64,000 nt of DNA from Tautonia plasticadhaerens (GTDB lineage: Bacteria; Planctomycetota; Planctomycetia; Isosphaerales; Isosphaeraceae): the NCBI RefSeq assembly GCF_007752535.1, contig NZ_CP036426.1:6510001-6574000 (forward strand), read 5' to 3'. The notes under the pieces were generated by a model. That model had not been told where the DNA came from, did no database searches, and worked only from the letters and a program-made list of their open reading frames with translations. Made by a program: the position numbers and the translations under genes. Shown here piece after piece: positions 1 to 64,000 of the stretch (positions are counted from its first letter, which is position 1; every line of letters starts with the position of its first letter).

Positions 1-1296
1 TCGCTCTCCGCCCCGGACCGCAGCCGGATCGAGCGGCGACTCCGGGGCGGTGACGACTGGTTCAGCCGGGAGGAATGGCGGTTCATCGATGCGTCCCGAC
101 GCCAGCGGCGGCTCTTCCTGGGGACGCTCGCGGCCGGGGCGACGGCGGGCCTGATGTCGATCCCGGCCGTGCAGCTCGGCTCGGTGCATCTCGACGTGGC
201 CGGCCCGCCGCCCCAGGCGGTCCTGCTCCGCCGGGGCCGTCGCTGGCTCGACTGGCTGCCGGGCCCGCTCGGCCCGTCGGTGCGCTTCGACACGGGGCTC
301 ACCGCGGCGGAGTTCGCCCCCGAGCGACGCGAGGAGATCGAGGTAGGCGCCTTCCGCGGCGGTTCGCATGACGAGGAGCTGCTCGGCCGGGTCCGGCCCC
401 ACTTGCTCCCCGCGGCCCGCGTCCGCATCCTGTGCATGATCGCCGACTGGTCGGGCCTCCGCTCGGCCGCCTTCGACGCCTGGTCCGGGCAGCCCGACGA
501 AGAACGGGAGGACGTCGCAGGCGAGATCGACCGTCGATCAGCGGCCCTCCCCCCCGCGGCCTTCGGGCACCTCATCGACGCGTTCGAGCAGTCCGGGCCC
601 GAGGTCCAGGCCGCCGGCCTCCGCGCCATGAGCCGATCCGAGGGCCCGATCGCCCGCCGGGTCGCGAGGGTCGCGCTGGGCCTGCTCAACGCCGCGGACC
701 CCGATGGCGACGCGATCTCCGAGGACGCCAGGATCGAGGCGGTCCACGCCCTCGAAGCGATCGGCCTCCGGGGCGAGGTCGACCCGATCCCCAGCCTCGT
801 CGAGGCGTTGAAGGGCGAGGACGGGCTCCTGGCCTCCGAGAGCATCGGGACGCTGTCTCGCCTGGCCCCTCCCCTGCAATCCAGGCTCGTCGATCGCCTC
901 GCCCCGCTGCTGGAATCCAGGGATTCGGACCTGACGCACTCTGCGCTCCTAGCTCTCGGCGGCGCCCAGGCCGGGGCCCTCCGGCCGATCGTCCCGACGC
1001 TGGAAGGGCTCCTCGACCACGACACCTGGTTTGTCTCCCAGGAGGCCGCCCTGGTGCTGACAGGGGTCGGACTGGGTGATCACCGACGGCTTGGCGAGTT
1101 CGCCCGGTCCTGGCTGGGCGAGGATGACCCGACCAATCGGGCCCGGGTCATCCAGGCCTTGACGATGCTGTCCCGCCTCCCGCCGGATCAATCCCTCCCC
1201 GCCTTCAAGCGGCTCTCCGAGCTGACGGGTGCCGAGGACCCGGAGATCGCCGCGAGGGACGTGGAATGCCTGGTTCGGCTCGGGGGGCGCAGGTAG
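1..1296 (+). CDS. HEAT-repeat protein with N-terminal hydrophobic anchor (5' end outside window)
   Basis: The frame is open from base 1, so the true start lies upstream. The first visible part is charged and runs into RRQRRLFLGTLAAGATAGL, a twin-Arg-like or membrane-anchor segment at about residues 34-53. The rest is a series of helical pairs typical of HEAT/PBS-lyase repeats (EARIEAVHALEAIG, SALLALGGAQAG, QEAALVLTGVGLG), which normally act as protein-interaction scaffolds. An internal ATG at 154 would cut through the hydrophobic segment, so I do not use it. The gene overlaps the next HEAT-repeat gene by 31 bp, suggesting co-transcription. The specific function is unknown; that the anchor places it in or across the membrane is an inference. 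Confidence 0.75.
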   Translation, partial: SLSAPDRSRIERRLRGGDDWFSREEWRFIDASRRQRRLFLGTLAAGATAGLMSIPAVQLGSVHLDVAGPPPQAVLLRRGRRWLDWLPGPLGPSVRFDTGLTAAEFAPERREEIEVGAFRGGSHDEELLGRVRPHLLPAARVRILCMIADWSGLRSAAFDAWSGQPDEEREDVAGEIDRRSAALPPAAFGHLIDAFEQSGPEVQAAGLRAMSRSEGPIARRVARVALGLLNAADPDGDAISEDARIEAVHALEAIGLRGEVDPIPSLVEALKGEDGLLASESIGTLSRLAPPLQSRLVDRLAPLLESRDSDLTHSALLALGGAQAGALRPIVPTLEGLLDHDTWFVSQEAALVLTGVGLGDHRRLGEFARSWLGEDDPTNRARVIQALTMLSRLPPDQSLPAFKRLSELTGAEDPEIAARDVECLVRLGGRR

Positions 1297-1937
1297 TCAA
1301 TGTCCAGGCCGCTCTCGCCTCCCAGCTCGGCCAGCTGAGGTTCCGCATCACCAATCCCGACTTCGAGGGGTTCGGGTTCGAACTCGGTCCACAACCCTTG
1401 CAGCAGCTCCCGTCGAACGAGGCCGAGAACCGGGCGCTGACGATCCTCCTGCAGCTCGTCGACCTGGACGCAATCGGGGAGGAACTGGCCGAGGAGCTGG
1501 ATCAATGGCTGGCGAACGAGGTCCAGGAGCTTCGTTATGCCGCCGCCATTTCCCGCGTGCTGCTGACCTGCCGGGGCTCGGACGGCCCGGAAGACGTCGA
1601 GGCCATTTGGGCCCTTGCCCGGGACGGCCGCCGGGAGGTCCGGGAGGCGATGGCCCACGGACTTCGTGCCGTCGACCCTCGATTCACCGAACGTGCCGTC
1701 GGGGTGCTCCTGGACCTTGCCGCCCTCGACAATGCCGGGGGGGAGTTCGTCGTCCGACGCGAGGCGATCCTCTCGCTGGCCCGGATTGGCGGGGCCCGGC
1801 TCGACCGCTCCATCGCCCTGCTCCGGGGCTACCTCTCCTCCCGGAACTTCATTGACTTCCAGCAATGGTTCGCGGCGATCGAGGCGCTCGTCGTGCTCGC
1901 GGAGGGGCATCCCGAAGACGCGTTCCCCGCCATCTGA
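1266..1937 (+). CDS. HEAT-repeat protein, N-terminal part ended by a premature TGA
   Basis: This frame starts with an ATG preceded by GAGGG at a spacing of about 8 nt, overlapping the end of the upstream HEAT gene. The 223-residue product holds repeats such as EVREAMAHGLRAV and RREAILSLARIGG. It ends at a TGA (1935-1937), but the same frame continues without another stop to 2540 with more HEAT-like sequence. The intact gene was therefore probably 424 residues, and the TGA looks like a CGA-to-TGA change. It could still be expressed as a short protein. Confidence 0.6.
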   Translation: MPGSARGAQVVNVQAALASQLGQLRFRITNPDFEGFGFELGPQPLQQLPSNEAENRALTILLQLVDLDAIGEELAEELDQWLANEVQELRYAAAISRVLLTCRGSDGPEDVEAIWALARDGRREVREAMAHGLRAVDPRFTERAVGVLLDLAALDNAGGEFVVRREAILSLARIGGARLDRSIALLRGYLSSRNFIDFQQWFAAIEALVVLAEGHPEDAFPAI

Positions 1938-2540
1938 CGCCTCCTGGACGGCGATGAGGACCGGCGTCGCTCGTCGATCATCGGCCTCGCGGTGCTCGCC
2001 GGGAGGTCCGAGCTGCCTGCGGACCTGATCGCCGCCCTCGGTGCGGCCCTCGTCGACCCCGATCCCGGCATCCGCCGCGCGACCTGGATCACGCTCCAGG
2101 AAGCCTGGCTCAGGTGGGCCCGGGCCGGCGGTGCGGGCGTGGGGGCGACCCTCCTCAGGGCGATGGCCGGGGACCGTTCCCGGCTGGACGCCCGCCATCG
2201 TCGGCCGATCGTGGTCGCCCTGGCGCGGTGGCACCGCATGGGCCGACCGGGGCCAGGGGTCGCCCCGCTCGACCCGCGAGCGATCGCGGAGCACGCGTCC
2301 CTCGAGGCCGCGCTCGTCCGCCTGAGGGAAGGCCCCGAGACCCCTCCCTGGCTCCGCGACGCGGCGTTCCAGGTCGGCATGCTGTCCGACGTGCTCGGCG
2401 GCGAAGAGGCCGGGAGCCGCTGGGTCTCCGGCGATTGGGCCGATCCGCACCTCCGCTGGCAGTCGATCGAGGCGGCCGTCGAGGGTCGGATCGGGATCTT
2501 CGACGGGGTCGATCCCGCCGAGATCGTCCCCGCCCCATGA
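1938..2540 (+). pseudogene. C-terminal remainder of the interrupted HEAT-repeat gene
   Basis: This is the same reading frame as the preceding fragment, directly after its TGA. The translation resumes with RLLDGDEDRRRSSIIGLAVL and continues through repeat-like helices (AALGAALVDPDPGIRRATW) to a natural stop. Restart at the GTG/ATG-type codon near 1992 is possible but no good ribosome site is visible. I read 1266-2540 as one gene broken by one nonsense codon; a sequencing error or two separate proteins are the alternatives. Confidence 0.55.
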
Positions 2541-2766
2541 CCCGCATCGGCGACCGCCCGCCCCCCCGAGATCCGGACGGGCCGGTCGTGCCGGCCCGAT
2601 GGCCTGGCTCGGGTGCGGAGGTCGTCCCGAGGCGCGGGGCGATCGAGCCCCGCCCCCGATCGGCCTGCCCCGCCGCGATGTGATAGATTCGAGCGACGGC
2701 TCGATCTCGACCTGCGCGAATGCGCCTCGACACGTCTCGCCCGAACCGAGCGCAAGGATGGTGATC

Positions 2767-4758
2767 ATGGAGAGCGACACGCCCCGATCGACTCGACGCC
2801 GCCGTCCCGGCGGCCCCGGCCGGGTCCGACCCGCGTTCGAGCGGCTGGAGCGTCGCGAGCTGTTCGCGGTCGAGGTCCTCGGGATCTCCGCGATTGAGGG
2901 GGTCGAATTGACCCTGCCGGTCGCCACCTTCCAGCCGGGCGACGTGCAAGGGACGGTCGATCAGCTCCGCGCCGTGATCCGGTGGGGAGACGGCCAGGCC
3001 TCCCCCGGCCGCATCGCGAGATCGGGCACCCCCGGGGAGATCGCGGTCATCGGGGACCACGTCTACGCGGTGCAGGGCCAGTACCCCGTCGCCGTGACGG
3101 TCCTCGGCGCCGGGATGAGCCAGGCGAGCGGGAGGGGGTCGGCGACGGTCGAGGATGCCCCCCTGGTGGCGACCGGGACGGCGATCACGCCGGTGGTCGG
3201 CCGGCCGTTCGACGGGGTGGTCGCCTCGTTCGTCGACGCCTACCCGGGCCTCGACGCCGGGGCGTATCTCGCCACGATCGCCTGGGGCGACGGCACGACC
3301 TCGGCCGGGACGATCGCGGCGGCCCCGGCCGGGGGCTTCAACGTCCTGGGGGCCCACACCTATGACGCGATGGGGCCGAACCAGGCGGTCGTGACCGTGA
3401 CCCGGTCGCTGGACGGCCAGTCCGACGACGCGACGACGTCGGTCGTCGTGGTGGAGCCGGCCCTGACGGCATTCGGGACGACGATCACGCCGGTCGTCGA
3501 CCAGTTGTTCTCGGGGGTCGTCGCCCGCTTCGACGACGCCGGGGCCGCGGCCGACCCGGGCGAGTTCGTCGCCACGATCGCCTGGGGGGACGGCGCGACC
3601 TCGACCGGCCAGGTCGTCGCCGAGCCGTCGGGCCAGTATGCGGTCATCGGGGCCCACACCTATGAGACGACCGGCGCCTTCGACGTGACCGTCACGATCG
3701 CCAGGGCCGCGACCGGCCAGTCCGACCAGGCCATGACCGATGCCGTGGTGGTCGAGCGCGGCCTCACGGCCCAGGGGACCACGATCACCCCCCTCGCCGG
3801 CCGGCCGTTCGAAGGGATCGTGGCCTCGTTCGTGGCCGTGCCGCCCGCCTCGGCCGGGGAGTTCACGGCGACGATCGCCTGGGGCGACGGCACGACCTCG
3901 GCAGGGAGGATCGCGGCGGCCCCGGAGCCGGGCCGGTTCCTCGTCGTCGGGTCGCACACCTACCCGTCTCCGGGTGCCGCGGACGTGGTCGTGACGGTCG
4001 CCCGGTCCGCCTCGAACCAAATGGCCACGGCGACGACGAACGCCGTCATCAGCGTCGCCATGCGGGCGTTCTCCGGGGCCCTTGACCCGCTCAGCGACTC
4101 CGGGAGGCCTGGCGACAACATCACCTTCATCAACGAGCCGGTCCTCCGGGGGACGGGCGAGCCCTTCTCGATCGTCCAGCTCTTCGCCCGCCCCGAGGGC
4201 CTGTCCGATCGGTTCCCGATCGGGGATACGCTGGTCGCCCAGGACGGCACCTGGACCCTCGTCGCCGGCCCGCTGCCGGACGGCGCCTACGTCCTCTCGG
4301 CGACCGTCCTGCCCACGGAGGGCTTCCCGATGGAGGTCCTCCCCCTGCTCCCCGGCGGCCCCCTGGTCATCGACACCCTGAGGCCCCGCGTCGTCGGGCT
4401 GACGCCGACGGACCGCCGGTCGGGGCGCCTGGCCGTGAGCTTCCGGGATGAGTCCAGCGGGATGGAGGTCGGCACACTCCTGGACCCGGCCCACTACGCG
4501 ATGCTCGGCGCCCCGCCTTGGCGGGCCTTCCCCGCCGGGATCGCCTTGAGGCCGACGGCCGCCGTCCTCCCGACCGACCCGGTGGTCATCGACATCGACC
4601 CCGGCCCCGGCAGGAGACGGTCGCTCGGCCTCCGGATCGTCCCGGGCGGGATCACCGACGTGGCCGGGAACCCGCTCGACGGCCCGTCGCACGGCGGCCC
4701 CGTGGTCGTCTCACTCGGCGCGTTCGGGCCGAGGCGACGTCCGAGGAGGGCCTGGTGA
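2767..4758 (+). CDS. Exported surface protein with tandem PKD-like repeats
   Basis: The start chosen is the ATG at 2767, with AAGGA 8 nt upstream; an ATG at 2758 is an alternative. Residues 9-35 are Arg-rich and end in RPAFERLERRELFAV, the planctomycete-type N-terminal motif of exported proteins. At about residues 137-430 there are three close copies of a ~97-residue unit marked by TIAWGDGTTSAG, GAHTY and VVTV.RS, and a more divergent copy precedes them with IRWGDGQASPG. These resemble PKD-like beta-sandwich domains of cell-surface proteins. The C-terminal third is another beta-rich region and ends in a basic tail (RRRPRRAW). No enzyme motif is seen. The likely role is adhesion or surface structure (inference). 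Confidence 0.8.
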   Translation: MESDTPRSTRRRRPGGPGRVRPAFERLERRELFAVEVLGISAIEGVELTLPVATFQPGDVQGTVDQLRAVIRWGDGQASPGRIARSGTPGEIAVIGDHVYAVQGQYPVAVTVLGAGMSQASGRGSATVEDAPLVATGTAITPVVGRPFDGVVASFVDAYPGLDAGAYLATIAWGDGTTSAGTIAAAPAGGFNVLGAHTYDAMGPNQAVVTVTRSLDGQSDDATTSVVVVEPALTAFGTTITPVVDQLFSGVVARFDDAGAAADPGEFVATIAWGDGATSTGQVVAEPSGQYAVIGAHTYETTGAFDVTVTIARAATGQSDQAMTDAVVVERGLTAQGTTITPLAGRPFEGIVASFVAVPPASAGEFTATIAWGDGTTSAGRIAAAPEPGRFLVVGSHTYPSPGAADVVVTVARSASNQMATATTNAVISVAMRAFSGALDPLSDSGRPGDNITFINEPVLRGTGEPFSIVQLFARPEGLSDRFPIGDTLVAQDGTWTLVAGPLPDGAYVLSATVLPTEGFPMEVLPLLPGGPLVIDTLRPRVVGLTPTDRRSGRLAVSFRDESSGMEVGTLLDPAHYAMLGAPPWRAFPAGIALRPTAAVLPTDPVVIDIDPGPGRRRSLGLRIVPGGITDVAGNPLDGPSHGGPVVVSLGAFGPRRRPRRAW

Positions 4759-4995
4759 CGTCGTGAGGGGCCCCGACCTCTCCCCTCCCTCCGCCCTCAG
4801 GCTGCCCGCATGCGGGTCCGACGGTCCCGATTCTGACGACCCAAGGGCGATCGGACCGCCCGATCGAGCCCCTCGCCCTGGAATGAAGGGCGTCTCCCGG
4901 CCGAAAAGAGTCCGCGTGGGGTCGTGTAGGCGAGGCGATCCCGAATTCGAGTTGCCCGGGATCCAGCGGCCCGAACGATCCAAGGAGGGATTGCC

Positions 4996-5592
4996 ATGAG
5001 GACGCGCCGGCAGTTTCGGCCAGACAGCCTCGACCACGCTCTCGAGCCCAGACAGCTGATGAGCGTCGGCCCGCGGTTCTCCGCATCTGCCCTCTCGAGG
5101 CTCCCCGACGCCTACGTCCGGCGTACCGGAGGGGCGCAGCGGATCGTCGATCAGGTAGACGAGGCCTTCGACTCGTTCAGCAAGGACTATCTTGAGGCCC
5201 AGCGCGTGTACGTCGCCTCCGAGGGCCAAGAGCAGCTCTTTCGGGTCTTCACAAGTCAGCGGATCACCCTGCTTTCCCAGGACCTGACCCGGGCCCTGTC
5301 CCACGTACCCGGCAGCCTGGAGCGGCTCGAGCGGAAGGACCAGCGGAAGGAACTCGGCGTGGATACCCCCCTCCAGGCGTTCCTGATCCGCCGGATCGTG
5401 GGGCGTAACGGCGATGGCAACGACGGTAGCCTGTCGTCCATCCTGAGGTCCGACACCGTCATCCCTCCCGCCGGGACCACGGGCCCGGAGCTGAGCCTCT
5501 ACACGCTCACGGCGACCAACGCCATCGAGTCCGCCCGGACCACTACCATCAACGCCGCCCGGTTCTTGGTCGGTGGCCGTTTCCGTAAGTGA
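4996..5592 (+). CDS. Small exported planctomycete-type protein
   Basis: The 198-residue product starts at an ATG with a strong site (AAGGAGGG) just upstream. Residues 1-23 carry LDHALEPRQLMS, the LEPR-type motif found at the N-terminus of many exported planctomycete proteins. The remainder is helical and polar, with no recognisable domain. It lies 237 bp after the surface-protein gene in the same direction and converges with the CHAT gene downstream. Function unknown. Confidence 0.75.
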   Translation: MRTRRQFRPDSLDHALEPRQLMSVGPRFSASALSRLPDAYVRRTGGAQRIVDQVDEAFDSFSKDYLEAQRVYVASEGQEQLFRVFTSQRITLLSQDLTRALSHVPGSLERLERKDQRKELGVDTPLQAFLIRRIVGRNGDGNDGSLSSILRSDTVIPPAGTTGPELSLYTLTATNAIESARTTTINAARFLVGGRFRK

Positions 5593-5659
5593 GGCGGCCG
5601 GCTAAGAGTCGCCTCCCCCGCACCGGGCGTGGCATAACCCGGGGTCGATCGGCGGCAGG

Positions 5660-8089
5660 TCATCGATCGATCCCGGGCCCGGGTCGCCCGAGGACATCCG
5701 CGCCCGGCACGGAGGTAACCAGGGTCGGGTACGTCCAGTTTCCCTGATAGGACGGGTTTTTGCTGTCCATCTCCAGGTTGATCAGCTTGCGGGCCTCGGC
5801 GAGGGCCGGAGCGACATCCCAGCCGTTTTCCATGAGCGCCTTGTAGAAGACCAACGTGAACCGGACCGCCACATCGTCCCGGACCGCGAACCGCATCCCG
5901 ATGGCCGCCGGCAACCCGCTCCGGACGAGCGAAGGTGCCAACTCGGAGCCCGTCTGGCACGTATTGGTCACCACCAGTCGCAGCGACTGGAGCCCCGAGA
6001 TCAGGTTGATCAGCCGGTCGCCGTAGACGAAGTCGTGTCGGGCGTCCTCGTCGAGCAGGACAAGCCCCTCGCCGACGCTCCCCCGGGAGGCCCAGGCGCT
6101 GTCGTACCCGGCGAAGTGGAAGATGTGGATGCCCTCGCTCAGGGCTCGGTAGAGCTGGTCCTGGGTCGGGTCCGTGAGCCGATCGAGCCGGACGAGCGCG
6201 TCCGGGAGCCCCCGGAGCGCCTCCCGGAGCCATTCCCATTCCCGATCGAGGTCCAACCGGCGGAGATCCCTTGGGTTGCAGTCGACGAACAGGATGCGGA
6301 GCGGTGGCTCGACGGGGCGAAGGGGCACCTGCCAAGGAGACTCGATGCGACGCAAGAACGGCCACCTCCCCCCGAGCATCGAGAGGAAGAGCCGTCGCTT
6401 CGGGTCACGCAGGTATTCCCAGGGCACGCGATCGATTGCTGGGTCGTCCGCGATGAGGGTGAGACTCGTCATCCGCCCCTCGGCGCGGGTCCGGGCGATC
6501 GAGGAACGCAGGGAATCCGCGAGTTCGCCGGGGAAGAGCAGGGAGAATAACTCCTCCCCCATCGCATCGAGGTGGTCCGAGGGTTGTGGCACCCGCCGGT
6601 CCCGTTCGACCCCCGACGGGTCGGGGACGATCATCGGTGCCGCATACATCGCCGGCAACTCGAACGTCGCCTCGCCGCGATCCCAGGGCGTCTCGAGGCG
6701 GACCTCGAAGCGGTCGGCCTCGGCTGACTGGCGTCGGATCGCGACGACGATCTCCGCGGTCGGCCCGGACGACCCCGGGGACGAGGGGGGCGGATCTCGA
6801 TAGAGCTGACCCTTCAACCTGTCGATCGCCGGGCGATCCGGCGTGTAATCGATGTAGTTGGCGGTGGTCCCCTTGAAAAGTCGCGTGTCTTCGGAGCGGA
6901 GGTACAGCACCGGGGTGATCCACTCGCGTTGCGAGTCCGGCTGCTTGCCGAATCGGATGGCGTACCGGGCGAGGGAGATCGCCTCGTCGATGCCCCGGCC
7001 CTGGACGAGCCTCGTGTAGAACTCGCGGGTGAACTCGACGGCGGCCGGGTCGCTGATCGGGTACTGCATGGCGACGACGGCCGCCAGGTTCAGGCGGACC
7101 GCAGCGGCGGCCAGGCCCCGGCCCGGGCGGCCTGCCTCGTCGTCGGCGGTGCGACAGGCGTTGAAGATGACCAGGCGGGTGGCCGAGAGCGGATTCGAGT
7201 AGAGGTCGATGGCCAGCTCCTCGGCCGACAGCATTTCAGTGTGCCCGCCCTCGTCCTCCAGCGCCAGGACGCCGCCGCGGCCCGCCTCGTCGAAGTCGCC
7301 ATGCATCATGAAGTGGGCGATGTGGTATCGGCCGGCCCGCAACGCCTCCACGACGTCGGGCTTCCGGGCCCGGTCAAGGCTGGTGACCCGGACCTTGTCG
7401 TCCCTCGCCAGCGAGTCCAGGATGCGGAGGATGTGGTCGCGCTCCCCGGCCAGGTCGAGCCGGAGATGGTCCGAGGGCTGGGAGGCGACGAGCAGCACCT
7501 CGATCGGGCCCGAGACCTCAAGCTCGGGGTACCCGTGGGGCAGGTCGACCCGGCGGATCATCGGCATCCGATCCAGGAGGGCCGGGGCGAAGGGATAGTC
7601 CGGGGGGCGCAGAATCTCCCAAGGCAGCTCGGCCAGCTCGGGGGGCTCCAGCGTCAGTTGGAGCCGCAGGCCGGCATTGGCCTGGGTCGCCTCCCGATTC
7701 GTCAGCGCGAAGAGCGTGCCGATCTCCCCGTTGAAGGCGGCGCGGAAGAGACGCTCCCCGAGGTCGGCGATCAGGCCGTCGTCGAGATCCGGCCCCCGGT
7801 CCGCCAGCCGGTTCGCCTCGTCGTCGCTGAAGGGGAAGGCGAAGGTCCCTCTCGCGGTCGCCCCCCGAGACGTCCTCGCCAGGGCTGCGTAGGCCCGCGC
7901 CCAGAGGGCTGAGGGGGGAGGACGACGCCCTCCCCCGGGGACCATGTCACGGTCGCCGGCACGGGTTGGGAGGGAATCGTCACCAGTCGGATCGGCGTCG
8001 ACGCCCCCTTCATCCGGGGGCGTCGACGCCACATGGCCCGCGGCATCCGCCTTCAAGATGTGCAGCTCGAACGTCTCGAATCGATCCAT
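5660..8089 (-). CDS. Double CHAT-domain (caspase-HetF-associated) peptidase-like protein
   Basis: 809 residues from an ATG with GGGAG upstream. Two CHAT domains are visible. The first has HFMMHGD with His263 and FNACRT with Cys312, the expected catalytic pair. The second has HFAGYDS with Tyr662 where the active His should be, but keeps the Cys in TNTCQT (Cys711), so it is probably inactive. Each CHAT domain follows a beta-rich segment with a PWE(I/Y)LR motif (about 156-161 and 556-561). It lies downstream of a caspase-like gene and a serine-protease gene on the same strand. CHAT proteins cleave specific partner proteins in bacterial conflict and death pathways (family knowledge); the substrate here is unknown. 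Confidence 0.85.
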   Translation of the reverse strand: MDRFETFELHILKADAAGHVASTPPDEGGVDADPTGDDSLPTRAGDRDMVPGGGRRPPPSALWARAYAALARTSRGATARGTFAFPFSDDEANRLADRGPDLDDGLIADLGERLFRAAFNGEIGTLFALTNREATQANAGLRLQLTLEPPELAELPWEILRPPDYPFAPALLDRMPMIRRVDLPHGYPELEVSGPIEVLLVASQPSDHLRLDLAGERDHILRILDSLARDDKVRVTSLDRARKPDVVEALRAGRYHIAHFMMHGDFDEAGRGGVLALEDEGGHTEMLSAEELAIDLYSNPLSATRLVIFNACRTADDEAGRPGRGLAAAAVRLNLAAVVAMQYPISDPAAVEFTREFYTRLVQGRGIDEAISLARYAIRFGKQPDSQREWITPVLYLRSEDTRLFKGTTANYIDYTPDRPAIDRLKGQLYRDPPPSSPGSSGPTAEIVVAIRRQSAEADRFEVRLETPWDRGEATFELPAMYAAPMIVPDPSGVERDRRVPQPSDHLDAMGEELFSLLFPGELADSLRSSIARTRAEGRMTSLTLIADDPAIDRVPWEYLRDPKRRLFLSMLGGRWPFLRRIESPWQVPLRPVEPPLRILFVDCNPRDLRRLDLDREWEWLREALRGLPDALVRLDRLTDPTQDQLYRALSEGIHIFHFAGYDSAWASRGSVGEGLVLLDEDARHDFVYGDRLINLISGLQSLRLVVTNTCQTGSELAPSLVRSGLPAAIGMRFAVRDDVAVRFTLVFYKALMENGWDVAPALAEARKLINLEMDSKNPSYQGNWTYPTLVTSVPGADVLGRPGPGIDR

Positions 8090-8129
8090 GTCCGGCTCCC
8101 ACAGGTGGGGCGTTCGCACGCGGGTCGGG

Positions 8130-8151
8130 CCCCGGGGGCACGCCCCCGGGG
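8130..8151 (-). terminator. Strong GC hairpin between caspase-like and CHAT genes
   Basis: CCCCGGGGG - CACG - CCCCCGGGG makes a perfect 9-bp stem with a 4-nt loop, extended by two more pairs after one mismatch. It sits in the 87-bp gap between the caspase-like stop and the CHAT start. There is no U-tract, so it may be an attenuator or mRNA-stability element rather than a full terminator. Confidence 0.45.
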
Positions 8152-8176
8152 GCCGGCGGTGCGACGGGGCCGCCGT

Positions 8177-10303
8177 CTACGCCTTCGCGGTGATGTTGAC
8201 CTCGACCATGGCCGTGGTCCAGTTGCGGCTCGGGTACTCGGTCGGGATGACGTCGCGGGTGACCCGATCGGCGGCGAAGGCGCTCATGAGCGCCTCGAAC
8301 GGGTTGGCCGGAATGCCCTTGGTGGCGGCCCTGGGCGGCTGGTCGAGGCTAGGCAGCTCCAGCCAGGAATAGCTCGCGGGGCCGACCGTGGCGAAGACCT
8401 TCAGGATGTCCCGGCCGCGATCGTAGCCATCGGGCAGGCTGGCGGTCAGGTGCATCAGCTCCTCGCCGCCGGGATCGATCTGGAGGAACTCGGCGTCCCC
8501 CGGGAAGACGCGGGTGATGCCCCTGCCGGGGCGGAGGTCCAGCGTCGCGACGTTCAGGGCGACGCCGGACTCGTTCCTCATGCGGAGGAACGCCCCCTCG
8601 CCGACCCGGAGGGTCGGCACGGTCGCCGGCTCCTCGAACGGGATCGGGACGGGCTTCTGCCCGGGGACGAAGTTGGCCGGCGCCCGCAACAGCTCCACGA
8701 CGAGCTTTCCCCGGAGGGGCGAGGACCGGTCGTAGTTCTCCAGCTCGATGATCGAGTGGTATCGGCTCAAATGGATGAGCCGCCGGACGACTCGGTCGGG
8801 CCCCGCCGGGTCGTCGATCGCGATGGCCGGCCGGATGTTCGGGACGGGCTCGCCGGCGGCGTCCCAGATCTCGAAGTGTCCGCCGACGACCGCGACTTGA
8901 TACTCGGCCGCGCCGCCATCGTCGACGAACTCGACCCAGCCCTTGCCCCCCTCCTCGATCGCCCGCCCGAGGGCATCGAGCCGATCGGCTTCGGCCCGGG
9001 GCAGGGGTTCTCGGGGCTCCCGGTCCGGGTGGAAGGGGTAGAGGGCAACCTTGCGGCAGAGCTGGACGGAGGCCGGGTCGAGGAGGACCGCCTGGTCGCC
9101 GGCGTCGATCGACCGGGCCCCCTGGACCGACTCCTTGATCGTGCAGACTGAGTCGACGGCGCCGAGTTGGGTGACCTCGACAACTGCCAGCCGATTCGCG
9201 TCGTCGGAGAGGTCGCCCGTCCCGGCCGGGAAGACCGCGAACCGGGTCCCGATCCCCACCCCCTGGGCCTGCCCGGTGTTCAAGACGACTTCCGACCTAC
9301 CGGGGTCGACCGAGGTGACGGTGACGGCCCGCTGGAGGTCGAGCAGGTCGCTGCTCAGGACGGCGCGGCTGGCCTGGCCCTGGAGCAGTGGCGTCTGCCG
9401 GGCGAACTTGGTGTGCACCTTGGCGGCGATCCGGTTGTAGAGTTGCTGGTAGGTGACCCCGGACCTCAGGTTCCGCAGGCCCTCGAGCAGCCAGTAGGTG
9501 AGTGCGCCGTTGCGCTCCTTGCCGTCGAAGGCGAACTCGTAGGCCGACTCGTTCGGCTGGCAGGCGGCCAGCAGGACGTAGTCCTTGGCGTCGGGCACCC
9601 ACTTGCTGCCGGCGTCCAGGTTACGCGTGCCCGCCGGCCGCGACTCGGCCCTGGCCCTGGCCAGCGCGATCAGTTCGGCGATCGGGGCGACGTCGCTCGT
9701 CGCCGGCCTCGGGGTAGGGTCGAAAGGGGCATCCTGGAGGCATCGGGCGGCGACGGTCTCGTCCCCGACCTCGCGGGTGGCGCCGCCGGAGTGGCAGCTG
9801 TCCAGCACCAGGGTCACGACGAGCTGCCTGGCGACCAGATCCTCCAGGAGCCTGGCCAGCTCCAAGTCGCGCAGGTAGCGGGCCTCCGAGTCGCCGATGT
9901 CCAGCGGGACGAGTCCCTCGTCGAGCCCGTTGCTGCCCTTCAGCACCGGGAAGATCGACGAGGACCGGGAGCCGTGGCCCGAGTAGTGGATGTAGACCTG
10001 ATCGCCGGCCTGGGCCCGTTCGGTCAGCGCCTTGAAGGCGGCGACCATGTTCTCGTAGGTCGGCCAGCGATCCTTCGGCTCGGGGGGGTCGACCTGATCC
10101 CGCTTCCCCGTATTGGTCGAACTTAGCTTGGTGATCCGCTCCGCAGGCACCTTGAGGCGGCCGGTGAGGAACTCCTCGACGAGGGTGATGTCGCGGACGC
10201 AGCCCTTCAGGCTCGGGTAGAAGCCGCCGTTGGGCAGCAGATTCTCCTTGTAGAAATCGACGGCGATGAGCAGCACATGCAGGTTGTCGACGCCATCTGC
10301 CAT
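8177..10303 (-). CDS. Caspase-like (metacaspase, peptidase C14) protein with C-terminal DUF4384-like region
   Basis: 708 residues from an ATG with GGAGGG 7 nt upstream. The N-terminal ~250 residues form the caspase fold: LLIAVDFYKE, then YIHYSGHGS with catalytic His110 and LVLDSCHSGG with catalytic Cys170. A p10-like part follows (YVLLAACQPNESAYE, GALTYWLLEG). The C-terminal half is beta-rich and contains ESGVALNVATLDL.PGRGITRVFPGD, resembling the DUF4384 regions seen in other bacterial caspase proteins. No signal peptide is seen, so it is probably cytoplasmic. It stands between a V8-like protease and a double-CHAT protein, suggesting a proteolytic relay (inference). Confidence 0.88.
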   Translation of the reverse strand: MADGVDNLHVLLIAVDFYKENLLPNGGFYPSLKGCVRDITLVEEFLTGRLKVPAERITKLSSTNTGKRDQVDPPEPKDRWPTYENMVAAFKALTERAQAGDQVYIHYSGHGSRSSSIFPVLKGSNGLDEGLVPLDIGDSEARYLRDLELARLLEDLVARQLVVTLVLDSCHSGGATREVGDETVAARCLQDAPFDPTPRPATSDVAPIAELIALARARAESRPAGTRNLDAGSKWVPDAKDYVLLAACQPNESAYEFAFDGKERNGALTYWLLEGLRNLRSGVTYQQLYNRIAAKVHTKFARQTPLLQGQASRAVLSSDLLDLQRAVTVTSVDPGRSEVVLNTGQAQGVGIGTRFAVFPAGTGDLSDDANRLAVVEVTQLGAVDSVCTIKESVQGARSIDAGDQAVLLDPASVQLCRKVALYPFHPDREPREPLPRAEADRLDALGRAIEEGGKGWVEFVDDGGAAEYQVAVVGGHFEIWDAAGEPVPNIRPAIAIDDPAGPDRVVRRLIHLSRYHSIIELENYDRSSPLRGKLVVELLRAPANFVPGQKPVPIPFEEPATVPTLRVGEGAFLRMRNESGVALNVATLDLRPGRGITRVFPGDAEFLQIDPGGEELMHLTASLPDGYDRGRDILKVFATVGPASYSWLELPSLDQPPRAATKGIPANPFEALMSAFAADRVTRDVIPTEYPSRNWTTAMVEVNITAKA

Positions 10304-10473
10304 GGTCCCGCCCTCCGGCTCCGGTAAGCGGCTCCGGCCGCCCCGCCCCGCGTCGAGCCGTTCGACGGGCGGTGCATCGCCCTGCGGGGGGGCACGGCCG
10401 GACGGCCAGGGCCATTGTCCCGGTTGTGAGGACCGTTGCAAGGGGATCGATGCGACTCGGCCGCGGCGGGCCG

Positions 10474-11400
10474 TTAGCCGACGACGCCGAGCCACTGGAT
10501 GAGGAGCGCCCGGACCTCCGGGTTGATCCGAGTCGCCCGGTTCATCTTGAGCGCCGGGGCGTAGTGGGTGTGGACCCCGACGAGGATGCTCCGGTCGTCC
10601 GCGGCCGTGGCGCCGCGGAAGTAGCGGAACACGGGGCTGCCGCTCTGCCCACCCTGCGTGTCGGCAACGTAGGAGAGGAAGGAGGCGTCCAGCCCGTTGG
10701 CGGGCACTTGGCTGAAGGAACGCCACATCGACGTGCCCGGCTGCCACTCGGGGCCGGCGTTGGGGGGGAGCTGGCTCGCGTCGGCCGGATAGCCGGCGAT
10801 GTCGACCCGTTCATTGATCAGGTCCGCGTCGCTGTAGTTGTTGAACCCCATCGCCGCCTCGAGCGGCTGGTTAGTGGACAGGTCGGCGACCTGATCCTGA
10901 AGGAGTATCACCCCAAGGTCATGACTTCGATCCAGTTGATCGCGACGCGCCTTCCAGGCGGGGTCGGCGTCGATGGCGTGGATCTGGGAGACCGTGAATG
11001 GCTGGGCGGAGAAGTTCAATCCGACGAGGACCTGGAAGTCCGAGTTGAACCTCCTGAGCTCCGGGACATAGACGTTGTGGCCGGCAGTCAGGATCGTCCG
11101 CCGGCCGATCAGCGTGCCGGTCCCCACCCGGCGCTTGCCGTCGGCCCCGAGGAAATGCAGGGCGCAGACGGTGCAGTAGGGATACCGGCTCGTATCCGAC
11201 ACAACGACTCGTTCGTCGCGACCGATGATCCGACGGCGTTCGGAGACCAGCTCGATCCAGTCCCTCGATGGGGAGTCACCCCCCCCGGCCCGATCGGGCG
11301 GGTAGAAGCCCTGGGTCGGGAGATCATCGTTCGCGGGCTCGGTATTCCCCTCCGAGAATGGCCCTCGTCCTTCATCGGGGGGACGATTTTCTCGCGTCAT
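10474..11400 (-). CDS. Trypsin/V8-like serine protease
   Basis: 308 residues from an ATG with GAGGTGA upstream. The catalytic triad is visible: His108 in ILTAGHNV, Asp161 in HDLGVILL and Ser253 in GGQSGSP, the arrangement of glutamyl-endopeptidase/V8-type S1 proteases. The first ~60 residues are polar and disordered-looking, without a signal peptide, which argues for an intracellular protease. It is the first gene of the minus-strand protease trio, 170 bp ahead of the caspase-like gene. Trypsin-like proteases next to caspase-fold proteins recur in predicted bacterial conflict systems (family knowledge). Confidence 0.85.
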   Translation of the reverse strand: MTRENRPPDEGRGPFSEGNTEPANDDLPTQGFYPPDRAGGGDSPSRDWIELVSERRRIIGRDERVVVSDTSRYPYCTVCALHFLGADGKRRVGTGTLIGRRTILTAGHNVYVPELRRFNSDFQVLVGLNFSAQPFTVSQIHAIDADPAWKARRDQLDRSHDLGVILLQDQVADLSTNQPLEAAMGFNNYSDADLINERVDIAGYPADASQLPPNAGPEWQPGTSMWRSFSQVPANGLDASFLSYVADTQGGQSGSPVFRYFRGATAADDRSILVGVHTHYAPALKMNRATRINPEVRALLIQWLGVVG

Positions 11401-11620
11401 GGTGTCACCTCTGCTGGATCGGGGCGGCTGGCGACGGCCGGCGTCCCGCGGCCGGTTTCGATCCGGGGGACGAGGGCCATTGTCACCGACGGGCGCGACC
11501 GATCAAGGGAGCGGCGGCCGTCAATCCCCGACACGCGTCAATCGCCTCCGCCCGATCGGCGTCGCGGGGCGGGGCCCCGGTTTCCCGAGATGTCCCCGCC
11601 GGGATGACCCCCGATCGTGG

Positions 11621-13612
11621 TCAACGGCTACCACCCGGTCGGTCCGCTTCGAGGGGCTCTCGGCCCTGCGGCACGAGCCCCGGGGAGATCGTCCCGGACG
11701 TGGCGACGGCCGGGGCCGGCGCGACGGCGGGAGGCACGAACGTCGAGGCCGGGGCCGGGGGCACGAACGTCCTCAATTCGTCGAGCGTGGCGCCCTCGCG
11801 TTCATCGACATACTGATAGACCCGCGGCCGTCGTTGCTCCCGCTCCTTGTGGTGGAAGAAGGGCAGCGGGATTCGGAACCGGTGGTGCGGCTCGTGTGCG
11901 GCGAACGCCGACTCGGCGACGGGAGGCGCCGGGTAGATGTGATTGATGAGCTGGTTGCCGATCCCCGCGCCGGGAGCGGCACCCTGGGGGACGGTGATAT
12001 TCTCGGGATCGGTCTTCTCGGTATGGGTCTTCTCGGTATTGGTATCCGCGGGCGGGCCCTGTTGGACTCCGGTGCTCGGGGGGGTGATTGCCAATTGGGC
12101 GGCGAGTCGCTGGGCCCGCTGGTGAACATCGCCGGGAGGGCCGATCAGGTTGAGCTGCCCGCTGGCCCGGGGGACCGTCGGGATAACGGGGGCCGGGACG
12201 ATGGTCGGGACTGACGGGCCCGGCAGGGCAGGGAGGTCGAGGGGGACCTGCGCGAAAGGGTCCATCGGCGATGTGAGTGCGTCGGTGGCCGTGAACGAGG
12301 TCCGACGGACCCCATCGGGCCCCCCGGACCCGGCATCCGAACGATGGCCGAGGCCCCCCGGGGGTCGGACCACCGGGATCTCGTCGTCAATGATCGCGTC
12401 CTCGCCGGGCCCTCCATCCGACGGAGGGTCCTGGGTACCGGGAGACTCCTCGGTGTCGGCCGGATCCGTCTCGGAGGGCGATTCGGCCGAGTTCGGCGCG
12501 TCGGCGGCCGGGGCGGAGGCGGCCCGGGTACCTTCGGCCGGTGCAACGGGGGCGGGCGGGGCGGCATCGCCCCGGGCGGCGGCGGCCTGCGCGGCGGCGG
12601 TGGCGGCCTGCGCGGCGGCGGCGGCCGGGGCGGGGGCGGCCGGGCTGATGATGGTGTCGCGATAGACGATCCCGAGGACGTCGCGGTTGAACTGGTGGTT
12701 GACGATCTCCCGCCAATCCATCGACCCGTCGGGCATCAGGCTCGGCTCATACACGTGGATCTCGGCGTACTCGGGGAGGCAGACCGGCTGGGCGAACGGC
12801 CGGAGCTCTTCGAGCTGGGTGACGACCCGCCGCAGGTCTCCTGCGTCCACCGTCTGGCTCTCGCCTTCGGTGCCCGGGACCTGGGGCTTGAGCTTCGAGA
12901 GGCTGGTGATCACGTCGGCCACACCGGAGGCGGCGAGGTTGGCCGCGATCCCCGAGGACAGCGTGTTCTGCGACGTCGAGCTGTCCTTCATGTAATACGG
13001 CCCGAGCCCGGTGAACATCCAGCCGTTCACCAGGTTCATCGCCGCCCGGATCTCGCCGGCGCCCCCCTTGACCTTCAGCCCGTACTTCTGCGACATGTCG
13101 GGCACGAAGACGATCTGATAGGTGTAGAACGTCTCCGGGCCGATCAGCTCCTGCGGGAGCTGGCCGGCCGAGGGGGTGATCGGCGGCCCCCCGGGCGAGT
13201 AGAGCGTCGGCTTCGACGTCGACGCGACGGCGGTGCCCGCAGGCGCCCCCGGGCTCGACGGACCCGGCGGGTCGCCCCCGGAGGTCACCTCCGCCCCGTT
13301 GAGGCCGACGAAGTTCGTCCGGGCATTCAGGTCCGCGTACTTCGCCTGGTCGTCGAAGTAGTTGGGGATCGGCGCCGAGTCGGTGAGGCCGGTCTTGGCC
13401 TCCTCGATACTCCGGAAGTTTTTGGCGACGATGAGCATCGGCTTGGGCAGGTAGAACGGGATGCCTTCCGGCTCCTTGACGCAGAACGCATGGCCCAAGG
13501 GGTGCTGGCAGTAGTGCGGCGCCAGCGAGACGGCAGTGATCGACGGGTGGCGGCAGCCGGCGACGCCGACGGCGAGGGCCACGTAGACGAGTGTCATCCT
13601 TGACTGCTTCAC
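11621..13612 (-). CDS. Large lipoprotein of unknown function with Ala/Pro-rich linker
   Basis: The GTG start has GGGGAGG 8 nt upstream. The N-terminus (MTLVYVALAVGVAGC) is a lipoprotein signal with a lipobox Cys, so the 663-residue protein should be membrane-anchored outside the cytoplasm. A folded region of about 300 residues follows (IPFYLPKPMLIVAKNF, FYTYQIVFVPDMSQKYGLK). Next come a long Ala/Pro/Glu linker and a His-rich segment (HHRFRIPLPFFHHKEREQR). No known family is recognised. It is 220 bp upstream of the protease trio on the same strand; whether it belongs to that unit is unclear. Confidence 0.7.
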   Translation of the reverse strand: MKQSRMTLVYVALAVGVAGCRHPSITAVSLAPHYCQHPLGHAFCVKEPEGIPFYLPKPMLIVAKNFRSIEEAKTGLTDSAPIPNYFDDQAKYADLNARTNFVGLNGAEVTSGGDPPGPSSPGAPAGTAVASTSKPTLYSPGGPPITPSAGQLPQELIGPETFYTYQIVFVPDMSQKYGLKVKGGAGEIRAAMNLVNGWMFTGLGPYYMKDSSTSQNTLSSGIAANLAASGVADVITSLSKLKPQVPGTEGESQTVDAGDLRRVVTQLEELRPFAQPVCLPEYAEIHVYEPSLMPDGSMDWREIVNHQFNRDVLGIVYRDTIISPAAPAPAAAAAQAATAAAQAAAARGDAAPPAPVAPAEGTRAASAPAADAPNSAESPSETDPADTEESPGTQDPPSDGGPGEDAIIDDEIPVVRPPGGLGHRSDAGSGGPDGVRRTSFTATDALTSPMDPFAQVPLDLPALPGPSVPTIVPAPVIPTVPRASGQLNLIGPPGDVHQRAQRLAAQLAITPPSTGVQQGPPADTNTEKTHTEKTDPENITVPQGAAPGAGIGNQLINHIYPAPPVAESAFAAHEPHHRFRIPLPFFHHKEREQRRPRVYQYVDEREGATLDELRTFVPPAPASTFVPPAVAPAPAVATSGTISPGLVPQGREPLEADRPGGSR

Positions 13613-14225
13613 GACGTTCGCCTCCCCTGCAACCCCGATGCGGCGTGCCCTCCGGCCCGTCGCCCGCAGTCCTTCCCCAAATCCGGGCCATCCCACTCCT
13701 GTTTTTTCGACCGAATCGCGGCGCGACTTTACCGATTGCGCCGATCACAAGGGCACATCGAGCCCGGATTTCGGTGGGGGACCCTGACGGAAACGGGGAT
13801 ACTGTTGAAATCGCCCACGAGAGGCGGTCCAATGAGGGGGCCTCCCATCCGTCCCCAGCGACGAGGACCGGATTAAGGCGTACGCGGCGTCGGGGAGATT
13901 GTTGTGTCCGTCGCGGGATCGATCCGATCGACGTCACCTAAATGGAGCAGGAATGTGCGCGTGCATACATTAATCACAATTCGTCGCTTCCAAAAAAGTT
14001 GATGCGGACCATTTTTGGACAGGTTTGACATGATCCGCGATGCCCGACTGACAACCTTGTTGGGGGACGAGTCCTGGACGATGGCCGTTCCCCCCATCGT
14101 GCTCCGGCGGTAACGGCCCCGACCCCCCAGAGAACAGGTATGCCCGCGGGGCCATCCAGCGTGACTGGTAATAGAAATCTAGACCTTCCTCCCTCCGAGG
14201 AACGCCTCCGCCTGGAGTAAAGTCA
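13613..14225. other. Intergenic region with divergent gene starts and an AT-richer core
   Basis: This 613-bp gap separates the lipoprotein gene from the divergent coiled-coil gene. Bases 13960-14040 are clearly less GC-rich than the surroundings (runs such as ACATTAATCACAATT, CCAAAAAAG and CATTTTTGG), as expected for promoter DNA. No convincing coding sequence is visible. Confidence 0.4.
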
Positions 14226-15527
14226 ATGGCGGAACCGACCCGGGACGATCGGATTGAGCAGCTGGAGAAGGAGCTCAAAGAACTGAAGGCGCGGGCATCG
14301 CTCGAAACGGAGCGGCAGACGCAGGACACACTGGCCATGAAGGCCATGGTTGACGCGTTGAAGGACCAAGCTGTCTCGCAGTACGCGCTGGCCTCGTCGC
14401 AAGCCCAAGCGCCATTCGCGGAGTTGCAGGGCATCAAGGAGGGCCTTGCCGGCCTGTCGCTCCCCGAGGGCAAGGAGGGGACCGTCAAGGTCTCAGCCGG
14501 CACACCCGGTGCTGGGCTGCTGCGAAGCAAGCGGCCGATGCTCCAGTTGCTCGACGACGTCGCGGCGGAATTGATCCCGTACTGCCAGGGGGGCGCAGTC
14601 CTGATGACAAAAGATCGGCTTGCGCAAGCCGACTCAGCCATGCTCACCCTCAAGCGGATCGACGATCAGCGGAAGCGACTGACCGACGTCCTCGTGATCG
14701 CCCAGGCCGACCTCGACCGGATGGCCGAGGAGGAAGGTGAGGAGGCTTCCGAACTCGAAGGGGGAAGGGGGCTCGATGAGGCGGGCCCCCGGGCGCTCAC
14801 GCCCGCCTTCCCGGCGGGGATCGCGGGGGCTTACGCCCTGGGGACCGCGCTAGACACGGTCAACAACTTAGCAAAGATCCTGCGTGCCGATCGCCGGCTC
14901 GACGTCTTCGGCGCCGACTCCGAGGCGGAGAATCTCCTCGTCCACTTGCTCGAAGCCAGGAGCCTCCAGTCAAAGGACAATCCCTTCATCGCCAACCCCG
15001 GCGCCACGGGGGAGAAGGCGATGACCATCGCCGAATCTCTTTTGGAGTCGCTCGGTGAGTTCGGCGAGGCGGCACGCAGGGCCGGCGTTCTGCTCGAACG
15101 GATCAAGGGGCTCTCCGACTCCATCGCGAGGGACCATCCGGACGACCCCGCGTGGCAGGCCCGGCGACCACCCGAGGCGAATGTGGTCTTGCTCAAGGCG
15201 GTGATCGACGATGCCGCGTCCCTGCTCGACGGGCTGAATCCGACGAAGAAGCTCGACGAATTCGCGGCCCTGTTGAGCGGAAAGGCCATCGCGGAGGGGG
15301 CCCGGGACAAGTTACACCTGTTCCTCGACGTCAAGGCGCAGACCATCCAGGTCACCGAGTCGCGCCGGTTCTCCGGGGACCGCATCCTGGCGACTGGCGA
15401 GGTTCAGGTTGCTTACCGCATCCTCGACTCCGACGGGACCCCGATCCGTTCGGGTGTGATTCTGAAAGCCTCGAAGTCCGAAGACTCACGGTTTGATCGA
15501 CTCGAAATTCTCAAGTGGCCCCAATAA
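14226..15527 (+). CDS. Coiled-coil protein of unknown function
   Basis: 433 residues. The first ~40 residues form a coiled coil (DRIEQLEKELKELKARASLE). The middle is helical, with an Ala/Gly-rich hydrophobic stretch around PAFPAGIAGAYALGTALD. The C-terminus is a short beta-rich domain (ILATGEVQVAYRILDSDG). It lies directly upstream of the decayed caspase-nSTAND gene in the same direction, so it may have been a partner in that module (inference). No enzymatic motif is recognised. Confidence 0.7.
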   Translation: MAEPTRDDRIEQLEKELKELKARASLETERQTQDTLAMKAMVDALKDQAVSQYALASSQAQAPFAELQGIKEGLAGLSLPEGKEGTVKVSAGTPGAGLLRSKRPMLQLLDDVAAELIPYCQGGAVLMTKDRLAQADSAMLTLKRIDDQRKRLTDVLVIAQADLDRMAEEEGEEASELEGGRGLDEAGPRALTPAFPAGIAGAYALGTALDTVNNLAKILRADRRLDVFGADSEAENLLVHLLEARSLQSKDNPFIANPGATGEKAMTIAESLLESLGEFGEAARRAGVLLERIKGLSDSIARDHPDDPAWQARRPPEANVVLLKAVIDDAASLLDGLNPTKKLDEFAALLSGKAIAEGARDKLHLFLDVKAQTIQVTESRRFSGDRILATGEVQVAYRILDSDGTPIRSGVILKASKSEDSRFDRLEILKWPQ

Positions 15528-15641
15528 CTTCTCCACGGATGCCGAGCCTTCGCGAGCCCGTCAGGGCCTGCCCACCGACGGCCCCGATCCGTACCGCTCG
15601 GGAAGGCTCGGACCAGCATACCGTCATTCCAGGGCAAGAGC

Positions 15642-16977
15642 GTGGCTCTACTCGTCGGTATCGACGCGTATTCGAACCTGACCCGGCTGGCGACGCCCGA
15701 TCCGGACGCCCTCGTTCTGGCCGTGGCTATCGAGGACCAAGGGCTCTGGGTCGAGGGCGTTTTTGGGACGGCGACGAGGAATGACCTCTCGCGCCGGCAC
15801 GCAGAGACGCTCGCGCTCGTCGTGGAGGCGGGCGACTCCTGTTCCACTTCTCCGAGCACGGGTGCTTCGAGGAGGTCGAGAACGGTCTACTTGCCGTCTA
15901 CCTCAAGCCGAGTGACGGCGATCCGGGAGGTATTGCCGGCTCTTCCTTCCCCATGCAACCGCTCAACCACCGGCTGGCCAAGTTCCCCTTCCATCACATG
16001 CTAGCGATCCTCGATTGCTGCTTCGTTGGCGCGTTTCGATCGACTATGCGGGACGTGGTGTTGCGGCGGATTGAGATCACCCGGTAGTGTTACGTGCGGT
16101 TCGTCGAGTCGCTTGCGTGGCAGGTCCTCACCTCGTCGTCCTTCGTCCGCGGGCCCGCGACTTCACGACACGGGGCTTCGGTTTCCGCCCAGAGTAGACG
16201 GTCGACGGGTAGAAGCACTCTCCGTTCGGCTGGTCGCTGCTGGACGGGCTCCGAAGGGTGGCGAATTAGCGTTGGATCGAGCAGAACGACGGCCGCCTCG
16301 TCCCCGACGAGGTGATCACGGCGACCGATCTCTAGCAGTACACGCTGGACCGGGTCGAGCCGCTGGTGCGGACCGATGGCCTCAAGCAGACCCCGCTGCT
16401 CTGTATGTTCCCCCGGCTTCACGGCACCGGTGAGTTCGGCTTCACGGCGAGGAACTACGACACGAGCGAGTTCCGGTTCGCCGCCCGGCTCGATCGAGAG
16501 GCTGCCCCCTACTGCGGCCTGCGGGCCTACGACGAGCCCGACAGCCCGCTGTTCTTCGGACGGGAGGGCTTGAGGCGGAGGCTGGTCGAACTGGTCGAGG
16601 CGAGGCCGCTGACGCTCGTCGCGGGTGAGTCGGGAACGAGCAAGTCGAGCCTTCTGCGGGCTAGCCTGCTTCCGGACCTGAGGGAACCGGGCGGCTGGAC
16701 AATCCTCAGCCCGATCAGGCCGCACCCCTCGCCCCTGGAGGCGCTGGTGTCGGTCCTGCCGGGGCGACTGCGGCGGCGGCGCTGGTGGCCTCCCAGGTGA
16801 CCCTAGTCGAGGTCGTCGGCCGGATGCTCGGCGACTCGTCCGGGGCGAAGGGCCTTCCGTGTATCGACCATTTGGAGGCGGCCTTCGCTTCGTGGCGGGT
16901 GGCTAGGAAGCGGGGCAGGTACATCAGTTTGCTGGAGCCGATGGCGACCTCGGCCGGGCCGGGCGGGGCAGCCAGCC
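15642..16977 (+). pseudogene. Decayed caspase-nSTAND (signalling NTPase) gene
   Basis: Pieces of one protein family appear in order in changing frames. 15642 onward gives VALLVGIDAYSNLTRL, the start of a caspase domain. After a one-base loss near 15835 the frame switches to LLFHFSEHG and LAILDCCFVGAFR, the His and Cys motifs. Then a TAG (16085), CYVRFVESLAWQVLTSS, another frame change, SPFGWSLLDGLRRVAN, and two more TAG codons (16267, 16333). The nSTAND part follows: YCGLRAYDEPDSPLFFGRE and GESGTSKSS, a Walker A with its key Gly replaced by Ser. A weak continuation runs to about 16977. At least two frameshifts and three stops make it non-functional. Confidence 0.85.
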
Positions 16978-17169
16978 AAGTCCATCAGCCAGATGGTCTG
17001 CCGGTGGGTCTTCTATACGCCATCGCGGCAGGCCCGATAGCGGCGGGCGATCTTCTAATGCAGTAGGTGGGGCGCGATGGGCAGCCTGGGGCGAGCCATG
17101 GGACGCCCCTCAGTGAAGGGAACGGCCTATTATAACTTAAGCGATCGATAAATCCGGCACGCGCTATGA

Positions 17170-17298
17170 GGGCACCGTGGGCCGGTCTTCAGGACCGACT
17201 CACGGCACCCATCGGTATCCGGCTGGAGAATGGGCCGGTCTCGCGGACCGGCCCACGCCGCCCACCGGCGTTCGGATTGTGAATGGTCCGGTCTATGA
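17170..17298. repeat. Array of three palindromes with a 53-bp period
   Basis: Three hairpins are centred exactly 53 bp apart, each with a 5-nt loop. The first is 17170-17210 (imperfect, loop TTCAG). The second is 17231-17255 (TGGGCCGGTC / GACCGGCCCA, loop TCGCG). The third begins at 17284 (TGGTCCGGTC, loop TATGA), and its right arm GACCGGACCA is found at 21388-21397, beyond an inserted element. Spacers between hairpins 2 and 3 are also similar. The function is unknown; it could be a protein-binding array or a REP-like element. Confidence 0.7.
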
Positions 17299-17482
17299 GA
17301 CGAATGGCACTAGCTTTAGCGGTTCTTAGCTTGAACGCCCGGCGTCTCGGCTCGGTCCTTCTCTGGCTTCCCGCGGCTGCTGGTCCGGCGAAGAATAGGC
17401 GGTGACACCTGGCTCCAGCGGCCCGCTGGGGTGACGCCGGCCAGCATCGACACCTCCGACCCGAGATCCCGAAGCCGATTTG

Positions 17483-18439
17483 ATGACGAGTTTGGATCAG
17501 GTCCGCGCCCGCTTCGCGCGCAACGACGGGCTCCCCTTCGCCGATGTTTTGACCGAAGCCAGCATCCTCCAGGCCCTCAACGAACACGGCGTCACCTATC
17601 GGGACCGGATCTTCGGCCCGGTCACGACCATCTGGGGCTTCCTCTCCCAGGTCCTCAGCGACGACCACTCCTGCCGCGACGCCGTCTCCCGCATCATCGC
17701 CCACCGGGCGACCAGCGGGCTGGAGGCTTGCTCGCCCAACACGGCCAGCTACTGCACCGCCCGGCGGCGCCTCCCCACCGGGGTCCTGCGCACCCTGGCG
17801 CGGCGGACCGCCGAGGAGCTGCAGGCCGCAGCCGCGGAGGGCTGGAGGTGGCACGGGCGCGACGTGTTCATCGCCGACGGGTCCTACGTCTCCATGCCGG
17901 ACACGCCCCAAAACCGTGCGGTCTACCCGCAGCCGGTGGTGCAGCAGCCGGGGATCGGCTTCCCGCTGGCCCGAGTCGCCGTGCTGCTCTCGCTGGCGAC
18001 CGGCGCCTGCCACGACCTGGCCATCGCCCCGTACGCGGGCAAGGGCACCGGCGAGACTACGCTCCTGCGGGAGATGTACGGCGCCCTCAAGCCCGGCGAC
18101 GTCGTCCTGGCCGACGCCCTGTTCGACAACTACTTCCTGGTGTGCGAGCTGCGCGACCGCGGGATCGACATCGTCGCCCGTGCCCAGTACGAGCGGGTGG
18201 GGAGCCGGGTGCTTCGGAGCGGGCCCGACGGCGACGCCCTGGTCTGGCAGCGGCCGAACAAGCCGCGCGGGATGACGGGGGAGCAGTACCGCCGCTACCC
18301 GAAGAGCCCGGTCATGCGCCAGGTGGCCGTCGATGCCCGCGACAAGGAGAACCGGGCCGAGCGGTTCAAGGTCGTCACCACGATCCTCGACGCGTCGGTG
18401 GGCGGCGGGCAGATCGGTGACCTTTACGAGCGGAGGTGG
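17483..18439 (+). pseudogene. IS4-type transposase, N-terminal half (disrupted)
   Basis: 319 codons from an ATG. It contains the first two catalytic Asp positions, VFIADGSYVSMPD (Asp132) and VVLADALFDNYF (Asp211), and ends at LYERRW. The native continuation NIEVDIRSIK lies at 20953. The frame instead runs into the inserted element and stops at 18532, so the YREK motif with the catalytic Glu is lost. It shares its layout with the intact transposase at 24658-26010. Confidence 0.85.
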
Positions 18440-18621
18440 TCCGGGGAGACGTGCCAAGCAGACTGCACCTCAAGCGACCGGTGGTGCAGCACCCCCGGCG
18501 GCGGTTACGATCAGCGCCGCCGCGCTGCTTGAGCTGGCGGCGTGGTGCCGACATCACCTGACCTCGGCATCGGGAGACATCGCATGTCCGTCGCCCCCCG
18601 TCACAACGCTCCCCCCCGCGC

Positions 18622-18774
18622 CTGACGACGGCGCCCTGCCCACCGCCGACGGTCGCACCGACGATCTGGGCCCGCCTGCCGGCCGACCGGCAGCGACAGC
18701 TCCGCGACCTGCTCGGCCAACTCCTCGCCAGGCTCCTGGCGGCCACCCGAAGCGAGGAGGCCGGCCATGAGTGA
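18622..18774 (+). CDS. Small helical protein coupled to the recombinase (start uncertain)
   Basis: This short frame encodes TIWARLPADRQRQLRDLLGQ followed by a second Leu-rich turn, and ends ATRSEEAGHE. Its stop overlaps the recombinase start by 8 bp (ATGAGTGA), a sign of translational coupling. No ATG, GTG or TTG occurs between the preceding in-frame stop and the helix. The CTG at 18622 is a tentative start. Short Leu-rich frames ahead of recombinases of this type may be accessory proteins; this is inference. Confidence 0.45.
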   Translation: MTTAPCPPPTVAPTIWARLPADRQRQLRDLLGQLLARLLAATRSEEAGHE

Positions 18775-20884
18775 CGCAACCCGCTCGCCCAAGCTCCGGC
18801 CCTGGCATCTCGACCGGGCGGCCTTCGTCTACGTCCGCCAATCCACACCCCAGCAGGTGCTCGACCACCGCGAGTCCACCGACCGGCAGTACGCCCTGGC
18901 CGACCGCGCCGTCGCCCTCGGGTGGCCACGGGACCGCGTCACCACGATCGACGACGACCTGGGCAAGAGCGGCCAGTCGATCGAGGGCCGGCCCGGGTTC
19001 CAGCGGCTGCTGGCCGAGGTGGCGCTCGACAACGTCGGGCTGATCCTCGGCCTGGAGATGAGCCGGCTGGCCCGGTCCAACCGCGACTGGCACCAGCTGC
19101 TCGAGCTCTGCGCCCGCTTCCGCGTGCTCCTGGCCGACGCCGACGCCGTCTACGACCCGGCCGACCACAACGACAGGCTCCTGCTGGGCCTGCACGGCAT
19201 GTTGAACGAGGCAGAACTTCATGTCATCAAGGAGCGGATGTGCCAGGGCCGGCTCAACAAGGCCCGCCGGGGCGAGCCGATGGGCTCCCCGCCGCTGGGC
19301 TACGTACGCCTCGCCTCGGGCGAGTGGGCGATCGACCCCGACGAGCAGGTCCAGGCGACCGTGCGGCTGATCTTCGACCGGTTCGACCGCGAGGGTACCC
19401 TGCACGGCCTGCTCCGCTACCTGGTCCACCACGGGGTCCGCATCCCGATCCGACCCCGCCACGGCCCCAACCGCGGCGGGTTGGAGTGGCGGCGGCCGAA
19501 CCGCCCGACGCTGTCGAACGTCCTGCACCACCCGGCCTACGCCGGTGCCTACCGGTTCGGCCACCGGGAGGTCGACCCGCGGCGCAAGCGGCCCGGGCGG
19601 CCCGACACCGGCAAGCTGGTCCGCCGCCCGGAGGAGTGCCTGGTGCTGATCCGCGACCGGCTGCCGGCCTACATCACCTGGGAGCGGTTCTGTGACAACC
19701 AGGAGCGGCTGGAGGCCAACCGGGCCCGCCGGGACCGCCCCGGCGCGCCGCGGCAGGGGGCCTCGCTGCTGGCCGGACTCCTGCGGTGCGGGCGGTGCGG
19801 CCGGCGGATGCTCGTGCGGTACTCGGGGGCGACGGGCCGGTACAGCTACACCTGTGCCCGCGGGGCGGCCGACCACGCCGAGCCGATCTGCCAGAGCCTC
19901 TCCGGGCCGGCGCTCGACGGGCTGGTCGCCGGCCGGGTCCTGGCGGCGGTGGAGCCGGCGGCGCTGGAGGCGAGCTTGGCGGCGGTGGCCGAGGTCGAGC
20001 GCGAGCGGTCCGAGCTGGCCCGGCACTGGCGGCTCCGCCTCGAACGCGCCGGCTGCGAGGCCGACCGCGCGGCCCGGCAGTACCAGGCCTGCGAGCCGGA
20101 GAATCGCCTGGTCGGCCGCGAGTTGGAGCGGCGCTGGGAGGAGGCGTTGAGGGCGCAGCGGCGCCTCGAGGACGAGCACGAGCGGTGGCGGGGGTCGGCC
20201 CCCGGTCGGCTCTCACCGGACGACGAGCGGACGATCCGGTCGCTGGCCGGCGACTTGCCGGCGGTGTGGCAGGCGACGACGACGACGCCCGCCGAGCGGC
20301 AGCGGATCGCCCGACTCCTGATTGACCACGTGTCCGTCACCGTGGACAAGGCGAGCGAGCGGGTCGATGTGACGCTCCACTGGTCCGGCGGCATGACCGA
20401 GTCGCACGCCATGTCCCGGCCGGTGAAGCGGTACGACCTCCTGGCCGACTACCCCCGACTGGTCGAGCGACTGCGGGGATGGCGCGCCGAGCGGCTCAGC
20501 CCGGCGGCGATGGCCGAGCGGCTCAACGTCGAGGGGTTCCGTCCCCCGAAGCGGGCCGAGCGGTTCACGCGGGGGATGGTGCAACGGCTGCTCTGGCACC
20601 TGGGGCTGGCCCGCACGCCCTTCGGCAGCCCGGCCGGCCTCGGCCGCGACGAATACCGGCCGTCGTCGCTGGCGCGTCGGCTGGGGGTGTCGCGAGACAC
20701 GGTGCGGCGATGGGTGCGGGTCGGGTGGTTGACGGCGCATCGCGACGCCCAGGGCCACCACGTGATCTGGGCCGACGGGTCCGAGCTGCGGCGGCTGCGC
20801 GAGCTCCGCCGGCTGCCGCGGACGTGGGCGAACAAGGGGCGGCTTGCCGAACTGACCAGACCGAGGCCGCGCCCGGGACGGTAG
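18767..20884 (+). CDS. Large serine recombinase (resolvase/invertase family)
   Basis: 705 residues. The resolvase catalytic domain starts with AAFVYVRQSTPQQV, placing the nucleophile at Ser26, and continues with DDDLGKSGQSIEGRPGFQRL and LEMSRLARSNRDW. A recombinase domain follows (PPLGYVRL, LHHPAYAGAYRFG), then a zinc ribbon (LRCGRCGRRM...YTC) and a coiled region. The C-terminus carries a DNA-binding helix-turn-helix (SSLARRLGVSRDTVRRWVR). It catalyses site-specific strand exchange and is the obvious agent of insertion of this element into the transposase gene. All key motifs are intact, so it is probably active. Confidence 0.93.
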   Translation: MSDATRSPKLRPWHLDRAAFVYVRQSTPQQVLDHRESTDRQYALADRAVALGWPRDRVTTIDDDLGKSGQSIEGRPGFQRLLAEVALDNVGLILGLEMSRLARSNRDWHQLLELCARFRVLLADADAVYDPADHNDRLLLGLHGMLNEAELHVIKERMCQGRLNKARRGEPMGSPPLGYVRLASGEWAIDPDEQVQATVRLIFDRFDREGTLHGLLRYLVHHGVRIPIRPRHGPNRGGLEWRRPNRPTLSNVLHHPAYAGAYRFGHREVDPRRKRPGRPDTGKLVRRPEECLVLIRDRLPAYITWERFCDNQERLEANRARRDRPGAPRQGASLLAGLLRCGRCGRRMLVRYSGATGRYSYTCARGAADHAEPICQSLSGPALDGLVAGRVLAAVEPAALEASLAAVAEVERERSELARHWRLRLERAGCEADRAARQYQACEPENRLVGRELERRWEEALRAQRRLEDEHERWRGSAPGRLSPDDERTIRSLAGDLPAVWQATTTTPAERQRIARLLIDHVSVTVDKASERVDVTLHWSGGMTESHAMSRPVKRYDLLADYPRLVERLRGWRAERLSPAAMAERLNVEGFRPPKRAERFTRGMVQRLLWHLGLARTPFGSPAGLGRDEYRPSSLARRLGVSRDTVRRWVRVGWLTAHRDAQGHHVIWADGSELRRLRELRRLPRTWANKGRLAELTRPRPRPGR

Positions 20885-20890
20885 AGTGAG

Positions 20891-20921
20891 GGCGGCCCGG
20901 CTCAGGGCGAGCCGGGCCGCC
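20891..20921 (+). terminator. Hairpin after the recombinase gene
   Basis: GGCGGCCCGGCTC - AGGGC - GAGCCGGGCCGCC forms a perfect 13-bp stem with a 5-nt loop, 7 bp after the recombinase stop. No T-run follows, as is common in very GC-rich genomes. Confidence 0.65.
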
Positions 20922-20952
20922 CCATCGCGCTCTTGGAGGGCATTATGGCTGG

Positions 20953-21366
20953 AACATCGAGGTCGACATCCGCTCGATCAAGGCGACGATGCAAATGGAC
21001 GTCCTGCGGTGCAAGACGCCCGAGATGGTGCATAGGGAGATCTGGGTACACCTCCTCGCGTACAACCTGCTTCGCACGGTGATGGCGGTGGCCGCCAGCG
21101 AGGCCGGCATCGAGCCGCGCGAGGTGAGCTTCAAGGGGGCCAAGCAGGCGGTGACGGCGTTCGCGCCGAAAATCGAGGCGGCGCGGCCGGCGGATCGGCC
21201 GGCGCTGATCGACGCGCTGCTGGCGGTGGTCGCCTACCACCGGGTGGGCGACCGTCCTGGGAGGTGGGAGCCGCGGGCGCGCAAGCGCCGGCCGAAGCCG
21301 GGCGCCCGCCTCAACCAAACTCGAGCCGTGGCCAAGCTGCCGCCGAATCGCCGGAAATGGTATTAA
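20953..21366 (+). pseudogene. IS4-type transposase, C-terminal half (disrupted)
   Basis: It begins NIEVDIRSIKATM, the YREK motif carrying the catalytic Glu, immediately after the recombinase-element junction. It continues DVLRCKTPEMVHREIWVHLL and AYNLLRTVMAVAA, matching the C-terminus of the intact transposase at 24658-26010. It has no start of its own at the junction and ends KLPPNRRKWY next to the right inverted repeat. Confidence 0.82.
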
Positions 21367-21397
21367 GCTAGTGCCATTCGTCTATGAGACCGGACCA

Positions 21398-22548
21398 CGT
21401 CGTCCCTTGGGATCCTGCTCAGGAAAGGGCCGCGTCAGCCGTGACGAGACGAGGTCGATACCTGGGACTGACTGTCGCGTTACATGCTTCGGTCCGAAAC
21501 GCCGACGCAACCTCGAACGCCGGCCGCCAGGTTCGTGTATCGTGACTCGGACGTGCGATCCGAGGCTGTGGATGCAGGCTATGACTCCTGTCCCCCCATA
21601 CCAGTGGCCAGGTAGCAGGGCTGGATGACCTGCCAGGTTACCGAACCCGAGCTTGGGGACGTCCATCCGTAGGGATGCCCTGTCGCGCGTTCGCTCCTTG
21701 CAGGCGCCCGGTGGTACTCGAGGGCGGCAGTCGAAATAATCACAGTCCCCTTCGCATCCTCGTCACTCCTCCCCGACCCCCGACATCCGACAACCTCGCC
21801 CCGCTTCGCGCAAGTGATTTTTCCGAAGCGAGTTGTGGAAAATTCCCATGTCGGGTGGCCTTTCCTTGCTACCCGACAACCTCCCTGTTCAAGCAGGGAT
21901 CGAGGGGCCTGCCACGAGGTCGCCCGCCCCTTCCCCTGCAAGGGTGTCGGGTTGTCGGATTGCCCGGCCCGACACCTTCAGGATGCGCAAGTCATTGCCC
22001 CATAACAATCTGCGCCCGCCAGTCCCGGGGTTGTCGGGTGTCGGGTGGCCAGAGCTGAGTCAGGTGCGCAGCCCGAGCCTGATCGGCCCGGCAAGCATTG
22101 CAGGTCGGGGCGGGTTTCGCGGCCTTCGGGAGCCGAAGGCCGTCCAGTCGGGCGATATCCGATCGGATAGATGACAACCAGGCAAGTTGTCCGTCCGGGT
22201 TTGTTGATCGTCAGGGAGCGTGGCGTCAGGAGCAGGCGTCAGGCCCTGCTTCACGCCGCAGTGCTCCCTGCTGTCTGCCGGCCTCGTCTCCTCGAACCGA
22301 TGTCTTCCACCTGCACACCGTGATGGATCCGGCGTCGCTCCCGGGCTGCCACAATGTCTCAAATCATCGCATAAGCGAGTCACAACTCGATGCCGCGGCC
22401 CGTCGTCGCGGCCCGTCGCCCCAGGCCCCGATCCCCCGCCACGGCGTGCGGGGTCGGGGCCCTTCGCATTCCCGGCGAGGCCCGGGCGACGGCCGGACCC
22501 TCCCGCCCGAGGGCGGGGGACGACCGTCCTGCATCGAGGTTGCTCACC
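21398..22548. other. Gene-free region rich in GTTGTCGGG palindromes
   Basis: No reading frame here has protein-like composition or a convincing ribosome site. The stretch begins with the right arm of the IS-split palindrome (21388-21397) just outside it. Its middle holds one of four clusters of the GTTGTCGGG/CCCGACAAC motif. Confidence 0.5.
21771..22045. repeat. Dispersed GTTGTCGGG/CCCGACAAC palindrome cluster A
   Basis: CCGACAAC near 21786, TGTCGGG (21849-21855) paired with CCCGACAAC (21872-21880), GGTGTCGGG (21943-21951) paired with CCCGACACC (21968-21976), and GTTGTCGGGTGTCGGG (22030-22045). Pairs are separated by about 16 nt and can form hairpins. Confidence 0.7.
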
Positions 22549-23709
22549 GTGACCGACTCCGCACCGATTGATGATCCCGTCATCGTGGCCTTCTCCGGCT
22601 TCGACGCCCTGACCGAGGTGCTCACCTGGGGCGGCTGGAAGCCCATCGCCGCGGTCGTCCCCGACGACTTGGTCTGCTCGCTCGTCGACGGCCGCGTCGT
22701 CTACCAGCGGCCCCTGGCCCTGCATCGCCGGCCCTACCGCGGCCGCCTGTACCGCATCCGCGCCCAGCAGCTCGACCTGCTCGTCGCCCCGGGCCACCCG
22801 CTCTACGTCCGCACCCGCTACCACGAAAGCCACTCACTGCTCCCTGCCCGCGCCGCCTTCGGTCGCCGCGTCCGCTACCAGAAGGCCGGCCGCTGGGTGG
22901 GCCGTTCGGACGACGCCGTCGTCCTGCCGCCACTTCGTGTCGTCGCCGGCCAGCACGGTCATGGTCAGCGGACGATCCCCGAGCTCCGCCTCCCGATCCG
23001 CCTCTACATGATGCTCCTGGGTGCGTTCATCTCCGAGGGCAACACCTTCGGCGGGCACAACGGCTACGGCATCGACATCCACCAGGTCAAGCCCCACGGT
23101 AAGGCCCGGTTCGAGCGGGACCTGCGGCCGGCTCTCCTCGCGGCCGGCTTCAACTGCTCCTCCGGCTCGACCAACCGCTACCACATCCATTCCAAGCAGC
23201 TCTACGTCCACCTCCGCCCGCTGGGGGTGGCCTCCGAGAAGCACATCCCGCCGGAGATCTTCGCCCACTCCCGCGAGCAGCTCGCCGTGCTCTTCGACTG
23301 GCTGATGTGGGGCGACGGGCACTCCGAGGGCGGCCGCCCGATCAACTACACCTCCACCTCGGCCCGGCTGGTGGACGACGTCCAGCGGCTCTGCCTGCAC
23401 ATCGGCATCGCCGCCAACGCGGTGGTCCACCAGCCGGCCGGGCTGCGGTACGCCAGGGGCGGGCTCTTCGACTGCCGGGAGTGCTACCAGGCGCGGATCG
23501 TCAGCACCAAGACCGAGCCGGAGGCGAACCACGGGCACGTCAAGGAGCAGTCGGCGCAGGAGGAGCGCTGGGAGGACGACTATGACGGCGAGCTACTCGG
23601 GCTGACGGTGCCCGGTCACGTGATCTATGTCCGGCGGGACGGCAAGCCGGTGTGGTGCGGGGACGGCGGCTGGCCCACCGACGCGGGAGGCGTGCCCCCG
23701 CGAGCGTGA
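22549..23709 (+). CDS. Intein-like (Hint) protein with LAGLIDADG-type homing endonuclease domain, probably splicing-inactive
   Basis: The GTG start has GAGGT 8 nt upstream. FDALTEVLTWGGWKPI (residues 18-31) and VAPGHPLYVRTR (79-90) are intein block A- and B-like. LLGAFISEGN (156-165) and LFDWLMWGDGH are the two LAGLIDADG-type motifs. LTVPGHVIYV..DGKPVWCGD near the end resembles intein blocks F and G. The position aligned with the splicing Cys1 is Gly17 and the terminal Asn position appears to be Asp, so splicing is not expected. There is little host-protein sequence on either side. It may be a freed intein acting as an endonuclease, or a relic. Confidence 0.75.
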   Translation: MTDSAPIDDPVIVAFSGFDALTEVLTWGGWKPIAAVVPDDLVCSLVDGRVVYQRPLALHRRPYRGRLYRIRAQQLDLLVAPGHPLYVRTRYHESHSLLPARAAFGRRVRYQKAGRWVGRSDDAVVLPPLRVVAGQHGHGQRTIPELRLPIRLYMMLLGAFISEGNTFGGHNGYGIDIHQVKPHGKARFERDLRPALLAAGFNCSSGSTNRYHIHSKQLYVHLRPLGVASEKHIPPEIFAHSREQLAVLFDWLMWGDGHSEGGRPINYTSTSARLVDDVQRLCLHIGIAANAVVHQPAGLRYARGGLFDCRECYQARIVSTKTEPEANHGHVKEQSAQEERWEDDYDGELLGLTVPGHVIYVRRDGKPVWCGDGGWPTDAGGVPPRA

Positions 23710-24004
23710 GCATCCCGCCGGAAGAGGAGACGCCGGTATCCCCGGTCCGGGTCGGTGGGGAGTCCGACCGGCGATCATGGCCGGTCGGGCCCCACATCCG
23801 GCCCTCAACCCGGTGACATCGGCGTCGGAAGCGTGGCGTTCCGGCAACTTTGAGGGATGACGCCTGGCTCTCGAGTGGACCCATGTATAGATTCGGCCTG
23901 GCGTCGTTCCAGTCGGGCCTCGATCGCCGCGGGAGTTCGGAATCGGTCGTCCGAACCCGGGACCCCGCCGGGCCCGCTCTCCTTGCTGCTGGAGGGCCAC
24001 GACC

Positions 24005-24247
24005 ATGTCACCGTCGGACTTCGACTACCTCCGCTTCGAGCTCTCGTTCATCGACCCCGTGACCGGGGTGCCGCGGCGAGCGACGCTCGCCCTGGCGACG
24101 TCCGAGGCCTGGACGCTGGCCGGAGAGGCCCTGGACCCCGACTTCGCCGTCCAGGACCTGGCGCCGTTCGCCCGGGTGGTCGTGGCCCTCCGCGTCGAGG
24201 GCCTCGTGCCGGACCCCGGCGATGGGCCGGCGAGCATCCGGATGTAG
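24005..24247 (+). CDS. Small hypothetical protein
   Basis: 80 residues from an ATG with GGAGG upstream. The sequence (LRFELSFIDPVTGVPRRATL, FAVQDLAPFARVVVALRVEG) has normal protein composition and a predicted alpha/beta pattern, but no family is recognised. It stands alone between the Hint-like gene and an insertion sequence. Confidence 0.5.
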   Translation: MSPSDFDYLRFELSFIDPVTGVPRRATLALATSEAWTLAGEALDPDFAVQDLAPFARVVVALRVEGLVPDPGDGPASIRM

Positions 24248-24504
24248 TTGACCGCCTCATTCGCTCGTGCACCCAGAGCAGCGCGGGCAGGTTGGACGCG
24301 GCCTCGGCCGATTGGGTTTCGACGCCACGACCGTCGACACGGGGGCACGACTGACGCGGCCGCCTGCAGTTTCACGTCCTTGCCGAATTCGTCTCAAATC
24401 TCGACCTCGGAATCGATGCCGGGACCATCTTGTCATTTTTAAGGCAGCACTTCTTGTAAATGATTGCCTTCCCCGGCAGATCATCCACGCCGGGGTCCTC
24501 CAGC

Positions 24505-24556
24505 TCAGAACGGCGGCTTGAAAGTGGTTCTCCCGGAATGCCATCCAGTTAAGCCC
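24505..24556 (+). repeat. Left 52-bp inverted repeat of IS4-type element
   Basis: Base-for-base complementary to 26004-26055. The identity is perfect, which suggests recent activity of the element. Confidence 0.9.
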
Positions 24557-24657
24557 TATCTCTCGCTATCGCCGGACCTTATCGGTAGTTGCTCGCCCCC
24601 TCCGCGCCGGTCGAGAATGGCACCCGTGTCGCTACGGCTCGCACGGAGGGACCGCCC

Positions 24658-26010
24658 ATGTCCATGCCACTCGCCGAGGCCCTGCGCCTCGTCCGCGACG
24701 ATCTCGCGACGACTCTGGAGCCCGAGTCCTTGCGTCAACTCTGCCGGGACTGTGGCCACCGCTGGCGGGAACGCCTCCTCGGCCCCGTGACGACGATCCA
24801 CCTGTTCGTCCTCCAGATCCTGCACGGCAACACCGCCTGCGCCCACTTGCCTCACCTCGCGGGCATGGCCTTCACCGACTCGGCCTACTGCCAGGCCAGG
24901 GCCCGGCTCCCCCTGGCCGTCCTCCGGGCGCTGCTCCGGCGCCTCGTCGAGGCGTGTCGGCCCCTGACCGACTCGGTCGGGCTCTGGCATGGCCACCGCA
25001 CCTGGCTGGTCGATGGCTCCGGCGTCAGCATGCCCGACACCCCGGAGCTGCAGCGGGCCTTCGGCCAGCCGACCAATCAGGCCGCCGGCTGCGGCTTCCC
25101 GGTCGCCCGCATCCTGGCCCTCTTCCACGCCGGGACCGGGCTCCTCCAGCGTGTCCTGACCGCACCGCTCTGCTCGCACGAGATGTCACGCGTCGCCCGG
25201 CTGCACCCGGAGCTCCAGCCGGGCGACGTCCTGGTCGGCGACCGGGCGTTCGGGACCTTCGCCCACTTGGCCCTGCTCGCCCGCCGGGGGTTGCACGGCG
25301 TCTTCCGGATGAGCGGGCGGCGGGTCGTCGACTTCACGCCGGACCGGCCCCCGCCGCCGCGCTGGAATACGCCGAAGCTGACGGGCCGATCGCGATCGCG
25401 ATGGCTGCGATCGCTCGGGCCGACCGACCAGGTGGTCGAGTGGTACAAGCCCTATGCACCGCCGACCTGGATGACGGCCGAGGAGTACGCCGCGTTGCCC
25501 GTCACGCTCACGGTCCGGGAGACCCGCTATCGGGTCGAGCGGAGCGGGTTCCGGGTGCGGGAGATCACGCTGGTCTCCACCCTGCTCGCCGCCGAGGCGT
25601 ACCCGGCGGAGGAGCTGGCCGGTCTGTATCTCCGGCGATGGCGAGTGGAGACCGATCTGGCACACTTGAAAACGACGCTCGGCATGGATGTATTGCGGTG
25701 CGAGACGGAGTCGGGCGTCCTCAAGGAGCTGGCGGTCTTCGCCATCGTGTACAACCTGGTGCGGCTGGTGATGCTCGAGGCCAGTCGGCGGCAGGGCGTC
25801 CCGGTCGAACGGATCAGCTTCGTGGATGCGCTGCGCTGGCTGTCCTGTGCACCGCCCGGCACGCCGCGGCCGGTTCTGATCGTGAACCCGTACCGCCCGG
25901 GCCGGGTCGAGCCGCGGTGCAAGAAGCGGCGGGCGAAGAAGCATCCTTACATGATCCAGCCCAGGAGCGTCCTGCGCCAACGCCTTCTCGACCAACGAGT
26001 TCCGGCTTAA
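24658..26010 (+). CDS. IS4-type DDE transposase
   Basis: 450 residues from an ATG with GGAGGG 7 nt upstream. Catalytic residues are in place: Asp119 in WLVDGSGVSMPD, Asp195 in VLVGDRAFGT and Glu331 in LRRWRVETDLAHLK (YREK motif). It resembles the disrupted transposase of the element at 17299-21382 throughout (GPVTTI, SMPDTP, DVLRCETESGVLKEL) but is not identical. It excises and inserts the surrounding 1.5-kb element. Confidence 0.93.
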   Translation: MSMPLAEALRLVRDDLATTLEPESLRQLCRDCGHRWRERLLGPVTTIHLFVLQILHGNTACAHLPHLAGMAFTDSAYCQARARLPLAVLRALLRRLVEACRPLTDSVGLWHGHRTWLVDGSGVSMPDTPELQRAFGQPTNQAAGCGFPVARILALFHAGTGLLQRVLTAPLCSHEMSRVARLHPELQPGDVLVGDRAFGTFAHLALLARRGLHGVFRMSGRRVVDFTPDRPPPPRWNTPKLTGRSRSRWLRSLGPTDQVVEWYKPYAPPTWMTAEEYAALPVTLTVRETRYRVERSGFRVREITLVSTLLAAEAYPAEELAGLYLRRWRVETDLAHLKTTLGMDVLRCETESGVLKELAVFAIVYNLVRLVMLEASRRQGVPVERISFVDALRWLSCAPPGTPRPVLIVNPYRPGRVEPRCKKRRAKKHPYMIQPRSVLRQRLLDQRVPA

Positions 26011-26055
26011 CTGGATGGCATTCCGGGAGAACCACTTTCAAGCCGCCGTTCTGAG
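26004..26055 (-). repeat. Right 52-bp inverted repeat of IS4-type element
   Basis: Mirror of 24505-24556. It contains the last codons and the stop of the transposase gene. Confidence 0.9.
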
Positions 26056-26603
26056 AAGAAGGAAGCAACAGAAAGACCTCCGACCAGACCCCTCCCTGGT
26101 TGTCGGGTGTCGGGATTCGCAGCCCGACAACTATGCGAATCGCAAACTTCTATCTGCGAATGGTTTGTGCGGAAGGAGCACTGGTTGTCGGGTGTCGGGT
26201 GACCGTAGAAGACTCCCGAATCCGCCACGGACGGTAGTCGGGACGTGGCGGCCGCCGCACATCGAGCAAGGCGATCTGTTCGCGACGTCATTCTCCCTCG
26301 AGAGAGGCCCTTCCCGGCCCGCCTGCCTCCATTCCTCCCCACGCCCCGCAACCGATCGATTCATCGGAAGGACTGATCAGGATGGTGGCATGACCAAAGT
26401 CACTTCTGACAAAGTGCAGCCAGATACCCAAGTGGATGGTCGAAGCGATTATTGCTCGGTCGCAGAACTTCGGTTGCCGGCCGTACCTCAATCGGTTCGC
26501 CTGATGCTTGCTTTCGGGGGGACCCAATCAGGGTGGAGCCAAGCCTTGCGGATGGCCGCTGCTGGGGCGTCGCTACGCCGCCTCAGCGTTCAGCCGTTCG
26601 ACA
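26056..26603. other. Intergenic region left of the Dpd island
   Basis: About 550 bp between the IS4-type element and dpdD. It holds palindrome cluster B. A short frame from the ATG at 26390 (MTKVTSDKVQPDTQ) runs into the 3' end of dpdD and looks unlikely to be a gene. Confidence 0.45.
26099..26199. repeat. Dispersed GTTGTCGGG/CCCGACAAC palindrome cluster B
   Basis: GTTGTCGGGTGTCGGG starting at 26099 pairs with CCCGACAAC (26123-26131); TGTCGGG-ATTCGCAG-CCCGACA gives a compact hairpin. A second copy, GTTGTCGGGTGTCGGG, lies just downstream at about 26184-26199. This cluster flanks the left side of the Dpd island. Confidence 0.7.
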
Positions 26604-26623
26604 CCTCTCAGCGTCCTGAGAGG
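26604..26623 (-). terminator. Hairpin at the end of the dpdE-D operon
   Basis: CCTCTCAG - CGTC - CTGAGAGG is a perfect 8-bp stem with a 4-nt loop, overlapping the last codons and stop of dpdD, the last gene of the minus-strand operon. No T-run is seen. Confidence 0.4.
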
Positions 26624-28863
26624 TAATCGCGCACAACGCGCAGCATGCTCGCGCTCCCCTTACCGAGCGGGCGGAGGAGCGGCATGTGGGGGGGACGATT
26701 CTTCGAGATGAAATCGGTGGCGGCGTGGGTCGCGCTTGCGACTGCCATGATGAAGAGATCGGACTGCCGCGCGAGCTGACGGAGCCGGCTACCGCCCCCC
26801 GTCTCGTGACAGAGCGAGACCCGGACGCCTGGGGCTCGGGACTCGAGGATCTGCTTTACCTGCCGCGCCGCGACCTCGTTGAGGGTGTAGATGGCGACGG
26901 ACGTATCGGCGAGGCCTGCCAAGAGATTGGCCGATGCGTGAGGTTGCTCGGAGATGAGCGGGAACGCTCGGTCGATGAGCGCGTCTTCGCCGAGGTCCCG
27001 GCCGAGGGCCGTCAGCAGATCGCGTTGCTCGGGCCCGACCTTGCGGAGAAACCCCTGGCATCGGCCGGCTATCGACCGGAACAATTCGGCCAGGGGCTCC
27101 GGCGCGGGGCGGGGGAATGCGGTAAGGAGTTCAAGCGCATCGAGGACCCAATCGAGAGTCGCTGGTGAGGCGTACGCGTCCCAGAGTCGATCAACGTATT
27201 CGACGAGCCCCCGATACGACCCCGCGTCGCCCGTCCCGAGGCCGAGGAGGGCCTCGAGCAGGTCGTTGAAGACGATCAGGTCCGTCAGCCCGCCTTCGGT
27301 GCTGACGTAGAGTAGCTCCGTGAGCCAGGCGTAGATTTCTCGGAAGGCGGGATTCGGCCACTGAGGATCGCGCCGGAAGAATTCCAGAAGGTGTGGCAGG
27401 CAGTCGCAGAGCACCCGCTCGGCCGCCTGGGAACGGTTGCGCTGGAGGGCGCCCGAGAGCTGGCCGATCGCTCCGGGGCGGGCACATAGACCCGACAAGG
27501 ACCACTCGAACGCGCCCTGCCGCGCGAACTCTCTCGCGCCCCGTCCCCCGTCGTGCCGATCGAGATACGCGAGCCAGGAGGTCCAATCAGAAGGGACCGG
27601 GACAGCATCCCCCGCATCGCCTTCTTCATCCGGAGTGGGCTGGAGCCGGTCCCAGAGGTGCTGATTCAACCGGCCGCGGAGGAACACCGCCCGCGCGTCG
27701 CCCGGGAGAGACTGGACCGCCTCGACCGCAGCGGATTTCGCCTCGAGCGTGCCGAGCTCGACCGCACACTCGCAGAGGAGCCGGGCGCGCGCCGGAGACG
27801 GCGGTGCGGGACGCATGATCGAGAAGGCTCGGTCGTAATCCGCTTCGGAGGCAGCCCTCCTTGCGAGCTCATATGGCTCGCCGGCATCGACATCCGGGGT
27901 CCCCGGCGCGAGGCCTGCGAGGGCCTCGAGGAACGACCGGTCCGCCTCGGTGAGGCCTTCGGTGGCCCGGAGATCGTCCCGAACGCGAAGGAGCGGCGGG
28001 TCGCTCGCGACGGCCCTCAGCATGAAGGTCTTGACCGCCTCGGCGGACTTGAGGCCGGCTCGCGTCGCGTAGAGCGGGCCGTAGCGTGGGAGCACCTCCT
28101 CGCGGAAGACATGGACCGCCCTCTCCGGACCCCCGAGGCTCTCCACGTGCGAAAGGTGGACCTGGTAGGCCGCCCGGATGAGCGCCTCCGTGACCGCGAG
28201 GGGACGCCGCATGCGGAGGAGATCCCGGAGCGTTGGCAGTGCGAGCAGTTCATCCCAGCGCCCGAACGAGGCGAGTGCCTGCACCTTGAGGAAGAGGAGG
28301 TTCAGGCCGTCGAGGTGGTGCTCGTCCCGCAACTGCACGAGCCGCGCGTCCGCCTCCTGCTCGTCCAACGCCTGGAGCGCCATGAAGTAGTTGCGGAGAA
28401 CGCGCCCGACGGGTTCCGGCGCCGTTCGCTCGCGGGTCCCTCGGCGATCGAGCACCGTCCTCATCCGCTCGAGGGCCATCCAGACAGCAGGCGCGGCACC
28501 GGCCGAGTCGTCTCCCCGAAACCGGTAGCAGAGCCCACCGGTGAGGGACTGCACTGCGGAGTCGACGCTGTCACCGGGTATGGGCGAGGCACGCTGCCCG
28601 CGGAAGGTCGTGTAGGTCGGTCCGACGAAGGCGGTGAGCGCCTCTCCGATGGCGCGGAACTGTCGCTCGTCGAAGGCGAGGCCGTACCAATCGACCATCC
28701 TGCCCTCACGCCAGCAGGGCAGGACCGACGGGAGCGGGTCTCCCTGCCGGATCCGTTCGACCCATGGCCGGATACGTAGATCGCGGTCGATGGTCAGCCG
28801 ATTCGGCTCCGAGAAGAAACGGTCCAGGAACGCGTCGATCTCTGGCAAGGATGGGCTGCTCAT
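26608..28863 (-). CDS. dpdD: DpdD, restriction-side protein of the Dpd system
   Basis: 751 residues from an ATG that overlaps the dpdK stop by 4 bp (ATGA). The sequence is mostly helical, with repeat-like segments in the middle (YDRAFSIMRPAPPSPARARL, GDARAVFLRGRLNQHLW), and ends in an alpha/beta region (LFIMAVASATHAATDF). I assign it to DpdD from size, the IDAFLDRFFSEPNRLTIDRD start and its place in an otherwise complete dpd cluster. In Salmonella Montevideo, dpdD contributes to the restriction phenotype (established). Its biochemical activity is not evident from motifs here. Confidence 0.8.
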   Translation of the reverse strand: MSSPSLPEIDAFLDRFFSEPNRLTIDRDLRIRPWVERIRQGDPLPSVLPCWREGRMVDWYGLAFDERQFRAIGEALTAFVGPTYTTFRGQRASPIPGDSVDSAVQSLTGGLCYRFRGDDSAGAAPAVWMALERMRTVLDRRGTRERTAPEPVGRVLRNYFMALQALDEQEADARLVQLRDEHHLDGLNLLFLKVQALASFGRWDELLALPTLRDLLRMRRPLAVTEALIRAAYQVHLSHVESLGGPERAVHVFREEVLPRYGPLYATRAGLKSAEAVKTFMLRAVASDPPLLRVRDDLRATEGLTEADRSFLEALAGLAPGTPDVDAGEPYELARRAASEADYDRAFSIMRPAPPSPARARLLCECAVELGTLEAKSAAVEAVQSLPGDARAVFLRGRLNQHLWDRLQPTPDEEGDAGDAVPVPSDWTSWLAYLDRHDGGRGAREFARQGAFEWSLSGLCARPGAIGQLSGALQRNRSQAAERVLCDCLPHLLEFFRRDPQWPNPAFREIYAWLTELLYVSTEGGLTDLIVFNDLLEALLGLGTGDAGSYRGLVEYVDRLWDAYASPATLDWVLDALELLTAFPRPAPEPLAELFRSIAGRCQGFLRKVGPEQRDLLTALGRDLGEDALIDRAFPLISEQPHASANLLAGLADTSVAIYTLNEVAARQVKQILESRAPGVRVSLCHETGGGSRLRQLARQSDLFIMAVASATHAATDFISKNRPPHMPLLRPLGKGSASMLRVVRDYLSGR

Positions 28864-29387
28864 CTCCCCTCACCTCCCCACCGATGGGAATGGAGGACGC
28901 GGTTTTCGGCAACGAACGCGGGGTCGGTCGAGTATTGCACGGCCTCCTCGTTGAGCGAGATCCCGCTGAAGGTGAAGTTCATCGAGCCGCTCAGGTAGAA
29001 GCCGTCGCCGAGGATCCCCTTCTCGTGGAGCTCCTCGGAGACGTGCAGGTGGAGCGGAAGATCCTCCGCTTCGGCATGCCTCCTGAGCCGGTCGAGGAAG
29101 GCGTCGTTGTGAGGCACCGGCCGGGTCGCTACGTGCACGGTGCTCCCGAGTTCGATCAGGCGGCCGAGCACCTGGCTCAGCCTCACCTGGCTGCGTGCCC
29201 AGCGGGGTTCGAAGCAGAGAAAACCGTTCGCGCGGTTGTCGATGACCGGGATGTCCGAGATCCAGGGGGAGACCAGCCACAGGCAACGGCTCGGGCAGAG
29301 GAACTCCGCGACGAACACGAGCTGGAGGAGATCCGAGATCTGCTTGGCGCTGGCGCGCGAATGGATAGCCCGATGCTTTGCGGTCAC
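28860..29387 (-). CDS. dpdK: DpdK, phospholipase D-like nuclease of the Dpd system
   Basis: 175 residues from a GTG start that overlaps the dpdJ stop (GTGA), with GGGAGG upstream. A single HKD-type motif is present: His121 and Lys123 in HEKGILGDGFYLSGSMNFT, with Asn137. The N-terminal half begins LVSPWISDIPV, typical of PLD-like proteins. Single-HKD proteins of this family work as dimers and cleave phosphodiesters (family knowledge), so this is the likely nuclease of the restriction branch. It is translationally coupled to both neighbours. Confidence 0.9.
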   Translation of the reverse strand: MTAKHRAIHSRASAKQISDLLQLVFVAEFLCPSRCLWLVSPWISDIPVIDNRANGFLCFEPRWARSQVRLSQVLGRLIELGSTVHVATRPVPHNDAFLDRLRRHAEAEDLPLHLHVSEELHEKGILGDGFYLSGSMNFTFSGISLNEEAVQYSTDPAFVAENRVLHSHRWGGEGR

Positions 29388-32300
29388 GGGAGCACCTCCC
29401 GGAGGTCGAGCGTGATGGAGATCGTCTCTTGCTCTTCACTCGCCTCGGCGACGTGCGGGAAAAGGTGGAGGAAGCCGACCTCGACGGGCTCGACGCCCAG
29501 GGCGAGGAGGGCCTCTTTGAGCTCGCGCCGCCCCTCGATGGGCGCGGAGAGCCGGACGGCCCCCCGGCCCGCGAGCGTACGCTGAACCTCGGCGGCCCAA
29601 TCGGGTCCGAGCGACACGGTCGCTTCGCCGACGCGGATCAGGTCCAGGAGGATCTCGCGGTCGGGCGGCGGCGATGAGGCGTAGGGGTTGAAGAAGGAGA
29701 GCCCTTCGGAACGGACCTGGAATCCCCTCGGCCAGAGGAGGCCGTAGATGACCTGGTAACGCCAGAAGGGGTCGTGGTGTGGGAAGGGACCGATCGCTGC
29801 GAATTGGCCCTGGAGCTCGGCGCTCTCCGCCGCGACGAAGGCGAAGACCCGCGGGTCGATCTCGATCCCCAGCCGCATCTCCTCCTCTCGCCACCGGACG
29901 ACGAGGTCGCGGAGCAGGGAGTCGGTCGCCGGAGAGCTCCCGGGCCGCAAGACGCGGGCGTGGAGGGCGCTCACCAGGGCGTGATTGACCGTGAAGCCGC
30001 GGGCGGCGAGGTCCCTCCGGAGGTTCGCCGACGCCCCCTGCAGTGCGGCATGACCCTCGGCCGATCGCATATCGGCGAAGGCTTCTGCGAGCCCGGGGTC
30101 GGTCGTGATACGCTCCGCGACCCGCGAGAGCTCGCGATCGACGCTCTCGAAATCGGTCGGGGCGAGTGCGCTCTCGACCAGGCGGAAGAAATGGCGCGGG
30201 TCGGCGGTGTAGGCCCTGAGCACCTCCTCGACCACGCCGCCGCCGCCGATCGTCGACTCGGTGACCCAGATCTCCTCGAGCCCCTCAGGTGCAGCCGGCG
30301 CCTCGGGAGGGCGTGGGCCCGCGCCGAGGTCGAGGACGAGATCGGCCGACTCCAACTGCGGGCAGGAGAGCTGACAGGCCTCCAGGAGAGCACCGCCGAG
30401 GGTCGCCTTGAATCGCTCGGCCGCCCACGCGCGGTAGCCCTCGTCTGGCTCGATCCAGAGGAGCGGTGCGAGCGACTCGAGGGAACGGGTGACCGCCGGG
30501 TCGCGGCAGAGTGCGAGCAGCACCCCGTGAACGCGCTGACGGATGGGGCCATTCCCGTTCGGATCCTCGAGGCTCTGGAAGATGACGTCGAGCACCCGCT
30601 CCATCTCGGCGGAGACGGAAGCCGCATGAAGCCGCCTGTGGGCCTCGTCGAGGGGGACACTATCCGCCGCCGCACGCGTGATCAGCGCGGAGAGATAGAT
30701 CTGGGACAGCCACTCACGCTGGAAGTGGTTCGTCATCAGCCCGATGGCGGGCTCGTGCTGGACCCGCTCGCGAAAGTAAGCTGTGCGAAACGACCGGACC
30801 TTCCGCTGGTTCGGGTGGCCCGGGGAGAGGCCGAGGTCGTCGGGGACCCGGAAGCGGCAGACGATCCCGTCCGACTCTTGGGTGAAGCCCAGCGCCGCCG
30901 GCCGGCCCGAGTTGCGCTCCGCGAAGCGGATGACCGTGTCGGTCTGCGAGCCGTCGCGGAACGAGAGGCTCGCCCAGGAGGCGACCGCGAAGCGGCGGAC
31001 CTGGACGTGGTTGTGATGGTTGTGCGTGTAGAAGCGGATCTCGTCGAGGATCGACGCCCAGGCCGAGCCGCGGGGGGGCTCGAAGCGGAGCCGATCGTCC
31101 TCCCGGGCGGGGCTCAGCTGCGAGCGCCATTCGAGCTGAGCGTTCGAAGTCGGCAGGACCGCGCCCGGTGCCGGAGTGGTCGTCATCTTCCACGGGCGAA
31201 GGCAGCGGACCTGATCGACTCCGTGGTCGCCCCAAACCTGGAAATCCCCTTCGTCCTGGTACTCGGTGCAGAGGTCCCCAACGAAGAACGTCTGATCGGT
31301 CCGGGTGAGGTCCGGCGGCGCGACCCAGTGGTTCGCGAACGCATGCTTGTAGCCAAAGCGGCGCGTCACCCGACCGGGCGCGAGGGTTCGGAGCGCCTGC
31401 ACGATCGGGAGGAAGTGGCTCTCGGTATCCTGGTTCCTGATCTGGGGCGGGACGACCACCTCGACCTCCGGGAGGTTGAGGTCGCCGAAGAGTTGCTGGG
31501 GGACGAAATCGGGCAGCGGATGGTCGTTGATCTGGAGGTCCGTGTCGGGCTCTTCCGGCGTTGCGGGGACTCGTCTCCAGCGGGACTCGAGGCGCCGCAA
31601 TAGCGTCGGGACGACGGCCGTGTAGATGGGCCTCGGCGGGTCCCAGAGGATCGCCCGCGTCTCCTCAGCGGTGATGCCCAAGGCATCCTGAAGATAGGCC
31701 TCGAGCGGGTCGCAGACCTCTCGCACCCCCTCGATCAGATCGACCAGGACTCGGCAGACCCACTCCTGCCTTCGCTTGGTCGCGTCGGCCCAGGGCCCCG
31801 TGCCCCTCGGAGGGCCGCTGAGGTCGCGCCAGAGGCTCCCCTCCGGGAGCTCCGCGGGCAGGCGCCCTGCGAGCCAGTCCATGAATGCGAACGCCGCCTG
31901 CATGCGAAGGACGTAGCGGTTGGCCACCGGGAGCTTCCGGAGGGGCAGCTCCGGGTCGAACAGCTCGTCGTATGCCTGGTAGGCGAGCCTGTCCCGGCCA
32001 TAGTCGGAGAGCACGACGACGGTCCACGGCCGCATGCTGCGCCGTCTCCCTGCGCGGCCCTTCCGCTGCAGGAAGGCTGCCCAGTCCCTCGGGGCCTTGT
32101 GCTGCATGACGGCGCCGACGTCGGGGTCGTTGTAGCCGACCTCGAGGGCGGCGGTCGCCACGATCACATCGCTTGCACGGTCGACCCCGACATCCTGAGA
32201 GCTCGTCCTGCCGATTCGAAGCGGCCGGGCGAGCCGGAACGGGTGTCCGACGTCCTCGCTCACCTGCCAGGACTGGCCGGCGAGCAACCGCGCGGCGTTC

Positions 32301-33940
32301 TCGGGCGCCGCCGATGACCTGAGCGCGGCGAGCGGGGCGGCGCCGGCGCGAGGACGGTTCCAGCTGTCGAGCCCCTCTGCGTCCTGCAGGTTGTTGTACA
32401 GGCGGTTCGTGACGTCGAGGTCGTCGGTGAAGACGAAGACGCGCCTGCCGAAGAGGCCGCCGCTCGGATCGCCCGTCGCCGGGTCGAGCACGCGCCTGAG
32501 GAGCATCGCGGTCTGGATGCTGGTCGAGAGGAGGCTCGTCCCGGAGCCCGGGTCACCCCGGAGAGCGAGCAGGTATTCGTCGCTCTCGGGAACTCGGTCG
32601 AACTCCCCGTCCCGCGGCGAGACCTCCTCGACCGCCCCCGAGCGGAGTCCTACCAGTTGGCCGAAGTATTCCGCCGCGGAGCGGAGCGTGGCGGAGAGGC
32701 CCGTAAACTGGACCTTGCTCCCGACCGCGTGGTGCCACCGCCGGAGGAGGAGCGCGACCTGGGCCCCAGAGACGCCCGCGTACGTGTGGACTTCGTCGAG
32801 GAGGAGCACCTGCGGCCTCCTCACACGAGGTCCGAGGCCGAAGATGTGCCCGTAGCGGGAGTCGCCCATCTGCCGATTGAGCATCTCCGTCGTGGTGAAG
32901 AGGAGGTCGGGAGGGGTCTGGGACATCCGCGAGCGGGTCAGGAGGACCTCATCACCCCGCAGTACGGTCCCGCATCCCGCCCTCTCGCAGCGGAGCTCCT
33001 CGGCGTTCCGGGCGACGAGTTCCGCCGGCCAGACGAGGTCTCCCTCGCAGTTCGGGCAGCGGAGGAACGGGCAGAGGTAGCCGCCGGACGGTGCCTGGGC
33101 CCAGGTCGAGTAGCGGCTCAGGTCGCCGGCTTGGTGCGGAGTCGGGCCGAAGAAGGCGCCGATCGCCAGCTTCCGGCCGGCCGAGGAGGTGAGCAGCCCG
33201 TCGAGGCGGCGCGCCTCGGTGTAGGCTTCGGAGAACTGGTCCTTCAGGAGCTCGTTCCTCGGGTAGATCGCGAGCCCCTTCGTCCAGAACGAGGCTCGCT
33301 CGACCAGCCCCGCGAGGTGGCTGAGCGCCGGCAGGAAGAAGGCGAGCGTCTTACCGGTCCCGGTGCCCGCCCCGACGATCACCCCGCGGCTCGATCGGGA
33401 CTCGTTCAGGTCGAGGAGGATCCTCCGGAGCGCCTGGAACTGGAAATCGGCGAGCAGGAGGGCGTCCGGACGGTTGGCCCTGAGCAGGAGCTCCAGCGCC
33501 TTCCGCTTCGGCGCCGAGAGCCTCACCTCGGCGCCGATCGCCTCGAGCACCGCCGCCGGGTCCAGGTGACGCGTCGGGTAGCGGCGGGGGCGCCTGTCGA
33601 ACCGGAAGTCGGCGACCAGGGTCGGGGCGATCCTCCAGGGGCGACCCGGGAAGAGTTGCCGGAGCCTGGCGAGGAGCCTCACCGCCTCCGCCATGCGCGT
33701 CCGGTAGAGCTGCCTCGACCCGAGCAGCATGGGGAAGAGCAACTTCCGATCGATCAGCTCGTCTCGGAGTTCCCCTGCCGAAAGGTCGATCCCGCGGGAT
33801 GCGATCGCAGCCTCGGCATGCTCTTCGATCTCCTCCGCGGTGAACCCGCCGTCGACCACGCCCCAGGAGAGGAGCTTCGATTCCTCCCGCTCGAGCACGT
33901 CCAGGAAGTGGCGGACGACCGACTCGAAACCATCGATCAT
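29384..33940 (-). CDS. dpdJ: DpdJ, DEAD/DEAH-box helicase of the Dpd system
   Basis: 1518 residues from an ATG with AAGGA upstream. Walker A is GAGTGTGKT (residues 190-198) and the Walker B box is DEVH (382-385). A Cys cluster (LCPFLRCPNC at about 289-298, RCERAGC at 317-323) is a likely zinc site. The C-terminal helicase core shows IVATAALEVGYNDPDVGAV and FLQRKGRAGRR. About 900 further residues form a large C-terminal region without obvious motifs. It probably translocates on DNA during recognition of unmodified targets (inference). It is the longest gene in the window. Confidence 0.92.
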   Translation of the reverse strand: MIDGFESVVRHFLDVLEREESKLLSWGVVDGGFTAEEIEEHAEAAIASRGIDLSAGELRDELIDRKLLFPMLLGSRQLYRTRMAEAVRLLARLRQLFPGRPWRIAPTLVADFRFDRRPRRYPTRHLDPAAVLEAIGAEVRLSAPKRKALELLLRANRPDALLLADFQFQALRRILLDLNESRSSRGVIVGAGTGTGKTLAFFLPALSHLAGLVERASFWTKGLAIYPRNELLKDQFSEAYTEARRLDGLLTSSAGRKLAIGAFFGPTPHQAGDLSRYSTWAQAPSGGYLCPFLRCPNCEGDLVWPAELVARNAEELRCERAGCGTVLRGDEVLLTRSRMSQTPPDLLFTTTEMLNRQMGDSRYGHIFGLGPRVRRPQVLLLDEVHTYAGVSGAQVALLLRRWHHAVGSKVQFTGLSATLRSAAEYFGQLVGLRSGAVEEVSPRDGEFDRVPESDEYLLALRGDPGSGTSLLSTSIQTAMLLRRVLDPATGDPSGGLFGRRVFVFTDDLDVTNRLYNNLQDAEGLDSWNRPRAGAAPLAALRSSAAPENAARLLAGQSWQVSEDVGHPFRLARPLRIGRTSSQDVGVDRASDVIVATAALEVGYNDPDVGAVMQHKAPRDWAAFLQRKGRAGRRRSMRPWTVVVLSDYGRDRLAYQAYDELFDPELPLRKLPVANRYVLRMQAAFAFMDWLAGRLPAELPEGSLWRDLSGPPRGTGPWADATKRRQEWVCRVLVDLIEGVREVCDPLEAYLQDALGITAEETRAILWDPPRPIYTAVVPTLLRRLESRWRRVPATPEEPDTDLQINDHPLPDFVPQQLFGDLNLPEVEVVVPPQIRNQDTESHFLPIVQALRTLAPGRVTRRFGYKHAFANHWVAPPDLTRTDQTFFVGDLCTEYQDEGDFQVWGDHGVDQVRCLRPWKMTTTPAPGAVLPTSNAQLEWRSQLSPAREDDRLRFEPPRGSAWASILDEIRFYTHNHHNHVQVRRFAVASWASLSFRDGSQTDTVIRFAERNSGRPAALGFTQESDGIVCRFRVPDDLGLSPGHPNQRKVRSFRTAYFRERVQHEPAIGLMTNHFQREWLSQIYLSALITRAAADSVPLDEAHRRLHAASVSAEMERVLDVIFQSLEDPNGNGPIRQRVHGVLLALCRDPAVTRSLESLAPLLWIEPDEGYRAWAAERFKATLGGALLEACQLSCPQLESADLVLDLGAGPRPPEAPAAPEGLEEIWVTESTIGGGGVVEEVLRAYTADPRHFFRLVESALAPTDFESVDRELSRVAERITTDPGLAEAFADMRSAEGHAALQGASANLRRDLAARGFTVNHALVSALHARVLRPGSSPATDSLLRDLVVRWREEEMRLGIEIDPRVFAFVAAESAELQGQFAAIGPFPHHDPFWRYQVIYGLLWPRGFQVRSEGLSFFNPYASSPPPDREILLDLIRVGEATVSLGPDWAAEVQRTLAGRGAVRLSAPIEGRRELKEALLALGVEPVEVGFLHLFPHVAEASEEQETISITLDLREVLP

Positions 33941-33964
33941 GCCTGAGTCCTTGACGGGACAACC

Positions 33965-34672
33965 TTAGTTGGTGAGTCGGACTGAGAAGGAGTTCAGGAT
34001 GCCGTGGTCGTGGAGCCATCCCCTCACCTCGTCGGTGAGCAGCTCGATCGACGCCCCCCGCAAGGATGCAGCTGATCGGAGGAAGTCGAGGACCGAAGAC
34101 GGGAGCTCCCCGCCGCCGAGCTCATCCCAGGAGCGTCGGAGCGACTTAGCGACGTTCGTGAACGCCTCGAAATCCTCGGTCGTCATCGGGAGAGCTTGGC
34201 GGGCACGTTCGCACTGCTCGGCGAGGAGGCGGATTCGCCCGACCTCCCGCGGGAACGCCGCGGCAAGGACGTCGAGCACCTCGCGGTTCGTCGAAGGGAT
34301 CCGTGCGGCGGTGTAGCTCGCCCAGCGTTCCCGGAGTTCGGCCTCGAGCGCATCGGCGAGCGCGACGATCCTTCGCAGCACGCCGTTCATCCCGAGCGTC
34401 CGTTCGTCGAGGATCGAGTCGGCGCCCTCCCGATATTTCGCGTGCAGCTCGGCGATCGCGGCCCGGCATTCCTCGGCGGAATCGAGGCGGATCTCGCCGA
34501 CTCCAGCGGCACGGAGGGTGCGGCACACGTTGACGAGAGGCGCCAGGCGCGAGACGTGACCCGCGAGGAGGTCGCGGGCCCGCTGGAAGCGGTTCAGCTG
34601 CTCGACGTGGATGCGGAGCCGTCGCTTCTCCGCGATGCGTTCGGAGAGCCTGCGGCACTCGTCGACGATCAT
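33965..34672 (-). CDS. dpdI: DpdI, small helical protein of the Dpd restriction operon
   Basis: 235 residues, almost entirely alpha-helical, with coiled-coil-like heptads (RRLSERIAEKRRLRIHVEQL, VALADALEAELRERW). Its ATG overlaps the dpdH stop by 4 bp and a 24-bp gap separates it from dpdJ. I assign it to DpdI from its position between dpdH and dpdJ, in the same E-to-K order used to name the Salmonella cluster, not from a recognised domain. dpdI was among the genes tied to restriction there. It may be a structural partner of the ATPase DpdH (inference). Confidence 0.7.
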   Translation of the reverse strand: MIVDECRRLSERIAEKRRLRIHVEQLNRFQRARDLLAGHVSRLAPLVNVCRTLRAAGVGEIRLDSAEECRAAIAELHAKYREGADSILDERTLGMNGVLRRIVALADALEAELRERWASYTAARIPSTNREVLDVLAAAFPREVGRIRLLAEQCERARQALPMTTEDFEAFTNVAKSLRRSWDELGGGELPSSVLDFLRSAASLRGASIELLTDEVRGWLHDHGILNSFSVRLTN

Positions 34673-37600
34673 GCCATCCCTCCCGCGACGTCGCCCAGCA
34701 GCGCCTCGATTCGCGTGAACTGCTGCTCGATCTCTTGCTGGGTGGCCTGGAGCTCGCCCGCGCCTTCGAGCTGGGCGATCTCGGATTCGACACGCTGGAG
34801 CGAGCCGTTCAGGAACTGCTTCGTCTGCTCGATGAACGCGTCGGTCGAGGCCATCAGGTCATGGTAGTCTCGACTGAGTTCGACGAAGCATGCGGACGGC
34901 TCGGAGCCGGCTCGGAGCCGCTCCATCGCCTCGAGGCATTGGTCGAATCGAACTCTGCGGAACGCCTCGACCGCGGCCTCGTACCGCTCGCGGCCGACGC
35001 CACCGAAAACGCCCTCGTCTCGGGCCACCCGCATCGTCTCCTGGACGGCTTGGATGAGGTCGGAGCGAGAGCTATCGGCCCCGACCTCGTCGGTGACGCG
35101 ATCGGACCAATCGAGGTATCGCGTGCGTTCCTCCTCGATCGCCCGCGGGAGGAGCGCATCGATCTTCTCCCTGGCCTTGCGGACCGCGGAATAGGCGTCC
35201 CAGAGGTCGTCCGGAACCCCTTCGTGTGGAGTCCAGTCCCTCCGGACCGATCGCATCGGATCGACCAGCCGGGACGCGTCGATCACCTGGACCCGCGGGA
35301 AGCCCCCCTTCGTGCAGGCGATCCGGGACAGGACGATGTCGATGAGGGCCTGCTGCTGGTCGCGGAGCGTGCGAAAGAGCTCGCGCCAGGCGGGGGTGCG
35401 GTGTTCGAATTCGATCCCGTCAACCGGGGTGAAGAGCGCGCCGAGGTGGTCCTCCAGCGCCGTCTTGCTCGCGGGCGGCCTCCCTGCCATCCGCGCCGTG
35501 ATGGCGAGCACCTCCGCCGCGGCGGGCACCGGGTCCCAGGGCTCTCCGGATCTCCGCGGCTTCCGCAGCTGCCCGAGGACGTGGTCAGACCAATGGCCGA
35601 GCTCTTGTGCGTACCAGCGGAAGTAGTAGCTCCCCGGTTGGTGGTCGAACTCGAAGCGCCAATTGCCGTGGTGGCGGAACAGGAGGAGCGCCTGGAGCGA
35701 GATGGCCGTGTCGGTGAAGGAGCGGCCGTCGGTGGGGAGGACGAGCAGCACCGCGGCCTGCCCCTGGGCCGTCCCCATGCGGTGGAAGTTGACGCTCACC
35801 CGCTTGAACGGCTTCATGCCGCTCTTCTGGGAGATCGAGCTCCGGACCAGCAACTCCGAGTCCCAGTCGATGTGCGCCTGGACGGCCTCGAAGACGAGGT
35901 CCCGAAGTTCATTGACCAGGTTCTGCGAGAGCCGGCCCCCGTTCTGCCACTCGTTGAGCAGCCTGAGCTGCTCGTCAAGCCGCGCCGGGAGAGCCACCTC
36001 CCGCGGCTCAGGGTCCGGCTGCGGCGGACGAGGCCCCGGCCGGACCGGCCGCTCCGGTTCCGGGGGAGCGACCGAACCGTCCCCGAGCGGCGGGAGATCG
36101 AACGCCTCGTGGATGCCCGGGTCGAGGTCGGCGACCCGCTCGCCGTCCGTCCAGAGGTCGACGAGCGCCATGCGTCGATCTCGGGTCGCAGGGTTCGGGT
36201 CGCGCCGCAGGAGCGCCTCCTTCACCGGGGCGGAGAGCCTCGGCCCCTTGAAGTGCTCGAGCAGCGGCGGCGACGGGAACCGCCCCTCGCGCAGATCCTC
36301 CTCGTAGGCGACGAGGACCCGGCGGAGGACGTCCTTGAGGAGCAGCCTCGGGTTGAAGCCCTCCGGGCTCGCCCGCTCGAGCATGCGAGAGAGCGCCTCG
36401 GTGGTGAACGGATAGAGCCCCACTTGGGCCGAGGTGCCGAACGCCTGGTGACACTCCTCGCGGTGCTCGCAGGCTTCGCAAGCAATCGGCGGCGTGTCGC
36501 CGTCCGAGGCTCTTCGTTCCTTCGCGGCGTCGTGCCACCGCGCGAGCTGCTCATCCCCGAGCCGGGAGGCGTTCAGGTACCGAGCCACGAACTGCTCGAT
36601 GTCGCCCGGCGTCACGCCGTTCGTTCCGTCCTGAGTCTGGACGTCGAGCGCGACGCAGAAGTCGACGCGGGTCTGGACGGTTTGGAAGAGGCTCCGGAAG
36701 TATCCCGTCGTGCAGGCGAGCGCGGTCCGCATCACGCAGAGCCGGCCCCGGCCCTCCTGGCGTGGCTTCGCAATGATCGCCTCGAGGAGCTGCATGTCGA
36801 TGCCCTGCAGCTTCGCGAAGTCCTCGACGAGCAGGATGAGCTCGGTGTCGTTCGCGGCGAGCGCCTCGCGCACCTCGAGCATGAGCCTGAGCAGCGCGTC
36901 GCCTCTCAGCTCGAGGAGCTCCGCGATCGCCGTGCTGAGATGGGCGTTGAGCCAGCTCACGGTCCTTATCTGGAGCATCCGCTCGGCGATCAGGCTGCTG
37001 TAGAAATCGGCCGCCTTCTGGCTCGCCCGCTGGATATCGCTCGCCCTTAGCGGCAGATCCTCCTCCTTGAAGCCGCGCTTCTCCTCGAGGCGCTCGACCC
37101 GGCCCACGTTCCCGATCGTGTGCTGGACGAGGTGGTGGATGATCCCGCCGTCCCGGAGCAGTTCGTCGCGGAAGAAGGGGTCGTAGAGGAGGTTCGGCAG
37201 GTTGTGGACGAGATACTCCTGAACCTCGTCCAGGTTCCGCATCTGGTGCGGGCCGTTCGGCCCGCAGGCGACCGCGAGGTTGTTGAGCAGCTTCTCACGC
37301 GCCTCCCGCTCCGTGCGAAGCTCGCTCGTCGCGCGGAAGAGCCGCGACCTGTAGTCGTCGAAGCGGGGCCCATCCGTGCCGGGGAGGCGGAGGATCCGGT
37401 CGAGCACGTCCCTCAGGTTCGTATCGACCTTCGGGATCAGGAGCACGTGGCGGTTCGCGGCCCGCGGCACGTTCGACGCGAGCCAGCGGATGAGGTGAGA
37501 CTTCCCGGTCCCCGCCTCGCCGAGGACCGGGACGAACGCGAACTCCTTCGGTGCGAGGAAATCCCGCAGGAGCTGTTCCTCGGGGTAGGCCGCCTGGGCC

Positions 37601-37767
37601 GCTCGGTCGGGCCGGTCGCCGCCGTAGAGCGCCGTCAGTGTCGAGCGGGACATCTTCACCGGATGGTGGGTGGCGGCGAAGACGTGGTCGGCCGGTTGGA
37701 GCGCCTCCGTGTCCATCACCTGCTCGACCCAGGCCGGCTGCCAGCAGACAAACCTCCTAAACGGCAT
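34669..37767 (-). CDS. dpdH: DpdH, P-loop ATPase of the Dpd system
   Basis: 1032 residues from the ATG at 37767, which overlaps dpdG by 11 bp; a TTG one codon earlier is an alternative. Walker A is GEAGTGKS (83-90) and a Walker B-like segment is LILLVEDFAKL. A Cys motif (CEACEHREEC) lies around residue 430. A Pro-rich hinge (PPEPERPVRPGPRPPQPDPE) separates the ATPase half from a C-terminal half with long helices ending in coiled coil (FLNGSLQRVESEIAQLEGAG). This layout suggests an ATP-driven large machine. It is translationally coupled to dpdI. Confidence 0.85.
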   Translation of the reverse strand: MPFRRFVCWQPAWVEQVMDTEALQPADHVFAATHHPVKMSRSTLTALYGGDRPDRAAQAAYPEEQLLRDFLAPKEFAFVPVLGEAGTGKSHLIRWLASNVPRAANRHVLLIPKVDTNLRDVLDRILRLPGTDGPRFDDYRSRLFRATSELRTEREAREKLLNNLAVACGPNGPHQMRNLDEVQEYLVHNLPNLLYDPFFRDELLRDGGIIHHLVQHTIGNVGRVERLEEKRGFKEEDLPLRASDIQRASQKAADFYSSLIAERMLQIRTVSWLNAHLSTAIAELLELRGDALLRLMLEVREALAANDTELILLVEDFAKLQGIDMQLLEAIIAKPRQEGRGRLCVMRTALACTTGYFRSLFQTVQTRVDFCVALDVQTQDGTNGVTPGDIEQFVARYLNASRLGDEQLARWHDAAKERRASDGDTPPIACEACEHREECHQAFGTSAQVGLYPFTTEALSRMLERASPEGFNPRLLLKDVLRRVLVAYEEDLREGRFPSPPLLEHFKGPRLSAPVKEALLRRDPNPATRDRRMALVDLWTDGERVADLDPGIHEAFDLPPLGDGSVAPPEPERPVRPGPRPPQPDPEPREVALPARLDEQLRLLNEWQNGGRLSQNLVNELRDLVFEAVQAHIDWDSELLVRSSISQKSGMKPFKRVSVNFHRMGTAQGQAAVLLVLPTDGRSFTDTAISLQALLLFRHHGNWRFEFDHQPGSYYFRWYAQELGHWSDHVLGQLRKPRRSGEPWDPVPAAAEVLAITARMAGRPPASKTALEDHLGALFTPVDGIEFEHRTPAWRELFRTLRDQQQALIDIVLSRIACTKGGFPRVQVIDASRLVDPMRSVRRDWTPHEGVPDDLWDAYSAVRKAREKIDALLPRAIEEERTRYLDWSDRVTDEVGADSSRSDLIQAVQETMRVARDEGVFGGVGRERYEAAVEAFRRVRFDQCLEAMERLRAGSEPSACFVELSRDYHDLMASTDAFIEQTKQFLNGSLQRVESEIAQLEGAGELQATQQEIEQQFTRIEALLGDVAGGMA

Positions 37768-38680
37768 CAAAAGCTCCTTGCTGGGCGACTGGAGTCCAGG
37801 TCACGTGCGAGACCGGTACGCTCCGGTCGCCGTCCGGGAGGATCAGGTGGTTCGCGTCCGACTCCCGGGTGAGCTCGACCTCGCCCTCGTCCCGGAGCCG
37901 GAGCCAGGCGTGGGCGGTCGTCGTGGAGAGCTCTTGCGGGGCACGCGGCGGGACGTAGCGCTCGACCTCGGCCCTGAGCAAGCCCCCCTCGAAGGCGGGG
38001 CAGAGCTTCGCGAGCAGCGTCATCACCTCGGGAAACGACCGCCGGATCCCCCGGTTCCCCGCGAAAAGTGCGGGCAGGCGGAGCCGAAGCTGCGCGGTGG
38101 GATCGGGGGTCAGGATGCTTTTGTCGCCGACGGAGTGTGTCCACGCGAAGCCGAGGAAGCACGCCCAATCCTCGAAGTTGCCGTAGCGGGCGTTGTTCGT
38201 GATCCGGAGCCGCTCGCCGCCGATCTGCTGCTGGAGTGCACCCTCGACCGACGGCCAGTTGCTCGGTGGATCGTACGCGTCCTGGGCGAGGTACCAGGAG
38301 ATGGCACACCCCAGATCATGGTTCGCCGGGTTCTCCGGGGCGAAGAAGAGGTCCGCGAGGATGAGCGGGAGGTTGCCTTTCGTCTGTGTCGAGGCCGAAC
38401 CGTCCAGTTGCAGGTCCGGGCTCAGCTCGACCGTGTCTTCCTCGCCGCGGAGGAGGAGGCCCGCTCCGAGGCACTCGTTGATCGCCTCGCGCACCATGTC
38501 TCTCCCACCCCCCTCGTCGTCGCCGCCCGCCGAACGATCGGAGCGGCGGGAGAGCGACTCGGGGGCGAGGAGCTTGCAGAGCGATTCGATCGATTCTCGG
38601 TGGCCGCGGGCCTTCCGCAGGAACCGATAGACCCCGATGACGCGACTCGGGACGGCGTATGGCTGGGCCAGGACGCTCAT
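37757..38680 (-). CDS. dpdG: DpdG, Dpd system protein
   Basis: 307 residues from an ATG (MSVLAQPYAVPSRVIG) overlapping the dpdF stop by 4 bp; the frame is open further upstream, but that part lies inside dpdF and has shadow composition. The N-terminal ~110 residues look like a winged-helix pair (RVIGVYRFLRKARGHRESIE, MVREAINECLGAGLLLRGEE). A helical domain follows. The assignment to DpdG rests on size and on its place between dpdF and dpdH. In Salmonella, dpdG affects restriction; a DNA-binding role is inference. Confidence 0.8.
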   Translation of the reverse strand: MSVLAQPYAVPSRVIGVYRFLRKARGHRESIESLCKLLAPESLSRRSDRSAGGDDEGGGRDMVREAINECLGAGLLLRGEEDTVELSPDLQLDGSASTQTKGNLPLILADLFFAPENPANHDLGCAISWYLAQDAYDPPSNWPSVEGALQQQIGGERLRITNNARYGNFEDWACFLGFAWTHSVGDKSILTPDPTAQLRLRLPALFAGNRGIRRSFPEVMTLLAKLCPAFEGGLLRAEVERYVPPRAPQELSTTTAHAWLRLRDEGEVELTRESDANHLILPDGDRSVPVSHVTWTPVAQQGAFDAV

Positions 38681-41280
38681 AGACCGATCCTCATGCACAG
38701 CTCCTCGATCCGGAAACTCGGAGCGCGGACGGTGTCCCGGAGCCGGCAATGCGGCTTCGCCGGGTCTCGAACCTCCGCCGGAAGCCACAGAACGCGGGGT
38801 GCGAGCAGCCGGTCGCACCGGTCGGCGGCAGGTACGAGGCCGGGTGGGAGTTGTTCTTCGGTCCAGATCGCGAGCGTCGGTACCCGCGGGAGGCGGAGGG
38901 GCTGCCAGCCCGGGTTGAAGAAGACGAAGCACCCCTCCATTGGCCGGACGACCGGCCGGATCCGGTCGAGGACGGCGGGAGGCGCGGCGATAGTCCTGAC
39001 CCCCTTGGCGATGAGCCAGCGGAGCATCCGCTCCCGGCGTTGACGCTCCGCAGGGCCGTGGTCCATCGAGCGATCGTCGAAGAGGAATAGGAGCGAGCCC
39101 CCGCCGAACATCCGCGCGAGCTCTTCATCGAGGACGAGCCCCGTCCGCTGCCAGATGGGCAGCGGATCGGGCATGGCCCCGACGAACGCCGCTCGCCCGC
39201 TCCGCCGGCATGCCGGGCATCCGCCGCAGCTCCTCGATGTGGCAACTCCTGGCCGTGGCGAGTCGCCTCCGCGGTCGGGGAGTGTGTACGCCTCGGCGAA
39301 GACGTCCGCAAGGCAGCGGCCCGGTGAGAGCGCCTCGAACATCAGCCGCAGGCCGTTCCGCGTCGTCCGGTCGCCCAGCCGCCGGCTCCCCTCGATCGTC
39401 GTCGTCCAGGTGTTCCCGAAGTCGAGGTGCCCCTCGTCGAGGATCCGGAGCACCCGCTCGTTCCGGTGCCTGTCGAGTTCCGATTGGTGGCGCTCCTCGG
39501 CGTCGATCGGATCGGACTCCTCTCCCTCATCCGGGCTCGGAGGGGGCTGGGCGTCGAGCTCAATGATGCCGGCCCGGCTGAGCAGGGTCAGCGTGCGGAC
39601 GTTCCAGGCAACGTTGTAGCTGCTGTTCTCGAAGACGCCGTAGCCATAGCTCGGCACGGAGTCGACCCGGACTCGGACTCGACCGTCGGGGAGCTCGGTC
39701 CGCCCGTGGAAAATCGCCTTCCACCGCTCGAACCCCTTCTCGACGGAGATGATCGCCTTCTGATTGAGGTCCGAGGCCACGGCGCGGTCCGAAGGCGTGT
39801 GGAGGAGGAGCGAGAGGCTCGCCTTGCCATCCCGGCCTCCGCGTCCGACCTCCTGGTAGAAGCGGTCAATGTGCTCGGGGATGCAGGCGTGGATCACCGC
39901 TCGGACGTCGCCCTTGTCCATCCCGAGCCCGAAGGCGGAGGTGGCAACGACGGCGTCCAGGTCATCATATTGCCATCTGCGGATGATCTCCGAGCGATCG
40001 ACGGCGCCCGTCTGCCCGGTGACGACGGCGGCGCGGAGGAATCCTTCCCCACGGAGGTTCGAGAGCCACGCGTTCGCATCCTCGACGGCAGAGACGTAAA
40101 GGATGAGGGGCCGCGGGAGCAGGCGGAGCGATTCGAGGACGCGTTCCCGCCGTTCCTCCTCATCCCGGCAATCGGCGACCCAGTAGCTCGGCTCCGGGCG
40201 GAGCTGGACGGAGGAGACGACGCCAAGGGGGCCGGGGCGCCCGAAGAGGGTTTCGAGGGTATCGAGGCAGGACGAGGTGAGCGTGCCGGTAAGGAGCAGC
40301 GTCCGAAACGGTTCCCCGGGGCAGCTACGCAGGAGGTCGCGCCGCAGGCCGGCGAGCTCCTGGAACTCGGAGCGAAACCCATCTCCCCACTGGTCGATGA
40401 TGTGTGCCTCGTCGACCACGAGCAATCGGAGGAGACCCAGCCGGGCCGTCGCGTAGACGGCGCCCGCGAGCGAACGGAGGAGACTCTCCGGCGAGGTGAA
40501 GACGATCCGCTGCGTCCCCTCCCGGATCCGCTCGCGGATCCCCCCATTACGCTCGACGTCCGCCTGCGTGGTCCCGCCGAAATAAGCGGTCGGATGCCCG
40601 ATAAACGGTTCGAGGGCCCGTTCCTGATCGAGCGCGAGCGCGGTCGTCGGCACGACGACGACCGACAGCCCCTTCGGATCGACGAGGCTCGCGACTTGGG
40701 CGCAGAGGCTCTTCCCGGCGCCAGTCGGCAGGTTCACGACGAGGGTCGACCCCTCCGGGGCGGTGAGGAGCGAGCGAACGCCCTCACGCTGGCCGGAGCA
40801 GCGATACGACCGCCACCCCGGCAGCGCGTCGAGGAACGGGTCTCCCGGCAGGTCCAGGCCGTAGGATCGCCTGGGCCGCTCAGCGAAGACCTCGCGGTCG
40901 GGGGGGTGATGCGCCGCCCCTTGCAGCCACGGCGGGCACCACGGACGAGCGACGATGTGGAGGAGCCCGGTCGCGGTGGCCCGGACCTCGATCCCGAAGC
41001 GCCTCCACTGCTCGCGGGACGGCCACGGCGGGGCGTCAGGCACGGCGACCAGGGGCGAGGCACCGTCCTGCGATTCCTGCTCCCGTCGGAGCACGTGGCG
41101 AACGAGGGCCGCAAGGTCCGCAGCGCCGGGGCTCTCCGGCGAGCCGGAGCCGATGTGCCGCAAGGCGCGAAAGAGCCTGCCGTTGCAACGGTCTCGAAAC
41201 CGGTGATCGGTGCCGGCGCCGTCGGGCCACCTCGACCTCCCTGCGAGCAGCTCTCGGAGGAGTTGGAACTCGTCGTTCAT
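38677..41280 (-). CDS. dpdF: DpdF, RecQ-like helicase of the Dpd system
   Basis: 867 residues from an ATG overlapping dpdE by 4 bp. Walker A is LPTGAGKS (184-191) and the DEAH box is at 290-293, followed by IIDQWG as in RecQ helicases. The C-terminal helicase motif is EHIDRFYQEVGRGGRDGK, also RecQ-like. A zinc-type Cys cluster (SCGGCPACRRSG) precedes the last ~190 residues. It should unwind DNA in the 3'-5' direction by family; its partner substrates in Dpd are unknown. Confidence 0.92.
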   Translation of the reverse strand: MNDEFQLLRELLAGRSRWPDGAGTDHRFRDRCNGRLFRALRHIGSGSPESPGAADLAALVRHVLRREQESQDGASPLVAVPDAPPWPSREQWRRFGIEVRATATGLLHIVARPWCPPWLQGAAHHPPDREVFAERPRRSYGLDLPGDPFLDALPGWRSYRCSGQREGVRSLLTAPEGSTLVVNLPTGAGKSLCAQVASLVDPKGLSVVVVPTTALALDQERALEPFIGHPTAYFGGTTQADVERNGGIRERIREGTQRIVFTSPESLLRSLAGAVYATARLGLLRLLVVDEAHIIDQWGDGFRSEFQELAGLRRDLLRSCPGEPFRTLLLTGTLTSSCLDTLETLFGRPGPLGVVSSVQLRPEPSYWVADCRDEEERRERVLESLRLLPRPLILYVSAVEDANAWLSNLRGEGFLRAAVVTGQTGAVDRSEIIRRWQYDDLDAVVATSAFGLGMDKGDVRAVIHACIPEHIDRFYQEVGRGGRDGKASLSLLLHTPSDRAVASDLNQKAIISVEKGFERWKAIFHGRTELPDGRVRVRVDSVPSYGYGVFENSSYNVAWNVRTLTLLSRAGIIELDAQPPPSPDEGEESDPIDAEERHQSELDRHRNERVLRILDEGHLDFGNTWTTTIEGSRRLGDRTTRNGLRLMFEALSPGRCLADVFAEAYTLPDRGGDSPRPGVATSRSCGGCPACRRSGRAAFVGAMPDPLPIWQRTGLVLDEELARMFGGGSLLFLFDDRSMDHGPAERQRRERMLRWLIAKGVRTIAAPPAVLDRIRPVVRPMEGCFVFFNPGWQPLRLPRVPTLAIWTEEQLPPGLVPAADRCDRLLAPRVLWLPAEVRDPAKPHCRLRDTVRAPSFRIEELCMRIGL

Positions 41281-44200
41281 TCGAGCCCCTCTCCCGACAC
41301 ACCGAGCGTAGGCTCACGACCCGACACGACGAGGAAGCCCACGGAATCGAGCCGTACCGTCGGTGTGCGGATCCCGCTGATGGTCGCTTCGTTAAGCGCC
41401 TCCTCGAGCGCCAGGTCGCGAGAATCGCACGCGGATCCTGACGCCGCTTCGTCACGTTCGCGTTCGATGCGCGTCCGAAGCTGGGCGAGCCTCGCGCCGA
41501 GCTCACGCTCGGCCCGTCTCGCATACTCCTCGCACCGGTCGCGGAGCGGAGGCGTGCCGCGGTCGAGCACCTCTCGTTCGGAGCGCCTCCGGGTGCGCTC
41601 ACAGACCTCCCGCCAGCGGGACGGTTCGATGAGCTCGTCGAGGACGGGGAGCCGCTCTTCGCCCAAGTTGTAGTCGCTCCCGCCCTCAGACCGCTTGGTG
41701 TACGGCCGCCCGAGGATCTCGAGCAACTCCGGGTCGGAGACCACCTCGCCGTCCGTGTCGAGGTAGACGACCTCGATCAGCGGCGGGAAGAGCGCGTCGG
41801 CGAGCCGTTTGAGCGACCTGACAGCGCCGGCAGGCAGGCCACAGTCGGCGAGCACCGACCGCGCGGCCCGGAGGTCTGCGCTCACATGGTAATTGAAGCG
41901 GAACCCGGTCCACTCGGCGCCCTCGGCCCGGTCCCACCCCGGCTCGCGGCGCCAGAGGGCGAACGCCTGGCCGCGGTCGTCCCAGTGGAGATAGCTCTCC
42001 ATGGCGTTGACCAACCCGTCTCCGATCCGGAAGAGCGTCGTCCCGGGGCTCCGCACCGCCTGCGCGCGGTCGAACGTACCAGGTATGTCGAGATGGCTGA
42101 GGAGTCGAGCGTGGAGCCAATCGCTCGGGACGAGCGAGCCGAGTTCTCCCCAGCGGTCGCGTTCCGGCGCGTAGAGGATCGTCCGCTCGGTCCGGTAGAA
42201 ATTGGGATCGCGCCGGAAACGGAGCGTGTCGCCGACCCAGGCGTGAAGATCCGCCTCGAGTTCGGCGTGGGACACCTCAAGCTCTCGGAGGGACGTGAAA
42301 TAGGCGACGGCATTCTGCTCGAGCGCGTCGATCGCATCGAGCGCATCCTGCTCGCGGATCCGCTCCAGTTCCTGTTCGATGCCCCGTCGGATCGATTCGA
42401 TGAGGCCGTGCAAGCCCTCGGCCCCGCGGCGGAACGCCTCCAGTCGGAGGTCGGGGAGGCGTTCGTCGACGAAGAACTGGAGGCTCGCGATCGAGGAGTC
42501 GAAGACGCGGAACCCCTCATCCAGGACCCGGTACCAGGCCTCGAAGAGCGACGCCTCGCACGGCGGCCCGATGAAGATCGTCGACCGGACCGGCCGATCG
42601 CGGCCGATCCGATCGAGGCGCCCGATGCGCTGCTCCATGCGGTTCGGGGAGAACGGCAGATCGAAGTGGATGACCCGCTCGGCGAACTGGAGGTTCCGTC
42701 CCTCCTCCCCGGCCCGGTCGCAGACGAGGACGGAGCACGCCGGGTGGAGGCGGAACCGGGAGACGGCCTGCTCGACGGCTTCCGGCGGGAGGCCCCGGTG
42801 GTAGCCGGCGACCGCAACCTCGCCGAAGCGAGCAGTGAGCCGGGAGAGGATCGCGCGGCATGCCGTGCCGTAACTGGTGAAGACGACGCACTTTGGCACG
42901 ATACCACCGCCGCCCGCCCGCCGGACGTTCCTGAGTGCGAGTTCGAGCAGTCGGATCCGATCGCCTTCCTCGGAGGGCTCGCTGAGGACCTGCAGGACCC
43001 CTTCGAGCACCTCTCGCTCGCCGGGAAAATGCGGAGTCCCCGAGAGCACTCGCCGTTCGTCTTCCGTGAGATCCTGGCTGAGCGACCCCGATGCCTCGCC
43101 CCGGAGACGAGCGATCACGACCTCGGCGAGGAACTCGAACCAGGTCCCAGCGGCTTGCAGGAGCAGTTGAAAGACCCGCGCGAGCGACGCCTCTGTGATT
43201 CCCCGCTTGGCGAGTTCACCCTCCGCGCGCCCGAGCGCGATCGTCGCCGAGACACGCCACTCCTCGAGCAGTTCGTGGACCCTCGGCGCACGCTCATCGA
43301 GGTCGTGCTCGAGGATCCGGGGCGTTGCCCCGCTCGCCCCGGTGGTTCGGCCGCTGAGGGTCGGCACGTCGACGGAGGCGCGCCGGTTCCGGAGCATCCG
43401 CCGGTGGAGGCGATAGGTCTCGCTGATGTGCACGCGGATCGTGCGGATCGCTCGGTCGCGGGCGGCAGCATCGACCGGATCGGCCGCCAGTGCCGAATCG
43501 AGGGCATCGGCGAGTCGGAAGAGCGTCCCGTCCTTCGGGAACTCATCTCGCAGACGTCGGAGGCTCGACTCGAGGAGGAAACGTGGCTTGCCCTCCTGAA
43601 GCGAGAGCAGGATGTGACCGGTCTCCTGACGCCCCCGCACCCGCTCTCGAAACGCATCAAGATCCGCCAGTCGATAGACCGACGGGTCGAGGAGGTGGAG
43701 CATGGCGAGGAAGTCGCGCTCGTTGTTGAGCACGGGGGTGGCAGAGAGCAGGAGGACCCGCTCGGCGTTCCGGCAGAACTCCTCGAAAAGCGCGAAGCGG
43801 CGCCTCTCCTGCTGGTCCTCGGCGAAGGCACCGGCAGCGATGTGCTGAGCCTCGTCGATGATGACGAGGCCCCAGGGATGGCGCGCGTACTCCTCGACCA
43901 GTTCGTCCGTCCCGATGACCGCGAGGCGCTCCTGACCGAACCGGGCCGCCTGGAACTTCGCTTCTAACTCGTCGCACCACTGGTCGATCAGGAGCGGAGG
44001 GACCACGACCAGAGCACGGCCGGCGGGATCGTCGAGCAGAAACTGCCTGAGGATGATGCCCGCCTCGATGGTCTTGCCGAGACCGACCTCGTCCGAGAGG
44101 AGGTAGCGTTGGACGGGATCCTGGAGCACCCGCCGCGCGACCTCGACCTGGTGTGGGTACAGTTCGATCTTCGACGAGAGGAGGCCGGTCATCCCGTGGC

Positions 44201-44645
44201 AGGCGGCGTGCTGCCGGACGAGCGAGCGGAGGAATCGGAACCGCGGGTCGTGGAAATATGGGGTCTCGTGACCCTTGCAGATGAGCGTCTCAATCGGGTC
44301 ATCGATCGGCGTGAGCGAGCGAACGTAGATCTGCTCTTCCGGCAGGTAGCAGGCCTTCCGGTCCGGGAAGAACACCTCATACTCGCCCCGGTGCTTCCGC
44401 CCGATCCGGCCCATGCGCCAGCGGTCGTCCGGGCCGGGGACATAGCACCTGGTCTGAGAGGCGACCTTCTCGATTCGATGGACCTCGGTGGACGGCACCA
44501 CCTCGCGCGTGCGCCTCGTGAGCGAATGGAGATACTCGACCGTGACGCCCTCCCGATCGCTCGCGATGATCTTCCCGATACCCAGGCGATTGAGGTCGCC
44601 TTCAACCCGGACGAATGCGCCGACACGCAAGCCCTGAGCGCTCAT
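41277..44645 (-). CDS. dpdE: DpdE, SNF2/HepA-type helicase-like protein of the Dpd system
   Basis: 1122 residues from an ATG with GGGGGA upstream. The first 110 residues contain two small beta-barrel-like segments (VGAFVRVEGDLNRLGIGKII; RWRMGRIGRKHRGEYEVFF), as in RapA/HepA. The SNF2 core has DEVGLGKTIEAG (Lys191), the DEAQ box (264-267), and a C-terminal motif with HFDLPFSPNRMEQRIGRLDR. The long C-terminus is charged and coiled. SNF2 enzymes translocate on duplex DNA, so it may scan for unmodified DNA (inference). First gene of the minus-strand operon. Confidence 0.92.
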   Translation of the reverse strand: MSAQGLRVGAFVRVEGDLNRLGIGKIIASDREGVTVEYLHSLTRRTREVVPSTEVHRIEKVASQTRCYVPGPDDRWRMGRIGRKHRGEYEVFFPDRKACYLPEEQIYVRSLTPIDDPIETLICKGHETPYFHDPRFRFLRSLVRQHAACHGMTGLLSSKIELYPHQVEVARRVLQDPVQRYLLSDEVGLGKTIEAGIILRQFLLDDPAGRALVVVPPLLIDQWCDELEAKFQAARFGQERLAVIGTDELVEEYARHPWGLVIIDEAQHIAAGAFAEDQQERRRFALFEEFCRNAERVLLLSATPVLNNERDFLAMLHLLDPSVYRLADLDAFRERVRGRQETGHILLSLQEGKPRFLLESSLRRLRDEFPKDGTLFRLADALDSALAADPVDAAARDRAIRTIRVHISETYRLHRRMLRNRRASVDVPTLSGRTTGASGATPRILEHDLDERAPRVHELLEEWRVSATIALGRAEGELAKRGITEASLARVFQLLLQAAGTWFEFLAEVVIARLRGEASGSLSQDLTEDERRVLSGTPHFPGEREVLEGVLQVLSEPSEEGDRIRLLELALRNVRRAGGGGIVPKCVVFTSYGTACRAILSRLTARFGEVAVAGYHRGLPPEAVEQAVSRFRLHPACSVLVCDRAGEEGRNLQFAERVIHFDLPFSPNRMEQRIGRLDRIGRDRPVRSTIFIGPPCEASLFEAWYRVLDEGFRVFDSSIASLQFFVDERLPDLRLEAFRRGAEGLHGLIESIRRGIEQELERIREQDALDAIDALEQNAVAYFTSLRELEVSHAELEADLHAWVGDTLRFRRDPNFYRTERTILYAPERDRWGELGSLVPSDWLHARLLSHLDIPGTFDRAQAVRSPGTTLFRIGDGLVNAMESYLHWDDRGQAFALWRREPGWDRAEGAEWTGFRFNYHVSADLRAARSVLADCGLPAGAVRSLKRLADALFPPLIEVVYLDTDGEVVSDPELLEILGRPYTKRSEGGSDYNLGEERLPVLDELIEPSRWREVCERTRRRSEREVLDRGTPPLRDRCEEYARRAERELGARLAQLRTRIERERDEAASGSACDSRDLALEEALNEATISGIRTPTVRLDSVGFLVVSGREPTLGVSGEGLE

Positions 44646-44918
44646 TCAATTCCCCCAAATGCCGTGAGGCGTCCGTGCAGGAGAAACGTGACGATCGAGC
44701 ACGACGCAACTCCGGGTCGTCGGCGGAACACAGTTCAAGCGAGCGCTGTTCGTTCCTCAGTCCGGCACCGTTTCACTTGCCGCGATATCGAGCCGATAGA
44801 AAACTATGCGCGAGGTCGAGATTCTCCGGTGCGAGAGGTAGCCGGCCGGCGCATCGACCCATAAGATTGATCACGATGCACCATCCTCCCGTTCCAAGTC
44901 CTGGGGAAAGGGGTCGAT
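44646..44918. promoter_or_regulatory. Divergent intergenic region between restriction and modification arms
   Basis: This 273-bp gap is the only place where both arms of the Dpd cluster can start transcription. It is less GC-rich in patches (GATAGAAAACTATGCG, CCCATAAGATTGATCACGAT). The plus side holds GGGGAAAGGGG just ahead of the dpdC TTG start. No operator repeat is obvious to me. Confidence 0.5.
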
Positions 44919-45887
44919 TTGGGACCGCCGGTCAACGTCCTCATCACCTGCACGAATCGGAAAAAGGTGCCTGCCGCGCCAGGACTTGCGCTCCGCACCG
45001 TGCCTGGTTCGACCGTTGCAGAACGTTCCGCCGAGTGGGTGGAACGACTGCGGGCCGACCTGTCTGACCCCGTCCCCGTCGCGGACCTCTACGCCGGCGA
45101 CCACTGGCATGTGGCCTGTTCGCTCCCGAAGATCGCGAACGACGGCGGGATAAGACTAACGCTCTGGATCTGTTCGGCGGGTTATGGCCTCATCCCATTT
45201 TACGGCATGGTTCGCTCGTACGCCGCGACCTTCGCGGCGAATCACCCGGATGCCGTGGACCGGGGGATCGTCGATGTCGATCCGAACGCAGCGAGGCGCA
45301 AGTGGTGGGCGCACCTAGCCCTATGGGAGGGCCCCGGTCCGGGAGAGCCGAGGACCATCGCAGAGCTCGCACGGAATCAACCACACAGTATACTGCTCGT
45401 GGCCGCGTCGGCTCAATACCTCGAGGCGGTCTCTGAGGACCTGCTGGCCGCGGCGACGCTGATCGACGACCACGAGCGATTGGCCGTCTTCTCCGCGGGC
45501 GCGCGCTCGGCATCGCACCCAACGCTCGCCGCCTCATTCATCCCGTGCGATGCCCGCCTGAGCAGGACCTTCGGCGGGGCGCTGGGGTCGCTCAATGTCC
45601 GCTGCGTCCGCTTCGCGCTCCAGAACGCAGCTCGCTGTGGGATCAGAACTTCCGCGCTGAAGGACCTGTTCCGGCGGGAGCAGGAGCGGCTCCCGCGGTA
45701 CCAGACCTACGACCGCTCCCCGCTCAGCGACGACGAAGTCCGAGGCTACGTCCGCGAGGCCCTCGTTGCGGAGCCGGCGGCGCGGCCGACTCCCCTCCTG
45801 CGCAGTCTGCGGGATGGGGGCAAGGCCTGCGAACATTCGCGGTTCTGCAGGCTGTTCCGCGAGGTGGAGGGAGAGGGCCGTGCCTAG
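44919..45887 (+). CDS. dpdC: DpdC, predicted preQ0-in-DNA to amido-deazaguanine converting enzyme
   Basis: 322 residues from a TTG start with GGGGAAAGGGG upstream. VLITCTNRKK (6-15) and WICSAGYGLIPFYGM match the DUF6884/YaaA-like fold, and ILLVAASAQYL is a third conserved strand-turn. The C-terminal ~90 residues form a helical extension (RREQERLPRYQTYDRSPLSD). In Salmonella Montevideo, DpdC is needed to turn inserted dPreQ0 into dADG (established). The assignment here is by fold motifs plus position immediately before dpdB and dpdA. It overlaps dpdB1 by 8 bp. Confidence 0.8.
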   Translation: MGPPVNVLITCTNRKKVPAAPGLALRTVPGSTVAERSAEWVERLRADLSDPVPVADLYAGDHWHVACSLPKIANDGGIRLTLWICSAGYGLIPFYGMVRSYAATFAANHPDAVDRGIVDVDPNAARRKWWAHLALWEGPGPGEPRTIAELARNQPHSILLVAASAQYLEAVSEDLLAAATLIDDHERLAVFSAGARSASHPTLAASFIPCDARLSRTFGGALGSLNVRCVRFALQNAARCGIRTSALKDLFRREQERLPRYQTYDRSPLSDDEVRGYVREALVAEPAARPTPLLRSLRDGGKACEHSRFCRLFREVEGEGRA

Positions 45888-47016
45888 GAAAAGGAATCCC
45901 GTGCTGAGGAAGGCGGCGTTGCGGGTCGAGCAGAACGGAAGGCACCCGCTCTACCTCATGAGCCTGACCGCGCGCGAACTGCACGCCGTCGCCGACATCT
46001 CGCGCATCAACCGGGACGATTCCGGGACGCTCCTCGGCTATCAACGGGGCGAGGTGAGGCGGCACGTCCGGGACATCGTGGAGTACCTGGACGGCGACGA
46101 CGTGCTGTTCCCGAATTCCATCATCATCTCCCTGACGTCCCGCGTTCGTTTCGAGCCGGGGCACGGGGCATGCGGGAGCGATGGGGCATCAACGGGCACG
46201 ATCTGCATCCCGCTCCCCGGAGATGGGGAGGCGAGGCCGGGCTGGATCGTCGACGGCCAGCAGCGTGCCCTCGCGCTGATGCAGTCGAAGCGGGCGGATT
46301 GGCCGGTCCCGGTGAACGCCTTTATCGCGGACGAGGTATCGCTCCAGCGCGACCAGTTCCTCCGGGTGAACAACACCAAGCCGCTCCCCCGCGGGCTCAT
46401 CTGCGAACTCCTGCCCGAGGTATCCGGCCCGTTGCCTCGTAAGCTCGCGGGGAGACGCCTCCCCTCCTCGCTCTGCGACCTCCTCGATCGCGAGCGGTCG
46501 TCGCCGTTCCGCGGCCTCATACGACGAACGTCCCAGGCGGACAGGCAGGCCAAGTCAACCGTCGTGGCCGATGCGTCCCTCATCATGATGCTCGAGGAGA
46601 GCATCGGCACCCCCGCCGGATGCCTCTTCCCGTACCACAACATCTCGACCGGAGAGTGCGACCTCGACGGGATCTGGAGCATCCTCGTCGCCTACTGGTC
46701 CGCCGTCCGCGAGAGCTTCCCCGAGGCCTGGGGCAAGCCCCCGTCTCGCAGCCGCTTGATGCACGGCACCGGCATCCGAGCGATGGGCCGGCTCATGGAC
46801 CGCGTGATGGCGGGCTTCCACCCCGGCGAGAGGAACCTCCGCAAGCGCATCGAGCAGGAGTTGAGGCCCGTCGTCCCGATCTGCCGGTGGACCTCCGGCC
46901 GGTGGGAGGAGCTCCAGCTCGAGTGGCGAGAGATCCAGAACGTCCCCCAGCACCTCCGGCTGCTCTCCAACCTGCTCGTCCGCGCGTACCTCCGTGGCCG
47001 AGGGGGTGCGGCATGA
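45880..47016 (+). CDS. dpdB: DpdB paralogue 1 (DGQHR/DndB-like)
   Basis: 378 residues from a GTG (MPRKRNPVLRKAAL) that overlaps dpdC by 8 bp; the frame continues upstream but only inside dpdC. The DGQHR-family signature appears as WIVDGQQRALAL (DGQQR at 125-129), followed by RVNNTKPLPRGLICELLPEV. LLGYQRGEVRRHV and LFPNSIIISL are further family blocks. DpdB assists DpdA in inserting preQ0 into DNA (established in Salmonella). A second copy lies after dpdA, which is unusual. It overlaps dpdA by 4 bp. Confidence 0.88.
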   Translation: MPRKRNPVLRKAALRVEQNGRHPLYLMSLTARELHAVADISRINRDDSGTLLGYQRGEVRRHVRDIVEYLDGDDVLFPNSIIISLTSRVRFEPGHGACGSDGASTGTICIPLPGDGEARPGWIVDGQQRALALMQSKRADWPVPVNAFIADEVSLQRDQFLRVNNTKPLPRGLICELLPEVSGPLPRKLAGRRLPSSLCDLLDRERSSPFRGLIRRTSQADRQAKSTVVADASLIMMLEESIGTPAGCLFPYHNISTGECDLDGIWSILVAYWSAVRESFPEAWGKPPSRSRLMHGTGIRAMGRLMDRVMAGFHPGERNLRKRIEQELRPVVPICRWTSGRWEELQLEWREIQNVPQHLRLLSNLLVRAYLRGRGGAA

Positions 47017-48278
47017 AGTTCTTCTTCCCGGACAGCCAGGACCTCGTCGACCCGTCGTTCGACTTCCTGACCGAGAAGCGATCCGAGACGAGGATCCGAC
47101 AGCAGCACGACGAGTACCCGCACGAGGTCTTCGCCACGCCGCCCTACGACGGGATGCTCGTCTCCAAGGGGATCGTCGACGGCACCGGCTCCGACGGGGG
47201 CCGCTATACGATCGCCCAGCGACAGCGCCTCCTCCGCCAGGGGGTCCGCTCGTTCTTCCGGCTCGAAGGCCGACCGATCGAGACGATGGGCGACTGCGGC
47301 GCATTCTCCTACGTCAAGGAGCGGCGGCCGCCGTTCTCCGTCCAGGAGGTCATCGACTTCTACGCGAACTGCGGATTCGACTACGGCCTCTCGGTCGATC
47401 ACATCATCCTCGCCTTCCAGCCCGGTCTGGACGAGACGTTGAGCGGCTTGGACGTTGTCCCCGAGGAATGGAGGGAACGGCAGCGGATCACGCTCGAGCT
47501 CGCGGAGGAGTTCCTGCGGCTCCATCGGGACCAGCGATGCCGCTTCGTGCCGGTCGGGATCGCTCAGGGTTGGAGCCCCCGCTCGTACGCCGAGGCGTTC
47601 GGCGAGCTGCAGCAGATGGGCTATCGCTACATTGCGCTCGGCGGGATGGTCCCGCTGAAGACCCCAGAGATCCTCTCCTGCCTCAAGGCGGTGGACAAGG
47701 TGAGGCGGCCGGAGACGCAGATCCATCTGCTGGGCGTCACGCGGATCGATCACATCCCACGCTTCTCCCGGCTCGGGGTGGTGAGCTTCGACAGCACCTC
47801 GCCGCTCCGCCAGGCGTTCAAGGATGAGAAGGACAACTATTACACGCTCGACCGCACGTACTGCGCGATCCGCGTGCCCCAGGTCGACGGCAATCCGAAG
47901 CTCCGCCGGAGGATCGCGTCGGGTGCGGTCGACCAGGCGGAGGCGCGGAGGCTCGAGCAGGCCTGTCTTGGCGTCCTCAACGGGTTCGACGGCGGGCGGT
48001 GCACGGCCGATGAGGCCCTGGCCGCGATCCAGTCCTATGAGGGCCTCCACGACGAACGATCGAACCGGGCGAAGGCCTATCGCGAGATCCTCAGCGACCA
48101 GCCCTGGAAGCGGTGCCCCTGCGAGATCTGCCGACGGATCGGCATCCACGTGATGCTCTTCCGCGGCGCCGAACGGAACAGGCGGCGCGGGTTCCACAAC
48201 CTCTACGTCTTCCACCAGAGAGTCCAGCGGGAGAGCGAAGGCTCGCCCGCACGCGGGAGGAGGGTCGGCACCGTATGA
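47013..48278 (+). CDS. dpdA: DpdA, DNA-guanine transglycosylase (TGT-like)
   Basis: 421 residues from an ATG (MKFFFPDSQDLV) overlapping dpdB1 by 4 bp. Upstream in-frame sequence is a shadow of dpdB1. The TGT barrel shows TMGDCGAFSY with Asp94, aligned with the substrate Asp of tRNA TGT, and VVSFDSTSPLRQAF with Asp260 as the likely nucleophile. YIALGGMVPLKT is also typical. A zinc site is formed by Cys368, Cys370 and Cys373 (CPCEIC) with a His near 395-401. It exchanges guanine for preQ0 in DNA (family function). Overlap with dpdB2 indicates tight coupling. Confidence 0.95.
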   Translation: MKFFFPDSQDLVDPSFDFLTEKRSETRIRQQHDEYPHEVFATPPYDGMLVSKGIVDGTGSDGGRYTIAQRQRLLRQGVRSFFRLEGRPIETMGDCGAFSYVKERRPPFSVQEVIDFYANCGFDYGLSVDHIILAFQPGLDETLSGLDVVPEEWRERQRITLELAEEFLRLHRDQRCRFVPVGIAQGWSPRSYAEAFGELQQMGYRYIALGGMVPLKTPEILSCLKAVDKVRRPETQIHLLGVTRIDHIPRFSRLGVVSFDSTSPLRQAFKDEKDNYYTLDRTYCAIRVPQVDGNPKLRRRIASGAVDQAEARRLEQACLGVLNGFDGGRCTADEALAAIQSYEGLHDERSNRAKAYREILSDQPWKRCPCEICRRIGIHVMLFRGAERNRRRGFHNLYVFHQRVQRESEGSPARGRRVGTV

Positions 48279-49468
48279 CTCACAAGGGACGAAACGGCTC
48301 GGCGCGGGCGAAGGACGCGACGAAGGAGTTCCGCCTGCCCGCCATCGAGGTCCGCCAGGGGCCCTCGCGGACGCTCTACAGCTTCGCGGTGGACGGGAAA
48401 CTCCTCTCCCGCTTCACCACCGTGTCGCGGGTGAGGCGGGCGGACGGTGCTGCGATCCGGGGGTACCAGCGCCCCGAGGTGCTCTCCCACATCGCCGAGA
48501 TCCGCGACTACCTCGAGGCCGGCGACCCGATGATCCCGAACGCGGTCGTCGTCGCCTTCGACCGCCGCGTGCGGTTCGAGCCGGGGGCGGCGTCGGGATC
48601 GGAAGGGCGGGGATACTCGCGGGTCGGCTCGCTCGTCATCCCGCTCGACCCGGATCTCGCCGAGGCGGACCGGCCGGGGTGGATTGTCGACGGCCAGCAG
48701 CGGATCGCGGCCATCCGCGAGGCGGAGATCGAGAGCTTCCCAATCTGCGTCGTGGCGTTCGTCACCGACGACGAGCAGGAGCAGCGGGAGCAGTTCATCC
48801 TGGTCAATTCCACCAAGCCCCTCCCGAAGGGCCTGATCTACGAGCTCCTCCCGAACACGCGGGCCAAGCTCCCGTCGCTCCTCCAGGGGAGGCGCTTCCC
48901 CGCCCTGCTCGTGGATCGGCTGAACCACGACGCCGGCTCGCCGCTCCGAGGCCTCATCAAGACGCCGACGGTCGGGGATGGGCTCATCAAGGACAACTCG
49001 GTCCTGAAGATGCTCGAGAACAGCCTGACCGATGGCGTCCTCTACCGCTTCCAGGCCGGGGATCGGGAGGGCGAGGCGGATGTCGAGGCGATGCTGGGCG
49101 TGCTCCACGCCTTCTGGCGCGCGGCGGCGGAGGTCTTCCGCGACGCCTGGGGGATTTCGCCGCGCCGGTCCCGCCTCATGCATGGGGCGGGGATCGTGAG
49201 CGTCGGGTTCGTGATGGACGCGATCGCCGACCGCTACCGGCGGCATGGCGTGCCGGGCGAGGAGCAGTTCCGCCGGGACCTGGAGCCGCTCCGCGAGGCC
49301 TGCCGCTGGACCGACGGGTACTGGGACTTCGGGCCCGGCATCCAGCGGAAATGGAACGAGATCCAGAACACGCCGCGCGATATCCAGCTGCTCTCGAATT
49401 ACCTGCTCGTCCAGTACAAGGCCCGGGTGTGGAACCGGGCCGCCGAAGAGAATCTACTCGCCCATTGA
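48275..49468 (+). CDS. dpdB: DpdB paralogue 2 (DGQHR/DndB-like)
   Basis: 397 residues from an ATG overlapping the dpdA stop (ATGA). It is clearly related to dpdB1: IRGYQRPEVLSHI, MIPNAVVVAF, WIVDGQQRIAAI (139-143) and LVNSTKPLPKGLIYELLPNT have counterparts at the same spacing, and both end with a WNEIQN / WREIQN segment followed by LLSN. The N-terminus carries a ~20-residue basic extension. Two dpdB genes flanking dpdA suggest a heteromeric complex or two target specificities (inference). Confidence 0.88.
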   Translation: MTHKGRNGSARAKDATKEFRLPAIEVRQGPSRTLYSFAVDGKLLSRFTTVSRVRRADGAAIRGYQRPEVLSHIAEIRDYLEAGDPMIPNAVVVAFDRRVRFEPGAASGSEGRGYSRVGSLVIPLDPDLAEADRPGWIVDGQQRIAAIREAEIESFPICVVAFVTDDEQEQREQFILVNSTKPLPKGLIYELLPNTRAKLPSLLQGRRFPALLVDRLNHDAGSPLRGLIKTPTVGDGLIKDNSVLKMLENSLTDGVLYRFQAGDREGEADVEAMLGVLHAFWRAAAEVFRDAWGISPRRSRLMHGAGIVSVGFVMDAIADRYRRHGVPGEEQFRRDLEPLREACRWTDGYWDFGPGIQRKWNEIQNTPRDIQLLSNYLLVQYKARVWNRAAEENLLAH

Positions 49469-49535
49469 GCGTCGGCCGCCCGCGGCGTGCTCCGCCTTCA
49501 CGCCGCGGCAGATGCGGGCGAACAGGGAGGTCGAG

Positions 49536-50234
49536 ATGCTCTTTCCGGTAGTCGAGAACCACCGACTGGATGCGCTTCGGGGGAAGCCGGTCGGCAGCCT
49601 GATGGTCCACGAGATTTACCGGAGCCTCCAGGGCGAGTCGACCTTCGCCGGGCTGCCCTGCGTCTTCGTCCGCCTCACCGCCTGCTCGGCTCGCTGCGTC
49701 TGGTGCGACACCCCGCATGCCTTCAGGGGGGGGAAGGTGTTATCGTTAGACGCTGTCGTCGGGGAGGTGATCGGCTACGGATGTCCGCTCGTCGAACTCA
49801 CCGGAGGCGAGCCGCTCCTCCAGGAGGAGTCGCATGAGCTGATGACGCGCCTGGCCGATTCCGGAGAGACGGTCCTCCTGGAGACCAGCGGGACCGTCCC
49901 CGTCGAGCGGGTCGATCGGCGGGTCCACATCATCATGGACCTGAAGTGCCCCGGTAGCGGGGAGTGCGAGAACAACCTGTGGTCGAACCTGGGCTGGCTG
50001 AAGCCGACGGACCAGATCAAGTTCGTGATCGCGTCGCGGGAAGACTTCGACTGGACCGTGGCCGCGATCCGCGAGCACGGCCTCGACCGTCGCTTCACGG
50101 TCCTCTTGAGCTCGGTCTTCGGCCCGGTGAATCCCGCGGTGTTGGCCGAATGGCTCCTCGACTCCGGCCTGAACGTCCGCCTGCAATTGCAGCTCCACAA
50201 GTACATCTGGGAGCCGAACGCACGCGGCGTCTGA
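49536..50234 (+). CDS. queE: QueE, 7-carboxy-7-deazaguanine synthase
   Basis: 232 residues from an ATG with GGGAGG upstream; earlier in-frame codons are shadows of dpdB2. EIYRSLQGESTFAGLPCVFV leads to the radical-SAM cluster Cys50, Cys54, Cys57 (ACSARCVWCD, CX3CX2C), followed by VELTGGEPLLQ and LETSGT. It ends with QLHKYIWEPNARGV as in other QueE proteins. It converts 6-carboxy-tetrahydropterin to 7-carboxy-7-deazaguanine, a step towards preQ0. It lies 67 bp after dpdB2, so it probably supplies precursor to DpdA. Confidence 0.95.
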   Translation: MLFPVVENHRLDALRGKPVGSLMVHEIYRSLQGESTFAGLPCVFVRLTACSARCVWCDTPHAFRGGKVLSLDAVVGEVIGYGCPLVELTGGEPLLQEESHELMTRLADSGETVLLETSGTVPVERVDRRVHIIMDLKCPGSGECENNLWSNLGWLKPTDQIKFVIASREDFDWTVAAIREHGLDRRFTVLLSSVFGPVNPAVLAEWLLDSGLNVRLQLQLHKYIWEPNARGV

Positions 50235-50276
50235 GGTGAACTCTCTCGCTTCGCCCCTGTCGCTCGTTCCGTGGAA

Positions 50277-50993
50277 TCAACCGGTGCTCGCATAAGGGAC
50301 TGGATCCGGGATGCCGAGACTCTCGAAGGCCGCAAGCCTCACGCGGCAGGCGTCGCACCTCCCGCATGAGCGGCCGTCCGGGGCCGGGTCGTAGCAGGTG
50401 TGCGTGAGGCCGTAGTTGACGCCGAGCTCGAGCCCGCGCCGGATGATCTGCTCCTTCGAGAACCGGAGGAGCGGGGCGTGGACCCGGAAGCGGCCGCTCC
50501 CTTCGACGCCGGCCCTCGTCGCCAGGTTGGCGAGCGCCTCGAAGGCCTGGAAGTATTCGGGGCGACAGTCGGGATAGCCGCTGTAGTCGACGCAGTTCGC
50601 GCCGGTGAAGATGTCGTAGGCACCGAGTGCCTCGGCCCAGGCGAGGGCTAGGCTCAGGAGGATCGTGTTCCGAGCGGCGACGTATGTGATCGGGATCCCG
50701 TCTGCGATCGCATCATCGGGGCGATCCTTCGGGACCTCGAGGGCCGCGTCGGTGAGCGCGCTCCCTCCGAAGGGCCTGAGATCGATCTCCTGCTCGAGGT
50801 GACGAGCGACCCCGAACGCGCGAGCGACCCGGCCGGCCGCCTCGCGCTCGACCGCGTGACGCTGCCCGTAGAGGACCGTCAGCGCGTACGGCTCGAAGCC
50901 CGCCGCTTTCGCCTCCGCGAGTACCGTCGCCGAGTCGAGGCCGCCGCTCAGGAGCACGACGGCGATCCGCCGCTCTGTTACCGATTCTGTCAC
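50277..50993 (-). CDS. queC: QueC, 7-cyano-7-deazaguanine (preQ0) synthase
   Basis: 238 residues from a GTG with AGGAG 7 nt upstream. The ATP-pyrophosphatase P-loop SGGLDSAT is at 16-23, with [18 protein letters not shown] and a C-terminal four-Cys zinc site ([18 protein letters not shown]). It turns 7-carboxy-7-deazaguanine into preQ0 using ATP and ammonia. It is convergent with queE (42-bp gap), so it has its own promoter on the right side. queD and folE are not in the window. Confidence 0.95.
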
Positions 50994-51098
50994 GAGACCA
51001 CTCCTGGTGGGTCGGTGAAGTGTGCGCCCCGAAGCGGCGAGCGCGGGCGTCAACGCCGGGGCAGAGATCGCCGAAAATCACCCGCGCCGAGCCGGGAT

Positions 51099-51491
51099 TC
51101 ACGGGCCCTGCAGGGACTTCGACCGCCCGTGCTCTTCGACTTCCCCGAGCAGGTCCTGGAGGACGTCGACCTTCGCCTGCCGGCTTATCCATCGGCCCAT
51201 CCAGCCCTCATCCGCCATGAGCGCCCGCAGGACATCGGCGGCGAGCCCCCAGAGGCCCTCCGCCTCGGCGGCAGGTGCGAGGTTGATCTGGAGATATTTC
51301 TGTCCGCCCGGGCCCGAGGAATAGTCGACGAGCAGGGCGATCGCGGCCTCGGCCTGCGCGGGCTCCATCCGGCCGTCCAGATACCCCTGCAACGTGTCCT
51401 TGATCGTCAGGGCGAGCGGCGTCTCGACCCTGCGATCGAGCCAATCGAGCGCGGTGTCATTGTCCGTCGGGCCTTCCCCCCAAGCCCCCAC
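51099..51491 (-). CDS. DUF4259-like small protein
   Basis: 130 residues from a GTG closely preceded by GGGGAGG. It starts GAWGEGPTDNDTALDWL, the signature of the DUF4259 family, followed by helices (AQAEAAIALLVDYSSGPGG). The function of this family is not established. It is on the same strand as queC and 105 bp upstream of it, and may be a passenger of the island edge. Confidence 0.75.
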   Translation of the reverse strand: MGAWGEGPTDNDTALDWLDRRVETPLALTIKDTLQGYLDGRMEPAQAEAAIALLVDYSSGPGGQKYLQINLAPAAEAEGLWGLAADVLRALMADEGWMGRWISRQAKVDVLQDLLGEVEEHGRSKSLQGP

Positions 51492-51767
51492 ACGTCACCT
51501 CCCCAGAAACGTGGACGAAGAGAATTGACCGCCCGTGGGCTCCTGCGGCCCGGGCTCTCATCTTCGGAGCCGGCCGCCTAGATTATAACCGCCCGAGCGG
51601 CTCTGTCCGCTGCCTTCGGGCCCGGACACAGAGACACGCCCTCTTCCGCGTCCATCGGAAGCGATGCTCTCGGTCCGCGTTGCGGTCCATGGGGATGAGG
51701 TGGTCATCGTGGCCATCGATGTTCTGTGCGAGAAGCCCCTCGAGCCTGGGGACATCACTCTCGAAGG

Positions 51768-52052
51768 CTATCCGGAGTCCCGCCGGGAGAGGAACTCGAG
51801 GACGTATTCGAACCCGGCGTCGAAGGCGTCGTGCTCCATCTCGAAGCTGTGCCCATTCTCGCACGCGACGCTCATCGTTAATCCGTCAACGTCGGTCACC
51901 TCCAGCGTGCCGGAGCATTCCTGGAAGCAGCCGTCCTCGAGGTCGATGAGCACCGACCCGCCCAGCCCGGGCTCCTCTTCCGGGTACGGGGCCGCGAAGG
52001 ATGTCGATCCGGCCAGAACGAAGCGCCGGAAGCCGTCGAGCATCACGTCCAT
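51768..52052 (-). CDS. Small acidic hypothetical protein
   Basis: 94 residues from an ATG without a clear ribosome site. Composition is protein-like and acidic, with beta-strand pattern (GGSVLIDLEDGCFQECSGTL, TMSVACENGHSFEMEHDAF). The frame is open further upstream, but that part is low quality, so the N-terminus is uncertain and the gene may be a remnant of a longer one. No family recognised. Confidence 0.45.
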   Translation of the reverse strand: MDVMLDGFRRFVLAGSTSFAAPYPEEEPGLGGSVLIDLEDGCFQECSGTLEVTDVDGLTMSVACENGHSFEMEHDAFDAGFEYVLEFLSRRDSG

Positions 52053-53193
52053 GTCCAGGGCGTCGGCCGTTTGCCAGGGCGTCAGCGCTCGAGGGCGGCG
52101 TCCCCCGCAGAAGAGTGGACAGCAAGCGCTGCTGAGGCCCTTCGCCAGGGCCTTCACCCGGTCCGGGTATCGTCGCTTCGTCGGAGGGATCGCCGCCCCG
52201 GCCCTCCGGTTCTTTCCTACGGCGACGGGATCGCGAGAGCGACCTGTCGAACCAGCGTCGCACGGCGTCGCGGCCCCATATTCTTTCCCGATGGCCCGAC
52301 ACCCGACAACCTGGAGGGCAGTTGCGCAACCGCCTTCGAGCATGAGATTTGCGTCGCCAGGCGTTGTCGGGTGGCGGTCCACTCCTACCCGACAACCTCG
52401 GTGAACAGGCTCTTTCCGATGGCCTGAGGAGGTCTGGAGACCGGATCGCCTCTCGTCCGAGCGTTGCTTCCTGCTGCAAGCGCGGCGTCCCTGAGACGCG
52501 TGGGACAACCTGATCGGTCCAATCGTGAGCCCGATCGCCTTGATCGTCATCTCTGCCGCCGAATGCCAGATTCCTGGCCCGAGGCCCTCGGCCGGGCATG
52601 GGCGACCCGCCGGCCCGGGCCCCGGGCCTGAGGAGCGATGGCCTCGCCCCGGAGGAGCCCCGATCGTCGGCCAGACGTCGGCCCCGATCTGGACTTCGTG
52701 CCTGGGTGGGGCAGCCCTCATCCTGGATCTTCATCGAGGTCGTTTGGTTCCATCCCTGCCGGGGCCGATCGTCGGTCATCCCCAGGATCATCTGGCAAAG
52801 GCTCGGCGGACGAGATTGAGGAGGGCCATCCCCAGCTCCGCAAGGATCAGGGCCTGCACCGTCCCGATGACGATGGTCTCGGCCGTCTGGAAGAGGCAGC
52901 GAACAAGGACACTCGCATTCATGAAGAGTGGCTCCTTTTTTTACGGTTTGTCAGGTGAGGTTCTTCGATCCGGGCAGACCTGTGACGGTCAGGGAGGCGC
53001 GGGATCTGTCCGCGATGACTCCCGGGGAGGGGCCCGTCCCGGGTCTCGCACCAGGCCGATCGAGCACGAGCCATGCGGACGGGGAGTGCCTCGCAGTTCC
53101 CGGCGCGAACGGCCCGACCCCGACGGTCATCGAATCCCGGGGAGGCACGGCGGTCCCGACCCTCCTCTCCCGGCAACGGCTCTCTTCATGCCA
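52053..53193. other. Gene-poor region right of the Dpd island
   Basis: I see no convincing gene in this 1.1-kb stretch. It contains palindrome cluster C near its left end; reading frames on both strands have unbiased, low-complexity translations. Confidence 0.45.
52295..52396. repeat. Dispersed GTTGTCGGG/CCCGACAAC palindrome cluster C
   Basis: CCCGACACCCGACAAC (52295-52310), then GTTGTCGGG (52363-52371) facing CCCGACAAC (52388-52396) with a 16-nt loop. The first copy is the exact complement of the copies in clusters A and B. This cluster flanks the right side of the Dpd island. Confidence 0.7.
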
Positions 53194-53910
53194 TCAGGCC
53201 GAGTTCGCTCCCGGGCTCTTCTCGTCGTTCCCGTACCGCCGTGAAGATTTTCCGTCCTGCACCGGCGACTCCGCGGCCGGGTAGATCCGGGGGAAGCCGG
53301 GGATCGGCTCGATCGGATGGGAGGAGGCGCCTCCCGACTCGGTGGGGTTGTCGGACGACCTCTGCGGGGCTTCGAGTGCCGCCCGGAGAGGCCCTGGCGT
53401 GTCGGCGGGGATCGATCCCCGCCCCTCGGGCATCGAGGCGGGGAGGAGCCGTTGTGCCGTCGCCAGCGCTCCGACGGCGGTCAGGAACCGCCGGTGGGCC
53501 CGGTCCTGCCGCCGGGCGGCGTGCTCCAGCTGCCTCAGCGAGCAGCCCTGCGACCGGGCATACGACGCGTCGGCGTACCCGAGCTGGAGGTAGCAGGCCG
53601 CCACGCGCTCGGCGAGCAGCCGCTCCAGCGGCGTCGGATCCGGGCCGCACAGCTCCGCCTTCAGGGCCTCGGCCCGCCGGGCCAGCGACTCCCCCAGGGC
53701 CGGGTCGTCCCCGGCGATCAGCTCGATCCAGGCCCGCTCGGCATGGGCGGCGATGTCGCCCAGGTGGATCCAGATCCGGGGGTTCTCCTCCAGCACGTCC
53801 CGGATCAGCGGGAGGGCGGCCGGGTCGCCCTGGCGAGCCCGGCCGACCAGCTCCCGCAGCGTCGCGAGCGCGGGCGGCTCGCCACCCGGGGATGATCGCT
53901 CAGCGTCCAT
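53194..53910 (-). CDS. Hypothetical helical protein, last of a three-gene cluster
   Basis: 238 residues from an ATG with GGAGGAAG upstream, overlapping the preceding gene by 11 bp. Helical throughout (LRELVGRARQGDPAALPLIR, AWIELIAGDDPALGESLARR), with a stretch LLAERVAACYLQLGYADASY and a disordered, Pro/Ser-rich C-terminus. No domain recognised. The overlap implies expression together with the 103-residue protein. Confidence 0.65.
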   Translation of the reverse strand: MDAERSSPGGEPPALATLRELVGRARQGDPAALPLIRDVLEENPRIWIHLGDIAAHAERAWIELIAGDDPALGESLARRAEALKAELCGPDPTPLERLLAERVAACYLQLGYADASYARSQGCSLRQLEHAARRQDRAHRRFLTAVGALATAQRLLPASMPEGRGSIPADTPGPLRAALEAPQRSSDNPTESGGASSHPIEPIPGFPRIYPAAESPVQDGKSSRRYGNDEKSPGANSA

Positions 53911-54211
53911 GCTTCCTCCGCCTCCATCGTCCTCGGTCGTGTCGGTAGTAGCCGGCGGCCAGCAGCGTGGCCTCCAGCAGGAGGGTGACGTCGTCCAGGG
54001 CCCGCATGGCCCGCTCCGGCGACTCGAGCCGGGCCTGCTCGGCGCGGAGCGCCCCGGACTCGGCGGCCCGGCGGTCCCGCTCCTGGCGGTCGAACCGCTC
54101 GGCCAGGACGCCGGCCAGCCCCCGGCCGATGTACTGGCGGACGACCTTCCCGCCGATCTTCCTCGCCCGGTAGTAGTAGGGGCCGCTCCCGCCCCGGAAC
54201 TCCCATCCCAT
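53900..54211 (-). CDS. Small basic hypothetical protein
   Basis: 103 residues from an ATG with GGAGG upstream. It begins with a short beta-like motif (PYYYRARKIGGKVVRQYIGR), resembling a nucleic-acid-binding or AP2-like turn, followed by a helical, Arg-rich part. It overlaps the downstream gene by 11 bp. Function unknown. Confidence 0.6.
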   Translation of the reverse strand: MGWEFRGGSGPYYYRARKIGGKVVRQYIGRGLAGVLAERFDRQERDRRAAESGALRAEQARLESPERAMRALDDVTLLLEATLLAAGYYRHDRGRWRRRKHGR

Positions 54212-54330
54212 CCTGTGCAACCTCCGCAAGGGGGCGTCCAGGTCACCGGCACCCGGTTGCCAATCCCGATCTTATCATGAGCTGCCGCTCATCCGATCAG
54301 GCCCGCTCACGCCCATGGCGAGCGCCACGA

Positions 54331-55290
54331 TCATCCGACCGCCCTCGATCGGGCGGCCGGTGTCGCTGCCCGGCGATGCCCTGGCAAACTCACCGCCTCC
54401 ACCTTCCCCGCGATGGCCGACCCCCCGTCGGGGCTCGTCGGGCCTCCGTCGAGCTGACCATCCCCTCGAGGATCGGTGGATATCGGAGAGGACGTCGCCG
54501 GCGCGAGAGAGGCCGGAGCCGTCGAGCGGAGGAGGAACCCCGGGGACACCGTCAGGGGCTGAAGGAGCGGCGACGCCGCCCCCCACGCCATCCGACGCTC
54601 GACCTCGGCGAAGGCCTTCCCGAGGCGCAACAGGGCGAGGGCAGTCGCCGGGTCGTCCGGGAGCGACCGGGCCGCGATCGCCAGCTCGACCAGATTCTCC
54701 AGCCCGTCGGGAGGAGGGGGATCAGCCCCGGGCCCGGCACCCGGGTCCCCGATCCGGTCGAGGACCGCGAGCACCTGCTCGAGGAGGAGGGGGCCGCCGA
54801 AGTAGCCGTAGGCCCTCGCCAGCAGCCCGGGATCCTGGATCCGGCGATCGAGATGGAGCCCCGGCAGCACGATCAGGGCGATCGCGTCGGGGGCGTCCAG
54901 CAGATCGGCCACGTCGAAGAAGAGCGCCGCATACGCCTCGACCGTGGCGGGGGAGGCGCCGAAGGCCGGGGCGATCGTGGCGGGCGACTGTCCTGTCAGC
55001 AGGCGTGCCTCGAGTTCCCAGGATCGTGTGCGGGCGAGCCCGGCCTGAATGCAGCGTGCCTCATGGATCGTAGGGTCGATCCGCCCGGGGGACCGCCCCG
55101 TGGGGTTTCCATGGCGATCGACCGCCCGTCGGTATCGGAGGGACCGCCGCGTCCAGGCGTCGTCGGACCGACTCGGCCGTCGCCCTTCGTGCTGCAGCTG
55201 GCCGGCACGCAACCAGCGCCAGTCGGGCCTCCGCCAGGGGCTGTCGGGGTGCAGGTCGAGCAGCGGATCGATCGGCTCATCTGCGTCCAT
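54331..55290 (-). CDS. Hypothetical protein with helix-turn-helix-like segment
   Basis: 319 residues from the ATG at 55290; sequence upstream in frame is low complexity. The start reads MDADEPIDPLLDLHPDSPWR. The middle contains ARLLTGQSPATIAPAFGASP, with a spacing like a sigma- or transposase-type helix-turn-helix, followed by long helices. It precedes the two overlapping small genes by 119 bp on the same strand. A DNA-binding role is possible but unproven. Confidence 0.6.
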   Translation of the reverse strand: MDADEPIDPLLDLHPDSPWRRPDWRWLRAGQLQHEGRRPSRSDDAWTRRSLRYRRAVDRHGNPTGRSPGRIDPTIHEARCIQAGLARTRSWELEARLLTGQSPATIAPAFGASPATVEAYAALFFDVADLLDAPDAIALIVLPGLHLDRRIQDPGLLARAYGYFGGPLLLEQVLAVLDRIGDPGAGPGADPPPPDGLENLVELAIAARSLPDDPATALALLRLGKAFAEVERRMAWGAASPLLQPLTVSPGFLLRSTAPASLAPATSSPISTDPRGDGQLDGGPTSPDGGSAIAGKVEAVSLPGHRRAATPAARSRAVG

Positions 55291-55981
55291 CGGTGATCCT
55301 GCGAGGGATGAAGGTGCTCCGGAACCGGGGGTTGGGGCCGCGGGGAGGATGGTCGGCAGGTCGACGACGGGACGGCACGTATCGTGATCGATTGAAGGCC
55401 GCGGCCCTGGATTCCCGCCGTGGTCCATGGACGACCCGCCGAGGAGGCCGATCGCCGTGCCCGGCTTGGATGACGCCGCGGCGGGCGATCGTCCTCGTGG
55501 TGACCGCATTTCAGGAGCGGTCGGTCGGCACCACTCGCGGTGGGGCCTCGATGGCCGGGCTCACCTTCCGGTCGTGGTCCTCGATCGGCGTCGGGATCGA
55601 TCCTTTGCTCGTGTACCGGATGACGAGATGCCTCGGTCGCCGCTTCCGGCCGGGGTATCGCGGATCCTCGCCGACATTGTCCAAGCTCGTCGACCCGGAG
55701 TCGCGCGACGGGCCGGCGACCTCCCGGCCCGCAGGGCCCTCGCCCCGCCCCCGTGTCGGTCCCTGGAACAGGTCCTGATGACTCGACCCTCGACTGCTCG
55801 TCGAGGAGTCGGTGGGGCACGACGGGCCGCTCCGTTGCGTCTCCCTGATCGTCGTTGCGGGATGCGGCCAGTCCGCGATGGGGCCGGCGGGATGCGCGGT
55901 TGCCCTCCGTGCCGACGGAGGGCTGGAGCCCTCCGCATCGGTGGTTTCCGACCGGCCATGGAGGGCCTCCGATCGGGTTAG
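55291..55981. other. Intergenic region without convincing gene
   Basis: About 690 bp between the 319-residue protein gene and the ISAzo13-like element. Reading frames exist on both strands, but their translations are Arg/Pro/Gly-rich and lack ribosome sites. No repeat or hairpin stands out. Confidence 0.4.
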
Positions 55982-55995
55982 GCACCAGAAAGAAG

Positions 55996-56748
55996 CTACG
56001 TCTTCCGTGGCCTGCCTCGCTTACGAGGGATCTTCACGAACCACTTCTCAAGCGACGGCAGGCGGATCACCTCGGCCTCCAACGCCTCCATCTCCTCGGG
56101 CTTCAGCCTGACCCCCTTGGCGTAGGTCGTCTCCACCAGGCTGACCACCGGGTGCTTCCGCTTCCAGGTCATCGATCGGGCGAATCCCAACACCGCCTCC
56201 ACCGAGTCCAGCAGCGACCCGTTCCAGTGCATCTCCAGCACGCCCCAGCACCGCTCGATCGGGTTGTACTTGCTGTGGTACGGCGGGTAGTACGCCAACT
56301 GCACCACCAGGCGATACTTGCGGGCGAAGGCCACGATCCGCTTGAGGAACTGGCTCCGCCGGCTGTGGTTCTCCGGGCCGTTGTCCAGGTTGATCACCAG
56401 CGTCTTGACCCGCAGGAACCGCAGGCGGACGCCCTCCCACCATTGCTCCAGGCGATCGGCGATGAAGTCGCTGGTGACCTTCGACCGGGCCATGTACAGC
56501 CACAGGTCGTCGTGCTCGGGCAGGAAGATGCCGAAGGGGGTCAGCGTCGCCACGGGCTTGAAGTCGTGATCCGCCGCCTTCGTGCCGGTCCGGCTCCGGC
56601 CCCGCCGTGAGAAGGGGCCGACATGCACCGTCGCCTTGGCGTCGATCGAGAGCCGCAGGGTGCCCCTGGCCCGATCCGCCTCGGGGTTGACCGCCTTCAG
56701 TTGATCGAAGATGGCATCGGTCTGCGGGACTCTTTTTGGGGGCGGCAC
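55996..56748 (-). CDS. ISAzo13-like transposase, catalytic part (second frame)
   Basis: It carries the DDE core: SIDAKATVHVG with the first Asp, VINLDNGPENHSRR with the second, and YHSKYNPIERCWG with the Glu. It ends RKRGRPRKT. The first residues overlap the upstream frame by 52 bp, and the natural junction lies at a CCCCCAAAAAG run, where the upstream frame would have to slip back one base. Either programmed frameshifting or a mutation separates the two halves. Confidence 0.8.
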   Translation of the reverse strand: MPPPKRVPQTDAIFDQLKAVNPEADRARGTLRLSIDAKATVHVGPFSRRGRSRTGTKAADHDFKPVATLTPFGIFLPEHDDLWLYMARSKVTSDFIADRLEQWWEGVRLRFLRVKTLVINLDNGPENHSRRSQFLKRIVAFARKYRLVVQLAYYPPYHSKYNPIERCWGVLEMHWNGSLLDSVEAVLGFARSMTWKRKHPVVSLVETTYAKGVRLKPEEMEALEAEVIRLPSLEKWFVKIPRKRGRPRKT

Positions 56749-57209
56749 TTGGCCACCCTGGAGAGGCGATAGCCCAGCAGGTTCAGCTTGGTGTTGATGG
56801 TCTGCTGGGTGGGCAACTCCTCGTCGGTGTAGCCCTTCGTGGCGATCAACTGGCGTCGGACCTCGGCGGCACTGATCCGGGTGAAGAGCCCCTTGGTCTG
56901 GAACTTGGGGTCGGCCTGGCTCTGCCCGTCGGCGATGCTGCGGATGTCATCGAGGAGTCGGGGCAAGTGCTCCTCGGCGGGCTTGCGACGGCGGGCCGAG
57001 AAGGCGTCCACGCAGGTCATGCCCGAGCGGAGTTCGTGCGTGCCCTTGCGGATGGTCTCCCGGCACCAGCCGAGATGCTCCTGGGCCCAGCGTTGTCCAC
57101 CCCGCCCCATCGCTGCGACGGTCTTGGCCATGAAGACTCGCTTCGGACTGCCCTTGAGGGCCTTGGCGGCATCGATGAGGACGGGGATCATCTCGGGGCT
57201 GGGCCGCAT
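56697..57209 (-). CDS. ISAzo13-like transposase, N-terminal part (first frame)
   Basis: 170 residues from an ATG with AAGGAG upstream. It contains the N-terminal DNA-binding region of ISAzo13-type transposases (AMGRGGQRWAQEHLGWCRET, TRISAAEVRRQLI, LPTQQTINTKLNLLGYRLS). The frame leaves the transposase sequence after KCRPQK and ends soon after. The catalytic part continues in the next frame at 56748. Confidence 0.78.
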   Translation of the reverse strand: MRPSPEMIPVLIDAAKALKGSPKRVFMAKTVAAMGRGGQRWAQEHLGWCRETIRKGTHELRSGMTCVDAFSARRRKPAEEHLPRLLDDIRSIADGQSQADPKFQTKGLFTRISAAEVRRQLIATKGYTDEELPTQQTINTKLNLLGYRLSRVAKCRPQKESRRPMPSSIN

Positions 57210-57243
57210 CTGCGTATCTCCTTGATCTCCTGGTGCGAAGGTC

Positions 57244-57927
57244 TCAGGATACGGAAGAGTTTTGTCCTTTCAATCCCCTTAGATCCATCAGGCTCGTGTT
57301 TCGCGGAGGTACCTCCGGTCCACGGCCAAGCAATTCGTGACGCAGCGCGTCGATCGTCCTGTTGATCCCGGCGAAGAACCAGGAGGCGTCCCGGATCGCC
57401 AGGACGCGATCGACCAGCCTGGGATCGCCCGCCTTCATGACGAAGTCGAGGACATATCCCCGGTAGATCAGGGCCTGCGCGACCTGCTTGGGGGTGCCCT
57501 GCAGCCGGGGGAGGCCGTCCGGGCCGGGGCTGGAGGCACGGGCCGCCTCCAGTTCCCCGGCGGTCATCCCGTTGAGCTGGGCGATCACCACGTCCTGCTG
57601 GCCATCGGTCCCGAGGATCGTGATGTCCCCGGCGGGCCCCACCCGGAAGTAGACCGACCGGGACTTCTTCGAGGTCCTCGTGCTGTTCGCCTCGTAGATG
57701 CCCGGCCCCAGGCCCTCGAAGACGCGGAGCTCGACCAGGCGCTCCGGTTGCCGGGCGGTCCAGCTCTCGAGGTAGACGCGACGCCAGAGGCCGTAGGGGT
57801 CGACGGGGTCGAGGGTGATGCGGGCGCACCACCCCCTGGAGACGCTCCTGCGGGGCTCGCAGACGACCGTCGGCGTGTCCCCGTCCGGGGACAGCTCGAA
57901 GGTCCGGTCAAGATAGAGGGTCGGCAT
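57244..57927 (-). CDS. Hypothetical protein next to the replication module
   Basis: 227 residues from an ATG preceded by GAGGAA. Beta-rich first half (TLYLDRTFELSPDGDTPTVV, SVYFRVGPAGDITILGTDGQ) and helical second half (AQALIYRGYVLDFVMKAGDP). The last residues (LMDLRGLKGQNSSVS) lie 7 bp from an insertion sequence, so the native C-terminus may have been altered. No family recognised. Same strand as, and downstream of, the polymerase gene. Confidence 0.65.
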   Translation of the reverse strand: MPTLYLDRTFELSPDGDTPTVVCEPRRSVSRGWCARITLDPVDPYGLWRRVYLESWTARQPERLVELRVFEGLGPGIYEANSTRTSKKSRSVYFRVGPAGDITILGTDGQQDVVIAQLNGMTAGELEAARASSPGPDGLPRLQGTPKQVAQALIYRGYVLDFVMKAGDPRLVDRVLAIRDASWFFAGINRTIDALRHELLGRGPEVPPRNTSLMDLRGLKGQNSSVS

Positions 57928-58046
57928 GGTCGGTTCCTCGGTGATGAAGGATCGTGGGGCATGTCGGCCGGGGATCGGCCCGATCGAGGTCGGTACCATC
58001 CCCGGGTCGATGGAGGGGAACGGCGGCCGGCGACAGGATGTCGCGG

Positions 58047-60446
58047 TCACGCCGCGGAGGGCTCCGCGGACGTCTGCGGGGCCTCGCCGGCCACGGCGGG
58101 AGCAGGTAGGGGACGGGCCTTGCCGTCGACGACGACCATCCCGGCCTCCTTGGTCCAGCGGTCGGCCAGTGACGACTCGCAGGCGATGGAGATGTCGCCG
58201 ACGAGCACCGAGGCCATGGCGTCGCGGAGCACCGACTCGACCCGACGGATCTCCGCCTCGGCGACGTGGCCCCCCTCGTCGGGCAGCGTCACCAGCACCT
58301 CGTCGTGGATGAACGCCACCGTCCGGTAGCCCGCCTTCAGCAGGCCCCAGAGCCCCCACTTTGCCCCGTCGGCGGCGAGGCCCTGGAACGGGGCATTGCA
58401 CGCCTCGGTGTAGGAGCAGCCGCCGCGGATCCGGCCGGTCAGCGTGACCGCCGGACGGCCGAAGAGCCGCCGGTGCAGCCTGGGCCCGGCCTGGCGGTCG
58501 GCGAGGAGCCGGGAGAGGCCGGGATCGCCGCCACGGTCCAGGTCGGCGAGCGTCTCCCAGACGTCGCTGACCCAGCGCTCGTTGTAGGGCGTACCGTCTC
58601 GCTTCTGCGTGCGGCCCTTGACCAGGTTCTCGACGCCGCGGAGCAGGCTCGGCTCGCGGCGGCCGCCGCGGTCGAGGGCCTCCCAGCACTCCTCCTCGCG
58701 GGTGCCGAGGTTGCGGGCCAGGGCCGCCATCGTCTCGTCGGCCAGGTAGCGCTCCAGCTCGGGATACACCTCGCGGATGAGCCGGGAGCGGAAGGCCTCG
58801 GCCTGCTCGACGGTCAGCTCCACGCCGTAGCTGGCGCGGGCGTAGTCGACCAGGCCCCGGGCCCCCAACCCGCCGGGGACGCCGAAGTTCACCGCCTTCG
58901 CATCCTGGCGGTGCCGGCGGAAGTGATGGCCCCGGACGACCTGGCGGCGGCCGTCGAGCTCGACCTCGTCGTCCGCGTCGGCCAGCGCCATGAAGCGTTC
59001 CAGCGGCAGGCCGAGCAGCATGGCGGCCGTGTAGCAGTGGGGGTCGATCCCGGCGCGGATCGTCTCGGCGAGCCGGGAGGAGCCGTAGCGGGCCAGGCAG
59101 GTCGCGGCGAGCGTCCGCAACTCGACCGCGGCGTAATCGGACATCAGCAGGAGGCGGCCCGGGCCGGCGAGGAACAGCTCGCGGACGCCCCCCTTGCGGG
59201 GGAGGTTCTGGACGTTGGGGTCCGAGCAGCTCGTCCGGCCGGTCCGCTTGAGCACGTCGTAGCGCGGGTGGACCCGCCCGGCCCCGAGGCGGCCGAAGAA
59301 CTCGAGCATCTTCCTGAGCTGCTCGCGATGGGCCCAGGTCGCGAAGAGGGGGTGGTCCTCGGCGTGTTCAGCCCAGGCGGCCGCCGCCGTCGAGACCTGC
59401 TTGCCCCGGTCGGTCAACGGGATCTCGATCGCCCGGCCCCGGGCCGACTCGGCCTGCCGGGCTGCCCGGATCAGGTGCTCCCGGAGGCCCTTCTGGTTGA
59501 CCGACGGGAGGCCCATCTTCCCGCCTATCCTCGGCCGGCCCTCGCGATCCGCATGGAAGAGGCCCGGGTAGTCGCGGGCCAGTTGCTCGTGGAGGGTGTC
59601 GAGCTGGCCCCGGTACTCCGCCTCCAGCCGGGCGACCCGCCCGGCGTCCAGGTCGATGCCGTTGCGGGTGATCGCGGCCAGGGCGATGGCCCCTTTCACC
59701 TGGACGGCCTCGCTCAGCAGGCCGAAGGAGCGCACGGCGTCCGGCCGGATGGAGGACCGCTCGTCGCCCGGGTCGTCCGGCGCGTAGCCGTGCCCCCGCA
59801 TGAGCCGCTCGGCCGTCGCCGACAGGGACAGGTAGGTCGGGTAGGTGACGATCGCGTCCCGGACGGCGTAGTCGAGGAACCGCTGGTCGATCCCCTCCCA
59901 GTTGGCCCCGAGGATCTCCCCGAAGCTCGTTCGAGCTGTGTCCTCCTTGGTGATTCGCAGCGACGTGACCTCGGCTGCGACCTCCGCGAGGTTGCGCGGC
60001 TCGATCCGGTCGCCGCCCCCCTTCCCGGGGCGGCCCTCGGCCAGCCGGATGAGCATGTCCAGCGTCATCGAGCAGTGCAGGCGTCCCCGGTCGCAGAGGT
60101 TCCACCAGGACCGCAGGGCCTCCTCCTCGGCCCGTTCGCGGAGATGGCGATCGACCACCCAGAAGTCGAACGCGGCGTTGTGGGCGATGAGGCGGGCCTC
60201 CCGGTGCGCGAGGATGAAGGGCCCGATCTGGTCGGGATGGAGCAGTCCCTGCCGGCGGCCCGAGCAGAAGGAGGCCAGGACGAGCTGCGGGACCTCCCGC
60301 CGCAGGTCGACGACGGTGGTCTCGGTGTCGAACGCGATGTAGGGGCACCGCGGCCGCAACTCGAGGGGGCGGGCGTCCCAGGGACGCTCGCAGGGGAACG
60401 TCCGCTCGCCGATGGTCACGTGGGCGAGCCGGTGCGGGGCGATCAT
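58047..60446 (-). CDS. Family A DNA polymerase with 3'-5' exonuclease domain (plasmid/phage type)
   Basis: 799 residues. The exonuclease domain has IAFDTETT (Asp40, Glu42), AHNAAFDFW (Asp94) and DYAVRDAIVTYP (Asp197). The polymerase has motif A LLMSDYAAVELRTLA (Asp437), motif B RQDAKAVNFGVPGGLG (Lys517) and motif C AFIHDEVLV (Asp715, Glu716). It lacks the 5'-3' exonuclease domain of cellular Pol I, and its motif set matches polymerases of phages and large mobile elements. All catalytic residues are present. It is followed by one unknown gene and preceded by a primase-helicase-like gene. Confidence 0.93.
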   Translation of the reverse strand: MIAPHRLAHVTIGERTFPCERPWDARPLELRPRCPYIAFDTETTVVDLRREVPQLVLASFCSGRRQGLLHPDQIGPFILAHREARLIAHNAAFDFWVVDRHLRERAEEEALRSWWNLCDRGRLHCSMTLDMLIRLAEGRPGKGGGDRIEPRNLAEVAAEVTSLRITKEDTARTSFGEILGANWEGIDQRFLDYAVRDAIVTYPTYLSLSATAERLMRGHGYAPDDPGDERSSIRPDAVRSFGLLSEAVQVKGAIALAAITRNGIDLDAGRVARLEAEYRGQLDTLHEQLARDYPGLFHADREGRPRIGGKMGLPSVNQKGLREHLIRAARQAESARGRAIEIPLTDRGKQVSTAAAAWAEHAEDHPLFATWAHREQLRKMLEFFGRLGAGRVHPRYDVLKRTGRTSCSDPNVQNLPRKGGVRELFLAGPGRLLLMSDYAAVELRTLAATCLARYGSSRLAETIRAGIDPHCYTAAMLLGLPLERFMALADADDEVELDGRRQVVRGHHFRRHRQDAKAVNFGVPGGLGARGLVDYARASYGVELTVEQAEAFRSRLIREVYPELERYLADETMAALARNLGTREEECWEALDRGGRREPSLLRGVENLVKGRTQKRDGTPYNERWVSDVWETLADLDRGGDPGLSRLLADRQAGPRLHRRLFGRPAVTLTGRIRGGCSYTEACNAPFQGLAADGAKWGLWGLLKAGYRTVAFIHDEVLVTLPDEGGHVAEAEIRRVESVLRDAMASVLVGDISIACESSLADRWTKEAGMVVVDGKARPLPAPAVAGEAPQTSAEPSAA

Positions 60447-60748
60447 CGATGTGATTCTCCGGTCATGGAACGGGGCGTCCGGGCGATGCCCGTCGCCCGT
60501 GATGCAGGTTGTCGGGTCGCTGGGCCGGGTTGTCGGGGCGGCTCCCGCGGCGCAGGCCGAATATCAGAAACGACTTGTGTCACCGGCTCGGAGGTTGTCG
60601 GTTGTCGGGCCGTCGAGCTCATCTCCGGACGCCGATCGGGGACGCGGACGGAGGTCGGACTCCACCCATCCCTCGACCCGACAACCGACAACCTGGCCGG
60701 TACCGCCTTAACTCTCTGCAGAGTCGACGCTTGCGTCAGGAAAGGTTG
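60447..60748. other. Gap between polymerase and primase-helicase genes
   Basis: This 302-bp gap carries palindrome cluster D. It is the largest gap in the replication module and a reasonable place for a replication-related site, though the same motif occurs elsewhere in the window away from replication genes. Confidence 0.45.
60508..60692. repeat. Dispersed GTTGTCGGG/CCCGACAAC palindrome cluster D
   Basis: GTTGTCGGG at 60508-60516 and 60529-60537, then GTTGTCGGTTGTCGGG (60594-60609) facing its exact complement CCCGACAACCGACAAC (60677-60692): a 16-bp perfect inverted repeat 67 bp apart. Confidence 0.75.
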
Positions 60749-63433
60749 TCAGGCGGCCTCCTCGGCCCGCCCGACATCCTGGTGCATCTCGAAGGCGATC
60801 GATTCCTTCTTGCCCGAGTAGTGGACGGTGCAGCGCCCCATCCCGCGGTCCTCCAGGTCCCTGAGGGCCTTCTTGGCCGCGGAGGCCTTCTTGATCCCGG
60901 CCACCTGCTGGCGGCAGAGGTCCCGCACCGAGCACTTCCCGCCGTGCCGGCGGACCCATCCGAGGATCGCCTCGGCCCGGGCGTCCTCCCGCGCCACCCG
61001 CAGCCGGCAGTGGACGCGGAGGCACTGCTCCTTGAAGTAGTCGGCCAGCACGGTCGCCCGCCGGGCGCTCTCGGCGTCGAGCACCCGCCCGTCCGCCCCG
61101 TCGCAGACGTGCCGCAGGCAGTGGATCACCAGGGCGAGCCGGCAGACGTGCGCCCGGAACTTGGAGTACGGCCCGGCCAGCAGCTCGCGGTCGAACCCCG
61201 GGGCCTGCATCTCCGCCAGGTGCCCGTCCCACCACGCCCGTAGCACGTCCAGGGCCTCGGGGCTCGGCCGGACGACCCGGGGCCGGAGGGTCCCGTCGTC
61301 CGCCTCGCGCTGGCGGAGCCGGTAGAGCCGGCGCACGGTCCGGTCCCAGCCCTCGATCACCGCCCGGGGGAGCCGGCCGTCGGGCCAGGGCTGGCCGACG
61401 GAGGTCTCCGGGTAGCAGAAGAGCAGGCGGTCGAGGAACCCGTCCTGCCGCGACCGGGCGTCGGCCAGCTCGCCGAGCATGTCCGGCTGGATCGACCCGA
61501 GCACGGAGAGGGACGGCTCCGGCACGTAGAGCGATCGCGTCCCGTCGCCCTTGCGGTCGACGATCACGTCCTGGCCCGACCAGGCCGAGAGGTAGAACTG
61601 GCGGTCGCTGCCCTTGCCGCCGCGGTACTGGTCCATGGAGCGGACCCAGCCGGGGAGCTCGTCGCGGTGCATCAGCAGGCCGCGCGGATTCTGCTTCAGG
61701 ATCGGCGCCAGGGACTCGACCGTCGCGTCGGAGGTGATGATCCGGGCCGGCTGGGGGCGGGTCGGCTTCGGGGGCGATTCGCCCCGGGAGTCGTCGCCCG
61801 CGTCCCTGCCGCGCGATCGGCCCTTGCGGGCCCGGATCGCCTCCTCGTACTCGGCCAGGGCGACCTCGTACGCCTCCAGGTCCCGCTGGTGCTGCTGGTC
61901 CAGCCGCCGCTGGAGGCGGTAGACGACCCGGACGCCCGAGGCGATGGCCGGCGACTTGGCCGTGCCGGGGTTGCCGATGATGCAGCCGTAGAGCCCCGGC
62001 GACTCGGACCAGTTCCGGCTGAGGGCCAGGACGCGGCTGAGGCCGATCGCCGCGGCGGCGACCGTGAGCAGGGCCATCGCCACGAAGTCGTGCGGGCAGC
62101 CGATCGCCCCGGCCAGCCTCGCGGCGGAGCGGGCGACGATCCCCGGGAAGACCTCCAGGGGGAAGGAGCGGCGGGGGCCGGGGATCCGGACCGTGATCGG
62201 ATCCCCGGCCGGGGCCGGATCCGTGGTGGCGACCACCTCGAGCGTGCCGCTGGCCGGGGAATCGGCCGCGAGGCCTTCCTCGTCCCCGGACGCCGTCACC
62301 GGGTCGGGAGCCGGCGGGTCCCCGGGGACGAGCTCCCGGATCGCCTCCATCGCCGCCGCCCCCGCGAGCACCTCGGTCCCGCCGCCGGCGGCCAGGACGT
62401 CGTCGATCCCCTTGCCGGCCTCCGCCGGCCAGCGCTCCAGCTCGACCAGGAACTCCTCGGAGGCCAGCGCCGTGGCGCAGTCGAGCAGCTGCCGGGCCAC
62501 GCCGGGCTTGGTGCGGGCGTCGGCGTCGAAGGCCAGCCGCACCGTCTCCGCGCCCAGCTCCCGCAGGAGCGGGATCCCCGCCGCCCAGGCGGTGACGCCG
62601 GGCACGGAGATGGTGGGCAGCCCGTCCCTGGCGGAGGCGACGTCGGCCTTCAGCTCCCCCTCGGTCAGGCGGATGACCGGGGCCGGGCCCACGCCCGGGG
62701 GCACGTGCGGCGGGGCGCCGCTGCTGGGGCCGTCGCCGCCCGAGAAGCTGAGGTACCTCGGCCCCCCCGCCGCATCGTCGCGGCGGATCTTCAGGGCCAC
62801 GACCCGGCCGGCCGCGTCGCGGACCGGGATGAGCAGGCCGTTGGGCAGGGCGGCGAGCCCGATGCCCGAGCGGCCCTGCCGGAAGCCGGGCACCCGGAGC
62901 AGCTCCTCTCCGAACCGGTCCCGCAGCGGACCGAGGGCCTCCTGCCGGGCCTGGAAGAAGCTCAGCGAGCGATAGGCGTTGCGGTCGATCCGCTCGTCGG
63001 TCAGGCCGCGGGCGCGGAGGGCGTCGCGGTGCCGGTCGGCGAGGGGAAGCCGCTCGAGCAGGTCCCGGTAGACCCGGTCGCGAAGGTCGAGCTCCGCCGG
63101 ATCGGCGTCGATCGGCGCGGGGCGGGCGACGGCCAGGGCCGGCCCGGGCCCGTCCCCGGAGTCGTCGGCGTCCTCCGTCGCATCGTCATCCGGGTAGAGG
63201 TCGTCGAAGCCGAGGCCAATCCCCTCCAGGACCGCGTCGGCCTTGCAGCCGCCGTGGCAATGGAGCAGGAGCCGGCCGTTGTCGCCCAGGCCGACGCTGA
63301 GCGAGGGGGTCCGGTCGCCCACCAGCCCATCGCCCCGGCCGTCGTGGCCGGGGCAGGGGCAGTGGGCCTGGAAGCCCGAGGGGGTCCGGGTGACCCCCTC
63401 CAGCCTCGCGAGCAACCGCTTGAGGTGTCGCAT
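60749..63433 (-). CDS. Primase/helicase-like protein (zinc finger, toprim-like, DUF3987)
   Basis: 894 residues from an ATG. An N-terminal zinc finger of CHC2 type (CPCPGH...LHCHGGCKAD) is followed by a toprim-like domain (VIRLTEGELKADVA, VRLAFDADA). The second half has a P-loop, CIIGNPGTAKSPA, within DUF3987, and a C-terminal winged-helix-like tail (GGKCSVRDLCRQQVAG). Such proteins prime and unwind DNA in plasmid and phage replication (family knowledge). The P-loop reads GNPGTAKS rather than GKS/T, as in other DUF3987 proteins. Same operon direction as the SSB-like gene 23 bp upstream. Confidence 0.85.
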   Translation of the reverse strand: MRHLKRLLARLEGVTRTPSGFQAHCPCPGHDGRGDGLVGDRTPSLSVGLGDNGRLLLHCHGGCKADAVLEGIGLGFDDLYPDDDATEDADDSGDGPGPALAVARPAPIDADPAELDLRDRVYRDLLERLPLADRHRDALRARGLTDERIDRNAYRSLSFFQARQEALGPLRDRFGEELLRVPGFRQGRSGIGLAALPNGLLIPVRDAAGRVVALKIRRDDAAGGPRYLSFSGGDGPSSGAPPHVPPGVGPAPVIRLTEGELKADVASARDGLPTISVPGVTAWAAGIPLLRELGAETVRLAFDADARTKPGVARQLLDCATALASEEFLVELERWPAEAGKGIDDVLAAGGGTEVLAGAAAMEAIRELVPGDPPAPDPVTASGDEEGLAADSPASGTLEVVATTDPAPAGDPITVRIPGPRRSFPLEVFPGIVARSAARLAGAIGCPHDFVAMALLTVAAAAIGLSRVLALSRNWSESPGLYGCIIGNPGTAKSPAIASGVRVVYRLQRRLDQQHQRDLEAYEVALAEYEEAIRARKGRSRGRDAGDDSRGESPPKPTRPQPARIITSDATVESLAPILKQNPRGLLMHRDELPGWVRSMDQYRGGKGSDRQFYLSAWSGQDVIVDRKGDGTRSLYVPEPSLSVLGSIQPDMLGELADARSRQDGFLDRLLFCYPETSVGQPWPDGRLPRAVIEGWDRTVRRLYRLRQREADDGTLRPRVVRPSPEALDVLRAWWDGHLAEMQAPGFDRELLAGPYSKFRAHVCRLALVIHCLRHVCDGADGRVLDAESARRATVLADYFKEQCLRVHCRLRVAREDARAEAILGWVRRHGGKCSVRDLCRQQVAGIKKASAAKKALRDLEDRGMGRCTVHYSGKKESIAFEMHQDVGRAEEAA

Positions 63434-63456
63434 CGTGGGTGTCTACGGGTGCCGGT

Positions 63457-63981
63457 TCAGAAGGGGAGGTCGTCGCCCGTCGCGGCCGACGCGAGGGCGG
63501 TGGGCGGGGAGGAGGCGGACCTCGCCGCCCGGCGGGCGTCCCTGTCCGCGAAGACGTGTCCGTAGCGATCGTCGATCGACCTGACCCGGTCGCGCGACAG
63601 CGGGACCGACCTGCGGGGCACGAAGAGCATCCACTTCTCGCGCGGAGAGCCCTGGTACTCCTCGTGCTTGCAGGTGGCCAGGAGCTCGACGCCCTCGAAG
63701 TTGAAGGCCCCCTCCTGCTCGGGGTCGAGGCCGGCGAAGTCCTGCCGGTCGTAGCCGAGCGACTCGACGTTGGAGGCCAGCCACTTCGCGTTCTGTTCGC
63801 TGCTGAGGGTGAGGCTCCAGCGGCGCTGGCCGGGCTCGCCGGGCTCCGCCGGGCCGTCAGGGTCGTTCCGGTCGACCCGGCCGGTGACGGAGAACGTCAT
63901 CTGGAAGAGGTCGTGGCCGTTGCTCGACTCGGTCCAGCCCCAGCTCACGACCTTGCCCCTGTAGAGTCCTTCTGCGTACAT
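63457..63981 (-). CDS. SSB-like / DUF669-type protein of the replication module
   Basis: 174 residues. The N-terminal ~120 residues are beta-rich (YRGKVVSWGWTESSNGHDLF, QMTFSVTGRV, FEGVELLATCKHEEYQG), fitting an OB-fold of phage single-strand-binding type. A disordered Ala/Ser linker ends in GDDLPF, which matches the acidic C-terminal tip of SSB proteins (DDDIPF) that recruits other replication proteins. It lies immediately upstream of the primase-helicase-like gene. The function is inferred from the tip and context, not from a catalytic motif. Confidence 0.7.
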   Translation of the reverse strand: MYAEGLYRGKVVSWGWTESSNGHDLFQMTFSVTGRVDRNDPDGPAEPGEPGQRRWSLTLSSEQNAKWLASNVESLGYDRQDFAGLDPEQEGAFNFEGVELLATCKHEEYQGSPREKWMLFVPRRSVPLSRDRVRSIDDRYGHVFADRDARRAARSASSPPTALASAATGDDLPF

Positions 63982-64000
63982 GGGAATCAGTCCTCGTCCT

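Follow-up and report, generated by a model that had tools for sequence, protein, structure and literature searches.

Does the locus at positions 26608–50993 of this 64,000-nucleotide stretch of the Tautonia plasticadhaerens chromosome (the window) encode a complete Dpd system, in which a modified base takes the place of some guanines in the cell's DNA and DNA without that mark is attacked? The original prediction had proposed a complete Dpd island here, in a planctomycete-like genome, and the extent, strands and gene order that it gave are borne out; searches with PADLOC and NCBIfam profiles show that the island holds 11 dpd genes (dpdA–dpdK), with dpdB in two copies, together with queE and queC, and the host is a planctomycete whose nearest named DpdA is that of Limnoglobus (69%). 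We put at roughly 0.92 the probability that this is a complete Dpd restriction–modification island with a two-DpdB layout, working according to the scheme set out below. The grounds are the HMM assignments, the alignment of DpdA to the solved Salmonella structure 7UI4, the motifs, the full-length frames, the host pathway genes and the layout of the Limnoglobus locus L023; counted against it are DpdI and QueE scores below their cut-offs, a DpdC without NCBIfam or Pfam matches, and the lack of a sigma-70-like promoter in the stretch scanned.

The genes lie in two divergent arms, transcribed in the order dpdE-F-G-H-I-J-K-D on the minus strand and dpdC-dpdB1-dpdA-dpdB2-queE on the plus strand. By its geometry, the 273-bp gap between them (44646–44918) is likely to be the promoter region; five inverted repeats occur between the arms, all short or imperfect, and no sigma-70-like site was found in 44400–45100 (0.1 expected by chance), in a scan that says little for this phylum. 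In the restriction arm, five of the seven junctions are 4-bp overlaps, in agreement with the description of the overlaps as mostly of this length, the exceptions being dpdG/dpdH, with an overlap of either 11 or 14 bp, and dpdI/dpdJ, which are spaced by 24 bp. Such stop/start overlaps suggest translational coupling; the original prediction had gone further and read from them a fixed ratio of products and a single large complex, neither of which gene overlap shows, and we dropped the fixed-ratio reading.

An HMM search of the proteins against the Dpd families, the check proposed with the prediction, placed 10 of the 12 Dpd proteins above the curated NCBIfam equivalog cut-offs, with DpdI below its own and DpdC without a model match, while PADLOC named every dpd gene at E-values from 4e-15 (DpdG) to 0 (DpdJ), with the exception of a weak DpdI (0.0075). 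Nothing points to frameshift decay, since the best profile in one or other collection spans each dpd protein nearly end to end. The motifs that had been called intact were all found, and those expected of DpdE, DpdF, DpdJ, DpdH, DpdK, QueC and QueE are present throughout.

The restriction arm, all on the minus strand, is represented by D, E, F, G, H, J and K, all matched by PADLOC and above the NCBIfam cut-offs, and by I weakly. DpdE (41277–44645, 1122 aa; PADLOC E 3.4e-238; NF041062, 1038 bits, cut-off 500) is an SNF2-type helicase/ATPase with Pfam SNF2-rel_dom and Helicase_C domains and the motifs GLGKT and DEAQ, and DpdF (38677–41280, 867 aa; PADLOC 1.9e-221; NF041063, 910 bits, cut-off 550) is a RecQ-like DEAH helicase with GAGKS and DEAH. 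The third helicase, DpdJ (29384–33940, 1518 aa; PADLOC E 0, 1624 bits; NF041067, 1891 bits, cut-off 800), is a large SF2 protein with Pfam DEAD and Helicase_C domains and the motifs GTGKT and DEVH, its family being YprA according to the available part of PMC12458937. DpdH (34669–37767, 1032 aa), an AAA ATPase with the motif GEAGTGKS, begins at an ATG with a TTG 3 bases upstream (PADLOC 2.6e-146 for the TTG form; NF041065, 959 bits, cut-off 450). The PLD-type nuclease DpdK (28860–29387, 175 aa; PADLOC 1.4e-59; NF041068, 206 bits, cut-off 100) carries a single HKD motif (HEKGILGD) and GSMN, and scores 23.1 bits against Pfam PLDc_2, under the cut-off of 27. DpdG (37757–38680, 307 aa) was matched by PADLOC at 4e-15, using the longer frame 37757–38932, and by NF041064 at 123 bits (cut-off 80), with no Pfam match at E 0.01. 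DpdD (26608–28863, 751 aa; PADLOC 4e-86; NF041061, 542 bits, cut-off 300) is predicted by AlphaFold2 (pLDDT 86.3, pTM 0.53) to consist of a helical repeat with a small C-terminal alpha/beta domain; VIA-align returned generic helical-repeat matches only (best Z 11.0), from which no function was drawn.

The divergent member is DpdI (33965–34672, 235 aa), which lies between dpdH and dpdJ and matches NF041066 across profile positions 5–239 of 239 at E 3e-12, with 47 bits against a cut-off of 150. Its poor conservation would fit a self-marking, anti-restriction element in which the DNA is modified and the restriction arm is silent or decayed, and islands without a restriction operon are reported in the accessible portion of PMC11888242; however, eight restriction genes that are open and full-length and, where they have known motifs, still carry them would be unexpected in a decaying arm, and we regard this explanation as quite improbable. 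Phage-borne DpdA was rejected as a candidate, the cluster having a full bacterial restriction arm.

At the centre of the modification arm lies the DNA-guanine transglycosylase DpdA (47013–48278, plus strand, 421 aa), which matches PADLOC PDLC02807 at E 6.3e-182 and is homologous end to end to Salmonella DpdA 7UI4 (E 5.2e-132), with the active-site segments kept; D129, D260 and C368/C370/C373/H395 are invariant among five aligned DpdA proteins. In line with the original prediction, HMM scores keep DpdA out of the ordinary tRNA TGT clade, with 591.5 bits to NF041059 (cut-off 200) versus 20.7 to TIGR00449 (cut-off 47.6) and 17.8 to TIGR00432 (cut-off 350). The broader Pfam TGT domain scores 28.8 bits, just over its cut-off of 26.3, a marginal match of the kind expected for a distant relative. 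That match, and the presence of queE and queC in the cluster, could be taken to mean that DpdA is a tRNA transglycosylase and that the cluster serves tRNA queuosine, which is scarcely credible given the 592-bit equivalog score and the match to 7UI4; moreover, the genome has a genuine Tgt (492 bits) at another place, as well as QueF and a second QueE and QueC outside the island.

Upstream, DpdC (44919–45887, plus strand, 322 aa, from an uncertain TTG start) is matched by PADLOC at E 2e-76 over residues 5–317, whereas neither Pfam at E 0.01 nor NCBIfam at E 0.001 gave a match; it is predicted to be the enzyme that converts preQ0 to ADG. At the far end of the island, QueE (49536–50234, plus strand, 232 aa), a radical SAM 7-carboxy-7-deazaguanine synthase with the motif CSARCVWC, scores 41.8 bits to Radical_SAM and 267.8 to its best QueE model, NCBIfam TIGR04349, just under the cut-off of 300; it is 59% identical to the chromosomal QueE. 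The preQ0 synthase QueC (50277–50993, minus strand, 238 aa), with the motif SGGLDS, scores 227 bits to Pfam QueC and 172 to TIGR00364 (cut-off 150.3) and is 71% identical to its chromosomal counterpart. Elsewhere, the chromosome carries FolE, two PTPS/QueD-type matches, QueE and QueC, giving the genome two copies each of QueE and QueC; the island therefore duplicates these two enzymes and borrows FolE and QueD, a case of host queuosine genes coexisting with island genes for the same precursor.

In the proposed scheme, the pterin precursor would come from chromosomal FolE and QueD, and preQ0 would be completed by the QueE and QueC of the island (or of the chromosome). DpdA, with ATP-using DpdB1 and DpdB2, would then swap chosen DNA guanines for preQ0, DpdC would convert this to the amide, yielding dADG, and the DpdE–K and DpdD arm, with its three helicases, AAA ATPase, PLD nuclease and three further proteins, would attack unmarked DNA. 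The chemistry is as stated in the accessible portions of PMC12839542 and PMC11888242, and the restriction phenotype is that of Salmonella Montevideo, taken from the literature. We infer that the island is active in T. plasticadhaerens; dPreQ0 or dADG in its native DNA is a reasonable prediction.

The two DpdB proteins flank DpdA on the plus strand: DpdB1 (45880–47016, 378 aa, from an assumed GTG start) upstream and DpdB2 (48275–49468, 397 aa) downstream. Both belong to the DGQHR/ParB-like ATPase family, keep DGQQR, and exceed the cut-off of 300 for NF041060 (409.9 and 482.9 bits, respectively), as predicted ATPase partners of DpdA. Of the 80 nearest named loci, 44 have a dpdA flanked by DpdB on either side, and a phylogenetic tree separates the upstream DpdB1 clade (SH-aLRT 100) from DpdB2 and single-copy DpdB, which group together, making DpdB2 the counterpart of the single-copy protein; R162, R216 and S218 are specific to the DpdB1 subfamily. 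Mirror-tree correlations over 41 of 45 pair loci (L024, L025, L027 and L071 being excluded because pieces were missing or the matched stretch contained stops) were 0.73 for B1–B2, 0.70 for B1–A and 0.82 for B2–A, with a partial B1–B2 correlation given A of 0.39; these show co-inheritance and are no proof of contact.

At E 0.01, neither the DpdB1 nor the DpdD profile matched the sequence of any solved structure, and Foldseek gave no match for DpdB1 at E up to 0.001. The first 13 VIA-align rows were ParB, Noc, KorB, PadC and sulfiredoxin (Z 7.4 to 5.5), aligned over about 92–99 residues except for two rows of 152 and 191, followed by an uncharacterised protein in row 14 (Z 5.1), with the first unrelated protein coming in row 15 (Z 4.8); all fall under the tool's caution line of Z 8 and the margin is small, and they do no more than suggest a ParB-like fold in the DpdB1 model.

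Extra dpdB copies are already in the published literature, and a literature search of limited reach found no paper separating the two DpdB families. Because NCBIfam and PADLOC give both copies one name, a recurrent second modification component is hidden in present annotation, and this split is the more general gain from the island. DpdB1 and DpdB2 would presumably act together. A tentative reading, which we think somewhat less probable than its negation, makes DpdB1 an unrecognised, functionally distinct subunit of a DpdB1/DpdB2 hetero-oligomer with which DpdA works in two-DpdB islands, altering or widening the choice of guanines, in which the two DpdB proteins, as ParB-fold, nucleotide-driven DNA binders, would perhaps form a heterodimeric clamp. 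The single B1 clade, the B1-specific residues, DGQQR, the recurring B1–A–B2 order and the weak ParB-like fold are consistent with it; if DpdB1 does change which guanines are marked, two-DpdB islands would constitute a distinct subtype. The Salmonella Dpd type studied in vitro, with its single DpdB, would be without this second component.

The island region reads as accessory. Neither dpdA nor the ORF at 26015–26626 and the genes at 8177–10300 and 58047–60446 had a match in the three congeners examined, so that an empty site is not definable, and no tRNA, checked as a mobility signature, lies in the window.

Among known systems, a Dpd-like hybrid could be considered, because BREX-Related Capture (BRC) also has a TGT homologue in a defence locus and YprA 'Dpd-like' systems have clustered genes for 7-deazaguanine biosynthesis and, as a rule, a pair of YprA-like helicases (available excerpts of PMC12839542 and PMC12458937, respectively), but BRC is described in the former excerpt as being without DpdB and DpdC, whereas the present locus has DpdC, two DpdB and all of dpdD–K, leaving this alternative a negligible chance. 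A close parallel is the Limnoglobus sp. (Gemmataceae) locus, with H-G-F-E on the minus strand and C-B1-A-B2-queE on the plus strand in identical order, and identities of 69% for DpdA, 73% for QueE, 76% for DpdB2 and 62% for DpdB1; it differs in having no QueC match within the 20.5 kb examined, a piece that ends before the remaining restriction arm. In two-DpdB islands of Actinomycetota and Myxococcota (for example Micromonospora L048 and Polyangium L033), the order dpdC-dpdB1-dpdA-dpdB2 recurs and the DpdB proteins fall into the two clades described above, but these two examples place queC-queE upstream of dpdC, and the QueE proteins of such islands are distant from the QueE of the present island (up to 38% in partial alignments, among the 14 best matches). 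Salmonella Dpd has the same gene families, a DpdA alike end to end, and synthesis and restriction operons, as far as the source goes, and differs in phylum, in the two DpdB and in the queE and queC inside the island; the enterobacterial loci examined have the order C-A-B. The Dpd island belongs to a known kind of system and is not highly novel: the accessible part of the PMC11888242 survey reports 2,335 unique dpd windows, spread over eight phyla, and planctomycete genomes already in public databases show an identical synthesis layout. What it adds is a fully intact-looking Dpd island from a planctomycete, Planctomycetota not being among the phyla named in that part of the survey.

Fourteen open genes between positions 26608 and 50993 of the window (bases 6510001–6574000 of contig 1 in a 9.40 Mb genome) form one island. 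The original prediction of a complete Dpd system had proposed a search of each protein against Dpd families, and the assignment held up: PADLOC profiles identified DpdD, K, J, H, G, F, E, C, A and both DpdB proteins, with E-values from 4e-15 (DpdG) to 0 (DpdJ), leaving only DpdI weak (0.0075), and NCBIfam equivalog models, judged against curated cut-offs, concurred for 10 of the 12 Dpd proteins (DpdD, K, H, G, F, A, E, J and both DpdB). DpdI scored 47 bits against an NCBIfam cut-off of 150, yet covered the full profile length; DpdC found no match in NCBIfam (E 0.001) or Pfam (E 0.01), its assignment being based on PADLOC (2e-76). The island QueC lies above its NCBIfam cut-off (172 vs 150.3 bits), and the best QueE model gave 267.8 bits for a cut-off of 300.

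Gene starts, stops and motifs were taken by direct reading of the sequence, which located the intact motifs previously claimed in DpdA, E, F, J, K, QueC and QueE. DpdA retains GDCGAF, S-V-D-H (D129), F-D-S-T (D260) and C368/C370/C373/H395; by analogy with the TGT family, D129 and D260 would be the catalytic Asp pair and C368/C370/C373/H395 the zinc site. All of these numbered residues are invariant across five aligned DpdA sequences, and the alignment with the solved Salmonella DpdA structure (7UI4) runs end to end. DpdE, DpdF, DpdJ and DpdH each carry motifs of the Walker A/B type; DpdK has one HKD together with GSMN, QueC has SGGLDS and QueE has CX3CX2C. As predicted, most junctions in the restriction arm (5/7) are 4-bp overlaps; the overlap of dpdG with dpdH is 11 or 14 bp long, and a gap of 24 bp lies between dpdI and dpdJ. 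The synthesis arm has 4-bp overlaps at dpdB1/dpdA and dpdA/dpdB2. Such overlaps suggest translational coupling; they say nothing reliable about product ratios, so the proposal that the products are made in fixed ratio does not follow.

The two DpdB genes lie upstream (dpdB1) and downstream (dpdB2) of dpdA. A scan of named genomes gave 315 relatives of the DpdA alignment, the nearest 80 of which were kept, so that the frequencies describe near relatives only. With a score threshold of 120 and a distance of up to 1500 bases, dpdA is directly flanked by DpdB on both sides in 44 of the 80 loci and has it downstream only in 33, three of which (L050, L056, L101) end at most ~360 bases upstream of dpdA; one further locus (L037) has two DpdB pieces, both downstream, and two (L073, L081) have no DpdB. 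By phylum, the share of loci with a pair is as follows: Planctomycetota (7/7), Actinomycetota (26/35), Myxococcota (7/13), Pseudomonadota (1/17), Acidobacteriota (1/1), Hydrogenedentota (1/1), Chloroflexota (0/2), Gemmatimonadota (0/1), Verrucomicrobiota (0/1) and unplaced genomes (1/2). One Acidimicrobiaceae bin (SB0668_bin_28) holds two dpd islands (L043, L044), one with DpdB1 and the other without, which, if the bin is clean, are a natural pair for comparing the layouts.

In a tree of 121 DpdB sequences, including the window pair and excluding pieces of up to 250 residues, one branch (SH-aLRT 100) splits all 45 upstream DpdB from all 76 downstream DpdB (43 from pairs, 33 single), and the same split was recovered without nine long-branch loci (42 vs 67 rows, support 100); both trees were quick, unrooted and made without bootstrap. 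The two sides share DGQQR at 100% and an identical residue in 48 columns conserved at ≥95%, and are distinguished by R162 (98% in DpdB1) vs L (100% in DpdB2), R216 vs T and S218 vs T (each 100%). Within NxTKPL, the T and K are less conserved in DpdB1 (64% and 40%) than in DpdB2 (96% and 96%), although the window's DpdB1 has both. On the DpdA tree (77 labelled rows; L071 excluded for many stops in its matched dpdA frame, three truncated loci unlabelled), pair presence changes at least nine times by parsimony, at least five of these being forced by well-supported branches. Because of this split and these repeated changes, the second DpdB looks like an old, distinct subfamily, repeatedly gained or lost, rather than a recent duplication. 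Within the open-access text covered by our search, we found no paper that distinguishes DpdB1 from DpdB2, and the one paper found to mention both planctomycetes and dpdA names Planctomycetota for another gene cluster.

DpdA was found in 5 of 99 relatives and, across the phylum, in 8 of 392 genomes, own genome counted in each; the other seven of the latter have it at 34–43% identity. Since DpdA is this rare among relatives, and the three congeners have neither DpdA nor any of the tested flanking genes, the island is, on sequence comparison, located in an accessory region. Among the four other DpdA-positive genomes of the 99, G061 (62%) and G086 (55%) carry dpdC-dpdB-dpdA-dpdB with restriction genes. 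The remaining two, with DpdA relatives at ~40% (G011, G053), gave no DpdB or DpdC match within 38–39 kb around, and are possibly Dpd-like systems of another kind; queC and queE adjoin the DpdA relative in G011 (L015, L016), and weak matches to the DpdE helicase lie near that in G053 (L017, L018). One planctomycete genome (G200; L103, L109, L111) has three DpdA matches in ~20 kb, two of which resemble parts of a single gene.

Both island flanks carry mobile-element genes: a DDE transposase (24589–26010) ~600 bases from the dpdD end, a second, weaker transposase (17480–18532; 22.7 bits, cut-off 23) and a serine recombinase (18767–20884) on one side, and on the right-hand side a Rhodopirellula-type DDE transposase split over two frames (55996–57209). 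No tRNA was found in the window. A 439-aa LAGLIDADG_3 ORF (22390–23709; 24 bits, cut-off 22.5) has ends that read as intein-like; it may be a free-standing intein or a homing fragment. A 14–17-base string of the GGTTGTCGGGTGTCGGG type occurs four times in the window, both strands counted, as a dispersed short repeat seen as repeated peptides in spurious ORFs. Directly beyond queC lies a small DUF4259 gene (51099–51491, minus). The minus-strand gene at 58047–60446 encodes a DNA polymerase of family A that includes a 3'-5' exonuclease domain; another part of the genome holds a relative at 42%, and the three congeners gave no match. Three neighbouring minus-strand genes (5660–11400) encode one protein with a CHAT domain (Pfam, 157.9 bits), one with a caspase domain (73.8) and one trypsin-like protease (29.7, cut-off 27.6); the caspase gene has two further relatives at contig positions 6602241–6609188 and none in the three congeners.

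The host probably makes queuosine, because it has genes for a true Tgt (492 bits), QueF, FolE, two PTPS/QueD-type genes, a second QueC (a third match is barely over the cut-off, 22.8 vs 22 bits) and a second QueE. The island contributes its own QueE and QueC, without FolE or QueD. Its QueE is 73% identical to that of the Limnoglobus island and 59% to the chromosomal one; with those of other islands it reaches no more than 38%, in partial alignments. Its QueC shares 71% identity with the chromosomal copy and no more than 63% with those of other islands (14 best rows in each case). Judged by identity alone rather than by a tree, the supply genes seem to have been acquired within the planctomycete lineage and not to have travelled with the core.

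An AlphaFold2 model of DpdB1 (pLDDT 80.7) gave no significant Foldseek match; a second structural comparison ranked ParB, Noc, KorB, PadC and sulfiredoxin folds at the top (rows 1–13, Z 7.4–5.5), ahead of the first unrelated row (Z 4.8). This ranking of a predicted fold is consistent with the published 'ParB-like' label, and we infer a putative DpdB1–DpdB2 heterodimeric clamp. According to PMC12839542, DpdA and the ParB-like ATPase DpdB insert preQ0 into DNA and DpdC converts it to dADG; PMC12458937 places DpdJ in the YprA helicase family, and PMC6884629 and PMC12137116 deal with phage 7-deazaguanine marks. On the basis of this published chemistry, the island would most likely mark host DNA with dADG and attack DNA without the mark. 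The island is a new member of the known Dpd system.
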